From assembly GCA_016195965.1 (NCBI GenBank), contig JACPYR010000089.1, positions 1 through 44,734 of the forward strand: a DNA stretch of 44,734 nt. The letters are read 5' to 3'. Below are positions 1-44,734 of the stretch, in pieces. Source of the DNA: Nitrosomonadales bacterium. Lineage in GTDB: Bacteria > Pseudomonadota > Gammaproteobacteria > Burkholderiales > Gallionellaceae. Position 1 is the first letter of the stretch. Each line of letters starts with the position of its first letter. Below the pieces are notes generated by a model that saw only the letters and a list, made by a program, of their open reading frames with translations, did not search any database and had not been told where the DNA came from. The translations under genes and the position numbers were made by a program.

Positions 1-731
1 ACCGGATCCCAGAACCACCAGCCGCCCCAGCCCAGTTCATAATACGCCCACCAGCTGCCCAACATCACACCGATGGTGAGAAACACCCATGCCACGGTAG
101 TCCAGGGGCGCGACCAACGCGCCCAGGTGGCGTCCAGCTTGCCGCCCAGCAGCGCGGCAATCGCAAACGCAAACGCAACCGAGAAGCCCACATATCCCAT
201 GTACAGCATAGGCGGATGGATCACCAGACCAGGATCCTGCAGCAGGGGATTCAATTCCCGGCCGTCGGCTGCGGCTGGCAATAAGCGATCGAACGGATTT
301 GAAGTCAGCAGCATGAACAAGATGAAACCCACCGCGACCAATCCCATCACGCCCAGCACACGTGCGACCATTTCATCCGGCAGATGTTTGCTGAATATCG
401 CAACGGCTGAGGTCCAAACAGACAAGATCAACACCCATAGCAACAGCGAGCCTTCGTGTCCTCCCCAAATTGCGGCAAAACGATATTGCAAGGGCAATTG
501 CGAGTTGGAATGCTCCGCGACATACATCACGGAAAAATCATTATGGAGAAAGGCGTTGGCAAGGGTTGCAAACGCCAGTGCAATAAACACGAACTGGCCG
601 AAAGCCAAAGGTCTGGCCGCCCCCATCAACACCGGATTGTTTCGGGCGGCGCCCAGTATAGGCAACACCCCTAGAGCAAACGCCAGGAACAGCGCAATGA
701 TTAATGCAAAATGACCGAGTTCTGGAATCAT
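1..731 (-). CDS. ccmF: Cytochrome c maturation protein CcmF (heme lyase), 3' end missing
   Basis: CcmF is the inner-membrane heme lyase subunit that takes heme from CcmE and attaches it to apocytochrome c in the periplasm. The 243 visible codons start [20 protein letters not shown] and form several hydrophobic helices. The reading ends in the Trp-rich WGGWWFWDP motif, the WWD heme-handling signature of this family. Only the N-terminal third is present, because the gene runs off the left edge; the full family length is about 650 residues. It starts 18 bp after the ccmE stop and is the last visible gene of a ccmABCDEF operon. The open frame on the opposite strand here is a shadow. Identity is secure. 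Confidence 0.95.
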
Positions 732-749
732 GTCAGGCCTCTCAAGTAA

Positions 750-1220
750 TTATTTGGCAACTGGTGCACTGGCAGCCGCATTGCTGGCTGCATTTGCGGC
801 ATCGGCTTTTTTCAAGGCGTCGGCTGCTTCTGGCGGCATGTAATTTTCATCATGCTTGGCCAGCACTTCCTCGGCATGCATGACACCATCCGCCTCTACC
901 TTGCCTTGCGCCACGACGCCCTTACCCTCTTTAAACAAATCAGGAAGAATACCTTTATAGGTAACGGGTATTTTTTTATGCGTATCGGTAATCACAAAGT
1001 TTGTCGTCAAACCATCCTTGTCGCGTTTGATGCTGCCCTCTTCGACCAAACCGCCGATACGGAAGCTGCGGCCTTGCGGAACCTCGTTATTAAATACCTG
1101 TGTCGGGGTGAAATACAGATTCACGTTCCCCCTCAGCGAATACAACACCAAGCCAACGGCTAGAGACACCCCCGCCACACCCACTGCAATAAACGCAAAT
1201 CTTTTCTGACGTGGCTTCAT
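750..1220 (-). CDS. ccmE: Heme chaperone CcmE
   Basis: CcmE is a membrane-anchored periplasmic heme chaperone that holds heme covalently between CcmC and CcmF. At 156 residues it has the usual length. An N-terminal signal anchor (about residues 8-28) is followed by the beta-barrel OB domain. The heme-binding segment VLAKHDENYMPPE is intact, with His123 as the covalent heme ligand and Tyr127 nearby. The C-terminal tail is Ala-rich and probably flexible. The ATG directly follows the ccmD stop, so translation is likely coupled. Confidence 0.97.
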   Translation of the reverse strand: MKPRQKRFAFIAVGVAGVSLAVGLVLYSLRGNVNLYFTPTQVFNNEVPQGRSFRIGGLVEEGSIKRDKDGLTTNFVITDTHKKIPVTYKGILPDLFKEGKGVVAQGKVEADGVMHAEEVLAKHDENYMPPEAADALKKADAANAASNAAASAPVAK

Positions 1221-1388
1221 TTATTCTTCGACCCCTGCATTACGCAGCAGGCGAACCTGCTGCAAAGTGATTTTCCGTTTATGTCTCACCATTGCCACTT
1301 CCACCACAAAAATAATAAATGCAACAGCATAGGAACCCAACCAAATATAGGTAAGGGGGTTTTCCCTCATCCAGATATCCAAATTCAT
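1221..1388 (-). CDS. ccmD: Heme exporter small protein CcmD
   Basis: This 55-residue protein begins MNLDIWMRENPLTYIWLGSY, has one transmembrane helix (about residues 13-34) and ends in a basic cytoplasmic tail (RHKRKITLQQVRLLRN). That is the size and layout of CcmD, which helps release holo-CcmE from the CcmABC complex. The ATG at 1388 overlaps the ccmC stop in an ATGA arrangement. An upstream in-frame start at 1418 would run 30 bp into ccmC and add ten unlikely residues, so it was not used. The family is defined by position and topology more than by sequence, and both fit. Confidence 0.9.
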   Translation of the reverse strand: MNLDIWMRENPLTYIWLGSYAVAFIIFVVEVAMVRHKRKITLQQVRLLRNAGVEE

Positions 1389-2122
1389 TGCTTCACCTCC
1401 GGTAATTCGGCAACCCAAGCAGTATTCCGCTCACGCTCCAAAATGATACTGCGCACCCGCGTCAATACAACAGCTGCCGCATACAGCCAGCAAGCCGCCA
1501 GCATCGTGAACATAGCTTGCTGCATCGCAACATGCATGGACGTTCCGGTAAATTTGATCGTGGAACCCTGATGCAGGGTATTCCACCACTTCACCGAGAA
1601 ATAGATGATAGGGACATTCACCGAACCGACGATCGCAAGCAGCGCAGCCGCACGATCGGCACGCCGCGGATCATCTATCGACGCGTGCAACGCGATAAAT
1701 CCGAGATACAGGAACAGCAGTATCAATTCCGAGGTCAGGCGCGCATCCCACATCCACCAAGCGCCCCACATCGGCTTGCCCCACAGCGCGCCAGTCCACA
1801 GTGAAATAAAGGCGAACAGCGCACCGGTCGGGGCAATCGCGCTGGCCATCATAGCCGATAAACGGGTTTTGAAAATCAAACCCAACGCCGCGTAACCCGC
1901 CAGAACCAGGTAAAGAAACATGGACAGAATGGAAGCCGGCACATGAATGAAAATGATGCGGTAGAACTCTCCCTGCTGAGCATCTACAGGCGCAACATAG
2001 AATCCTATATACAAACCGATCGAGAATAAAATAACAGCCGAAACTGCTAACCACGGAATCAATTTGCCTGCCAAACCATAAAAGGTAGTCGGTGCGGAAT
2101 ATTTGAACCAGTTAATTGCCAA
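1385..2122 (-). CDS. ccmC: Heme exporter/handling protein CcmC
   Basis: CcmC is a six-helix inner-membrane protein that loads heme onto CcmE. The protein is 245 residues long. It carries the WWD-type motif WGAWWMWD (119-126) and flanking His60 (FIHVPAS) and His183 (NTLHQGS), which match the conserved periplasmic heme ligands of the family. The gene follows ccmB closely and overlaps ccmD by four bases. Nothing unusual was seen. Confidence 0.97.
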   Translation of the reverse strand: MAINWFKYSAPTTFYGLAGKLIPWLAVSAVILFSIGLYIGFYVAPVDAQQGEFYRIIFIHVPASILSMFLYLVLAGYAALGLIFKTRLSAMMASAIAPTGALFAFISLWTGALWGKPMWGAWWMWDARLTSELILLFLYLGFIALHASIDDPRRADRAAALLAIVGSVNVPIIYFSVKWWNTLHQGSTIKFTGTSMHVAMQQAMFTMLAACWLYAAAVVLTRVRSIILERERNTAWVAELPEVKQ

Positions 2123-2126
2123 CTTA

Positions 2127-2810
2127 TCACTCCATTGAAATTTGCAACGCTTTCGCAGTCACCCACGGGGTGAATACCAAGGCCAACACAAACAAGGCAC
2201 CCAGCAAGGACAGGTGTGATGCTATACCCAATCCGCTCGATGCTGCTTCAACCGCTCCCGCGCCAAAAATCAGCACAGGAATACACAACGGCAAGACCAA
2301 CAATGACAACAACACACCACCACCGCGCAATCCCAATGTCAGCGCCGCACCGATCGCTCCCAGCATGCTGAGTATCGGCGTGCCCAACAACAAACCCATG
2401 ATCAACACGCCCAGCCCCTGCGCTGACATGTCAAACTGCAAACCCAGCACCGGAGCCATCAATACCAACGGCAAACCGGACACCATCCAGTGCGCTGTCA
2501 TCTTACCCAGCACCAGCATGGATAAAGACTGCGGAGCCAACATCATCTGCTCCAGCGTACCATCCACATAGTCCGCCAGAAACAACCGCCCCAGCGACAG
2601 CATCGAAGACAGCAAAGCCGCCACCCACAGCACACCCGCAGCCATCTTGCGCAGCATTGCCATTTCCGGCCCGACACCCAACGGAAACAGGCTGACTATC
2701 ATAACGAAAAAAACCAGTGTTGTCAGCACATCTGCACGGCGCCGCATCGCCAGCACCAGATCGCGCCGGATCACCAACACCAGCAAACTGAACATGGTGG
2801 TTTTTTTCAT
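2127..2810 (-). CDS. ccmB: Heme exporter membrane subunit CcmB
   Basis: This 227-residue, six-helix protein is the permease partner of the CcmA ATPase in the CcmABCD complex that releases heme-loaded CcmE. The N terminus has the typical basic segment (LVIRRDLVLAMRRRADVL) before the first helix, and residues around 70-90 contain the conserved LF(L)ADYVDGTLEQ segment. The start at 2810 (MKKTTMFSLL) is preceded by AAGG; an ATG five codons inside is an alternative. It lies between ccmA and ccmC. Confidence 0.95.
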   Translation of the reverse strand: MKKTTMFSLLVLVIRRDLVLAMRRRADVLTTLVFFVMIVSLFPLGVGPEMAMLRKMAAGVLWVAALLSSMLSLGRLFLADYVDGTLEQMMLAPQSLSMLVLGKMTAHWMVSGLPLVLMAPVLGLQFDMSAQGLGVLIMGLLLGTPILSMLGAIGAALTLGLRGGGVLLSLLVLPLCIPVLIFGAGAVEAASSGLGIASHLSLLGALFVLALVFTPWVTAKALQISME

Positions 2811-2838
2811 AGACAGATGACCTTCATCACAAAGATCA

Positions 2839-3453
2839 TCATGATAGCGACAAAGTGCGCATTTCTATCCCCGCCACCTGCAATGGCTGGTGCGTGGTAA
2901 AAATCACCATCCCCTGCCGCGCCAAATGTTCCGCAATCAAATCCTGAATCAATTCCACGGCTCCGACATCCAGTGCAGCCAAAGGTTCGTCTAATATCCA
3001 CAGCTTGGCATCGCTGACCAATAAACGCGCCAGCGCAACACGCCGCCGCTGGCCTTGCGAAAGCACCTTGGTCGGCAATATCTCCCGCCCGCGCAAACCC
3101 ATACGACGCAAAGCAGCCAGCGCTTCTTTCTCATCCAGTTCAACGCCTGACAAGCCAGCCGAAATGCGCAAATTCTCCAGCGCACTCAATTCATCCTTGA
3201 TCGCATTCAAATGACCGAGGTACAACATCTCGGCGTAGTAATCCTCATCCAGCTCACGGGTACTCTCACCGCGCCAGATAATATCCCCCTCATCAGGCAG
3301 CAAAAAACCGCACAGGGTACGCAGCAAACTGGTTTTTCCGCTGCCATTCGCGCCCTGCACTTGCATGATCTGCCCAATCTCCAAGGAGAAATTCAGTCCG
3401 CTGAACAAACGATGATCGCCGCGACTACAAGCAAGATTGCTGACTTCCAGCAT
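2839..3453 (-). CDS. ccmA: Heme exporter ATP-binding protein CcmA
   Basis: This ABC ATPase of 204 residues energises release of holo-CcmE. It shows Walker A GANGSGKT (34-41), the signature LSQGQRRRVALARLL, and Walker B LWILDEPLAALD. It is the first gene of the ccm operon. A sigma-70 promoter lies just upstream (-35 TTGTCA, 18-bp spacer, -10 TATAAT), giving a leader of only about 20 nt. The divergent neighbour is fabI. Confidence 0.95.
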   Translation of the reverse strand: MLEVSNLACSRGDHRLFSGLNFSLEIGQIMQVQGANGSGKTSLLRTLCGFLLPDEGDIIWRGESTRELDEDYYAEMLYLGHLNAIKDELSALENLRISAGLSGVELDEKEALAALRRMGLRGREILPTKVLSQGQRRRVALARLLVSDAKLWILDEPLAALDVGAVELIQDLIAEHLARQGMVIFTTHQPLQVAGIEMRTLSLS

Positions 3454-3482
3454 GAAGAGGAACCTGAAATTTGACTCGGCCG

Positions 3483-3512
3483 ATTATATACGATTGCGCC
3501 GGAACGTGACAA
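3483..3512 (-). promoter_or_regulatory. Sigma-70 promoter of the ccm operon
   Basis: Read on the minus strand, TTGTCA (3507-3512) and TATAAT (3483-3488) are separated by 18 bp. The hexamers match consensus at 5/6 and 6/6. The -10 lies 30 bp from the ccmA ATG. This is a sequence match only. Confidence 0.7.
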
Positions 3513-3658
3513 CGCCCAATCGCCCCACCCAATCGCCAAGACCATCCTTACGTAAGTGTTACCCGTCACTCTCCGCCCTAAATGCCTGAATGAGCCAACC
3601 ACAAACCGAATTATGCAAGCCGCCAGACTTTTAATGCCTCTGTCCAGCATCGACAGGT

Positions 3659-3664
3659 TATAAT
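3659..3664 (+). promoter_or_regulatory. Probable -10 element of fabI
   Basis: A perfect TATAAT lies 38 bp before the fabI ATG. No convincing -35 hexamer is found 16-18 bp upstream, so the promoter is either weak or activator-dependent. Confidence 0.4.
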
Positions 3665-3702
3665 TGCGGTATTTTATGATCAACCTTTCACAAAGGAGCA
3701 AC

Positions 3703-4491
3703 ATGGGATTTTTGGCCAACAAACGTATTCTGATTACCGGCATGATTAGCCCCCGGTCGATTGCTTACGGAATCGCCCAAGCCATGCACCGCGAAGGAGC
3801 AGAACTCGCGTTCACTTTTCAGGGCGAGCGAGTACGCGATCGACTGCTGGATTTGGCCAAAGAATTTAACAGCGAACTGATTTTTCAGTGCGATGTCGGC
3901 AGCGACGAAGAGATCAACCAGCTGTTCGTCGACTTGAAAAAACACTGGGATGGTTTCGATGGTTTTGTACATGCCATCGGCTTCGCTCCCAAAGAAGCGT
4001 TAGATGGAGAATTTCTGGATGGCTTCAGTCGCGAATCGTTCCGCATCGCGCATGACATCAGCGCCTATAGTTTTCCCGCGATGGCCAAAGCTGCACTACC
4101 GATGATGCAAGGCCGCAAGGCGTCCCTGCTGACCCTTAGCTACCTGGGTGCCGTACGCACGATGCCTCACTACAACGTAATGGGATTGGCAAAAGCCAGC
4201 CTGGAAGCGAGCGTGCGTTATCTGGCAATGCAATTGGGCCAGCAAGGAATACGTGTGAACGGAATCTCCGCCGGGCCTATCAAGACTCTGGCCGCATCCG
4301 GAATTGGCGACTTCAATAAGCTGCTCCGCTACAATGAAAAGCATGCTCCGCTCAAACGTAACGTCACCATTGAGGAAGTCGGCAATGCCGCCGCTTTCAT
4401 GTGCAGCGACCTGGCCAGCGGAATCACCGGTGAAATTACCTACGTGGACGGCGGATTCAACACCACGGCTTTGGGCACTACCGACGCCTGA
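3703..4491 (+). CDS. fabI: Enoyl-[acyl-carrier-protein] reductase (NADH) FabI
   Basis: FabI reduces trans-2-enoyl-ACP in the last step of each fatty acid elongation cycle. The protein is a 262-residue short-chain dehydrogenase-type fold. Its catalytic residues match the E. coli pattern: Tyr147, Tyr157 and Lys164 (the YNVMGLAK segment). The N-terminal nucleotide-binding stretch [17 protein letters not shown] is typical of FabI, as is the C-terminal [15 protein letters not shown]. The ATG at 3703 is chosen because AAAGGAG sits 5 nt upstream; a longer frame from 3664 lacks a ribosome site. It is the only plus-strand gene in the window and converges on ppiD. Confidence 0.96.
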
Positions 4492-4508
4492 TCAGGATTC
4501 TCACCCAC

Positions 4509-4538
4509 AAAAAACGCCACTCGTAAGTGGCGTTTTTT
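4509..4538. terminator. Bidirectional intrinsic terminator between fabI and ppiD
   Basis: A perfect 13-bp inverted repeat (AAAAAACGCCACT, loop CGTA, AGTGGCGTTTTTT) has an A-run on one side and a T-run on the other, so it can terminate both converging genes. Confidence 0.9.
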
Positions 4539-4546
4539 TGCAGTCT

Positions 4547-4590
4547 CGAAAACCGGGACTGCGAAACCCAGGACTGCGAAACTAAGGCTG
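4547..4590. repeat. Three tandem copies of a ~15-bp unit at the ppiD 3' end
   Basis: The unit CGAAAACCGGGACTG (4547-4561) is followed by CGAAACCCAGGACTG (4562-4576) and CGAAACTAAGGCTG (4577-4590). The third copy contains the ppiD stop codon (4582-4584), so the repeat seems to have expanded outward from the end of the gene. Function unknown. Confidence 0.7.
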
Positions 4591-6471
4591 CGGAGAAACT
4601 TTTTCCGGCAGATTCGACTTGATTGTCGCCTGTTGTTTAGCATCAGCCATATAAGCTCGGGACATTTCCTCGCCAGTCAATTGCCGCAACTGTTGCGCAT
4701 AACTTGAACGCTTTTGCTCGCTGATTGCGTCACCCTCTTTGACCGCATCAATACGCACTAGCATGTAACCGTTTTGCGCCGTTTCAGCGCCGACAAATTG
4801 CGGAAGCTTGGTTACACTCGCCTGGAATATTTGCCTTACCAAACCCGCATCCAGCGCACCACGTTGCGAGCGGGTGACGCTCTGCGCAGGGCCCCAACTA
4901 AGCGCAACCTTATTGCCGCCCTGCAACTGCTCCAGCATCGCCTTACCCTGCTTGACTGCCAACTCCAATGCCTGCTGGCGCTGCAACTTCTGGCTGATCG
5001 CCTCTTGCACTTCGCTCAAGGGAAGCACTGAAGCCGGCTTGTATTCGGCAATACGCGCCGCAACCAACGTGTTCGCCGCAACCTCAATCGCCGCAGTGTT
5101 ACGCTTATTTTTAATTATTTCATCATTGAAAATCGCCTGCAGCATTTTTGCGGTCCAAGGTGTGCCCGCCGGGCTCCCTTTGCTCAACCATCCACTATGC
5201 TCGATTTTTGCGCCCACCAAGTCAGCCGCAGGCTTCAAAGTATCACTTTGTTCATAAACTGCATTGCTGAATTTTTCCGCCATTTCCGCAAACATGTCCC
5301 CGGCTTTTTGTTTGCGCAGTTTATTTTCGATTTCTCCACGTGCCTTATCGAAGGACAGCACCTTAGGCGGATTAACAGCAATCAGCTTGATGATGTGATA
5401 TCCGAAATTCGACTTCACCAGCCCGCTGATTTCGCCCACCTTCAAAGCAAAGACTGCATCATCGAATGGCTTGACCATCATGCCACGCCCAAAAAAACCC
5501 AGATCGCCACCGTTGGTGGCGGAACCCGGGTCTTGCGAATTCTTCTTAGCCAACTCGGCAAACGTTGCCGGACTCTGCTTGAGTTGCGCAAGCAATTGCT
5601 CAGCCTTGGTCCTGGCCGCATCCTGCTCAGCCTGTGACGCGCCTGCCGCAATCAAAATATGCGCCGCATGACGCTCTTCGGAAGTGCCGAAATCACTCTG
5701 GTGTTCGTCGTAATACTTGCGCACATCTTCCTTGCTCACCTCTGCCTTGGCCTGCAAGTCATCCACCGAAAATTTCACATATTCAACTTTAGCCTGCTCT
5801 TGGACCTGGAACGCATTTGAGTTTTGTTCGTAATATTTTTTTATCTCGGCCTCATCCACCTTTACCTGCGACATATATGTCTGGATGGATACCGGCGACA
5901 CACTCACGATTCTCTGCTGCTCGTTCAAGCGGATAACATTATCGGTGACACTGTTTGCCGCAAAACCATTCTGGGCATAAGCATTCTGCATTTGTTGGCC
6001 GAGCAAATCGTCACGCACTCGCGCTTCAAACATCAACGGCGACATGCTCTTGCTGGCCAGCGCTGACTCATAACGTTTCTTATCGAATTTCCCACCGTCC
6101 TGAAAAGCCTCGATGCCCGCAATCAACTGAGCTACCTGATCGTCTGGCACGACCAGTTTCGCCGCCTTGGCACGTTCGACCAGCAAATGCTGAGAAATCA
6201 GATTGTCTAACACGGCACGGCGCATTTCGGGATTGTCGAACATCGACGCATCAAAATTAGCCCCCAGTTGCTGGCGTAACCTTTCTTGTTGCTGGAGCAG
6301 GGTATTCTCGAACTCCTGCTGAGTAATTTTATCGCCGCTTACCGTAGCAATCACACCTGCTGAATTACCCGCTTTGTCATATGAGCTCACCCCCCATAAC
6401 GCAAACGGCAAGATAATGACTGCCAGTACGATTTGTACCAGCCTTTTATTTTCATGCACGAAATCAAACAT
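4582..6471 (-). CDS. ppiD: Periplasmic folding chaperone / peptidyl-prolyl isomerase PpiD
   Basis: PpiD is anchored in the inner membrane and assists folding of proteins leaving the Sec translocon. The 629-residue protein has a short cytoplasmic N terminus, one transmembrane helix (about 12-33) and a SurA-like N-terminal region. A parvulin domain spans about 262-357 (AAHILI, the DLGFFGRG loop, FGYHIIKL), followed by a C-terminal chaperone domain. The start is placed at the ATG at 6471 (MFDFVHENKRLVQIVLAVII), the usual N terminus in betaproteobacteria. The frame extends to a TTG at 6486 without a clear ribosome site. It lies downstream of two tRNA genes and hupB. Confidence 0.93.
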   Translation of the reverse strand: MFDFVHENKRLVQIVLAVIILPFALWGVSSYDKAGNSAGVIATVSGDKITQQEFENTLLQQQERLRQQLGANFDASMFDNPEMRRAVLDNLISQHLLVERAKAAKLVVPDDQVAQLIAGIEAFQDGGKFDKKRYESALASKSMSPLMFEARVRDDLLGQQMQNAYAQNGFAANSVTDNVIRLNEQQRIVSVSPVSIQTYMSQVKVDEAEIKKYYEQNSNAFQVQEQAKVEYVKFSVDDLQAKAEVSKEDVRKYYDEHQSDFGTSEERHAAHILIAAGASQAEQDAARTKAEQLLAQLKQSPATFAELAKKNSQDPGSATNGGDLGFFGRGMMVKPFDDAVFALKVGEISGLVKSNFGYHIIKLIAVNPPKVLSFDKARGEIENKLRKQKAGDMFAEMAEKFSNAVYEQSDTLKPAADLVGAKIEHSGWLSKGSPAGTPWTAKMLQAIFNDEIIKNKRNTAAIEVAANTLVAARIAEYKPASVLPLSEVQEAISQKLQRQQALELAVKQGKAMLEQLQGGNKVALSWGPAQSVTRSQRGALDAGLVRQIFQASVTKLPQFVGAETAQNGYMLVRIDAVKEGDAISEQKRSSYAQQLRQLTGEEMSRAYMADAKQQATIKSNLPEKVSPQP

Positions 6472-6539
6472 AGCGATGCCATCCAACTATTGATTTAAAA
6501 AACAGATGAAAAAAGGCGAACATTACGTTCGCCTTGATT

Positions 6540-6616
6540 TGGCGGAGTGGACGGGACTCGAACCCGCGACCCCCGGCGTGACAGGCCGGTATTCTAACCA
6601 ACTGAACTACCACTCC
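6540..6616 (-). tRNA. tRNA-Asp (GTC)
   Basis: This 77-nt cloverleaf begins GGAGTGGTAGTTCAG. Its anticodon loop contains GTC (CCTGTCACG), its T arm is GGGTTCGAGTCCC, the acceptor end CCACTCC pairs with GGAGTGG, the discriminator is G and CCA is encoded. Confidence 0.97.
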
Positions 6617-6623
6617 AAAACCT

Positions 6624-6699
6624 TGGTGGGTGCTGAGGGGATCGAACCCCCGACATTCGCCTTGTAAGGGCGACGCTCTACCAGCTGAGCTAAGCACCC
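6624..6699 (-). tRNA. tRNA-Val (TAC)
   Basis: This 76-nt cloverleaf begins GGGTGCTTAGCTCAG, with anticodon loop CTTACAA (anticodon TAC), T arm GGGTTCGATCCCC, acceptor AGCACCC, discriminator A and encoded CCA. It lies 7 bp upstream of tRNA-Asp and directly downstream of hupB, so all three may be co-transcribed. Confidence 0.97.
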
Positions 6700-6710
6700 A
6701 AGAAAGACCG

Positions 6711-6983
6711 CTAGTTTACAGCATCCTTTAAACCTTTGCCAGCGCTAAATTTCGGAACCTTAGCTGCCTTGATCTTGATCGTCGCACCAGTGCGAGGATT
6801 GCGGCCATTGCGCGCAGCGCGCTTGCCTACTTTAAACGTACCGAAACCAACCAGGCTCACTGTATCACCCTTTTTCAGCGCCTTCTTGATGGTGTCTACA
6901 GTCGCATCCAGCGCACGGGCTGCGGCTGCTTTAGAGATATCAGCGGATTTTGCAATTGCATCAACCAATTCAGATTTATTCAC
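6711..6983 (-). CDS. hupB: DNA-binding protein HU-beta
   Basis: HU is a nucleoid-associated protein that bends DNA as a dimer. The protein is 90 residues long and starts [20 protein letters not shown]. It carries the DNA-arm signature [19 protein letters not shown] with the intercalating-proline RNPRTG loop. The initiator is GTG (6983), supported by AAAGGGG upstream and by the canonical MNKSEL N terminus. It lies downstream of lon but has its own promoter. Confidence 0.96.
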
Positions 6984-7034
6984 GTAAGTCCCCTTTGCGA
7001 ATGATTAATTAAACAGGAAAAGCCCTGCAAAGCC

Positions 7035-7064
7035 TTTATATCAAGGCTTCGCAGCTTTGGTCAA
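7035..7064 (-). promoter_or_regulatory. hupB promoter overlapping a hairpin
   Basis: TTGACC (7059-7064) and TATAAA (7035-7040) are spaced by 18 bp on the minus strand. A 10-bp inverted repeat with one G-T pair (7027-7036 and 7043-7052) covers the -10 and part of the spacer. The same hairpin could be a weak lon terminator or an operator for hupB. Confidence 0.6.
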
Positions 7065-7124
7065 GTTATTACTAAAATTATTTTTATGTTGCGTGACCAC
7101 AATTCAAAATCATAATAATTTTGC

Positions 7125-9551
7125 TTAATGCTTGGTCACTACGGTCGAATCCGGGCGTGCCGCATCGCCGGATAACGCGACAACCACAACCTTTTCAGGC
7201 GCGTCAACAAGCGGCTCCGGCTTGCGCTCAAGAGCCATCTCAAATACCTGATCTATCCATTTAACAGGATGAATATCCAATTTATTTTTGATGTTATCGG
7301 GTATCTCGGCAAGATCCTTGGTATTTTCCTCGGGGATCAACACGACCTTGACGCCACCACGCTGCGCCGCAAGCAGCTTTTCCTTCAAGCCACCTATCGG
7401 CAATACCTCGCCGCGCAATGTTATCTCGCCGGTCATAGCCACATCGGCACGCACCGGAATACCAGTCAACACCGAAACCATCGCGGTACACATGCCCACC
7501 CCCGCACTCGGCCCATCCTTGGGAGTCGCACCTTCCGGCAAGTGGATATGCAAATCGTTCTTCTGGTAAAACTCTTCATCTATCCCCAAACGCTTAGCGC
7601 GGCTGCGCACCACACTCAACGCCGCCTGGATAGATTCCTGCATCACCTCACCCAGCTTGCCTGTAGTGGTAATCTTGCCTTTACCGGGCAACACGGCCGC
7701 CTCTATCGTGAGCAACTCACCACCCACTTCCGTCCAGGCAAGACCGGTCACTTGGCCGACTTGGTTATTTTTCTCGGCAACACCATACGAATGGCGGCGC
7801 ACGCCCAGATATTTATCCAGATTGCGCGAATTGATGGTCACTTTGGCATCGCGATCCTTCAACGAAAGCGCTTTCACCACCTTGCGGCATATCTTGGATA
7901 TTTCACGTTCCAGGCCGCGCACCCCCGCTTCACGCACGTAATAACGCACGATATCGCGCAGCGCACTTTCCGAGATACTGATTTCTTCCGGCTTCAAACC
8001 ATTATTCTTGAGCACTTTGGGCACCAGATAGCGCGTGGCAATATTTATTTTCTCATCTTCCATATAACTGGAGACATGAATAATTTCCATACGATCCAGC
8101 AAGGCATCCGGAATATTCAGCGTATTAGCCGTCGCCACGAACATCACTTCAGACAAGTCATATTCGACCTCAACATAATGATCGACGAACGTACTGTTCT
8201 GCTCCGGGTCGAGTACCTCCAGCAATGCGGAAGATGGATCGCCGCGCATATCCATACCCATCTTATCCACCTCATCAAGCAGGAACAGCGGGTTCTTCAC
8301 CGCAACCTTGCTCATGTTCTGCAGAATTTTCCCGGGCATCGAACCGATATAAGTACGGCGATGACCGCGAATTTCCGATTCGTCACGCACACCGCCCAAC
8401 GACATGCGCACAAATTTACGGTTGGTAGCGCGAGCGATAGATTGCCCCAGCGAAGTTTTTCCCACACCGGGAGGACCCACCAAGCACAGGATAGGAGCTT
8501 TCATTTTATCCATGCGCTGTTGCACTGCCAGATATTCCAAAATACGTTCTTTGACTTTCTCCAGACCATAGTGATCCTCTTCCAGCACCACTTCGGCCTT
8601 TTTCAGATCGGCGCTTATTTTGGTCTTTTTCTTCCAAGGCAAATTCATCAGCACATCGATGTAATTGCGCACCACAGTCGCCTCGGCTGACATCGGCGAC
8701 ATCAAACGCAGCTTCTTCAACTCGGCCTCAGCCTTGCCACGCGCTTCTTTCGGCATGTGTGCAGCCTTGATTTTCTTTTCCAACTCGTCAAAATCGGTGC
8801 CTTCTTCGCCGTCGCCCAACTCTTTCTGTATCGCCTTGACTTGCTCGTTCAAATAATACTCGCGCTGGCTCTTCTCCATCTGACGCCGCACCCGACCGCG
8901 GATACGCTTCTCGACTTGCAGGATATCGATCTCGCCTTCCAACAACCCCAGCAAATGCTCCAGGCGTTTACGCACGCCAAAAATCTCCAGTACCTCCTGC
9001 TTCTGCTCCAGCTTGAGCGGCAAATGTGCCGCAATGGTATCGGCCAGGCGACCGGCATCATCAATGCCAGCTAACGATGTCAGGATTTCCGGCGGGATTT
9101 TTTTGTTGAGCTTTACATACTGATCGAACTGAGCGATCAACACCCGGCGCATCGCCTCAGACTCGCTGTCCGTGCCGTCCTCGGCAGGCACGATCTGCAC
9201 TTCAGCATCAAAATGCGATTTGGCATCATATACTCGCAGTACGTTGGCGCGTTGCGTGCCTTCGACCAACACCTTTACCGTACCATCCGGTAACTTCAAC
9301 ATTTGCAGGATATTAGCCATGCTGCCGATCGCGTAGAGATCGTCCGTACCGGGATCGTCCTTGGTTGCGGACTTCTGCGCCACCAGCGCGATACTCTTGC
9401 CAGCCTCCATCGCCGTCTCCAGCGCCTTGATTGATTTGGAGCGACCAACAAACAGCGGAATCACCATGTGCGGAAATACGACGACATCGCGCAAAGGCAG
9501 CAGCGGGTGCAAATTACTAGTAATAGTGCTTGGAATATCTTGTTCTAACAT
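7125..9551 (-). CDS. lon: ATP-dependent protease La (Lon)
   Basis: Lon is a cytoplasmic AAA+ serine protease that removes misfolded and regulatory proteins. The 808-residue protein has the N-terminal substrate-recognition domain (about 12-205), a coiled-coil region, an AAA+ module with Walker A GPPGVGKT (359-366) and Walker B LFLLDEVDKM, and a C-terminal protease domain. The Ser682/Lys725 catalytic dyad lies in PKDGPSAG and GGLKEK. The ATG follows GAGAGG. A sigma-32 promoter sits directly upstream. It follows clpX by about 100 bp. Confidence 0.97.
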   Translation of the reverse strand: MLEQDIPSTITSNLHPLLPLRDVVVFPHMVIPLFVGRSKSIKALETAMEAGKSIALVAQKSATKDDPGTDDLYAIGSMANILQMLKLPDGTVKVLVEGTQRANVLRVYDAKSHFDAEVQIVPAEDGTDSESEAMRRVLIAQFDQYVKLNKKIPPEILTSLAGIDDAGRLADTIAAHLPLKLEQKQEVLEIFGVRKRLEHLLGLLEGEIDILQVEKRIRGRVRRQMEKSQREYYLNEQVKAIQKELGDGEEGTDFDELEKKIKAAHMPKEARGKAEAELKKLRLMSPMSAEATVVRNYIDVLMNLPWKKKTKISADLKKAEVVLEEDHYGLEKVKERILEYLAVQQRMDKMKAPILCLVGPPGVGKTSLGQSIARATNRKFVRMSLGGVRDESEIRGHRRTYIGSMPGKILQNMSKVAVKNPLFLLDEVDKMGMDMRGDPSSALLEVLDPEQNSTFVDHYVEVEYDLSEVMFVATANTLNIPDALLDRMEIIHVSSYMEDEKINIATRYLVPKVLKNNGLKPEEISISESALRDIVRYYVREAGVRGLEREISKICRKVVKALSLKDRDAKVTINSRNLDKYLGVRRHSYGVAEKNNQVGQVTGLAWTEVGGELLTIEAAVLPGKGKITTTGKLGEVMQESIQAALSVVRSRAKRLGIDEEFYQKNDLHIHLPEGATPKDGPSAGVGMCTAMVSVLTGIPVRADVAMTGEITLRGEVLPIGGLKEKLLAAQRGGVKVVLIPEENTKDLAEIPDNIKNKLDIHPVKWIDQVFEMALERKPEPLVDAPEKVVVVALSGDAARPDSTVVTKH

Positions 9552-9581
9552 GGCAATAACCTCTCAATTAAGTGTGAAGTT

Positions 9582-9609
9582 AGATGGGGATGACCTGAAA
9601 TAATTCAAG
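9582..9609 (-). promoter_or_regulatory. Sigma-32 heat-shock promoter of lon
   Basis: On the minus strand CTTGAA (9604-9609) is followed after 14 bp by CCCCATCT (9582-9589). This is essentially the RpoH consensus CTTGAA-N(11-15)-CCCCATNT. It lies 31 bp from the lon ATG, as expected for a heat-shock protease. Confidence 0.8.
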
Positions 9610-9653
9610 CAACCCCATCGGGACAAGATAAAGAGCGCGCAGAAACGGCCAGA

Positions 9654-10919
9654 TTAGGCCGCCTTGTGGGTATCCGCATATATGATGATGGGTTTAATTT
9701 CCCCTGTCATGCCGGTTTCATCCAGCACAACTTTACTGACATTATCCATGGAGGGCAAATCGAACATTACATCCAGCAAAGCATGTTCCAATATCGATCG
9801 CAGGCCGCGAGCACCCGCCTTGCGGGCCAAAGCCTTGCGGGCAATCGCCAGCAAAACACCTTCACGGAATTCCAGATCGACATTTTCCATTGCAAACAAC
9901 TTTTGATATTGCTTGGTCAGCGCATTCTTGGGCTCGGTCAGTATCTTTACCAACGCGGGTTCATCCAATTCCTCAAGCGTGGCAACCACGGGCAAGCGCC
10001 CGACAAATTCCGGTATCAGACCGAACTTGATCAGGTCTTCCGGCTCCACTTCGCGCAATGTCTCACCTGTTCTGCGCTCATCCTTGCTGGCAATGGTCGC
10101 ACCAAAACCCATTCCTGCTTTTGAGGAACGATTACGTATGACTTTCTCCAACCCATCAAAAGCGCCACCGCAAATGAACAGGATATTGGTGGTGTCAACC
10201 TGCAAAAACTCCGTATTCGGATGCTTGCGACCACCCTGTGGCGGAATCGATGCTTTAGTGCCTTCTATCAATTTGAGCAAAGCCTGCTGCACCCCTTCAC
10301 CGGACACGTCACGGGTGATCGACGGGTTATCCGATTTGCGCGATATCTTGTCGATTTCATCAACGTATACTATGCCGCGCTGCGCCTTTTCCACATCATA
10401 GTCACAAGTCTGCAACAACTTCTGGATGATATTCTCGACGTCTTCCCCGACATAACCCGCCTCAGTCAAGGTGGTCGCATCGGCCATCACAAATGGCACA
10501 TCCAGCAAGCGCGCCAACGTTTGAGCCAGCAGGGTCTTGCCGGAACCGGTCGGCCCAACCAGCAAAATATTGCTTTTGGACAACTCCACGCCATCCTTGT
10601 CATTGCTCTTGAGTCGCTTGTAGTGGTTGTACACCGCTACCGACAGAATCTTCTTGGCCTGTTCCTGGCCAATCACATACTCATCCAGCGTCGCACAAAT
10701 CTCCTTGGGAACCGGCAAATCCGACTTATCAACCTTACCCGAGTCACTTTGAATTTCCTCGCGCATGATGTCGTTGCACAGCGTGATGCACTCGTCGCAT
10801 ACAAATACCGATGGGCCTGCGATCAGCTTGCGCACCTCGTGCTGGCTCTTGCCGCAGAACGAACAATAAAGCAATTTATCGCCTGATTTTTTATCACCAA
10901 AATTTTTATCGTCAGACAT
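9654..10919 (-). CDS. clpX: ClpXP protease ATPase subunit ClpX
   Basis: ClpX unfolds substrates and feeds them to ClpP. The 421-residue protein has an N-terminal zinc-binding domain with paired CxxC motifs (CSFCGKSQ...VCDEC), then an AAA+ domain with Walker A GPTGSGKT and Walker [10 protein letters not shown]. It carries the IGF-loop region typical of ClpP partners, and a C-terminal sensor 2 segment [10 protein letters not shown]. The ATG at 10919 is preferred over an in-frame TTG three codons upstream because GGAAGG precedes it. It follows clpP by 38 bp. Confidence 0.97.
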
Positions 10920-10957
10920 CGCTACCAACCTTCCATCGAGTTATCTGCACACACAAG

Positions 10958-11596
10958 TTAAACACGCTTTTCCAATACCTGATCTACCAGCCCATATTTG
11001 ACCGCTTCGGCTGCGCTCAAAAAGTTATCACGATCAGTATCGCGCTCAATTGTTTCCACCGATTGCCCGGTATGCTGAGCCAGCATTTGATTGAGCCTCT
11101 GCTTCAAATACAATATTTCGCGCGCATGAATTTCGATGTCTGAAGCCTGACCACGAAAACCGCCCATAGGCTGATGTATCATTACCCGCGAATTAGGCAG
11201 GCAGAAACGCTTGCCTTTCTCGCCCGCAGCAAGCAGGAATGAACCCATGCTGGCAGCCTGCCCTATGCACAGGGTGCTGATATCCGGCTTGATGAACTGC
11301 ATGGTGTCGTATATCGCCATCCCGGCGGTCACCGAACCGCCCGGCGAATTGATATAGAAATGAATGTCCTTGTCCGGATTCTCAGACTCCAGAAATAACA
11401 TTTGCGCCACGATCAAGTTCGCGCTGTGATCATTGACTTCACCCACCAGAAATACCACGCGCTCCTTGAGTAAGCGGGAATAGATGTCGTACGCCCTTTC
11501 GCCACGCCCACTGGTCTCCACGACCATAGGAACCAAACCGATACTCTGTGGCTCTTGCCGGTGCTGCGAAATCAGTACTTCATCATAATATGTCAT
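10958..11596 (-). CDS. clpP: ClpP serine protease subunit
   Basis: ClpP forms the tetradecameric proteolytic chamber used by ClpX and ClpA. The protein has 212 residues, with catalytic Ser116 (GQAASMGS), His141 (MIHQPMGG) and Asp190 in the spacing of the E. coli enzyme. The ATG at 11596 lies 4 nt after the tig stop with GGGAAG upstream. A GTG at 11608 would overlap tig and sit on the ribosome site. The residues before about position 20 probably form a short propeptide. Confidence 0.96.
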
Positions 11597-11600
11597 ATGT

Positions 11601-12902
11601 TTATTCACTTCCCATCAACTCGGCAAATACCGCCTGCTTATCGGTGGTCTTGGCCTGCCCCATCGCCCATTTCACCACATTCTCTTCCAGCACCAGATTT
11701 TCCACCTCCAACATGCGACCTGGTTCGGCCGCATACCAACGGATAATCTGCTCTGCCTCGTCAAAACCCTGCGCATAATCTTCGATCATCGCCTTGACTT
11801 GTTCCGGTTCAGCCCTGAGCCCGTGCTTCTGCACCAACGCAGCCAGAATCAATCCCAGCTTAACGCGCTTCTCGGCACGCTCCCTGAACAACTCAGGGTT
11901 AAACGGCATACCCTTGGTCTTCACTCCGCGCGACTCCAAATCCTCAACGGCATGACGCATCAAATCCTGCTGCTCTTTCTCCAGCAAAACCTTGGGTACT
12001 TCAAAATCGGTCACTTTCAGCAAAGCATCCATCACCGCATCCTTATTGCGCATACCCAACCGCCGCGCAACCTCGCGGACCAGGTTTTGACGAATTTCGC
12101 CCTCCAGCTTGCTTACATCACCATCCGCGATACCGACAGACTTGGCAAACTCGGCGTCAATTTCAGGCAAGTTCGGCTCTTCCACACCATGCAACGTAAC
12201 GGTAAAGCTCACCTGCTTTCCCGCAATATCTTTGCTGTGATAATCCGCAGGGAAAGTCATATCAAAGGATTTGGTTTGCCCCGCTTTCATGCCCGTAACG
12301 GCCGCCTCAAAATCCGCCAGCATACTCCCCACACCCAGCACAACCGGCAAACCCTTGGCTTCGCCACCCGGGAAAGGCTCTCCATTCAACTTGCCGACGA
12401 AATCGATAGTCACACGATCCCCCGCTTGGGCGGCGCGACCGACTTTTTCAAATTTGGTACGCTGCTTGCGCAACGTCATAATGGTGTTATTCACATCATC
12501 CTGCGACAGCTGGTAAACCAGACGCTCTATCGCCACGCCAGACAGGTCGCCCACCACCACCTCGGGGTACACTTCGAACATTGCGCTATACTCGACCTGC
12601 TCGGCATTCTGATCCCGCGTCTTGATCTCAAAGCGGGGAGCACCTGCCACCCTCAGGTTATTGATTTCCGACGCCTCGGAAAACGAACGCTGTAAAGCAT
12701 CATTCAAGGCATCCTGATATGCTTGCGCACCGTAGTATTGTTCGATGACTTTCGCCGGTGCCTTGCCGGGACGAAAACCGGAAATTTTGACGTTGCGCCC
12801 AATGTTCCTTAGACGTGCCGAAACTTGGCTGCGAATATCTTGCTGAGGAATAGATGCGTTCAAACGACGTTCTAACGCGCTTACGGTTTCTACGCTGGCC
12901 AT
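11601..12902 (-). CDS. tig: Trigger factor
   Basis: Trigger factor is a ribosome-bound chaperone with prolyl isomerase activity. The 433-residue protein carries the ribosome-docking signature GFRPGKAP (42-49). A FKBP-type domain (about 160-245, with [17 protein letters not shown]) and the alpha-helical C-terminal chaperone domain follow. It heads the tig-clpP-clpX cluster. A TATAAT-like sequence (13051-13056, minus strand) lies in its leader, but its -35 is poor. Confidence 0.97.
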
Positions 12903-13106
12903 ACGGTATTTCCTTGGTTAAGTTAAATTTTAATTGGGTATATAGGAAGCAACCCGATTGATCCCGCCGTTCGCTGGCTCATCGGATACTTATGGCTTAC
13001 AAAGGCTCTTTTCCCGCCTCCGCCACCTTCTTTTCTCTACCATATGTTTAATTATATCATGTGAGACCGCACAGCAGAACGTGTGTGGTGAGTCGGCGTG
13101 AACGAA

Positions 13107-15053
13107 CTAGTGTTTCCCGTGCAACAGGTGCGACATCAACGAATGCAGTTCCATTGGATGCACCGGCTTATGCAATAAATGCCAGCCCTCTGCGCTGACC
13201 ATTTGCAATACATCAGTCCCGGTATCGCCACTGACCAGTATCGAGACAACATGATTGCGGCTGATTCTCGCCGCCCTTCTGACAACATCCAGACCCACGC
13301 CATCCGGAAGACGATAATCACAGATCAACAAATCAATCTCAATATCGGCCAATTGCTGACACGCCTCGGCCACCGACGACGCCGAAAAAACAGAGCATCC
13401 CCATGAGTCCAACAATCTGCAAGTCGCGCTGAGCACCAGCTCATCATCATCCACCACCAGCGCGCGCACCCCTCCAAAATTCCCAATTTCAACCGCAAAA
13501 CTTTCATTCTTGAAAGGAGTAATCTGCTCGCCTGCCCCCCACCCCTCCCCGGCCTCGGAGCCGACCAAAGGCACCGTAACCGAAAACACCGACCCGCGAC
13601 CCGTTTCAGAACGTAACGAAAGCGGATGCTGCAAAAGTTTTGCCAGGCGATCCACTATGGCCAACCCTAGCCCCAACCCCTTGTCACGCGAACGCTCAAC
13701 GTTACCCAATTGCACAAACTCGCGGAAAATGTATTGCTGCTTATTGTAAGGGATGCCGATACCGTTATCCCGCACCTCGATGCGCAGATAATTGCCGCGC
13801 CTGCGGCAAGCCACAAGCACGCGACCGCCCTTGTCAGTATAGCGGATCGCATTGCCGATGAAGTTGATCAGAATACGCTCCAGCAATGTGACATCACTCA
13901 CCACCCGAGCCGCATACAGCCTGAATTTCAGCGTAACCCCGTGTTTCACCGCCAGCGGCACATACTCCTGTTCCAGCCTGAATAACAAGGGCGCAATTGC
14001 CATAGGGCGGCTATGCGGGACCACCAGGCCCGCATCCAGCTTGGATATATCCAGCAACGAACCGAGCAAACTAGACATGGCTTCGGCGGATGACTCGATC
14101 AAGCGCACCAGCTCGATCTGTTCCGACGTATCGACCTTGTCACGCAACAGACTAATGAACAGAACCAGGGCTTGCATGGGCTGGCGCAGATCGTGGCTCG
14201 CCGCAGCCAGAAATCTGCTTTTATCCTGACTGGCATCCTCTGCCTGCTCCTTTTTTCGGCGCAACTGCTCGGTCGCTTCTTCGATACGCATTTGCAGGGT
14301 ATTTCTTTCATTCTGCAACTGCAAGCTCATGGCATTGACCCCGCCCGCCAATTGATCAAGCTCATTCACCCCTAGCGCCTGAATCCTGGTGTCCAGCTTG
14401 CCCTCACCGATATCGCGAATGGCATCGTTCAATTTTATAATCGGCCCGGTAATGATACGCGCCACGCGAAATGCAACGATCAGGCTGATCAAAGAAACAC
14501 CTAGCGTAATCAACAAGGCCGCAACCAGAATATCAGCCTTGCGGCGATTCAATCGTTCCTTGCTGATCTCGACCAGCACACCTCCCAGTGCATCACCATC
14601 CTTACTATTAGCCCAAGCACCGTGGCTCAGCGCATCAAGATTAAGATTAACCTCTGTGGGCACTATGGGTTCGTATAACCACAGCGACTTTTTATTTTCA
14701 AAAAAATTAGCCTTTACACCGAATATTTGCGGCAATGACTCGGGAGAGGCATTTTTCACCGCAGAGGCCATCAGTTCATTTTTATTCCCGTCATAAACAA
14801 TAATTCGATTCACATCGCGCTGCACCAGCGTGGCATCCATGTGAAACTTGAGCAAGTCTGTATTTCCCGAAAAAACCGCATATTCGCTGGAAATGGCCAG
14901 CTGTTTCACCACGGAAATGGAGCGCTCCATCAACGACTGATCCAAATCATCGAAGTGCATATAGAGTCCATAGCCTTCGAGCATGGCCGCCATCAACAAT
15001 ATAGGGACTAGGGCTATCATCAGCGCCTGTCGTTTGATGCCGATGCTTTTCAT
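13107..15053 (-). CDS. Hybrid sensor histidine kinase with C-terminal receiver (BarA-like sensor)
   Basis: The 648-residue membrane kinase has a TM helix near residues 8-27 and a periplasmic region of about 145 residues resembling the N-terminal sensor of BarA-type kinases (SVVKQLAISSEYAV, VYDGN). A second TM (about 172-196), HAMP, a HisKA domain with His287 (HDLRQPMQAL), a HATPase (NAIRYTDKGG, DNGIGIP, GLGLGLAIV) and a receiver domain (LLICDYRLPDGVG) follow. The ATG at 15053 is chosen, though an in-frame TTG at 15074 is possible. No response regulator adjoins it, so it is an orphan. Downstream of the hydrogenase operon, it could report redox state or H2 to another locus, which is speculation. 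Confidence 0.85.
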   Translation of the reverse strand: MKSIGIKRQALMIALVPILLMAAMLEGYGLYMHFDDLDQSLMERSISVVKQLAISSEYAVFSGNTDLLKFHMDATLVQRDVNRIIVYDGNKNELMASAVKNASPESLPQIFGVKANFFENKKSLWLYEPIVPTEVNLNLDALSHGAWANSKDGDALGGVLVEISKERLNRRKADILVAALLITLGVSLISLIVAFRVARIITGPIIKLNDAIRDIGEGKLDTRIQALGVNELDQLAGGVNAMSLQLQNERNTLQMRIEEATEQLRRKKEQAEDASQDKSRFLAAASHDLRQPMQALVLFISLLRDKVDTSEQIELVRLIESSAEAMSSLLGSLLDISKLDAGLVVPHSRPMAIAPLLFRLEQEYVPLAVKHGVTLKFRLYAARVVSDVTLLERILINFIGNAIRYTDKGGRVLVACRRRGNYLRIEVRDNGIGIPYNKQQYIFREFVQLGNVERSRDKGLGLGLAIVDRLAKLLQHPLSLRSETGRGSVFSVTVPLVGSEAGEGWGAGEQITPFKNESFAVEIGNFGGVRALVVDDDELVLSATCRLLDSWGCSVFSASSVAEACQQLADIEIDLLICDYRLPDGVGLDVVRRAARISRNHVVSILVSGDTGTDVLQMVSAEGWHLLHKPVHPMELHSLMSHLLHGKH

Positions 15054-15217
15054 GCGCCATCTTTCAAGTAACAAGCCCGTTCCGCCTCTCCTTCATTGCC
15101 CAACAGCAGTGGGTGCCATGCGGCATCCCAATATGTACCAAGCGTTGACGGCCCGTGAAGTATCTGCGCTATCAAAAAAACTCCATGTTTTGTTCGGTGA
15201 ACAGGCTTTAGTGACCG

Positions 15218-15811
15218 TCAAAAAATTACCAACCACATTCCGCACAGCGCGATGCCAGCCCCCGCACAATGAAAAATCTGTTTCCGCTGCGAGAACCGTC
15301 TCATCCACAAACCCAACATGATGCCCACCCCATGCAGCACTGCCGTAGACAGCATAAACCCGAACAGGTATTTCATCACCGCAACCGAGCCCGGCATCTC
15401 GTTGCCATGGGCATGTCCGTGCCATAAAGCGAACAGCCCAACCAGACTGGCACTTAAACCGGTCGGTAAGCGAATCAACGCAAAAATTAATACACCCAGC
15501 ACCAGTACTGACAACGCAACACCCTGCTCAACCAATGGCAGGCTGATTCCCATCATCGGCAGCACGCTGCCCAATGCCATTACTGCAACAAAGGTAAATG
15601 GCACTGCCCACACCGAACGTCCGCCCAACTGTGTCGCCCACAACCCCACAGCCACCATCGCGCAAACATGATCCATGCCGCTGAAAGGGTGCATGAAGCC
15701 CTGCATGAAACTACCGGCTTCAGCTACCACGGTATGAGCATAGGCGAACGAGGATGGAAACAATCCTGCAACAATGCAAAGTATCGGATACAAGAAAACA
15801 GATTTACGCAT
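15218..15811 (-). CDS. hupE: HupE/UreJ-family nickel permease
   Basis: This 197-residue membrane protein has a cleavable signal peptide (ending near SFAYA-HT) and about six helices. It carries the family motif HPFSGMDHVCAMVAVG with its metal-handling His and Asp, plus a second HGHAHGNE cluster. HupE-type proteins import nickel for [NiFe] hydrogenase assembly. The ATG at 15811 is supported by GGGAGA upstream; a frame reaching 15868 lacks that support. It follows hypA by about 90 bp and closes the hydrogenase operon. Confidence 0.88.
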   Translation of the reverse strand: MRKSVFLYPILCIVAGLFPSSFAYAHTVVAEAGSFMQGFMHPFSGMDHVCAMVAVGLWATQLGGRSVWAVPFTFVAVMALGSVLPMMGISLPLVEQGVALSVLVLGVLIFALIRLPTGLSASLVGLFALWHGHAHGNEMPGSVAVMKYLFGFMLSTAVLHGVGIMLGLWMRRFSQRKQIFHCAGAGIALCGMWLVIF

Positions 15812-15900
15812 AATTTTCTCCCGGAGAGCATTACTAAAGATATTGAGAAACGTTAGCAGGCTGCGCATTTGGACGAGGCATCCTCCGCAAAAACCCCACG

Positions 15901-16242
15901 CTATTCGACAACCAGCTCAATCACACGCATCGCATCGCCGCAAATCACCCGAATCTCATGGCTCCCGCAATTGGAGCAAGCTTCATGGAGCGCCACGATA
16001 GGCTGCTCAAGCGCGCACGACGCGCAAATACCCTGCCCGGCTGTTTCGATGATTTCCAGCTGCGCTCGCTCCGCGATACTGCCATGGACGACCGCATCAA
16101 AACAAAAACGCATGGACTCTTTCTCGACGCAGGCCAACTGGCCGATTTCCAGACACACGGTCTTGACCCGGGAAAACCCCTGGTTGCGAGCCTCATCCTC
16201 GATCAGTTGCAGCACACTTTCGGCCAGCGACATTTCATGCAT
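15901..16242 (-). CDS. hypA: Hydrogenase nickel incorporation protein HypA
   Basis: HypA delivers nickel to the hydrogenase large subunit. The protein is 113 residues with the invariant MHE N terminus (His2 binds nickel) and a zinc site formed by Cys73, Cys76, Cys89 and Cys92. The gene begins 3 bp after the stop of the flavoprotein subunit gene, so it is in the same transcript. HypB, C, D, E and F are not in the window. Confidence 0.95.
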   Translation of the reverse strand: MHEMSLAESVLQLIEDEARNQGFSRVKTVCLEIGQLACVEKESMRFCFDAVVHGSIAERAQLEIIETAGQGICASCALEQPIVALHEACSNCGSHEIRVICGDAMRVIELVVE

Positions 16243-16245
16243 GCT

Positions 16246-17871
16246 CTAAATTTCCTCTGCCACCATCTTGATCGCGCCGCACGGACACTCCGAAACGCAG
16301 ATACCGCAGCCTTTGCAATAGTCATAGTTGAACCGGAAACGCTTGCCCGGGCCGAGCTTGATCACGGCGTTGTCCGGGCACACACCATAGCAGTTGTCGC
16401 ATTCGAAACAGTTGCCACAAGACATGCAGCGGCGAGCCTCGAACAAGGCATTCGTTTCATCCAGACCGCCCTGCACTTCATCGAAGCCGGACTGGCGTCG
16501 TATTGCGTCCAGCATCGGTCGCACTGTCTTGGGTGCATCGGAGTAATACCACTGGTTCAGCATGTCATAAGTAACCGGCTCGTGCTTGGGCGCAGGTTCA
16601 TAGATCGCGCCGCGCAGCCAGGCATCGATATGATGCGCGGCCTTTTTTCCATGCCCGACCGCCACCGTGACCGTGCGCTCGGATGGCACCATGTCGCCGC
16701 CGGCAAAAATACCTTTATGACCGGTCATCATATTGCTGCCGACTTGCACCGTGCCGTCCTTGATTTCCAGCCCGGACACGCCCTGCAACAGGGACAGATC
16801 GACATCCTGCCCGAGTGCCAGAACCAGGGAATCTGACTCTATGGTTTCAAATTCGCCAGTGGGTTGCGGGAAGCCCTTGTCGTCCAGCTTCATCTTTTCT
16901 ATCGTGAGGCTATGTTCGTCCGCGTGTTTGATCGTGGACAGCCATTTGATCATCACGCCTTCCTGCAATGCCTCTTCCACCTCAAAATCGTGTGCGGGCA
17001 TTTTTTCGCGGGTGCGGCGATAAACGATGATGGTTTCGGTAGCGCCCAGCCGTTTGGCGGTGCGCGCCGCGTCGATCGCTGTGTTGCCGCCGCCATACAC
17101 CACCACGCGTCGGCCCAGCATAGGTTGGTCTTCTCCTTCCATGCTGCGCAGCACCGAAACCGCATCGACGATACGGGCCGCATCGCCAGCGGGAATATAC
17201 GCGCGCTTGCCGATGTGCGCACCCACCGCGAGAAAGGATGCATCGAAATTGCCGGCACGCATGCTGTCTTCTATATTCGCCACTTTAGTGTTCAGCCTGA
17301 GCGTCACCCACGTATCCAGGATGCGCGCCACTTCGGCATCCAGCACGTTGCGCGGCAGGCGATACTTGGGAATGCCGAAACGCATCATACCGCCGCTCAA
17401 CGGCCCCGCTTCATGGATTTCCACACTATGCCCGAGCCGCGCCAGATGGTAAGCGACAGACAAACCGGAAGGCCCGGCCCCGACCACCAGCACGCGCTTG
17501 CCCGAGGTCATGCCAGGCTTGCCAAATTTCCAGCCGCGCTTGATCGCCTCGTCACCCAGAAAACGCTCGACCGAGTTGATGCCCACCGCGCTGTCAAACT
17601 GGCCGCGATTGCACGCGCCTTCACAAGGGTGGTAGCAGACGCGCCCCATGATCGCGGGCAGGGGATTGTCCTGGGTCAACAAGCGCCAGGCCTGCTCATA
17701 GTTGCCCGCCTCGGCATGAAACAGCCAGCCCTGAATATTTTCTCCGGCAGGGCAACCCGCGTTGCATGGCGGTAACCTGTCCAGATAAACCGGCTTTCTG
17801 GTGCGCCACGATCCGGTGTGATTCGCCAGCGACGAGCCGGGATCAAGCGTGATTGCGAATGGCTTATCCAT
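16246..17871 (-). CDS. Flavin- and Fe-S-containing NAD(P)H-linked subunit of 2-oxoacid oxidoreductase (GltD-like, fused ferredoxin delta domain)
   Basis: The 541-residue protein joins three parts. The N-terminal Fe-S region has CNAGCP followed by CYHPCEGACNRG, as in glutamate synthase small subunits. The flavoprotein core has two Rossmann motifs (VLVVGAGPSGLS and VVVYGGGNTAIDAA) for FAD and NAD(P)H. A C-terminal double-cluster ferredoxin has CMSCGNCFECDNCYGVCP and CKGCGICVSECP. The arrangement resembles a fusion of the PadH and PadF subunits of phenylglyoxylate:NAD oxidoreductase. It probably passes electrons between the thiamine subunits and NAD(P). The ATG overlaps the beta-subunit stop (TGATG) and is preceded by AGGAGG. 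Confidence 0.85.
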   Translation of the reverse strand: MDKPFAITLDPGSSLANHTGSWRTRKPVYLDRLPPCNAGCPAGENIQGWLFHAEAGNYEQAWRLLTQDNPLPAIMGRVCYHPCEGACNRGQFDSAVGINSVERFLGDEAIKRGWKFGKPGMTSGKRVLVVGAGPSGLSVAYHLARLGHSVEIHEAGPLSGGMMRFGIPKYRLPRNVLDAEVARILDTWVTLRLNTKVANIEDSMRAGNFDASFLAVGAHIGKRAYIPAGDAARIVDAVSVLRSMEGEDQPMLGRRVVVYGGGNTAIDAARTAKRLGATETIIVYRRTREKMPAHDFEVEEALQEGVMIKWLSTIKHADEHSLTIEKMKLDDKGFPQPTGEFETIESDSLVLALGQDVDLSLLQGVSGLEIKDGTVQVGSNMMTGHKGIFAGGDMVPSERTVTVAVGHGKKAAHHIDAWLRGAIYEPAPKHEPVTYDMLNQWYYSDAPKTVRPMLDAIRRQSGFDEVQGGLDETNALFEARRCMSCGNCFECDNCYGVCPDNAVIKLGPGKRFRFNYDYCKGCGICVSECPCGAIKMVAEEI

Positions 17872-18872
17872 CACAGCACCTCCTCTTTAAGCATGCCGTA
17901 CTTGCGGATGTTGCGGTCGGCGCGCTGCTGAATGCGCGCGATGACATCCAGCTTGGGCTTGGCACCGAACAAATGCGCGAAGCGTTTTTGCGGTTTCAGA
18001 TATTCCTCGACCGGCAACTGCATGCGCATCGGCAACGCACTGACCAGTTCGCCGCGCTCCGCCTCAAACACCGGAAACAAACCGGTCTCGTGCGCCAGCC
18101 GCGCCATGCGTATCGTATCGTGCGACGCCGTGCCCCAACCCAGCGGACAAGGCACGAGGATGTGAATGTAGCGCGCACCGCGAAATTCCATCGCACGCCT
18201 GACTTTGGCCTCCAGGTCGCGCAGATCCGCCACCGTGGCGGTCGCCACATAAGGTATCTCGTGCGCCATCGCGATCGCCGGGACGAACTTGCCCTGGCCG
18301 AATTCGTTGCCGGGGTTGGGTCCCACCGGCATCGTCGTCGCGGTGCGCGCAGCGGGTGGCGTGGCCGACGAGCGTTGCACGCCGGTGTTCATGTACGCCT
18401 CATTGTCATAGCAGATGTACAACACATCATCGTTGCGCTCGAACATGCCGGACAGGCAGCCGAAGCCGATGTCGGTCGTGCCGCCGTCGCCGCCCTGCGC
18501 GATCACCCGCACCTCGCGGCGACCCTTGACCTTCAACGCCGCCGCGATGCCGGTGGCAACAGCAGCCGTGTTGCCGAACAGGGAGTGTATCCACGGCAGC
18601 TGCCAGGAGGTTTCCGGGTAAGGCGTGGTAAACACCTCCAGACAACCGGTGGCATTCGCCGCAATCAATTGCGAGTTGGTTGCTTCCAGCGCAGTATCCA
18701 GCGCATAACGTGCGCCCAGCGCCTCGCCGCATCCCTGGCAGGCACGGTGTCCGGAATTGATCGCATTGCTGCGATCCTGATGCGACTGGACACTGCGGTC
18801 TTCGGGATTCAGCAGGCGGTTGCCGACGGTGAAGGTGCCGGTCTGGTAGAACTTGATCTGTTGAAACGGCAT
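17871..18872 (-). CDS. 2-oxoacid:acceptor oxidoreductase beta subunit (ThDP-binding, PorB-like)
   Basis: The 333-residue protein binds thiamine diphosphate. The GDG motif at 128-130 and the downstream DNEAYMNTGVQRSS segment are typical of pyruvate/2-oxoacid:ferredoxin oxidoreductases. Cys45, Cys48 (RACQGCGE), Cys77 and Cys242 fit the four ligands of the beta-subunit [4Fe-4S] cluster. The start follows AAGGAG. Substrate cannot be read from sequence: pyruvate, 2-oxoglutarate and phenylglyoxylate remain possible. A 221-bp gap containing an inverted repeat separates it from the alpha gene. Confidence 0.88.
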   Translation of the reverse strand: MPFQQIKFYQTGTFTVGNRLLNPEDRSVQSHQDRSNAINSGHRACQGCGEALGARYALDTALEATNSQLIAANATGCLEVFTTPYPETSWQLPWIHSLFGNTAAVATGIAAALKVKGRREVRVIAQGGDGGTTDIGFGCLSGMFERNDDVLYICYDNEAYMNTGVQRSSATPPAARTATTMPVGPNPGNEFGQGKFVPAIAMAHEIPYVATATVADLRDLEAKVRRAMEFRGARYIHILVPCPLGWGTASHDTIRMARLAHETGLFPVFEAERGELVSALPMRMQLPVEEYLKPQKRFAHLFGAKPKLDVIARIQQRADRNIRKYGMLKEEVL

Positions 18873-18927
18873 GTTATCTCCTTGTCCTATGCTGAACGGA
18901 AAAACGATAAACCGAAATAACTCTTAT

Positions 18928-19049
18928 CCGCAGATTTCGCAGATTCACGCAGATTTCAAGCGGATGCCAATGATAACTTCACACTCAATAGCCTCTAACT
19001 CAGTTGCAATTCAAATGATTTAATCTTGCGTAATCTGTGTAATCTGCGG
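18928..19049. repeat. CAGATT-rich inverted repeat element between oxidoreductase alpha and beta genes
   Basis: The left arm (18928-18958) reads CCGCAGATTTCGCAGATT and continues with CACGCAGATTTCA. The right arm (19021-19049), reverse complemented, reads CCGCAGATTACACAGATT and continues with ACGCAAGATTA. The arms are built from repeated CGCAGATT/ACAGATT units and flank about 60 bp. It looks like a dispersed intergenic repeat of MITE/REP type that inserted in an otherwise tightly packed operon. Confidence 0.65.
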
Positions 19050-19093
19050 ACAGATTTTTTCTGGAAATTAAAATATTCTTCAAGCAATTAAAA

Positions 19094-20350
19094 TCACGCG
19101 ATCTTCGATGCGACGGTGCCGATATCGCGCAGGATATTTTCCGCCGCAGGGCCGGAGCGCCGTACTTCGCGCTCACGCGCCAGCTGTTTGTTGACCACGT
19201 TCCAGTCCAAATCAAGAAAGGTCAACGGTTGCAGCGTTTCCTGCTCCGCCTCGCGGAACAGCTTATGCAAAGATTTGCGCGTGATCGCGCGACCGCCTAA
19301 TCCGGCCACCACGGTGAACCCGCGCAAACTGCCTCTGCCGCTCATGGCCATGCGTACATCGGTGGCAAGTATGCCGCCCATGCCCACCGCCAGACTTTTC
19401 TCCAGCACCACGAAACGCTTGCAGTGTGCCAATGCCTCACGCACCTGCGCCACCGGGAAAGGGCGGTAGCTGGTAATCCCCAGCACGCCGATCTTGTGGC
19501 CGCCATCGCGCATCTCATCTACCGTGTCCTTGACCGTGCCCAGCACCGAACCCATCGCGATGATGATGGTCTCGGCATCTTCGCCATGGTAGGTGTGCGT
19601 CAAGCCGCCAGTGCCGCGCCCGAACACCTGCTTGAATTCTGCCGCCAGTTGCGGGATGCGTTCCAGCGCCTGCATCTGTTTGGCGTGGGCCAGATACTTC
19701 ACTTCCATGAATGCCTCCGGGCCAACCATCGCGCCGATCGAAACCGGCTCGCGCGGATCCAGAACCTGACGCGGTTCGTAGGGTGGCAGATAGGCATCGA
19801 CCTGTTGCTGGCTCGGCATGTCCACGCGCTCATAGGCATGGGTCAGAATGAAACCATCCATGCACACCATCACCGGCAGCGACAACTCCTCGGCCAGCTT
19901 GAATGCTTGTATGTGCAGATCCAGCGCCTCCTGATTGGTTTCGGCAAACAACTGCATCCAGCCTGAGTCGCGCTGCGATAAGGAATCCGAATGGTCGTTC
20001 CAGATATTGATCGGCGCGCCGATCGCGCGGTTGGCCACCGTCATCACGATAGGCAAACCCAGACCGGACGCGTTATAGATCGCCTCGACCATGAACAGCA
20101 GCCCCTGGCTGGCAGTGGCGGTATAGGAACGCGCGCCGGTCGCAGAGGCGCCGATCGCGACCGACATCGCGGCGAATTCGCTTTCGACATTGATAAACTC
20201 GCACGGCGTCAGTGCCCCGCTCTTCACGCTCTCGCCCAAGGCCTCGACAATATGCGTCTGCGGCGAAATCGGATAGGCGCAGATCACCTCCGGGCGGCAC
20301 AAGGCAACAGCCTCTGCGACAGCCTTGGAACCCTCGATTTGCTTAAACAT
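19094..20350 (-). CDS. 2-oxoacid:acceptor oxidoreductase alpha subunit (PorA-like)
   Basis: The 418-residue alpha subunit contains the pyrimidine-binding N-terminal domain with AYPISPQTHIVEAL (the YPITPQS-type motif) and VESEFAAMSVAIGASATGAR. A C-terminal transketolase-like domain follows (KIGVLGITSYRPFP). With the beta subunit it forms the oxidative decarboxylase/carboxylase core. The ATG overlaps the end of the gamma gene by 8 bp and follows GGAGGTGG. Confidence 0.88.
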   Translation of the reverse strand: MFKQIEGSKAVAEAVALCRPEVICAYPISPQTHIVEALGESVKSGALTPCEFINVESEFAAMSVAIGASATGARSYTATASQGLLFMVEAIYNASGLGLPIVMTVANRAIGAPINIWNDHSDSLSQRDSGWMQLFAETNQEALDLHIQAFKLAEELSLPVMVCMDGFILTHAYERVDMPSQQQVDAYLPPYEPRQVLDPREPVSIGAMVGPEAFMEVKYLAHAKQMQALERIPQLAAEFKQVFGRGTGGLTHTYHGEDAETIIIAMGSVLGTVKDTVDEMRDGGHKIGVLGITSYRPFPVAQVREALAHCKRFVVLEKSLAVGMGGILATDVRMAMSGRGSLRGFTVVAGLGGRAITRKSLHKLFREAEQETLQPLTFLDLDWNVVNKQLAREREVRRSGPAAENILRDIGTVASKIA

Positions 20351-20924
20351 GTGCCACCTCCGCCATCCTGGTCTTGATCAGGTTATAAGCCTCGCTCGCC
20401 GCGGCGATGTTGCCCTCCGCCATCTTGCCGGAGAATTTCTCGCCTATCGCCTTGACCACCGATTCCAGGCGGATCAACCCGGACAGCGCCGCGAAACCCG
20501 CGATCAGAGGCATGTTGGGGATAGGGCGCCCGATATGCTTGAGACCGATCTCGGTGGCGGGCAGAGTGCAAAGCCGTTCGGCGGGCCGACCAGCGATGAA
20601 GTCGCCCAGCCCGAGCGCTTCGAAACTGCGGTTGGTGTTGAGCAACATATAGCCATTTTTTTTCAGGCCGGCAAACACATCTACCTGATGCAACAGGGTC
20701 GGATCCTGTATGATGATCGCGTCCGGTTCCATGATAGGCTCGCGCAGCCGGATTTCCTTATCGGCTATCCGGCAAAATGCCACCACCGGGGCGCCGGTTC
20801 GCTCCGAACCGAAGCTGGGGAACGCCTGGGCATGACGCCCTTCCGCGAAGGCAGCAACCGACATCATCTCTGTCGCCGTCACCACACCCTGGCCGCCCCG
20901 ACCGTGTATACGCAACTCGAACAT
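20343..20924 (-). CDS. 2-oxoacid:acceptor oxidoreductase gamma subunit (PorG-like)
   Basis: The 193-residue gamma subunit begins with the diagnostic FELRIHGRGGQGVVTAT. Further conserved segments are AQAFPSFGSERTGAPV and the mid-region DPTLL. In PFOR-type enzymes this domain holds the other subunits together and helps bind CoA. It starts 37 bp after the hoxW stop with GGGAGA upstream, linking the oxidoreductase genes to the hydrogenase operon. Confidence 0.9.
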   Translation of the reverse strand: MFELRIHGRGGQGVVTATEMMSVAAFAEGRHAQAFPSFGSERTGAPVVAFCRIADKEIRLREPIMEPDAIIIQDPTLLHQVDVFAGLKKNGYMLLNTNRSFEALGLGDFIAGRPAERLCTLPATEIGLKHIGRPIPNMPLIAGFAALSGLIRLESVVKAIGEKFSGKMAEGNIAAASEAYNLIKTRMAEVAHV

Positions 20925-20961
20925 AGTTATTCTCCCTGTTCACAGCCACACAAAACCGCTG

Positions 20962-21438
20962 TCATGCGTTAATTAAACATTCCTCCCGGCATTGCCGCTG
21001 CCACTTTGCGTGCAGCTCCATCACCAGCCGCGTTGCCTCATCCAGATGGCTAGACGCCCTGTCGCTCAGCGGGTCACCCAACGCAAAATCGTAGCCGCGT
21101 ATGCGCAACAAATGTGCGGGCGGAGCGTCCCTGCCGTACACCTTGCGATAGGCATGCAGCAAGGCGCCCGGATTCATCGCATGGCTGGTGTAGCTGTCAT
21201 CTTTGACCGCGCTAATTACTGAAAGACAAAAAGGCTCGGCGCAAGACATGTCGGCGTCGATGAACAACACCCGGTCACAGCCAGCCAGATCGGTGACATG
21301 CTCGACCTGCAACTGCATGTCGTTCTGGCACTCGACATCGGCAAGTTGCAATTGGGCCATGCGTGCCACCAACTCGGGGCCAAGCGCATCGTCGCCGCGA
21401 CCGGGGTTGCCATATCCGAATATCAGAAGTTTTCCCAT
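20962..21438 (-). CDS. hoxW: Hydrogenase maturation endopeptidase HoxW
   Basis: This 158-residue member of the HybD/HyaD/HoxW protease family cleaves the C-terminal extension of the nickel-loaded large subunit. It begins with GYGNPGRGDDALGPEL, which carries the conserved acidic metal ligand. Further conserved parts are the central LFIDAD and the SHAMNPGALL His segment. It ends 37 bp before the gamma subunit gene and starts just after hoxH, its substrate gene. Confidence 0.92.
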   Translation of the reverse strand: MGKLLIFGYGNPGRGDDALGPELVARMAQLQLADVECQNDMQLQVEHVTDLAGCDRVLFIDADMSCAEPFCLSVISAVKDDSYTSHAMNPGALLHAYRKVYGRDAPPAHLLRIRGYDFALGDPLSDRASSHLDEATRLVMELHAKWQRQCREECLINA

Positions 21439-21441
21439 GGC

Positions 21442-22920
21442 TTAAACAGACCGGGTGATTTCACCGCTCACGCCTTTGGTTAGCCGGTCAACTAGCGCAC
21501 CGTCTGCAGCCAGCAACTCCACCTGCAAAGGCATCTTGCCCAGCGCGTGTGTGGCGCAGGAAAGGCATGGGTCGTATGCTCGCACCGCGACCTCCAGATG
21601 ATTGAGCAACCCTTCGGTGATCTCGTTGCCGTCGATATATTCATTGGCGACCGAACGCACCGATTCGTTCATCGCCTGATTGTTGCTGGTGGTCGAGACG
21701 ATCAGGTTGGCTTTTTCTATCAGGCCCTGTGCGTCAATCTGGTAATGATGGAACAGTGTGCCGCGCGGCGCTTCGATAACGCCTATGCCGACACGGCGTT
21801 TTTCGCCGTGTGGGGCGACCAGGTCGGCGCCGATGATATCCGGATCGTGCAGCAGCTCATTGATGGACTCCGCACAATGCAAGGCTTCTATCATGCGCGC
21901 CCAGTGATAGGCGAGCGTGTCATGCACGAAACCGCCCTTACCGAATTCCCTGAAGCGCTGGCGCGCCGTTTCCGCCAGCGGCGTGGGGATCGCATCGCAG
22001 TTGTTCACGCGCGCCAGCGGGCCGACGCGATACCAGCCCTGCTCCTTACCCAGTGCGAGCAAGTACGGGAACTTCATATAGCTCCACGGGCGCACTTCTT
22101 CGCGGAGGATATCCCGATAGCCGCGATAATCGAACTGATCAATAATGCTTTCTCCGCCAGCCGTGCGTGCACGCAGGCCGCCGTGATACAGCTCCAGCTC
22201 TCCGCCGCTACCGGTCATGCTCAAAAAATTGGTGCGCAGCGTGGCAAAGCCATAATGTTCCGGGTGCCCGGTATGGATATGCTCGTTCAGCGCCACCGCC
22301 TCAGAACTCCAGGCCAGCACATCCTGAATGTCCACCAGCAGCGCATCGCGCTCGGCAATCGTGAGCGGTTTGTTCATGCCGCCCGGCACCGTGGCCGCGC
22401 CATGGATGCGCTTCCCCGCAATCGCCATGATGATCTGCTGCCCGTATTTGCGCAGTTTCACTCCCTGCAGCGCGACCTCGGGATATTTTTCCAGCACCCC
22501 GACAATGTTGCGTTCCGCGAGATTGCTGCCGAAACCGAACAGCAGATCGGGTGAGGACAAATGAAAGAAATGCAGCGCATGCGATTGCAGGGTCTGGCCG
22601 AAATGCAACAGGCGGCGCAGCTTGAGTGCTGTCGGCGTGAGCTGTTCCACCCCGACCAGTTGATCTACCGCCTTGGCCGCGGCCAGATGATGGCTGACCG
22701 GACATATCCCGCACAGCCGTTGCACGAAGAATGGCACCTCCCAATAGGGGCGACCTTGAATGAATTTCTCGAAACCGCGAAACTCCACGATATGCAGGCG
22801 TGCTTCGCGGATGTGATTATTGTCGTCCAGCAGCAGCGTGATTTTGCCGTGCCCTTCGACCCGAGTAATGGGATCAATCGCGACGCGCCTTGCATAGGAT
22901 GTTGGGGAATCGTGTTCCAT
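21442..22920 (-). CDS. hoxH: NAD-linked [NiFe] hydrogenase large subunit HoxH
   Basis: The large subunit holds the Ni-Fe active site. Of 492 residues, Cys70 and Cys73 (RLCGICPVSHH) and Cys452 and Cys455 (DPCLSCATH) are the four metal ligands. A 34-residue tail after His458 (ALGKMPLQVELLA...) is the extension expected to be removed by HoxW. The ATG at 22920 lies 13 bp after the hoxY stop; a start at 22974 would overlap hoxY by about 40 bp. Sequence and partners indicate group 3d. Confidence 0.96.
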   Translation of the reverse strand: MEHDSPTSYARRVAIDPITRVEGHGKITLLLDDNNHIREARLHIVEFRGFEKFIQGRPYWEVPFFVQRLCGICPVSHHLAAAKAVDQLVGVEQLTPTALKLRRLLHFGQTLQSHALHFFHLSSPDLLFGFGSNLAERNIVGVLEKYPEVALQGVKLRKYGQQIIMAIAGKRIHGAATVPGGMNKPLTIAERDALLVDIQDVLAWSSEAVALNEHIHTGHPEHYGFATLRTNFLSMTGSGGELELYHGGLRARTAGGESIIDQFDYRGYRDILREEVRPWSYMKFPYLLALGKEQGWYRVGPLARVNNCDAIPTPLAETARQRFREFGKGGFVHDTLAYHWARMIEALHCAESINELLHDPDIIGADLVAPHGEKRRVGIGVIEAPRGTLFHHYQIDAQGLIEKANLIVSTTSNNQAMNESVRSVANEYIDGNEITEGLLNHLEVAVRAYDPCLSCATHALGKMPLQVELLAADGALVDRLTKGVSGEITRSV

Positions 22921-22933
22921 CGGGTCAGTATCC

Positions 22934-23476
22934 TCAATCGTAATGCAGCAGATTTTTCGGAAGCGAGGGCTCATCTCCCGCCAGCAAATCGCCCAATATT
23001 TTCAGAAAGGCATCGGCCGATGGCGGGCAACCCGGCAGGTAATAGTCCACATGCACCACCTCGTGCAAGGGATGCACTTTACTGAGCAGCAACGGCAGTT
23101 CCACATCATTCGGAATTTGCGGATTTTCGACGCCAACTCCGTTCAAATAGGTTTCTTCCAGACATTCGCGTAGCGAATAATGGTTGCGCATCGCGGGTAT
23201 CCCGCCATTGATTGCGCAGGCGCCGACCGCGATCAATATCTTGCTGTTGGCCCGCAGTTCGCTTAGCACGTGCACGTTCTCAGCGTTGCACAATCCCCCC
23301 TCGATCAAGGCGATGTCGCACGGGCCGCAGTGCTTGATGTCGGTGAGCGGGGAACGCCCGAATTCGACATGTTCCAGCAAACCAACCAGCCGTTCGTCAA
23401 TATCGAGGAAAGACATATGGCAACCGAAGCAACCGGCCAGCGAAGCGGTGGCGACCCTGATTTTCGCGTTATTCAT
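22934..23476 (-). CDS. hoxY: NAD-linked [NiFe] hydrogenase small subunit HoxY
   Basis: The 180-residue short-form small subunit carries only the proximal [4Fe-4S] cluster, ligated by Cys16, Cys19 (AGCFGCH), Cys87 (GACAINGG) and Cys151 (LPGCPPS). It lacks the signal peptide and distal clusters of membrane hydrogenases, so it is cytoplasmic. It overlaps the end of hoxU by 8 bp. Confidence 0.95.
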   Translation of the reverse strand: MNNAKIRVATASLAGCFGCHMSFLDIDERLVGLLEHVEFGRSPLTDIKHCGPCDIALIEGGLCNAENVHVLSELRANSKILIAVGACAINGGIPAMRNHYSLRECLEETYLNGVGVENPQIPNDVELPLLLSKVHPLHEVVHVDYYLPGCPPSADAFLKILGDLLAGDEPSLPKNLLHYD

Positions 23477-24296
23477 CGGTATGCCTCACTTTAGCCAGAA
23501 TCACGGGCTCCAGACCGATCTCGCTGACCCGGTGCAGATCGAAGGTGCGCCGCCCGATCGGCACCTCATAGCCATGTTCCTTGATCAGGATCGCACCTAC
23601 CGGACAAATGTGTGCGGCCATGTCGCCGGTTTCCAGATCGCTATCCGCCAGCTTGCCGCTCGCCGAATTGACGATCAGGTGCGCGTCTATACCTCGCCCG
23701 GAGATCGCAAACACATTCTTGCCATCCACTTCGCGGCTGGCGCGCACGCACAGTTCACAGAGTATGCAGCGATCCCGGTCCAATACCACCGAGCCATGCG
23801 ACGCATCCACTTCGCGACGCGGGGACAGTTGCGGGAAATGCCCGTCCAGCATGCCCAGATGATAAGCCACCGCCTGCAACGTGCAGTCGCCGGTCTTTTC
23901 GCAGGACGGACAAAGATGATTGCCTTCGATGAACAACATCTGCGTGATGGTCTTGCGCACTTCATTCAGCGCCGGGGTATTGTTGCGTATCTGTTGTCCG
24001 GCCATCGCGGGCATCGTGCAGGCGGACACGCTCCTGCTGTCGATCTCGACCGAAGAGCTGGCTTGAATGCGGCGATCTGCCGTGTGGGAAGCAACGTTGC
24101 GCCCCTCGATAGAGACCGTGCACAGCTTGCAACTGCCGTGCGGAGTAAGTCCGGGGCGATGGCACAGGTGCGGGATATAGACCCCCGCCGCCAGCGCGGC
24201 ATCCATGATGGTCTGCCCTATTGAAAAAGGAATTTCCTGACCATCTATCGTGATCGTATTCGGTATGGCCGTGTCGCGTTTGGGTTCCGCTCTCAT
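23469..24296 (-). CDS. hoxU: NAD-linked hydrogenase diaphorase Fe-S subunit HoxU
   Basis: This 275-residue NuoG-N-like subunit relays electrons between HoxY and HoxF. Visible clusters are a [2Fe-2S] site (Cys45, Cys56, Cys59, Cys93), a His-ligated [4Fe-4S] site (His127, Cys129, Cys132, Cys138) and a [4Fe-4S] site (Cys177, Cys180, Cys183, Cys231). The ATG at 24296 has GAGG 8 nt upstream and lies 19 bp after hoxF. Longer frames to 24341 or 24380 would overlap hoxF. Confidence 0.94.
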   Translation of the reverse strand: MRAEPKRDTAIPNTITIDGQEIPFSIGQTIMDAALAAGVYIPHLCHRPGLTPHGSCKLCTVSIEGRNVASHTADRRIQASSSVEIDSRSVSACTMPAMAGQQIRNNTPALNEVRKTITQMLFIEGNHLCPSCEKTGDCTLQAVAYHLGMLDGHFPQLSPRREVDASHGSVVLDRDRCILCELCVRASREVDGKNVFAISGRGIDAHLIVNSASGKLADSDLETGDMAAHICPVGAILIKEHGYEVPIGRRTFDLHRVSEIGLEPVILAKVRHTDE

Positions 24297-24315
24297 ATAG
24301 GCATCCTCGCTCCTG

Positions 24316-26139
24316 TCATTCAAGATGAGCTGCTGCATCATTGCGATGCGTGATCCGGCGCGCCTCTTCAAGCGCCGCATCCAGATTGAAATATGGCTCG
24401 AACTCGCTGTGTGCCAGACGCTGCTCGATCACTTGCGGAAAACGCTGTATCACATCCAGCAGATGATTCGCCGCAGTCTGCCCCAGACCGCAATGCGAAC
24501 GGCGCTTGATCAGCGCACCCAGACGCTTCAACTCATCCACATCGTAATGCGTGCCATGCCCGCCGGCGATCTTGTCCACGCCATTTTTCAGCAGCGTCGT
24601 CCCGACCCGGCAAGGAGTGCAGAAGCCGCAGCTCTCATGCGCAAAAAAGTGCGCAAAGTTAACGGCCACTGCCAGCAGATCGCGTTCCTGGCCAAACACC
24701 ATGAACGACCCCCCGGTGGGCAAATCTTCGAAACCCAGTTTGCGGCCAAATTCGGCCTTGCCGATCAGTGTCCCGGATGGGCCGCCGACTTGCACCGCCT
24801 GCACATCCTTTGCGGCGCAGTCTTCCAGTACCTGCTGGATCGTGACGCCGAACGGATATTCGTAAATACCCGGCGCGGCACAATCGCCGCTGACACTCAG
24901 AATCTTGCTGCCCGCCGACTTCCCGGTACCCGTCGCGCTGAACCACGCGCTGCCGCGCAACGCGATATGGGCGGCGGCGGAAAATGTCTCGACATTGTTG
25001 ACCACGGTGGGCCGGCCCAAATAGCCATGCGTGACCGGAAACGGCGGGCGGTTACGCGGCACACCGCGCTTACCTTCCAGCGATTCGATCAAAGCCGATT
25101 CCTCGCCGCAGATGTAGGCTCCCGCGCCGACCACGATTTCGATTTCAAAATTAAATCCGGGCTGGCCGAGTATGTTGCGCCCCAACAATCCCAATTCGCG
25201 ACGGCGCGCCAATACGGCTTGCAGTTGCGGCAACAGATAACGGTATTCGCCGCGCAAATAGAGCAAGCCTTGTCCGGAGCCGATCACCCTGGCGCAAACC
25301 GTCATCCCCTCGAACACTTCATCGGCATAACTGTGCAACAGAATGCGATCCTTGAAGGTGCCTGGCTCGCCCTCATCTGCGTTACAAACCACATAGTGCG
25401 CGTCACCCGGCGCTTCGCGGCAGAACTGCCATTTCATCCCGGTGCTGAATCCCGCGCCACCCCGACCGCGCAGGCCGGATCGAGTAATTTCATCCAGCGT
25501 CGCATCGGCGCCGCGCGCTATCATCGCATGCAAGCCATCGCCAGCGACCAGATCATCCTTGAGCAGCAAGCCACTGCTGCGGATATTGTCATCCACATCG
25601 AACCATTCTTCCGGCCAGCCCTCCAGCGGTACCGCCGCATTGACCAGTGCGGCAATACGCTCGATCCGCCCGCTGTCCAGACGGATAATCGGCCTGTCGT
25701 TGACCAGCATGGCCGCACCGTGGTCGCACATGCCAACACAGGAAGTCTGATCTACGCTGACCAGCCCGTCGGCGCGCGTCCTGCCCGCCACCACGCCGAG
25801 CAATTGACATAGCAGTTGCAACAAATTTTTTCCGCCTGCCATGTAGCCGCAACTGGTGCAGTTGCTGAGCAGAATGTTGTAACGCCCGCGCGGAATGTTG
25901 TGAAAGAAAGAATAAAACTCGACCACCGATTCAACCTGGCCGACAGGCAAATTCAGATGCGATGCGACCTCGGCAACAGCCCGATGAGGAATATGCAGTA
26001 ACTGCTGTTGCAGCGCATGCAAGATATGCAGCAGATGGTCGGATCGGTTCTGCGCGATGACCGAACGTATCTGGTCGATCGAGCATTCATGGTCAATCGA
26101 GTATGCATGGGATGAATTTACCGCTGGCTTATGCTTCAA
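24316..26139 (-). CDS. hoxF: NAD-linked hydrogenase diaphorase subunit HoxF (NuoE-NuoF fusion)
   Basis: HoxF carries FMN and the NAD(H) site. The 607-residue protein joins a NuoE-like thioredoxin-fold domain (about 20-165, with Cys94, Cys97, Cys134, Cys138) to a NuoF-like domain. The latter shows GLRGRGGAGFSTGMKW, the NAD-binding CNADEGEPGTFKDR, GAGAYICGEESAL and the [4Fe-4S] ligands Cys504, Cys507, Cys510 and Cys550. The first codon is TTG (26139), with GAGGAG 5 nt upstream and no other credible start before residue 100. The first Cys pair is C-x2-C, tighter than the usual C-x4-C of NuoE. It is the first gene of the hydrogenase operon. Confidence 0.93.
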   Translation of the reverse strand: MKHKPAVNSSHAYSIDHECSIDQIRSVIAQNRSDHLLHILHALQQQLLHIPHRAVAEVASHLNLPVGQVESVVEFYSFFHNIPRGRYNILLSNCTSCGYMAGGKNLLQLLCQLLGVVAGRTRADGLVSVDQTSCVGMCDHGAAMLVNDRPIIRLDSGRIERIAALVNAAVPLEGWPEEWFDVDDNIRSSGLLLKDDLVAGDGLHAMIARGADATLDEITRSGLRGRGGAGFSTGMKWQFCREAPGDAHYVVCNADEGEPGTFKDRILLHSYADEVFEGMTVCARVIGSGQGLLYLRGEYRYLLPQLQAVLARRRELGLLGRNILGQPGFNFEIEIVVGAGAYICGEESALIESLEGKRGVPRNRPPFPVTHGYLGRPTVVNNVETFSAAAHIALRGSAWFSATGTGKSAGSKILSVSGDCAAPGIYEYPFGVTIQQVLEDCAAKDVQAVQVGGPSGTLIGKAEFGRKLGFEDLPTGGSFMVFGQERDLLAVAVNFAHFFAHESCGFCTPCRVGTTLLKNGVDKIAGGHGTHYDVDELKRLGALIKRRSHCGLGQTAANHLLDVIQRFPQVIEQRLAHSEFEPYFNLDAALEEARRITHRNDAAAHLE

Positions 26140-26227
26140 GGCAACTCCTCACTCGATCACGACCGGAAACGAAGATTACTCTCATGCAGAATCACCGGTC
26201 AATCAGGAAAATCCTAAAATTCCTGCC

Positions 26228-26348
26228 CGTATTCCGAATACGCCGCAACGCCTATAGCTTTTATAGGCTCATCCTACCAGTTTATTCATACTCCCAGTCA
26301 GAGAAAACCCTATTCCTGATCCCGCATATTGCTGATAGCCAATCAGCA
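26228..26348. promoter_or_regulatory. Cluster of three palindromes upstream of hoxF
   Basis: Three 7-bp-arm inverted repeats within 120 bp, 90-210 bp before the hoxF start codon, are candidates for operator sites or leader RNA hairpins. None is followed by a T-run, so they do not look like terminators. The regulator is unknown. Confidence 0.4.
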
Positions 26349-26393
26349 TTCCTTGATTCGCGACCATTGTATGGCAACTCCACGAGCGACTAG

Positions 26394-26595
26394 AGGGCAC
26401 TGCTAAAAATCCACCTTTCATCCCAGCTGATGCAACCACTAGCCACTCGCCTAAGCCATCAAACAAAACGACAGCCAAGTCGCTGGTTATACTGTGTTGC
26501 GGAAAAGATTTTCTGCTTACATATCACACATATGCGGCACTGCAAAATTTTCCGCGCCGTGTATTTGAGCGAACCCCGAATTTTAGAAGTGCCCT
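26394..26595. mobile_element. 202-bp MITE-like element with AGGGCACT terminal inverted repeats
   Basis: The left end AGGGCACTGCTAAAAATCC and the right end, reverse complemented, AGGGCACTTCTAAAATTCGG agree over about 17 of 19 positions. The interior has no credible transposase, so this is a non-autonomous or decayed element. Its right end is 8 bp from the talB stop codon. Confidence 0.6.
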
Positions 26596-26603
26596 GGAGC
26601 TTC

Positions 26604-27557
26604 CTACAGTCGTTCTGCGAGCGCCTGTTCCAGCTTGATCTGGTCGATCGTAAAGCCGCGTATGCCCTCTGCGAGTTTTTCTGTTGCCATCGCATCCTGA
26701 TTCATCTCCCAGCGAAACTCGGCTTCGGTCATCGAGGCGGGGCGCGGCTTGATGGCTCCGGTGTAGTTCAGACGGCGTTGCAGCACGCCCTCCGCTTGCT
26801 GCAATTCTTCCAGCAATGCCGGACTGATAGTCAGGCGGTCACAACCGGCCAATCCCAGAATTTCGCCGCTGTTGCGAAACGACGCCCCCATCACGGTGGT
26901 CGGGTAACCGTGCTCTTTGTAGTACTGGTAGATGCGCCGTACCGACAACACGCCCTGATCCTCCTCGGCAGGAATATCAGCGCGGCCTTCCCGGCTTTTT
27001 TGCCAATCGAAAATGCGCCCGACAAACGGCGAGATCAGCGTGACGCCCGCTTCGGCGCAGGCGCGCGCCTGTGCAAAGCCAAACATCAGCGTGAGGTTGC
27101 AGTGTATGCCCTCGTGTTCGAGTATCTCGCCCGCGCGTATCCCTTCCCAGGTCGAAGCGATCTTGATCAGCACACGCTCATTGGAAACCCCCGCCTCGTT
27201 GTATAGCAGGATCAGCTTGCGTGCCTTGGCGAGCGTGGCCTGTGTATCGAACGACAGACGTGCATCCACTTCGGTGGAAATGCGGCCGGGCACGATCTTC
27301 AACACTTCGAGACCGACATCCACGGCCAGCTTGTCCATCGCATCGTATGCTTGCCGCGCGCGCTCGTTGCTTTGCGATTTCGCCCACCCGATCGCATCGG
27401 CGATCAGCGGGGCGTACTCTGGCAAGGTCGCCGCCTTCAGCAACAGCGAAGGGTTGGTGGTCGCATCTTGCGGGCGATGCCGGCGTATTGCCTCAATGTC
27501 ACCGGTGTCGGCGACGATGGCAGTCATGGATTTCAACTGCTCGAGCAAATTTGCCAT
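26604..27557 (-). CDS. tal: Transaldolase
   Basis: Transaldolase transfers dihydroxyacetone units in the non-oxidative pentose phosphate pathway. The 317-residue protein fits class TalB. The N-terminal motif [13 protein letters not shown] is present, and the Schiff-base lysine lies in [11 protein letters not shown]. The [23 protein letters not shown] segment near the C terminus is also typical. The ATG is preceded by a strong GGAGGTGA. Confidence 0.96.
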
Positions 27558-27600
27558 ATCGTCACCTCCGGTTTAAAAGTTAATGAGACGCTGAACTATT

Positions 27601-27628
27601 CGTCATTTCCGCGTAGGCGGTGATCCAG
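27601..27628. repeat. REP-like CGTCATTTCCGCG...GGCGG repeat
   Basis: CGTCATTTCCGCGTAGGCGG followed by TGATCCAG resembles the common proteobacterial intergenic repeat of the form GTCATTCCCGCG...CGGGAATCCAG. It can fold as CCGC-gtag-GCGG. It lies 16 bp after the stop of the Aer-PAS/PP2C gene and may help end that transcript. Confidence 0.5.
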
Positions 27629-27644
27629 TGCCTTAATTTACGGT

Positions 27645-29405
27645 TCACTTACACACATAATAGGCGATCGCCTCGCTGCCGCGTTGCGCGAACTCCAGCT
27701 TATAGGCCAAGCCTTTTACCAGCGCGATGCCCCGGCCATATTGTTCGACCTGCCCGCCCCCTTGGATTGCGGCATAGTCAAATCCTTTGCCGCTATCGGC
27801 GACACGGATTTTTACACCATACATATCCTCAATAACCACCTTCTCGATTTCGATATCTATGTTGCCGGTGTCCAGTGCGCGCAGCCGCTCTTCACGCAGT
27901 AGCAAAAATTGCTCGAAACCATCCGCGCCCTGTTTGATTGCGGAATCGAGATGCAGCACCCCATGGTCAAGGGCGTTGTTGAACAGTTCGGACAAAATCA
28001 GTAACAGGGCCGAATGATGGTCGCGGGTGGCATGGATTTGCGCGATGACTTGCGTGAGCAGCGGTATCACCTCGACATATTTCAGCTCATCCGCACCCAG
28101 GCTGATGGCCAACCGCCAATCGCTATCCAGGGCTTTAGGGGAACCCCGATGCATCAGTTCGTCCGAACTTTCCGCTACGGGCATGCTGATCATCGCCAGC
28201 GAAATATCGTCATGCGCCGGTTGCCCGCACAAATGGCGTTCCAGGCCATCCAGAAGCTCATCGAATCGCCCTTGCGGTGGGGCATGCTCCAGAAACACGT
28301 CGATCCGTTCAGTGCCGAATTGGACGCCATAAGGTGATTCGGCCTCCGGCAAACCATCCGAAAACAGGAACAACTGGCAATCTTGTTTATATTGGAACGC
28401 CTCCGTTCCGGAAGAGAAATCCCGCTTGCCCAATATACCCAAAGGCAAGTTGCTGGATGGCCATTTGCGCAAAATATCCCCGTCCGCACCGATGAGCACT
28501 GGCGCGGGATTCCCGCCGTTCCACACCTCGATGGCCTGGTTGCGCAAATTGACCGAAATCAGGGTTGCGGAGACAAAACGATCCACCGGCATAAATTTGT
28601 GGATCTTCTGGTTCAACTCCTCCACTATCCGCGCGATGCCAAAGCCTTTTTTGGTCATCGCATAAAAAGCCTGGCTAAGCGGCAAAACGTTCATCGCGGC
28701 GGTCAGGCCGTGGCCGACCGCATCGGCGAGCAGGATATGCAATACATCGCCCGGAGTCCGTGCGGCAAGAATCATGTCGCCGCTGTAATAAAACGCCGGG
28801 CTGATCTTATGGCGCACCAGAGAGTCCAGCGTGCTGTTCATATTGCTGATGCGCATCATGATGTCGCTGCCGATACGCAATTCTTCCTCGCTGCTATCGC
28901 GGTATTTCTCCAGCGCCATGATTTTTTCGGCGAGCCGCTGTTGCGATTCGACGATGAAATCCAAACTGGACTTCACGATCGTCTCCGCAGCAGGTATTCC
29001 TGCCCGCAATGCCTGGTAACAATGTTCTGCGGCAGCAACTTGTGCATCCATCGGCTTGTAGCGCAGCGAGACATAGCCGACCATCTCGCTATCGGCTATC
29101 CAGGGGGATATATTGGCTTCCACCCAGTAGTAGTCGCCATTTTTGCAGCGGTTCTTGATCACCCGGTTCCATGGCTTGCCCGATTGTATGGACTTCCAGC
29201 AATCGGCGAAAACCTCTGCAGGTACATCGGGATGGCGGATTAAGTTATGCGGCGCACCGAGCAACTCCCCTTCGCTGTAACCGGAAATTTCACAAAAAGG
29301 GCGATTGCAATAGGTGATGACGCCCTTGAGGTTGGTTCTGGAAACCAGCACCTCGCCTTCCGGAACCAGACGCTCAATATCGGTAACAGGCAGATTGATC
29401 CGCAT
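27645..29405 (-). CDS. Aer-type PAS / PP2C (SpoIIE) phosphatase / HATPase switch protein
   Basis: The 586-residue soluble protein has three modules. The PAS domain (about 18-120) is of the Aer aerotaxis type, with PHNLIRHPDVP and VIKNRCKNGDYYWVEAN. Arg57, His58 and Asp60 align at the same numbers as the FAD-binding residues of E. coli Aer. A PP2C/SpoIIE phosphatase (about 205-395; LLADAVGHGLTAAM, LFLFSDGLPEAE, HDDISLAMI) follows. The C-terminal RsbW-like ATPase has LSELFNNALDHG, VADSGKGFD and QYGRGIALVKGL. It probably phosphorylates and dephosphorylates the adjacent STAS protein in response to redox state. The ATG at 29405 has AAGG upstream; a GTG at 29432 is an alternative. Confidence 0.88.
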   Translation of the reverse strand: MRINLPVTDIERLVPEGEVLVSRTNLKGVITYCNRPFCEISGYSEGELLGAPHNLIRHPDVPAEVFADCWKSIQSGKPWNRVIKNRCKNGDYYWVEANISPWIADSEMVGYVSLRYKPMDAQVAAAEHCYQALRAGIPAAETIVKSSLDFIVESQQRLAEKIMALEKYRDSSEEELRIGSDIMMRISNMNSTLDSLVRHKISPAFYYSGDMILAARTPGDVLHILLADAVGHGLTAAMNVLPLSQAFYAMTKKGFGIARIVEELNQKIHKFMPVDRFVSATLISVNLRNQAIEVWNGGNPAPVLIGADGDILRKWPSSNLPLGILGKRDFSSGTEAFQYKQDCQLFLFSDGLPEAESPYGVQFGTERIDVFLEHAPPQGRFDELLDGLERHLCGQPAHDDISLAMISMPVAESSDELMHRGSPKALDSDWRLAISLGADELKYVEVIPLLTQVIAQIHATRDHHSALLLILSELFNNALDHGVLHLDSAIKQGADGFEQFLLLREERLRALDTGNIDIEIEKVVIEDMYGVKIRVADSGKGFDYAAIQGGGQVEQYGRGIALVKGLAYKLEFAQRGSEAIAYYVCK

Positions 29406-29446
29406 CGCACCCACCTTCAATTCAACGACCACATTATCGGCACGGA

Positions 29447-29761
29447 TTAATTGGCGCGCCTGATATTGAATATCTTGCCGAAGTTCGCGACCTCCAGAAC
29501 CTGCGATACCACGTCTGAAGAATTGAGCAGCGTAACGGATTTATTGGTTGCCTTGGCGCGCTCGTTCAGCAACATCAACATACCCAACGCGGAGCTATCC
29601 AGATAATCCACGTTGCTCATCTCGACCTCAATTTCGCGCACCGCGGCATTTTCCAGCACCGGAGTATAGGCATCCTTGAATTCGCGATGCACATGAAAAT
29701 CGAAACGGCCCGACATCGCAAGACGTGCGGTGCTGTCCTTTACTAGCGTGCTGATGCTCAT
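29447..29761 (-). CDS. STAS-domain anti-sigma factor antagonist (SpoIIAA/RsbV-like)
   Basis: This 104-residue single STAS domain has the phosphorylatable serine segment YLDSSALGMLML (Ser56/Ser57), as in SpoIIAA and RsbV. Such proteins bind a kinase/anti-sigma partner when unphosphorylated. The ATG at 29761 has AAAGGGGA upstream; an ATG at 29779 lacks one. It directly precedes the Aer-PAS/PP2C/HATPase gene (41 bp), a natural kinase/phosphatase partner. Confidence 0.9.
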   Translation of the reverse strand: MSISTLVKDSTARLAMSGRFDFHVHREFKDAYTPVLENAAVREIEVEMSNVDYLDSSALGMLMLLNERAKATNKSVTLLNSSDVVSQVLEVANFGKIFNIRRAN

Positions 29762-30160
29762 GATGATCCCCTTTATCAATGGAAATTAGACCCGATTGCC
29801 TTTGCCGAAGTGCGTGACCTGATACTCGAAAGTATAGCGGGCAATTCTCTGTAACGGCATTATCTCGCAAATCCCGCTCGTTGTGTCCGCCCTCCTTGAT
29901 CGCCTCGTTTATTTTGGTGAATGCACATCAATTCTCCAGCGCCTTAACTTCCCGAGTTTATATATACATCCCCGCTAGTGTAGTGTTGCATTCTGTTTGG
30001 AACTTAACTTCTCCAGTGGGAGCGGCTTTAGCCGCGATGGGTCGCTCGAGTTTATTGTCCGCATCGCGGCTAAAGCCGCTCCCACATAGGACTTGCTTGA
30101 TAACTCAATTGAGTTTAATCAACAGTACAACGCTACACTAGTATCAGTTTCGCCTGAGGC
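29762..30160. other. 399-bp gap between cheD and the STAS gene
   Basis: The cheD-proximal part is a 168-bp MITE copy (29975-30142). The remaining ~210 bp before the STAS gene has no gene. It holds a small hairpin ATACT-cgaa-AGTAT (29822-29835) and presumably the STAS promoter, which I could not place. In many betaproteobacterial chemotaxis operons cheB follows cheD; there is no trace of it here. Confidence 0.6.
29975..30142. mobile_element. MITE copy 1 with CTAGTGTAG terminal inverted repeats
   Basis: This 168-bp element starts CTAGTGTAGTGTTGCATT and ends with the inverse of CTAGTGTAGCGTTGTACTG. Inside is a perfect 24-bp-arm hairpin (30016-30039 and 30062-30085) built on GTGGGAGCGGCTTTAGCCGC. 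The segments TTCTGTTTGGAACTTAACTT and GGACTTGCTTGATAACT are shared with the second copy at 42860-43025. There is no coding capacity. TA at each end suggests a TA target. Confidence 0.85.
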
Positions 30161-30775
30161 TCAATTGAACAATTCCACATCTCCCTCCAGCGCGGCAAAA
30201 TGCAGCCGGGTGCTGTAGTCGGTTTCGCGGTTGATGATCGTATCGTTATGCATTTTTTTCAATTTCTTAACCCTGACCAATCCGTTATTGGGGAAGAAAT
30301 ACACCTTGCGCGGATAAATATCGAGCAAGTCCTCGGCGACGATGGAAATTTTTTCCGTCCGGAGAAACCTCAGCACGAATTCAGCATTGCGCTCGCCGAC
30401 ATTAGCGACGGTGAAGCCGCGCAGCACCGCGCCGCCGCCGAATACTTTCGCCTCCAGATTTCCGCGTTTCGCGCCCAGTTTGAGCAACTGGTTAATCAAT
30501 ATTTCCATCGCGTAGGTTCCATAGCGCGCCGAATCGCCCAACGGATTATTTTTATCCAGGCCACCTTCCGGCAACATGAAATGGTTCATGCCGCCGATAC
30601 CGTTGACCTTATCGCGCATACAGGCGCACACACAGGAACCGAGCACCGTTACCAGCAACATGTCGCGTGCCGTCGCATAATATTCCCCGGGCAATATCTT
30701 GGCTGCCTCGGTATTATGCTGCCGGTCAAAATAAATATTGGGTGCCAGCAATTCTTCATAACCATGTTCGGTCAT
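30161..30775 (-). CDS. cheD: Chemoreceptor glutamine deamidase CheD
   Basis: CheD deamidates receptor glutamines to glutamates and tunes chemoreceptor output. The 204-residue protein has catalytic Cys48 (VLGSCVCACM) and His65 (GGMNHFMLP) in the spacing of characterised CheD proteins, plus the KVFGGGAVL segment. The C-terminal 50 residues extend past the usual domain and end GDVELFN. The hexapeptide GDVELF also ends the chemoreceptor at 34304-35575. The ATG has GGGGG upstream and follows cheR closely. Confidence 0.93.
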   Translation of the reverse strand: MTEHGYEELLAPNIYFDRQHNTEAAKILPGEYYATARDMLLVTVLGSCVCACMRDKVNGIGGMNHFMLPEGGLDKNNPLGDSARYGTYAMEILINQLLKLGAKRGNLEAKVFGGGAVLRGFTVANVGERNAEFVLRFLRTEKISIVAEDLLDIYPRKVYFFPNNGLVRVKKLKKMHNDTIINRETDYSTRLHFAALEGDVELFN

Positions 30776-30813
30776 GGCGTCCCCCTTTCCAAAAAGTTGT
30801 CGTGATCGACAAA

Positions 30814-31686
30814 TTATTTTTCATGGTGAACAATTAATCCCGGCTTGGCCAATTCATACACCGTCTTGCCGCGCAAACGGAACACATGAGCGGCGTTGTG
30901 AAAACTCTCCGAATGGCCGGCAAACAGCCAGCCATCCGGCCGCAGCAATGGCGCAAACCGTTCCAATATCCTGAGCTGCGTTTCCTTGTCGAAATAGATC
31001 ATCACATTGCGGCAAAAAATCGCATCCAGCGGAGAGCGTATCGGCCAATCGTCGCCGAGCAAATTGACCTGTCTAAAACGAATCATCGCGCGCAGTTCCG
31101 GTTTCACCCGCACCCAACCGGATCGCTCCCCGGTCCCCTGAAGAAAAAAACGCTTCAGCACATTGGCAGATAATTTTTCGACGCGCTCGACCGGATAAAC
31201 ACCCGCTTCCGCCCTGGCCAGCACATTGGTATCCACATCGGACGCGATGATGGACACGGGCGGGGTAAAACTGCCAAAGGCATCCACCATGGCCATCGCC
31301 ATCGAGTATGGCTCTTCGCCCGTCGAGGCAGCCGAACACCACAGCGCAATGGGGTGCCGGCCTTGCTGTCGGAGTACATGTTCGGCCAACAGCGGAAAAT
31401 GATGCGGCTCACGGAAAAAAGCCGTCAGATTGGTGGTGAGCGAATTGACGAACGCCTCCCATTCTGCCGCATTGTCGCTTTCCAGCAAGGCCAGATATTC
31501 GCGAAAGTTGCCTATCCCGGTCGCGCGCAGCCGCCGTGCCAGGCGGCTGTACACCATGTCCTGCTTGGATTGGTTCAGCGAAATTCCCGCGTGTGCATAA
31601 ATCAACTGCCGGACCCGATCGAAATCCTTGCCGGTAAATTCAAATTCACGGTCGCGCCCGCTGGCGGATTGCATGTTCGTATCCAT
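30814..31686 (-). CDS. cheR: Chemotaxis methyltransferase CheR
   Basis: CheR methylates receptor glutamates using S-adenosylmethionine. The 290-residue protein has the N-terminal helical domain with SRLARRLRATG, and the SAM site LWCSAASTGEEPYSMAM. The catalytic-domain segments TTNLTAFFREPHHF, SDVDTNVLARAEAGVY and FCRNVMIYF are also present. It lacks a TPR tail. A large receptor at the right of the window ends in a CheR-type tether pentapeptide (EWKEF). GGGGA precedes the ATG. Confidence 0.95.
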   Translation of the reverse strand: MDTNMQSASGRDREFEFTGKDFDRVRQLIYAHAGISLNQSKQDMVYSRLARRLRATGIGNFREYLALLESDNAAEWEAFVNSLTTNLTAFFREPHHFPLLAEHVLRQQGRHPIALWCSAASTGEEPYSMAMAMVDAFGSFTPPVSIIASDVDTNVLARAEAGVYPVERVEKLSANVLKRFFLQGTGERSGWVRVKPELRAMIRFRQVNLLGDDWPIRSPLDAIFCRNVMIYFDKETQLRILERFAPLLRPDGWLFAGHSESFHNAAHVFRLRGKTVYELAKPGLIVHHEK

Positions 31687-31792
31687 AGTATCCCCGCTTG
31701 CATGGGTTCAATAATTAATCGGGCGCATGCATTAACCGAGCAACATTCCTCCTGATGCGGCCCGCACCACATCCCGCGATTCGAACAACTCG

Positions 31793-33844
31793 TCATTGCT
31801 GCGCCAGCTTGACCAATGCGGCCACGTCTATGATGATCGCCACCCGGCCATCACCCATGATGGTCGCGCCGGAAACACCCTGCACCTTGCGGTAATTGGT
31901 TTCCAGGCTCTTGATCACCACCTGGTGTTCCCCGACCAGCTCATCTACAAGCAGCGCGACCTTCTTCCCTTCGGCCTCCAGCAACACCACTATCCCATCC
32001 TCTGGCCTGGTCACCCTGGGCTTGATATTGAATAACTGGTGCAACGCGATCAGTGGCAGATATTCCCCGCGCACATGCACCACCTGCCCCTGGCCGCTGA
32101 TGCCCTTGATGCTCTCCGAACTGGGTTGCAGTGATTCGTTGATAAAGCTGAGCGGGATGATATAAATCTGGCCGCCTACCGCGAGGGATAAGCCATCCAA
32201 TATCGCCAATGTCAGCGGCAATCGTACCGTGATGGTGCTGCCCTCTTCCGCCTTGGAGTAAATTTCGACGCGACCACCTATACTTTCGATGTTTCGTTTC
32301 ACCACGTCCATGCCTACCCCTCGCCCGGAAACATCCGTAACCACCTGGGCTGTGGAAAAACCCGGGGCGAACGTCATCAGCCAGACTTCGGCATCGCTGA
32401 TGTTGTCGTTGAAAGGTATGCCCTTCTCGCTGGCCTTGGCGAGTATCCGTTCACGATTCATCCCGGCGCCATCGTCCGTTACCTGAATAACGATATTGCC
32501 ACCCTGATGGGCCGCGCGCAGCGTAATGGTGCCTTGCGGATCCTTGCCCTTGGCGATGCGTTCGTCCGGCATTTCGACGCCATGATCCAGGCTGTTGCGC
32601 ACCAGATGGGTGAGCGGATCGCTGATTTTCTCGATCAAACCCTTGTCCAGCTCGGTGCCCTCTCCGACCAACTTCAGTTGCACTTTCTTGTCCAGCTTGC
32701 CTGCCAAATCGCGCACCAGGCGCGGAAAACGGCTGAACACGAAATTGATCGGCATCATGCGCACCGACATCACGGATTCCTGAAGCTCCCGGGTATTGCG
32801 TTCGAGTTGCGCCAAGCCCTTGACCAGCCGCTCGTGCATCACCTGATCCATTTTTGAGGCCACTTCGGCCAGCATGGACTGGGTGATCACCAGCTCGCCG
32901 ACCAGGTTGATCATCTGGTCGACTTTTTCAACACTGACGCGTATCGAAGTTTCTGCCGATGCTGCCGCCTTGTCGGTGGCACGGCGCTGCGGGACCTCGC
33001 CCGGATTAACGTCCGGAGCAGGCGCTTGCCCACGATTTTCCAGATCGACAAAGAAGCCATAGCCCTGAGCGTTCTCCACCTCGGCTTTGACCTGCTCCGG
33101 CTCCACAAAAAAACCATAGCCTGCATCATCGGCTGAACTGGTGCCGACTATCGCAGCGCTTGCGCCAGACAAGTTGATAACCAATTGCCCCGGCTCCAGG
33201 AAGAACGAAAAAATATCGCGCAATTCCGCTTCGGACGCAGCTGTAGTCAGCGATAGCGCCACCGACTCCGCTGCAATTTGCTGATTTTCGATTTTCCCGA
33301 TATTCCCCAAGTCTTCCAGCAGATTGTTCAACTGGCTTGCTTCTGGAAATATCGCGGACGAGTTCGGGAAATTTATCTGGTAGATATGCTGTCCGGGTTG
33401 ATCCGATGCCGCGACAGGTGCGCTGCCGGGCTGGGCGAACGACGGCTGCCCACTATCCTTGCCGGCCAACTTTTCCAACCTGGCACGAATGCCCAGCGAT
33501 GCAGTTTCATCGGCGACAGTTCCGTTCTGGTGTGCCATCAATAAACCGCGCAGCACATCGCCAGCCTGCAAAAATGCATCAACCATATCGCTGGTGATGG
33601 CGATTTCATTTTTTCTGATACGATCCAGCAGGGTTTCCAGCACATGCGTCACTTCGGTCATGTCGGTAAAACCGAAAGTGCCGCTGCCCCCCTTGATCGA
33701 ATGGGCGGCGCGGAAAATCGCATTGAGCTGATCCGCATCGGGCGCATCCAGATCGAGCGCGAGCAACAAGCTCTCCATACTCTCCAGGTGTTCGGCGGAC
33801 TCCTCGAAGAACACCTGATAAAACTGGCTCATATCGATGGACAT
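31793..33844 (-). CDS. cheA: Chemotaxis histidine kinase CheA
   Basis: The 683-residue kinase contains the P1 HPt domain with His48 (RAAHSIKGGSG), a P2-like CheY-docking domain (about 152-226), then the P3 dimerisation, P4 ATPase (HLVRNSLDHGVE, DDGAGMNRE, GRGVGMDVV) and P5 CheW-like domains. Between P2 and P3 lie two copies of a GYGFF motif (242-246 and 261-265) in a charged, disordered linker. AGGGAA precedes the ATG. It follows cheY by 56 bp. No cheW is present, so the coupling protein must be encoded elsewhere. Confidence 0.95.
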   Translation of the reverse strand: MSIDMSQFYQVFFEESAEHLESMESLLLALDLDAPDADQLNAIFRAAHSIKGGSGTFGFTDMTEVTHVLETLLDRIRKNEIAITSDMVDAFLQAGDVLRGLLMAHQNGTVADETASLGIRARLEKLAGKDSGQPSFAQPGSAPVAASDQPGQHIYQINFPNSSAIFPEASQLNNLLEDLGNIGKIENQQIAAESVALSLTTAASEAELRDIFSFFLEPGQLVINLSGASAAIVGTSSADDAGYGFFVEPEQVKAEVENAQGYGFFVDLENRGQAPAPDVNPGEVPQRRATDKAAASAETSIRVSVEKVDQMINLVGELVITQSMLAEVASKMDQVMHERLVKGLAQLERNTRELQESVMSVRMMPINFVFSRFPRLVRDLAGKLDKKVQLKLVGEGTELDKGLIEKISDPLTHLVRNSLDHGVEMPDERIAKGKDPQGTITLRAAHQGGNIVIQVTDDGAGMNRERILAKASEKGIPFNDNISDAEVWLMTFAPGFSTAQVVTDVSGRGVGMDVVKRNIESIGGRVEIYSKAEEGSTITVRLPLTLAILDGLSLAVGGQIYIIPLSFINESLQPSSESIKGISGQGQVVHVRGEYLPLIALHQLFNIKPRVTRPEDGIVVLLEAEGKKVALLVDELVGEHQVVIKSLETNYRKVQGVSGATIMGDGRVAIIIDVAALVKLAQQ

Positions 33845-33899
33845 AGACTGTTCCCTGATGTGGTGTGATGAAATACCGGTTTAAATCGCGCACATGGCA

Positions 33900-34265
33900 C
33901 TAACCAATCACCTTCTTGACGACCTCCAGTAATTTTTGCGGGTCGAACGGCTTGACCAGCCAACCTGTCGCGCCCACCGCCCTGCCTTGCGATTTCATCG
34001 CATCGCTGGACTCCGTGGTCAGCATCAAAATCGGTGTTGCCTGGTACTGCGGCAAACCGCGCAAGGTCTTGATCAGGGTCAAGCCATCCATCCTAGGCAT
34101 GTTCTGGTCGGTCAGCACCAGGTCAACGGCATGCGCCTTGGCCTTGTTCACCCCCTCCTCTCCATCTGCCGCTTCAACTACAGCATAACCGGCAGACTTG
34201 AGGGTGAAAGTCACCATTTGGCGGATAGAAACAGAATCATCAACTGTCAATACGGTTTTAACCAT
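33900..34265 (-). CDS. cheY: CheY-like response regulator
   Basis: This 121-residue stand-alone receiver has Asp9/Asp10, phospho-acceptor Asp53 (VLTDQNMPRMDG), Thr83 and Lys105 (WLVKPFDP). The start at 34265 is supported by TGGAGT upstream; the frame extends to 34307 but would overlap the receptor gene. Its place between receptor and cheA makes it the likely direct target of this CheA. Confidence 0.93.
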   Translation of the reverse strand: MVKTVLTVDDSVSIRQMVTFTLKSAGYAVVEAADGEEGVNKAKAHAVDLVLTDQNMPRMDGLTLIKTLRGLPQYQATPILMLTTESSDAMKSQGRAVGATGWLVKPFDPQKLLEVVKKVIG

Positions 34266-34303
34266 GTTGATACTCCATTTATCATCCAATGAATTAACTG
34301 AAT

Positions 34304-35575
34304 TCAAAACAACTCGACGTCTCCTGTCGAAAAATTTTCCTGCGCTACCGGATTGGATTTTCTTGCGTCAAATAACACCACATGCTCATGCAACAAACGG
34401 TTATAAGCATCGATCTGCTGCAAGTACTCGCTGCGGTTAGGGCTATCAGCCCCCTGGCTCATCTGATTGGCGACTTCCTGCAGGGCTGCCATGCGCATCT
34501 GGGCGTGCGCGATCAGTTGCGAACTCATGTCCTGGAATTGCAATGTGGACACGGCCACCGCCACATTTTTCTCGACCTTGGCGCTGATCTGTCCCAGTTC
34601 AACGGCATTCTTCGCCATCGCCTCATTGAGTTGCGTCAGGTCGGCCATCATCTTCTGGACATGCTGTTTGGAATCCATCACATAAGTCATATCGCTGGCC
34701 GCCAACTTGTTAATGGACTGTTCCGCGCTAACCAGCGACTCGCTGACATTGCCCACCAAATAGCGGATCTGGCTGCTGAACTTGTTGGTCTTCTCGGAAA
34801 GATTGCGCACCTCATCCGCCACGACCGCAAAGCCGCGCCCGGATTCGCCCGCACGGGCGGCTTCTATCGCCGCATTCAGCGCCAACAGGTTAGTCTGTTT
34901 GGCGATGCCCTCCACCTCATTCAGGATGTGCAGGATGCTGGTGACCTGTTCGTCTATCACATCCATTTTCTCCACCAGCTCCATCGCGCGCTTGCTGTTC
35001 TGCACGGTGGTATCGACAAACTCATTCATCACCTCCGAAGTGGCACTGACAAAGTCCTCGAATTTATGTTTCGCATTTGCTCCCCCATCACCCATATTCC
35101 CGTTCGACATATTGATGGTCAGGGCTTGCTGCGCGCGTACTTCTTCGGCCATCGCGGTGAAATTTTCGACTAGCTTGGCGATCGCGTCGCCGAGTATGGC
35201 CTGGGTGTTGCCCAGTTCGGTATGAGCCGAGGCAAGCTGGCTGAAAACTTCTTTGCCCAATTGCACATGGAACGTATTGCTCTGATGGATCAGCGGCGCA
35301 TCGGCCTGCATGGCCAGTTCCGGGTTATTTCCGTTTTTATCGCCTGACACGGCCTGCTTCAGCAGATATACCCAAGCCACCTCGATTGCCAGAAACAGCA
35401 AAGCGTCGGCCAGCACTATCTCGATACTGGAGAAATACAGCGCATGCCCGCACAGCAAAACACCGATCAACAACGTGCCGCTAAACGCAAGACGAAATGG
35501 TTTTGCATGCATCGGCAATCCCTGAAATATCATCAGGTCACTTCTTTTCCCGTGACTTTCTGCCCAGGAGTTCAT
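34304..35575 (-). CDS. Methyl-accepting chemotaxis protein with two TM helices and almost no periplasmic domain
   Basis: The 423-residue receptor has paired helices (about 27-48 and 52-72) with a loop of only a few residues, so it cannot hold a periplasmic ligand domain. A cytoplasmic coiled-coil follows, with the conserved hairpin tip [20 protein letters not shown] and [17 protein letters not shown]. No HAMP was recognised. The C terminus is GDVELF, identical to the hexapeptide near the end of CheD. The ATG overlaps the upstream stop in an ATGA arrangement; internal ATGs at 35533 and 35512 are alternatives. It may sense membrane or cytoplasmic signals. Confidence 0.88.
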
Positions 35576-38500
35576 GACAGCAACACCGCGAATTCCCGCG
35601 CCGGAATGGGGCGGCTAATCAAATATCCCTGGATCACGTCGCAACCGTTTTCGATCAGGAAATTTTTTTGGCTCTCGGTTTCTACCCCTTCGGCCACCAC
35701 GGCCAGATTAAACTCGGATGCCAGCTGGATGATCGCTCGTGGAATGGCCGTTTTCGACAAGTTGTCCAACTGCCCCGGTTCCGGGATTTCGATAATGAAC
35801 GAACGGTCAATTTTCAGTTCGCTGATCGGCAAATCCTTCAGGTATTTAAGACTAGAATAGCCTGTGCCAAAATCGTCGATAGACAGGTGGAAACCCAGTT
35901 CTTTCAACTGCGCCAGCACCTGCAGCGTTCTTTCCGAATTATCCATCACCACACCTTCGGTTACCTCGATCGGCAACATCGCGGGACGGATATCCCACTT
36001 CTGCAAGCTGCTGCGCAACGCCCCCACCAAATCGCCGCGCCAGAAATGTATCGGGGAGATATTGATGGATACTGGAATTTCACGCAGCCCCAGCCTGCGC
36101 CAGGCGTCAAGTTGTGCACATACCGCATCGATGATCCATTCGCTCATCTCGATCACCGCTCCGTTTTTCTCGGCGAGCGGAATAAATTCGGCTGGCGATA
36201 CTACGCCGAATGCGGGGTGCCCCCAGCGTACCAATGCTTCGGCGCCCACCACGCGGCTCTGGCTGAACGAAAACTTCGGTTGATACAGCATGTAGAATTC
36301 ATTTTTCTGCAGGCCGGGCTTGATACCATGTTGCAGCGTAACCTCGCGCTCTTCGCGCTGGCTGATCGACTTGTCAAAAAATCGGTAGGTATCGCCGCCG
36401 GCCAGTTGCGCCTGATTCATCGCGCTGCTCGCGCTCTTGGCCAGCTCTTCATAGGTCACACCATCGGGCGTATACAAGCCGATACCGATGCTGACCCGCA
36501 ACTGGATCTCATGGCAATTCACCAGAACCGGCTGCCCGATCAAACGGGACATCTCCACCACGGCTTGCTCGATCACATCGCGTCCGCCTTGCCGGGATAT
36601 CAGCAGGGCGAATTCATCTCCACCCAGGCGGCACACGGTCTCTGTTTCCCCTATACAGTTCAATAACCGTTGCCCGACGGCAAACAACACCTCGTCTCCA
36701 ACACTCACCCCGAGTATGTTATTGATCTCGGTAAAATGATCCAGATTGATATGGATCATCGCCATAGCCTCCATCTTTTGTCCGGCATTTTCCAACAGCT
36801 CGTTGACCTTGCCCGCAAACATCTCCCGGTTCGGCAGATGGGTAAGGCTATCGTGCAGCTTCAACTGGCGCGCCTTCTCCTCATTGATCTTGAGTTCTGC
36901 ATTATCGGAAAACACAAAGTGGTATCCCACCCGTTTCCCGTCCTCTTCTTTGATCTCATTGACCGTTGACCACCCGGATACCGTGATGCCGTCCTTGTTC
37001 TGGCACAGCAATTCGCCCGACCAACTGCCCGTTTCTTCCAGCGTCTGCCACATCTGCTGGTAATAACCGGCCTCGTGTTTTCCCGAACTCAGCAGCATCG
37101 GGTTCTGACCGAGCATTTCATCCTGCGTATAACCGGTGATACGGCAAAATGCCGGATTGACGGCGGCAATCCGCTTCTGTCGGTCCACGGTAACCACCGC
37201 CAACGAGGATGCCCCCAACGCAGATGCCGCAAGACGCAAGCGGTTAAGCGCCTCGGATTGCCGGGCGCAAGCCTGGATGGTGCCGGTCAGCTTGCCGGGA
37301 TCCAGCGGCTTCAGATGAAACCGTGAAATACCCATCTCGAACATCCTCTCGGCATCTTCCGCATGGTCAGAACCGCTGATCACGATAATGGGCACATATT
37401 TGTCCAGTTTCCGGATTTCTTCGGCCATCTCCAGCCCGTTCATTCTGGGCATCTTGATGTCGGAAAGCACGATCTGCGGCCGATGCTTGATGAATAGCGC
37501 CAGCCCTTCGCTGCCATTTTTCGCGACATACACCATCACCAAACGGCGATTCAGGTAAAGGGCGAGATAGTCGCGCGTCAGATCGTCGTCTTCGACATAC
37601 AGCAGGGTCATCTGGTCCAGCGCCACGGGCGTTTCAATTTTTCCCGGGGTATCTACCACCGGAGGCAATTCAGTCCATACCGATGGCGGAACATTGCAAT
37701 CGAAATTTATTTCGAGCAAGGTAACATCGTCCACTCTGAATTGCCGTGCGGCTTCCTCGACTTTGCCGGACACCGAGCCGAATACATCCTGCGCGCAGCC
37801 ACCACCGAACAATTCATGCAATTTATTTTCGTTATCGAATTGCGGATCACAGGCTTGCAGCGTATCCACCAGCCCGTCGGTGTACAGGTAAATGCTCGCG
37901 TTCCGCTCCATCCTGAAGCGCTCCGCTTCCACCGAAAAGCTTTCTTCGCCGACCATACCCAACGCGGTCGATCTGGAATGACAGGTATGCAGCAAGGTTC
38001 CGGCATCATCGAATATGAGCGCCGCCGGATTGCCGCAATTCAGCACCTCGATAAAGTGCTCGCCGGGATTCAGGCGTACCAGAGTCGCCGCCACGAAGTG
38101 TTCGGTAATATTCTGCTCGTACAGGGAACGGTTCAATGCGGCGGCGATGGACAGCAGGGAAAATCCGCGCGATGCGCGCTGCTGGAAAATTCTCGGCACC
38201 TGCAGCGCCGGGATGACCGCAGACAGACCATGGCCCGCGCCGTCGGCCAGCATCACATACAGGTCGTCGTGGTATTTCTCCACGCTGTAAAAGTCCCCGC
38301 TCACCGCCAGCTTGGGGATGTTCAGATACCTGATGCTGGAAATTTCATCGCGATGGTTTGCCTCCAGATAGCGCGACACATAACTCTTGATGCATTCGCT
38401 CTGATAGTCTGTTTCATTCAGCATGGAGTCCATTTTCCGCAGACGACTCTGCAGCTTGCGCCCCTGATCCAGCGATTCAGCCACGCTGACCAGCGTAGCC

Positions 38501-38883
38501 ATCAGCACATCGGTATCCACCGGCTTGACGATAAACTTGACGATTCCCAAATCGATAGACGAGAGCAGCACGTCGCTCTCGTTGTGCGCAGAAATCAGGA
38601 TCAACGGAATTTCATGGTCTATCTCGCGTATTGCGCGGCACATGTCCAGCCCATCCATCCCGCCCATGCGTATGTCCGAAATAACCAGATCGGGATGCTG
38701 CCCCTTGAACATATCCAGGCCCGCCAGCCCGTTATGCGTCGCGTGCACCCGGTTGACCCGCCGCGCCAGGTAACTCGCCATATTTTCGCGCGCCTCGTCG
38801 TCGTCCTCGACAAACAGCACGGAAAGTTTAGCCAACAATGCGGCCTTCGCGGCCCCTTCCCCGCCGGTTTCAATGGATAACAT
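35572..38883 (-). CDS. Multidomain response regulator REC-PP2C-REC-PAS-GGDEF-EAL
   Basis: The 1103-residue soluble protein has six modules: REC1 (about 20-135, Asp70), a PP2C/SpoIIE phosphatase (about 190-395; [27 protein letters not shown]), REC2 (about 425-540, Asp475), PAS (555-665), GGDEF (675-840) and EAL (845-1095). GGDEF is intact, but the upstream inhibitory-site RxxD is replaced by ETET. EAL keeps the expected residues ([38 protein letters not shown]). It can therefore in principle act on both a phospho-STAS protein and c-di-GMP. The ATG (GGGAG upstream) overlaps the kinase gene by 14 bp, pointing to that kinase as its phosphodonor. Confidence 0.9.
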
Positions 38884-41005
38884 GTTCGCTCCCTGTTGCG
38901 GCACGCGGCAAGTACACGGTAAACCTGGCGCCCCCCGCCACGTTCCGCGCCTCGATCCGGCCTTTCATGTTTTTCTCGATGGTGACGAGCGTCATGTACA
39001 AACCGATCCCGACGCCATTCTCCTTGGTGGTGAAGTGCGGCTCGAATATCCTGGGCAACACTTCCCGAGGAATTCCGCCGCCATTGTCGGTCACGCTATG
39101 CACCGCAAATTCGCCTTCCTCGCCGATCTCGATGACGATCTCGCCGGCCTCGATTTTTCTGGCGACAATAGCGTCCTTGGCGTTGCTCAGGATATTCATC
39201 ACCGCCTGCGAATACTCGTTGGCATAGCCGTTGACGGCCACATCTTGCCCGCAGCGCACGACAATATTGATGTGGTTGTTTTTCATTGAAGCGTCAAGCA
39301 GATTGATGCATTCGTCGGTCACTTGCTTCAGGCTGAATATCCCCATGCTCTTGTCAGCCCGGAAGAAGTGGCGAAAATCATCTATGGTGCTGGACATCTT
39401 CTGGATAATTTTCTTGGACTTGCCGACGGCCGTCTTGATATAGGCCAGATCGCATTCTCCATAGAGTGCTGAATCCTCCAGGTCGCTGAGTATTAATCCC
39501 AGGGAATTGATGGGTTGGCGCCATTGATGGGCGATATTGCCTATCATCTCGCCCATCCCCGCCAATCTGGATTGGCGCTGCAATAGCGCATCCTTTTCCA
39601 TATTCTTCTGGATCTCCTCGCGCACCCGCGTATCCAGTTCCCGATTCAACCGGATCAACGCCTCTTCCGCCAATTTCTGCGCATGGATGTCGTGCATCAC
39701 GCCGACGACCTGGGCCACTTGTCCATCGACCGCGCGGTTCGGCGTCATATTCATGCTGAGCCAGCGCCATGTGCCGTCGGCATGCCTGGCGCGATAACGC
39801 AAATCGGATACCTTGCCCCCATCCCTGATGACCCGATTGAAGCCTTCCATCAGCTTTTCCCGATCCGACGCATGAAACAGTTCCGCGTCGAGCAACTCCA
39901 CCAGCGTGTGGCCGACAAACATATCCGTGTTGTATCCCAGCATGTCCCGCACCTGATCCGACACGAATACCAGATTCAAATCGATATCCGCCGCCCAGAT
40001 AATTGCGCTGGCCGATTCCACAATGGATTTGAGTTGCGACTCGATTGCAGTCTGGCTGCTGGTATCCAACACGATCGCCAGCAACGAGCCGCCCAGCTCC
40101 TGTTCGAAAAATTGCAGGAACACCTCCACCGGATACAGGCTGCCGTCCTTGCGTCTATGCAAAGAATTGAACTTCCTGACGCTATTTTTGTTGCTCAACA
40201 CATGCCTGTTCAATTCTTCCGCCTCTTCGTCGGAAAAGCTGGCCTGGATGTCGTTGGGCGTCAACGCTTGCAACTCCTCCATCGTGTAGCCCAGATTCTC
40301 CAGCGCGCGCCGGTTGGCGAACGTGAAATGCCTGGTACGCGCATCGCACATGTATATCTCGTTGCGGCTTGCAGAAATGGTTTTATCCAGCATATGCAAC
40401 GCCGCATTGCTGGCTTTTTCCCTGTCCTCGGCAAACTTGCGTGCGCTGATATCCTCAACCACAACCAGACAAAAAATTTTCCGCTCATCGGCAACTGCCC
40501 TGAACAAACCATAAAGCGGCAGATTTAATCTCAGGCGTTTATTTCTGCCCGCCTGCTCGAACGGCAGTTCGCATGAAATATTTACATCCGACTCGAATGT
40601 CTCATCCAAAAATTTCCGGAACTGTTCCCGCCTATCCAGCGGCAAGAAATCGTCCAGAAAATAGCGCGTCAACCATCCCTCTTGAATCTCCCAATGACGT
40701 GATGCGGGAAATTTGGCATCACATATCCTGCCCTCGCGGTTCAGGAACAGGTAGCCGTTCTCTGCGGCTTCCTTCCAAGAAAGGCCTGGGTTATTGGCTG
40801 AAACTTTCTGCCTGAGGCGATTGAATTCTTCGCTCAACAGTTCTGTTTCAATCTGGTTGATGCGTAATTCATACAGCTGCCGCGCAATGTCGTGCTGTTG
40901 CGACGAACTCTCTTCAGCCTGCTCTTGCCGCAAACGGTCCTGTGCGGCCCTGCGCAAGGTGTCCATGTTGGCCAGTGCGGCATCGGTTGTATGTATCCTG
41001 TTCAT
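38870..41005 (-). CDS. Soluble sensor histidine kinase with three PAS-like domains
   Basis: The 711-residue protein has no TM helix. An N-terminal coiled coil (about 15-70) is followed by three PAS-like domains (about 75-190, 210-320 and 325-445). A coiled coil and a HisKA domain with His493 (NIAHQWRQPINSLG) come next, then a HATPase (NILSNAKDAIVA, TDNGGGIP, NGVGIGLYM). No receiver is attached. Its gene overlaps that of the REC-PP2C-REC-PAS-GGDEF-EAL protein, the probable partner. The ATG at 41005 has GGAG upstream; a GTG at 41023 is an alternative. Confidence 0.88.
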   Translation of the reverse strand: MNRIHTTDAALANMDTLRRAAQDRLRQEQAEESSSQQHDIARQLYELRINQIETELLSEEFNRLRQKVSANNPGLSWKEAAENGYLFLNREGRICDAKFPASRHWEIQEGWLTRYFLDDFLPLDRREQFRKFLDETFESDVNISCELPFEQAGRNKRLRLNLPLYGLFRAVADERKIFCLVVVEDISARKFAEDREKASNAALHMLDKTISASRNEIYMCDARTRHFTFANRRALENLGYTMEELQALTPNDIQASFSDEEAEELNRHVLSNKNSVRKFNSLHRRKDGSLYPVEVFLQFFEQELGGSLLAIVLDTSSQTAIESQLKSIVESASAIIWAADIDLNLVFVSDQVRDMLGYNTDMFVGHTLVELLDAELFHASDREKLMEGFNRVIRDGGKVSDLRYRARHADGTWRWLSMNMTPNRAVDGQVAQVVGVMHDIHAQKLAEEALIRLNRELDTRVREEIQKNMEKDALLQRQSRLAGMGEMIGNIAHQWRQPINSLGLILSDLEDSALYGECDLAYIKTAVGKSKKIIQKMSSTIDDFRHFFRADKSMGIFSLKQVTDECINLLDASMKNNHINIVVRCGQDVAVNGYANEYSQAVMNILSNAKDAIVARKIEAGEIVIEIGEEGEFAVHSVTDNGGGIPREVLPRIFEPHFTTKENGVGIGLYMTLVTIEKNMKGRIEARNVAGGARFTVYLPRAATGSEHVIH

Positions 41006-41023
41006 CGCATCTCCGTACTTCAC

Positions 41024-41224
41024 TTAGTCCTGAGCCATGGCGAGGCACTCTTCACGCCACAGGCATTCAAATTGTTGGCACACCCGGTTATACGTAGACG
41101 CACAGCAATCGTAATTTCCTTCGACACGCTGAAATTTCCTGATCAATTCGATCTTGGCGGATTTGTTCACCTTCACGGCAGGATCGCCAAGCGTGACTTG
41201 CTCGTTTGAATTGATGCCGCTCAT
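41024..41224 (-). CDS. Small Cys-rich conserved-looking protein of unknown function
   Basis: This 66-residue protein starts MSGINSNEQVTLGDPAVKVN and ends with a segment holding five cysteines (DCCASTYNRVCQQ, then FECLWREECLAMAQD). There is no signal peptide or TM helix. The start at 41224 follows AGGGGGC, a strong ribosome site; a longer frame reaching 41281 overlaps the porin gene. The Cys spacing is not a pattern I recognise; metal binding or a redox role is possible but not shown. It lies between the porin and the three-PAS kinase in the same direction and could be an accessory factor for either. Confidence 0.7.
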   Translation of the reverse strand: MSGINSNEQVTLGDPAVKVNKSAKIELIRKFQRVEGNYDCCASTYNRVCQQFECLWREECLAMAQD

Positions 41225-41240
41225 AGCGCCCCCTGAAAAA

Positions 41241-42635
41241 TTAAAAAACCACCTCGGCACGAATGCCTGCCACCCTGGCATTGCCGAGCAGCGGATTCAT
41301 GTTGGGATTCCGGATATATTGAACCAGCGGTTGCAGCACAAACCAGGGTTTGATCTGGCTGCGATAAGTTGCCTCGATCACCGTTTCCGCATTGGTCGAT
41401 GCGGCGAGCAGCCGGTATTTGGCGCCGGCATGGCTTGTGGTGACGGCAATGCCGGCCATATCGTCGTCGCGCCCCGCCAACATGCCGCGGTAACGCATTC
41501 CCGCGCTGGCCGACCAATCGGATTGATGCACCTCAGGATTGGCGATGCCGTAACGGACAAAGCCTGCCAGGCTTCGGGCCGGATGAGCCTCATCCCAGTA
41601 CAGGGTGCGTTCCGCCAGGACATAGGCGCCCTGGCGGGAGCGAGGCAATGGATTGCCTTGAGCGTCGGTTTCGGTCAGGTCGTTATAACTCCCGGAGTAT
41701 TTCCAAAAACCGATGGCCGTCTTGAAGATGGTTTCATATTTTTCATGCAACAGGATTAACGGGTCCATCCTGGCTGCCACTCCTGGGGTGACGGGTTCGA
41801 AATTATGTCCTTCTTCCAGCGGGGTGTAGCCTATTTCGGCAATGGCAAATTTTCCGTCCTGCTGGTCGAAATAAAGGTGAGTGCTGCCCGGGTTGTTCAC
41901 ATCGCCCGGAATGGCGTCGTTGATTGCCACCATCAGATAGGCCGTGCGCCTGGGCGAGCTGTATTTGGTGCGTATGCCGAAAGTCGACATATTGAATATC
42001 GGCGGGCTATGCGCCACGCGTCCGTTGTTGGCGACCTGCGCCACTTCCGAGGCCATGCCGTAAGGCGGATGGATGAAAACGCCAGAGGCTTCGGTGACAT
42101 AAAATTCGGAATCTATCGGATACAGTCCGGCCAGCACCGAAAGACTGCCGGAATAAAAGTTTTTTTGCATCCAAGCCTGGAAGAAACCGGTGCGGTCTTG
42201 CCCCACTTCGATGTTGTCCACTCCGGTAAAGCTGCCTACATAGTCGAGGTTCATCTTGGCTCCCGAATCGATGTTGTAATGCAGATAGGCCGAAGTCCCG
42301 TCCCAGCCCAGTACTTTTTCCAGATCCATACTGGCCTGGAGTTCGGTGTGCCTGAGCCATCCCGATCCTCCAGCGATGCCACCCTTGCTGTTGTCCAGCC
42401 AATCGCTCTTGTGCGCAAATGCAAAAATCAGCCCCTTGCCATACAGATCGGAACGCATGCCGCCCCAATCTCCGCTCAGGGTCCGGCTGCTCCAACCCTG
42501 TTTGTCATCTTCAATGGCCAGCGCCGCAGCGATGGGCGCGTTCAATGCCGCAAACAACAGGCAGCTCCATACAACAAACCCTATCACCGCAAGGATCGCG
42601 CGTCTGGCGCCGAAAATAATGGCTGGTTGTTGCAT
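41241..42635 (-). CDS. OprB-family carbohydrate-selective porin
   Basis: The 464-residue precursor has a hydrophobic signal segment (about 9-34, ending near APIAAALA) and the family motif TLSGDWGGMRSDLYGKG. A beta-barrel body rich in aromatic residues follows, and the protein ends in Phe, as outer membrane proteins do. The ATG at 42635 has GGAG 6 nt upstream; an ATG at 42647 and an upstream frame to 42767 are less likely. It reads into the small Cys-rich gene and the signalling genes, so solute entry may be tied to the sensory locus. Substrate unknown. Confidence 0.85.
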   Translation of the reverse strand: MQQPAIIFGARRAILAVIGFVVWSCLLFAALNAPIAAALAIEDDKQGWSSRTLSGDWGGMRSDLYGKGLIFAFAHKSDWLDNSKGGIAGGSGWLRHTELQASMDLEKVLGWDGTSAYLHYNIDSGAKMNLDYVGSFTGVDNIEVGQDRTGFFQAWMQKNFYSGSLSVLAGLYPIDSEFYVTEASGVFIHPPYGMASEVAQVANNGRVAHSPPIFNMSTFGIRTKYSSPRRTAYLMVAINDAIPGDVNNPGSTHLYFDQQDGKFAIAEIGYTPLEEGHNFEPVTPGVAARMDPLILLHEKYETIFKTAIGFWKYSGSYNDLTETDAQGNPLPRSRQGAYVLAERTLYWDEAHPARSLAGFVRYGIANPEVHQSDWSASAGMRYRGMLAGRDDDMAGIAVTTSHAGAKYRLLAASTNAETVIEATYRSQIKPWFVLQPLVQYIRNPNMNPLLGNARVAGIRAEVVF

Positions 42636-42859
42636 TGTGTTCTCCATGCGCGTTATCTCAAACTCAGGCAACTTCTCCGGCTGCTTGATATCTATCGCGG
42701 TTGTGTCAACTCCACACCCGACTTGTCGGGTAGTGTATTGCCTGACTTTGTTAAAAACCGCTCCCACTAAACTGCACCCCTAAAAGTCATTTGCGTCGCT
42801 CCCGCAAAATCTGGAATGACTAATTTTTAGAACCATCCTGAATCCCATATCCTGTTTCT
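42636..42859. other. Porin leader region with a palindrome and a decayed repeat
   Basis: No gene was seen between the porin start and MITE copy 2. The region has ACCCGAC-tt-GTCGGGT (42716-42731), about 80 bp before the porin ATG. It also has a longer imperfect hairpin with CTAAAAGTCATT and AATGACTAATTTTTAG ends (42780-42830), which may be a degenerate copy of the GTCATTCCCGC family or a transcription stop. Confidence 0.5.
42716..42731. promoter_or_regulatory. Candidate operator upstream of the porin gene
   Basis: A perfect 7-bp inverted repeat with a 2-bp spacer (ACCCGAC-tt-GTCGGGT) is the size of a dimeric repressor site. A TTGACA lies close by, but no matching -10 was found. Confidence 0.35.
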
Positions 42860-43025
42860 TAGTGTAGTGTTGCATTCTGTTTGGAACTTAACTTCTTCTG
42901 TGGGAGCGGCTTTAGCCGCGATGCTGACAGTGAAATCCAGCGGCCAATCGCGGCTTAAGCCGCTCCCACAAAGGACTTGCTTGATAACTGCATTAAGTTT
43001 CATCATCAGTGCAACGCTACACTAG
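42860..43025. mobile_element. MITE copy 2 with CTAGTGTAG terminal inverted repeats
   Basis: This 166-bp relative of the element at 29975-30142 has the same ends, the same GTGGGAGCGGCTTTAGCCGCGAT hairpin arm start (arms 42900-42922 and 42947-42969, one mismatch), and the same TTCTGTTTGGAACTTAACTT and GGACTTGCTTGATAACT segments. Only the hairpin loop region differs strongly. Its right end overlaps the stop codon of the large chemoreceptor gene. Confidence 0.85.
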
Positions 43026-44734
43026 AACTCTTTCCACTCGCCGTCTTCGCCAGATGTCTGTGCCCCATGGCCATTGCCGCCACGGGCCTTGATCACCGCA
43101 GGATGAACCGGCTTGCCCGCCGCAGGCCGGACTGCGCCCTTGACCGGGCGCCGCGCGATGGCCGCCTGGCCGGACGGAATCGCATGAGTCACCGCTGCCG
43201 CTACACGGGGCACAACTTCGCCGCCCGCACGACCGTCCACCTTGAATGTCCCCACCGCAACCGCGAGGTTCTGCGCCTGCTCTTCCAGCGATTCGGCTGC
43301 AGCAGCCGCTTCTTCGACCAAGGCCGCATTCTGCTGGGTCACTTCGTCCATCTGCGTGATCGCGGTGTTGACCTGCTCTATGCCCTGGCTCTGCTCCGCA
43401 GACGCCGCCGTGATCTCGCTCATGATGTCGGTGACGCGACGGATGCTGGACACGATCTCTTCCATCGTCTGCCCGGCCTGTGCCACCAGCTTGGAACCTC
43501 CCTCCACCTTCTCCACCGAGTCGCCGATCAGCGTCTTGATCTCCTTCGCCGCCGCAGCGCTTCTCTGCGCCAGGTTCCTCACCTCGCCCGCCACCACCGC
43601 GAAGCCCCGCCCCTGCTCACCCGCACGGGCGGCTTCCACCGCCGCGTTCAATGCCAGGATGTTGGTCTGGAAGGCGATGCCGTCTATCACGGAAATGATG
43701 TCCACGATCTTGCGCGACGATTCGTTGATCGAGTCCATCGTCGTCACCACTTCTCCGACCACCGTGCCGCCACGGCCCGCCACGTCCGACGCGCTGATCG
43801 CGAGCTGGTTGGCCTGCTTGGCGTTCTCGGCGTTCTGCTTCACGGTGGACGTCAGTTCTTCCATGCTGCTGGCGGTCTCTTCGAGTGAAGACGCCTGCTC
43901 CTCGGTGCGCTGCGACAGATCGCTGTTGCCTGCGGCGATTTCCTTGGATGCGGTGTTAATCGTGTCGGTTGCTTCCTTGATCTGCCCTACCAGATCTTTC
44001 AGGTTGGCGACGGTGCCGTTGACCGCTTCCTTGGTCTGTCCAAACACGCCGGGGTAGTCCTTGCTGATGCTCTGGGTCAGGTCGCCACGGGCCAACAGGT
44101 TGGCCACGCGCAGCACGTCGTTCAGCCCGGTCTCGGTGACCGTGGACAGTTGGTTGAGCAGATCGGACAGTTCCTTGGTATAGCCCTGCTTACCCGCCAT
44201 GTCCATCTTGACGCTGAAGTCGCCGCGCACCGCCGCCGCTTCGACGATGTTCTTGATCTCGCCGACGATCTTGGTCAGCGCATCGACGGTGTTGTTCACA
44301 CCCACCTTGGTCTGGCCGAATACGCCGGGGTAATCCTTGGTGATGCGCTGGGACAGGTCACCATTGGCCAGCGCGGTCGCCACGCGGGTCACGTCGTTCA
44401 GCCCGGTCTCGGACACACTCGACAGGCTGTTCAGCAGGTCGGACAGCTCCTTGGTGTAGCCCGCCTTGCCGTTCAAGTCCATCTTGACGCTGAAGTCGCC
44501 GCGCACCGCCGCCGCCTCGACGATGCTCTTGATCTCGGCGACGATGGCCCGCAGGCTGTCCTGCATGGTCTTCAGCGAATACAGCAGGCTACTGGTATCA
44601 CCAACCTTTAGCGCCAGATTCACGCTCAGGTCGCCTGCGGCGATCTTGCCCACCGCATCGGCCGCATAGTCGGGTTCGCCGCCCAGCTGCTTCATCAGGT
44701 TACGTACGATGAAAAACGCGATGGCCACGCCAGC
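43022..44734 (-). CDS. Methyl-accepting chemotaxis protein with tandem HAMP-like repeats, 5' end missing
   Basis: The 570 visible residues begin inside the second TM helix ([13 protein letters not shown]), so the sensor domain lies beyond the window. A first HAMP is followed by two ~92-residue repeats (each starting [16 protein letters not shown]). The signalling domain has the hairpin tip [20 protein letters not shown] and [19 protein letters not shown] Gly/Ala/Pro-rich tether of about 60 residues ends in EWKEF, which fits the CheR/CheB-docking pentapeptide pattern (aromatic at positions 2 and 5). The TAG stop lies inside the end of MITE copy 2. Confidence 0.93.
43973..44524 (-). repeat. Two tandem 276-bp coding repeats in the chemoreceptor
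   Basis: Unit 1 (44249-44524) and unit 2 (43973-44248) encode 92-residue poly-HAMP modules. Both contain [26 protein letters not shown] and [11 protein letters not shown]. The DNA is similar enough for unit loss or gain by recombination. Confidence 0.85.

Follow-up and report, generated by a model that had tools for sequence, protein, structure and literature searches.

A rearranged F7-like chemosensory cluster with a putative STAS switch, adjoined by a predicted c-di-GMP module, in a Gallionellaceae genome bin

The window analyzed here, a stretch of 44,734 nucleotides (contig JACPYR010000089.1, assembly GCA_016195965.1), belongs to a Nitrosomonadales bacterium of the Gallionellaceae, represented by a genome bin of 95 contigs with 83% completeness. 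All of the genes named in a preliminary description of this DNA were recovered from open reading frames and Pfam matches, and all lie on the minus strand. In the direction of reading, downstream of a porin gene assigned by Pfam to OprB, the features are as follows:

41024..41281, minus strand: g3, small Cys-rich open reading frame, 65 aa from an inner ATG at 41221
38870..41023, minus strand: g4, PAS-PAS histidine kinase (Pfam PAS and HATPase_c; HQWRQP motif)
35572..38904, minus strand: g5, REC-PP2C-REC-PAS-GGDEF-EAL protein of 1110 aa (Pfam)
34304..35575, minus strand: g6, 423-aa chemoreceptor (Pfam MCPsignal; 63% identity to the receptor adjoining CheY on contig C38 of the same bin)
33900..34307, minus strand: g7, CheY (Pfam Response_reg; likely true start 34265)
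31793..33844, minus strand: g8, CheA (Pfam Hpt, CheY-binding, dimerisation, HATPase and CheW domains)
30814..31686, minus strand: g9, CheR methyltransferase (Pfam CheR and CheR_N)
30161..30775, minus strand: g10, CheD (Pfam CheD, 110.8 bits)
29975..30141, no strand: dispersed repeat of ~167 bp between CheD and STAS, containing a perfect 24-bp inverted repeat
29789..29896, minus strand: C-terminal cheB remnant of 36 residues (tblastn with residues 330-365 of the C38 CheB, 50% identity, E 4.6e-7)
29447..29779, minus strand: g11, single-domain STAS protein, anti-sigma-antagonist-like (Pfam STAS/STAS_2)
27645..29432, minus strand: g12, PAS-SpoIIE/PP2C-HATPase_c_2 (RsbW-like) protein of 595 aa (Pfam)

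The several overlapping genes described earlier reduce to two true overlaps, g4/g5 (35 nt with a GTG start, smaller if a later ATG is used) and g5/g6 (4 nt); assuming the likely starts of CheY and STAS, the remaining intergenic gaps measure 0-106 nt, save for 399 nt between CheD and STAS. The repeat in this gap is 95% identical to one copy on C38, and further copies lie on C38 and at 42860-43025 of the window. No Pfam or NCBIfam model matched g3, which is counted with the locus only tentatively. Upstream of the porin, a chemoreceptor gene at 43022-44734 is truncated by the window edge. Contamination of the bin was considered and set aside, as the tetranucleotide profile of the window fits the bin: two 20-kb window pieces gave 0.963 each and the module alone 0.949, slightly below the bin's own range of 0.957-0.983 (n=14), a comparison rendered non-decisive by the overlapping range of nine congener pieces (0.70-0.97). 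For both PP2Cs, the RsbW-type ATPase, GGDEF, EAL, the CheA His, the CheY Asp and the STAS Ser, the expected motif strings are present, within which the catalytic residues are presumably those of the respective families.

The most downstream genes encode what appears to be a serine phosphorylation switch. g12 carries SGDM (217), ADAVGHG (236), SDG (358) and HDD (407) in its PP2C part and ELFNNALDHG (482) and GRG (566) in its RsbW-like part, and is thus a probable bifunctional STAS phosphatase/kinase; as phosphatase and kinase are already joined in this protein, a second phosphatase is not needed. In place of a receiver, g12 has a PAS domain that scored best against the solved Aer PAS 8dik (E 7.4e-37), with the RHPD stretch and Trp kept. 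We take these to be FAD-binding features of Aer-type PAS domains, and the g12 PAS probably holds FAD. Its partner g11 scored 59.0 bits against NCBIfam ant_ant_sig (cut-off 53.45), could be aligned to SpoIIAA (1th8) and has its candidate phosphorylation serine at position 56, numbered from the MSIS start (29761), so that by sequence it has the single STAS domain and phosphorylatable Ser of an HsbA/CrsA-type antagonist.

At the other end, g4 had been described as a three-PAS kinase; two PAS domains pass Pfam, while the N-terminal stretch where a third would lie gave no match at E 1. Pfam HisKA was not matched in g4, for which His499 is the likely phospho-acceptor. g5 contains SGDF (202), ADGAGHG (220), TDG (342), VDD (391), GGDEF (761), EAL (889) and DDFGTG (1010), with no RxxD site immediately before GGDEF. 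Its N-terminus was considered as an RssB and rejected, the match to NCBIfam RR_RssB_Pseudo (136.6 bits) falling far under the cut-off of 700. Neither the g5-type fusion nor the whole gene arrangement occurred in any other genome among the matches listed, where one homologue search behind the fusion claim scored two candidates per genome; a contig scan with g5 residues 1-560, which used few exact peptide patterns and perhaps left out its own genome, returned two weak receiver matches only.

The chemosensory genes between these ends can be compared with a complete F7-like cluster on C38, in which CheW, CheB and a receptor with an Aer PAS are present. Among the open reading frames and Pfam matches of the window copy there is no CheW, no CheB and none of the large receptors typical of such clusters, an absence on which the preliminary description was silent. 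g6 occupies the position of a ~400-aa receptor in related clusters, and g8, in which His48 is the likely phospho-acceptor, scored 778 bits against the NCBIfam CheA model PRK10547, below its cut-off of 793. In a tree of 37 CheAs, which contained no F7 reference sequence, the F7 label being taken from published papers, two groups were recovered, each with support of 100/100; the window CheA fell in the group of 20 rows that holds the C38 CheA and most cheR/cheD-linked CheAs, as sister to the C38 CheA (96/89), whereas the CheZ-linked CheA of locus L112 fell in the other. Thus, of the features of this cluster type, the CheA grouping and the STAS and PP2C genes are present in the window and cheW, an aer2-like receptor and cheB are not; as C38 has all three of the latter, we read the window cluster as a derived, reduced copy. 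These sequence comparisons identify the window core (receptor-cheY-cheA-cheR-cheD-STAS-PP2C/kinase) as a second, rearranged copy of a chemosensory cluster of F7-like type.

Identity between the two copies is 88% for CheY, 82% for CheR, 77% for CheA, 74% for CheD, 59-60% for STAS and 52-53% for PP2C/kinase. A simple duplication of C38 is not borne out for all genes: although the CheAs group together and CheY is equally close to C38 and to G305 (88% each), higher identity to congeners than to C38 was found for STAS (75-76%, G305 and G278), CheD (84%, G305) and the PP2C-kinase part (60%, G305). Duplication within the genome and gain from a relative both stand. We also considered whether the switch proteins had diverged under selection against cross-talk between paralogues; much the same pattern was seen between other pairs, and since STAS and PP2C/kinase diverge faster than the Che proteins in most pairs compared, no special function can be read from how far they have diverged.

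Analysis of 61 PP2C-kinase genes from relatives, C38 included, revealed a STAS gene within 4 kb upstream in 53 and less than 600 bp upstream in 45, and CheR, CheD or CheB upstream in 40. The gene-order comparison called for in the preliminary description thus yields a synteny of che, STAS and PP2C/HATPase genes beyond chance among the relatives examined, and its reading of STAS and PP2C/HATPase as a partner-switch pair is borne out by their standing with chemosensory genes in many of them, commonly in the order receptor-cheY-cheA-cheW-receptors-cheR-cheD-cheB-STAS-PP2C/HATPase. Of the 61 homologues, 39 have REC as input domain, 13 an Aer-PAS and nine another domain. A c-di-GMP gene lay in the same row upstream of the PP2C-HATPase gene, or immediately after it, in only 7/61. 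REC-GGDEF stands directly behind PP2C/HATPase in L124-L126. For stand-alone PP2C genes, a c-di-GMP gene was the direct same-strand neighbour in 8/22, against 17/256 other open reading frames of the same loci, and STAS lay within six genes at only two of the 22 loci. PP2C and c-di-GMP enzyme, fused in g5, are separate adjoining genes in L127, L159, L160, L174 and L176-L178, and in L128 a PP2C gene adjoins a 112-aa EAL fragment. STAS, c-di-GMP enzyme and PP2C occur together in L173, L174 and L038.

Regarding output, RpoS above the NCBIfam cut-off was found in 0/31 genus genomes and in 1/14 control genomes; among the matches below the cut-off are frames whose length corresponds to RpoD and RpoH. 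The flagellar motile/sessile decision proposed earlier is doubtful here, as FlhA, FlgM, Flg_bbr_C and a FliA-like match were all missing from this 83% complete bin, while FlgM was found in 20/31 genus genomes. The output may have shifted to c-di-GMP.

Taken together, we tentatively favour a reading, held at somewhat below even confidence, in which the locus is a rearranged F7-like second copy with its STAS switch, joined to a two-component c-di-GMP module, the two meeting at STAS. What the sequence itself shows is which genes are present, their catalytic motifs and their descent from a fuller cluster; the steps of the mechanism we infer as follows. The receptor g6 with g8 and g7 would read the signal, with adaptation by CheR and CheD, and CheW, together with CheB if needed, would be supplied by the C38 cluster, unless the copy works without both. 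g12 would set the state of g11 Ser56 through phosphorylation by its RsbW-like domain and dephosphorylation by its PP2C domain, with the Aer-type PAS deciding the balance, so that the direct input would be redox or oxygen state, not a phosphoryl group passed from CheA to a receiver. g4 would phosphorylate the g5 receivers and so control both the g5 PP2C and the GGDEF-EAL half, whose net activity is most likely that of a phosphodiesterase. The halves would meet where free or phosphorylated g11 binds g5, as HsbA-P does HsbD, and/or where the g5 PP2C resets g11, and local c-di-GMP would be the output, with surface behaviour as its target in place of RpoS. As one genome only among the matches listed has the g5 fusion and the full gene arrangement, conservation does not speak for the step from g4 to g5 or for the meeting at STAS.

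The scarcity of c-di-GMP genes near the switch and of STAS near stand-alone PP2Cs speaks against this reading, and g4-g5 may be an unrelated neighbour. It is quite possible, if again short of probable, that g6-g12 form a Che1/CrsRA-like switch and that g4-g5 are an independent c-di-GMP regulator lying upstream by chance, whose PP2C acts on another STAS; three other STAS-domain matches occur in the bin (that of C38 among them), nothing of the kind adjoins the C38 cluster, and a kinase or c-di-GMP gene adjoins REC-PP2C without cheA, cheR or cheD at L159, L160, L163 and L176-L178. The 4-nt g5/g6 overlap, the single strand and small gaps from g4 to g12 other than CheD-STAS, and the mixing of the same ingredients in L038, L173 and L174 argue against chance. 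The loss of CheW and CheB could likewise mean a decaying copy. That the copy lacks coherent function, as the CheB remnant, the repeat insertion and the missing CheW and large receptors might suggest, is nevertheless improbable, since the remaining genes are open with the expected motifs and their 52-88% identity to the C38 copy is near the level between genus genomes.

An HsbA-type output, in which STAS would release FliA from FlgM to control flagella whose genes are only missing from an incomplete assembly, is suggested by the congeners: flhB is first or second after PP2C/HATPase in 8/9 loci tested (L065, L109, L110, L112, L114, L115, L124 and L125; in L064 another gene comes first), FlhA, a FliA-like sigma match and FlgM lie with it on the same contig in G115, G190, G278, G305 and G333, and among 13 congeners covered by both searches the switch gene is present in 6/9 with FlhA versus 0/4 without. 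We nonetheless consider it unlikely for this genome, given that all four flagellar markers are missing together (absences that are not independent, as these genes cluster in congeners), that the bin holds no further CheA of ordinary size, and that on the assembled C38 contig HDOD, CheD and sugar-metabolism genes stand where flhB would be.

Judged by its sequence, the sensing and switch part is of a known kind, and what is unusual is the Aer-type PAS in exchange for a receiver and the presence of g4 and g5 in front. With a receiver exchanged for an Aer PAS on the same phosphatase/kinase, the locus would illustrate how a switch of this sort comes to answer to a different signal, and the PP2C-GGDEF-EAL fusion would, should its predicted function hold, link serine phosphorylation to c-di-GMP within a single molecule. 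Relatives that carry che, STAS and PP2C/kinase genes, often flhB and in some cases REC-GGDEF between, in one row make the FlgM-FliA and c-di-GMP outputs directly testable in a group in which RpoS was not found. The fullest form of our reading, a chemosensory switch that mostly precedes the flagellar genes in relatives but is here, as a second copy, freed from flagella and RpoS and rewired to c-di-GMP via g5, with chemoreceptor/CheA, redox PAS and PAS kinase as three inputs on one STAS, would be rather a surprise.

Among known systems, the PP2C-to-kinase part of g12 (query 223-491) matches the solved chain 3ke6 of mycobacterial Rv1364c (E 8.5e-7). Rv1364c has the domain order PAS-PP2C-RsbW plus a STAS domain of its own, and we know of no chemosensory genes associated with it. 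In the Pseudomonas sia operon, which adjoins che2, SiaB is a separate kinase. SiaABCD ties a PP2C and antagonist switch to a diguanylate cyclase (PMC7647112), with SiaC switched at Thr68, unlike the candidate Ser56 of g11. In HsbR, PP2C and kinase are likewise joined in one protein acting on the antagonist HsbA, also at Ser56 (PMC6482189, PMC5085249). HsbR, however, has a receiver fed by HptB where g12 has a PAS, and lacking the receiver-PP2C-kinase order of HsbR/CrsR-type regulators, g12 is, on its predicted domains, a protein that works like HsbR but is not an HsbR. HsbA-P binds the diguanylate cyclase HsbD (PMC5085249), a membrane GGDEF protein unlike the REC-PP2C-REC-PAS-GGDEF-EAL protein of the window. 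The preliminary description knew of no described system with this combination, yet chemosensory genes with a STAS/PP2C switch have been published (PMC9855816; PMC7184735). F7 clusters of stage 1 (V. cholerae, M. alcaliphilum) and stage 2 (P. aeruginosa, S. oneidensis) include an anti-sigma factor antagonist and a serine phosphatase (PMC7184735), and according to a review it is poorly understood what the F7 cluster does in V. cholerae (PMC7534058); by comparison the window copy is reduced, while many relatives end in cheR-cheD-cheB-STAS-PP2C/HATPase. A further published parallel is Che1-CrsR-CrsA of Shewanella oneidensis, an F7 locus with a partner switch that controls RpoS (PMC9855816), the published switch output in both Shewanella and Pseudomonas. 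The window differs from it in gene order, in the Aer PAS of its regulator and in the missing CheW and CheB; it also has a c-di-GMP module attached, and no RpoS, the output there, scored above the cut-off in any genus genome tested.

The locus is confirmed and well built. Its core is of a known kind; what sets it apart is a regulator with an exchanged input domain and, joined to the core, a c-di-GMP fusion protein. Its features are as follows.

43022-44734: chemoreceptor truncated by the window edge, upstream of the module
Upstream of the module: OprB porin, by family match
41.3 to 27.6 kb, minus strand: module with, in order, a Cys-rich ORF, the PAS-PAS histidine kinase g4, the 1110-aa REC-PP2C-REC-PAS-GGDEF-EAL protein g5, the 423-aa chemoreceptor g6, CheY, CheA, CheR, CheD, the STAS protein g11 and the PAS-PP2C-HATPase protein g12
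41024-41221: small ORF whose C-terminus is Cys-rich (CCASTYNRVCQQFECLWREEC), directly in front of g4
24316-27557: transaldolase-like and hydrogenase/dehydrogenase-like ORFs, recognised by eye, downstream of the window copy

All genes named in the preliminary description were found, and of the three PAS domains it had assigned to the kinase only two are clear. Neither a CheW nor a CheB gene is present in the window cluster. Motif inspection revealed that both PP2Cs, the RsbW-like ATPase, and the GGDEF and EAL domains carry the expected motifs. No match to the small Cys-rich ORF was obtained in Pfam or NCBIfam. The truncated receptor is about 60% and, in the signalling part, 80% identical to two receptors of C38, another contig of the same bin with a fuller F7-like chemosensory cluster; it is perhaps a displaced piece of a C38-like cluster.

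Matches to g12 at an E-value of 1e-40 were obtained in 124 of 250 order genomes and 63 of 100 family genomes, some spanning the PAS domain alone. We fetched 60 stretches around high-scoring matches, a non-random set in which some end at contig ends; four lacked a PP2C-HATPase gene (two continuation stretches and two REC-PP2C loci), and the remainder held 61 PP2C-HATPase ORFs, with C38 counted and the window excluded. A STAS gene lies less than 600 bp upstream of 45 of these ORFs and within 4 kb of 53, and CheR, CheD or CheB is encoded within 13 kb upstream of 40. At the N-terminus, 39 carry a receiver, 13 an Aer-type PAS and nine another domain. These counts indicate that the switch, composed of STAS and its PP2C/HATPase partner, is a regular member of the chemosensory cluster with its input domain exchanged; in a PP2C-kinase tree (62 rows) the PAS forms split into two separate supported groups. 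Genes for c-di-GMP enzymes are an occasional addition, found near 7/61 ORFs (loci L038, L066, L073, L074 and L124-L126); in four the c-di-GMP gene precedes the ORF in the gene row, and in four it is the next gene behind.

The window's own bin comprises 2.73 Mb in 95 contigs and is 83% complete. In C38 the order is receptor-cheY-cheA-cheW-two receptors-cheR-cheD-cheB-STAS-PAS/PP2C/HATPase, with CheW recognised through Pfam, and identity between the window and C38 is 88% for CheY, 82% for CheR, 77% for CheA, 74% for CheD, 63% for receptor g6, 59% for g11 and 53% for g12. In a CheA tree (37 rows) the two CheA proteins are sisters (support 96/89) inside a group with most CheAs of cheR/cheD clusters, while the CheZ-linked CheA of locus L112 falls in the other group. 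In disagreement with this grouping, three window genes are closer to congeners: g11 is 75-76% identical to the STAS proteins of genomes G305 and G278 versus 60% to that of C38, CheD is 84% identical to G305 versus 74%, and the PP2C-kinase part of g12 is 60% identical to G305 versus 52%. In the PP2C-kinase tree g12 and C38 belong to one four-member group (97/91), but C38 is not the direct sister of g12. The window cluster is a copy of a known cluster kind, and may have arisen within its own genome or been gained from a relative.

In the CheD-STAS gap of the window copy, 399 nt long, 36 residues of the C-terminus of CheB survive as a remnant, next to a dispersed repeat that shares 95% identity with a copy in C38. 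This repeat, some 167 bp in length and including an inverted repeat of 24 bp (GTGGGAGCGGCTTTAGCCGCGATG), occurs in the window at 29975-30141, the site of CheB loss, and at 42860-43025, and also in C38 (positions 2918-3084 of its stretch L035, and others), and thus in two contigs of the bin. The C38 PP2C/HATPase gene is followed by genes for an HDOD protein and an additional CheD (41-1530 of its stretch L036), with pentose-phosphate genes downstream (4294-8630). In the family, loci L116-L118 and L121-L123 carry a 285-298-aa ORF, sized like the HDOD gene, and an extra CheD between STAS and PP2C/HATPase, some with a tandem pair of the latter gene. Two further contigs of the bin encode a CheA of 1766 aa carrying two Hpt domains (C55, L212) and a 1103-aa CheA-REC hybrid (C95, L211), probably of pilus-type and other chemosensory systems.

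With whole g5 as query, scored at two candidates per genome, 186 of 300 order genomes matched at 1e-100, and the matches listed outside its own genome begin at residue 419 or later. The first 420 residues matched in 42/300 genomes, where every listed frame other than g5 itself is at most 666 aa long. Among the matches listed across the 300 genomes, full-length g5 thus occurs only in its own genome. A scan of a contig collection with the first 560 residues of g5 gave two weak receiver matches, and the best model for its C-terminal half is the phosphodiesterase DibA (521 bits, below the cut-off of 980). Titles and abstract openings in the literature searched described no REC-PP2C fused to GGDEF-EAL. 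As separate genes in a row, kinase, REC-PP2C and REC-GGDEF occur in G080 and G035 (L159, L160), and G161 (L127) has a kinase running off its contig, REC-PAS-GGDEF-EAL and REC-PP2C. Among 22 stand-alone PP2C loci, hand-picked from the order and family searches and the g5 N-terminal search, eight have a direct same-strand c-di-GMP neighbour, one being a 112-aa EAL fragment, versus 17/256 other ORFs of the same loci (Fisher p 2e-4) and 5/220 ORFs in arbitrary own-genome pieces (p 1e-6); STAS lies within six genes in only two of the 22. Other loci combine the ingredients of the window in a different gene order: L173 and L174 (both G331) unite a receptor and STAS with PP2C and c-di-GMP enzymes (HD-GYP or GGDEF/EAL) but have no full che set, L038 has genes for GGDEF-EAL-REC and PAS-kinase proteins between CheB and STAS, and in L124-L126, from three congeners, a REC-GGDEF gene lies directly behind PP2C/HATPase.

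The best match of the g12 PAS is a solved Aer PAS, and g12 is most likely a self-contained switch that would both phosphorylate and dephosphorylate g11 at Ser56 under the gating of this domain. As g12 has no receiver, phosphoryl transfer from CheA would not be expected; CheA/CheY would work alongside it, or by way of contacts made by the receptor or CheD. The receivers of g5 probably take their input from g4. We tentatively favour, at slightly below even confidence, a joined module in which the chemosensory switch and g4-g5 would work together, the critical link being a possible meeting of g5 with g11. That the two are neighbours acting separately is a somewhat weaker possibility, and a decaying copy is improbable; these readings and the flagellar output weighed below are not mutually exclusive.

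RpoS was above the family cut-off in 0/31 genus genomes, which makes the published RpoS output unlikely here. An output through FlgM-FliA is also unlikely, if less so than decay. Of nine congener loci tested, eight have flhB one or two genes after PP2C/HATPase (L112, L065, L109, L110, L114, L115, L124 and L125; the stretch fetched for L115 contains neither STAS nor che genes upstream); in L064, where the first gene alone was examined, that gene is not flhB. FlhA, a FliA-like sigma match and FlgM share one contig in G115, G190, G278, G305 and G333. The own bin, at its 83% completeness, has no FlhA (present in 21/31 genus genomes), FlgM (20/31), Flg_bbr_C (21/31), FliA-like match or further CheA of ordinary size, and CheZ only in a weaker-scoring form (116 bits); in assembled C38, HDOD, CheD and sugar-metabolism genes occupy the place of flhB. 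Given an incomplete bin and the clustering of flagellar genes in congeners, their loss is likely but not established. Against loss, among 13 other genus genomes covered by both the g12 family search and the FlhA search, the PP2C-HATPase match was present in six of nine with FlhA (G115, G190, G278, G305, G331 and G333; lacking in G308, G335 and G337) and in none of four without (G291, G299, G323 and G326), so the cassette usually accompanies flagella.

Among published counterparts, Pseudomonas HsbR-HsbA involves Ser56, FlgM and HsbD, a diguanylate cyclase (PMC6482189, PMC5085249), SiaABCD is a further described system (PMC7647112), and the V. cholerae F7 cluster has a poorly understood role (PMC7534058). 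The Shewanella che1 locus encodes CrsR and CrsA along with two receptors and six Che proteins, with RpoS as a possible target (PMC9855816); the earlier remark that the combination is undescribed is therefore wrong for its che plus switch part, which is known in Shewanella.
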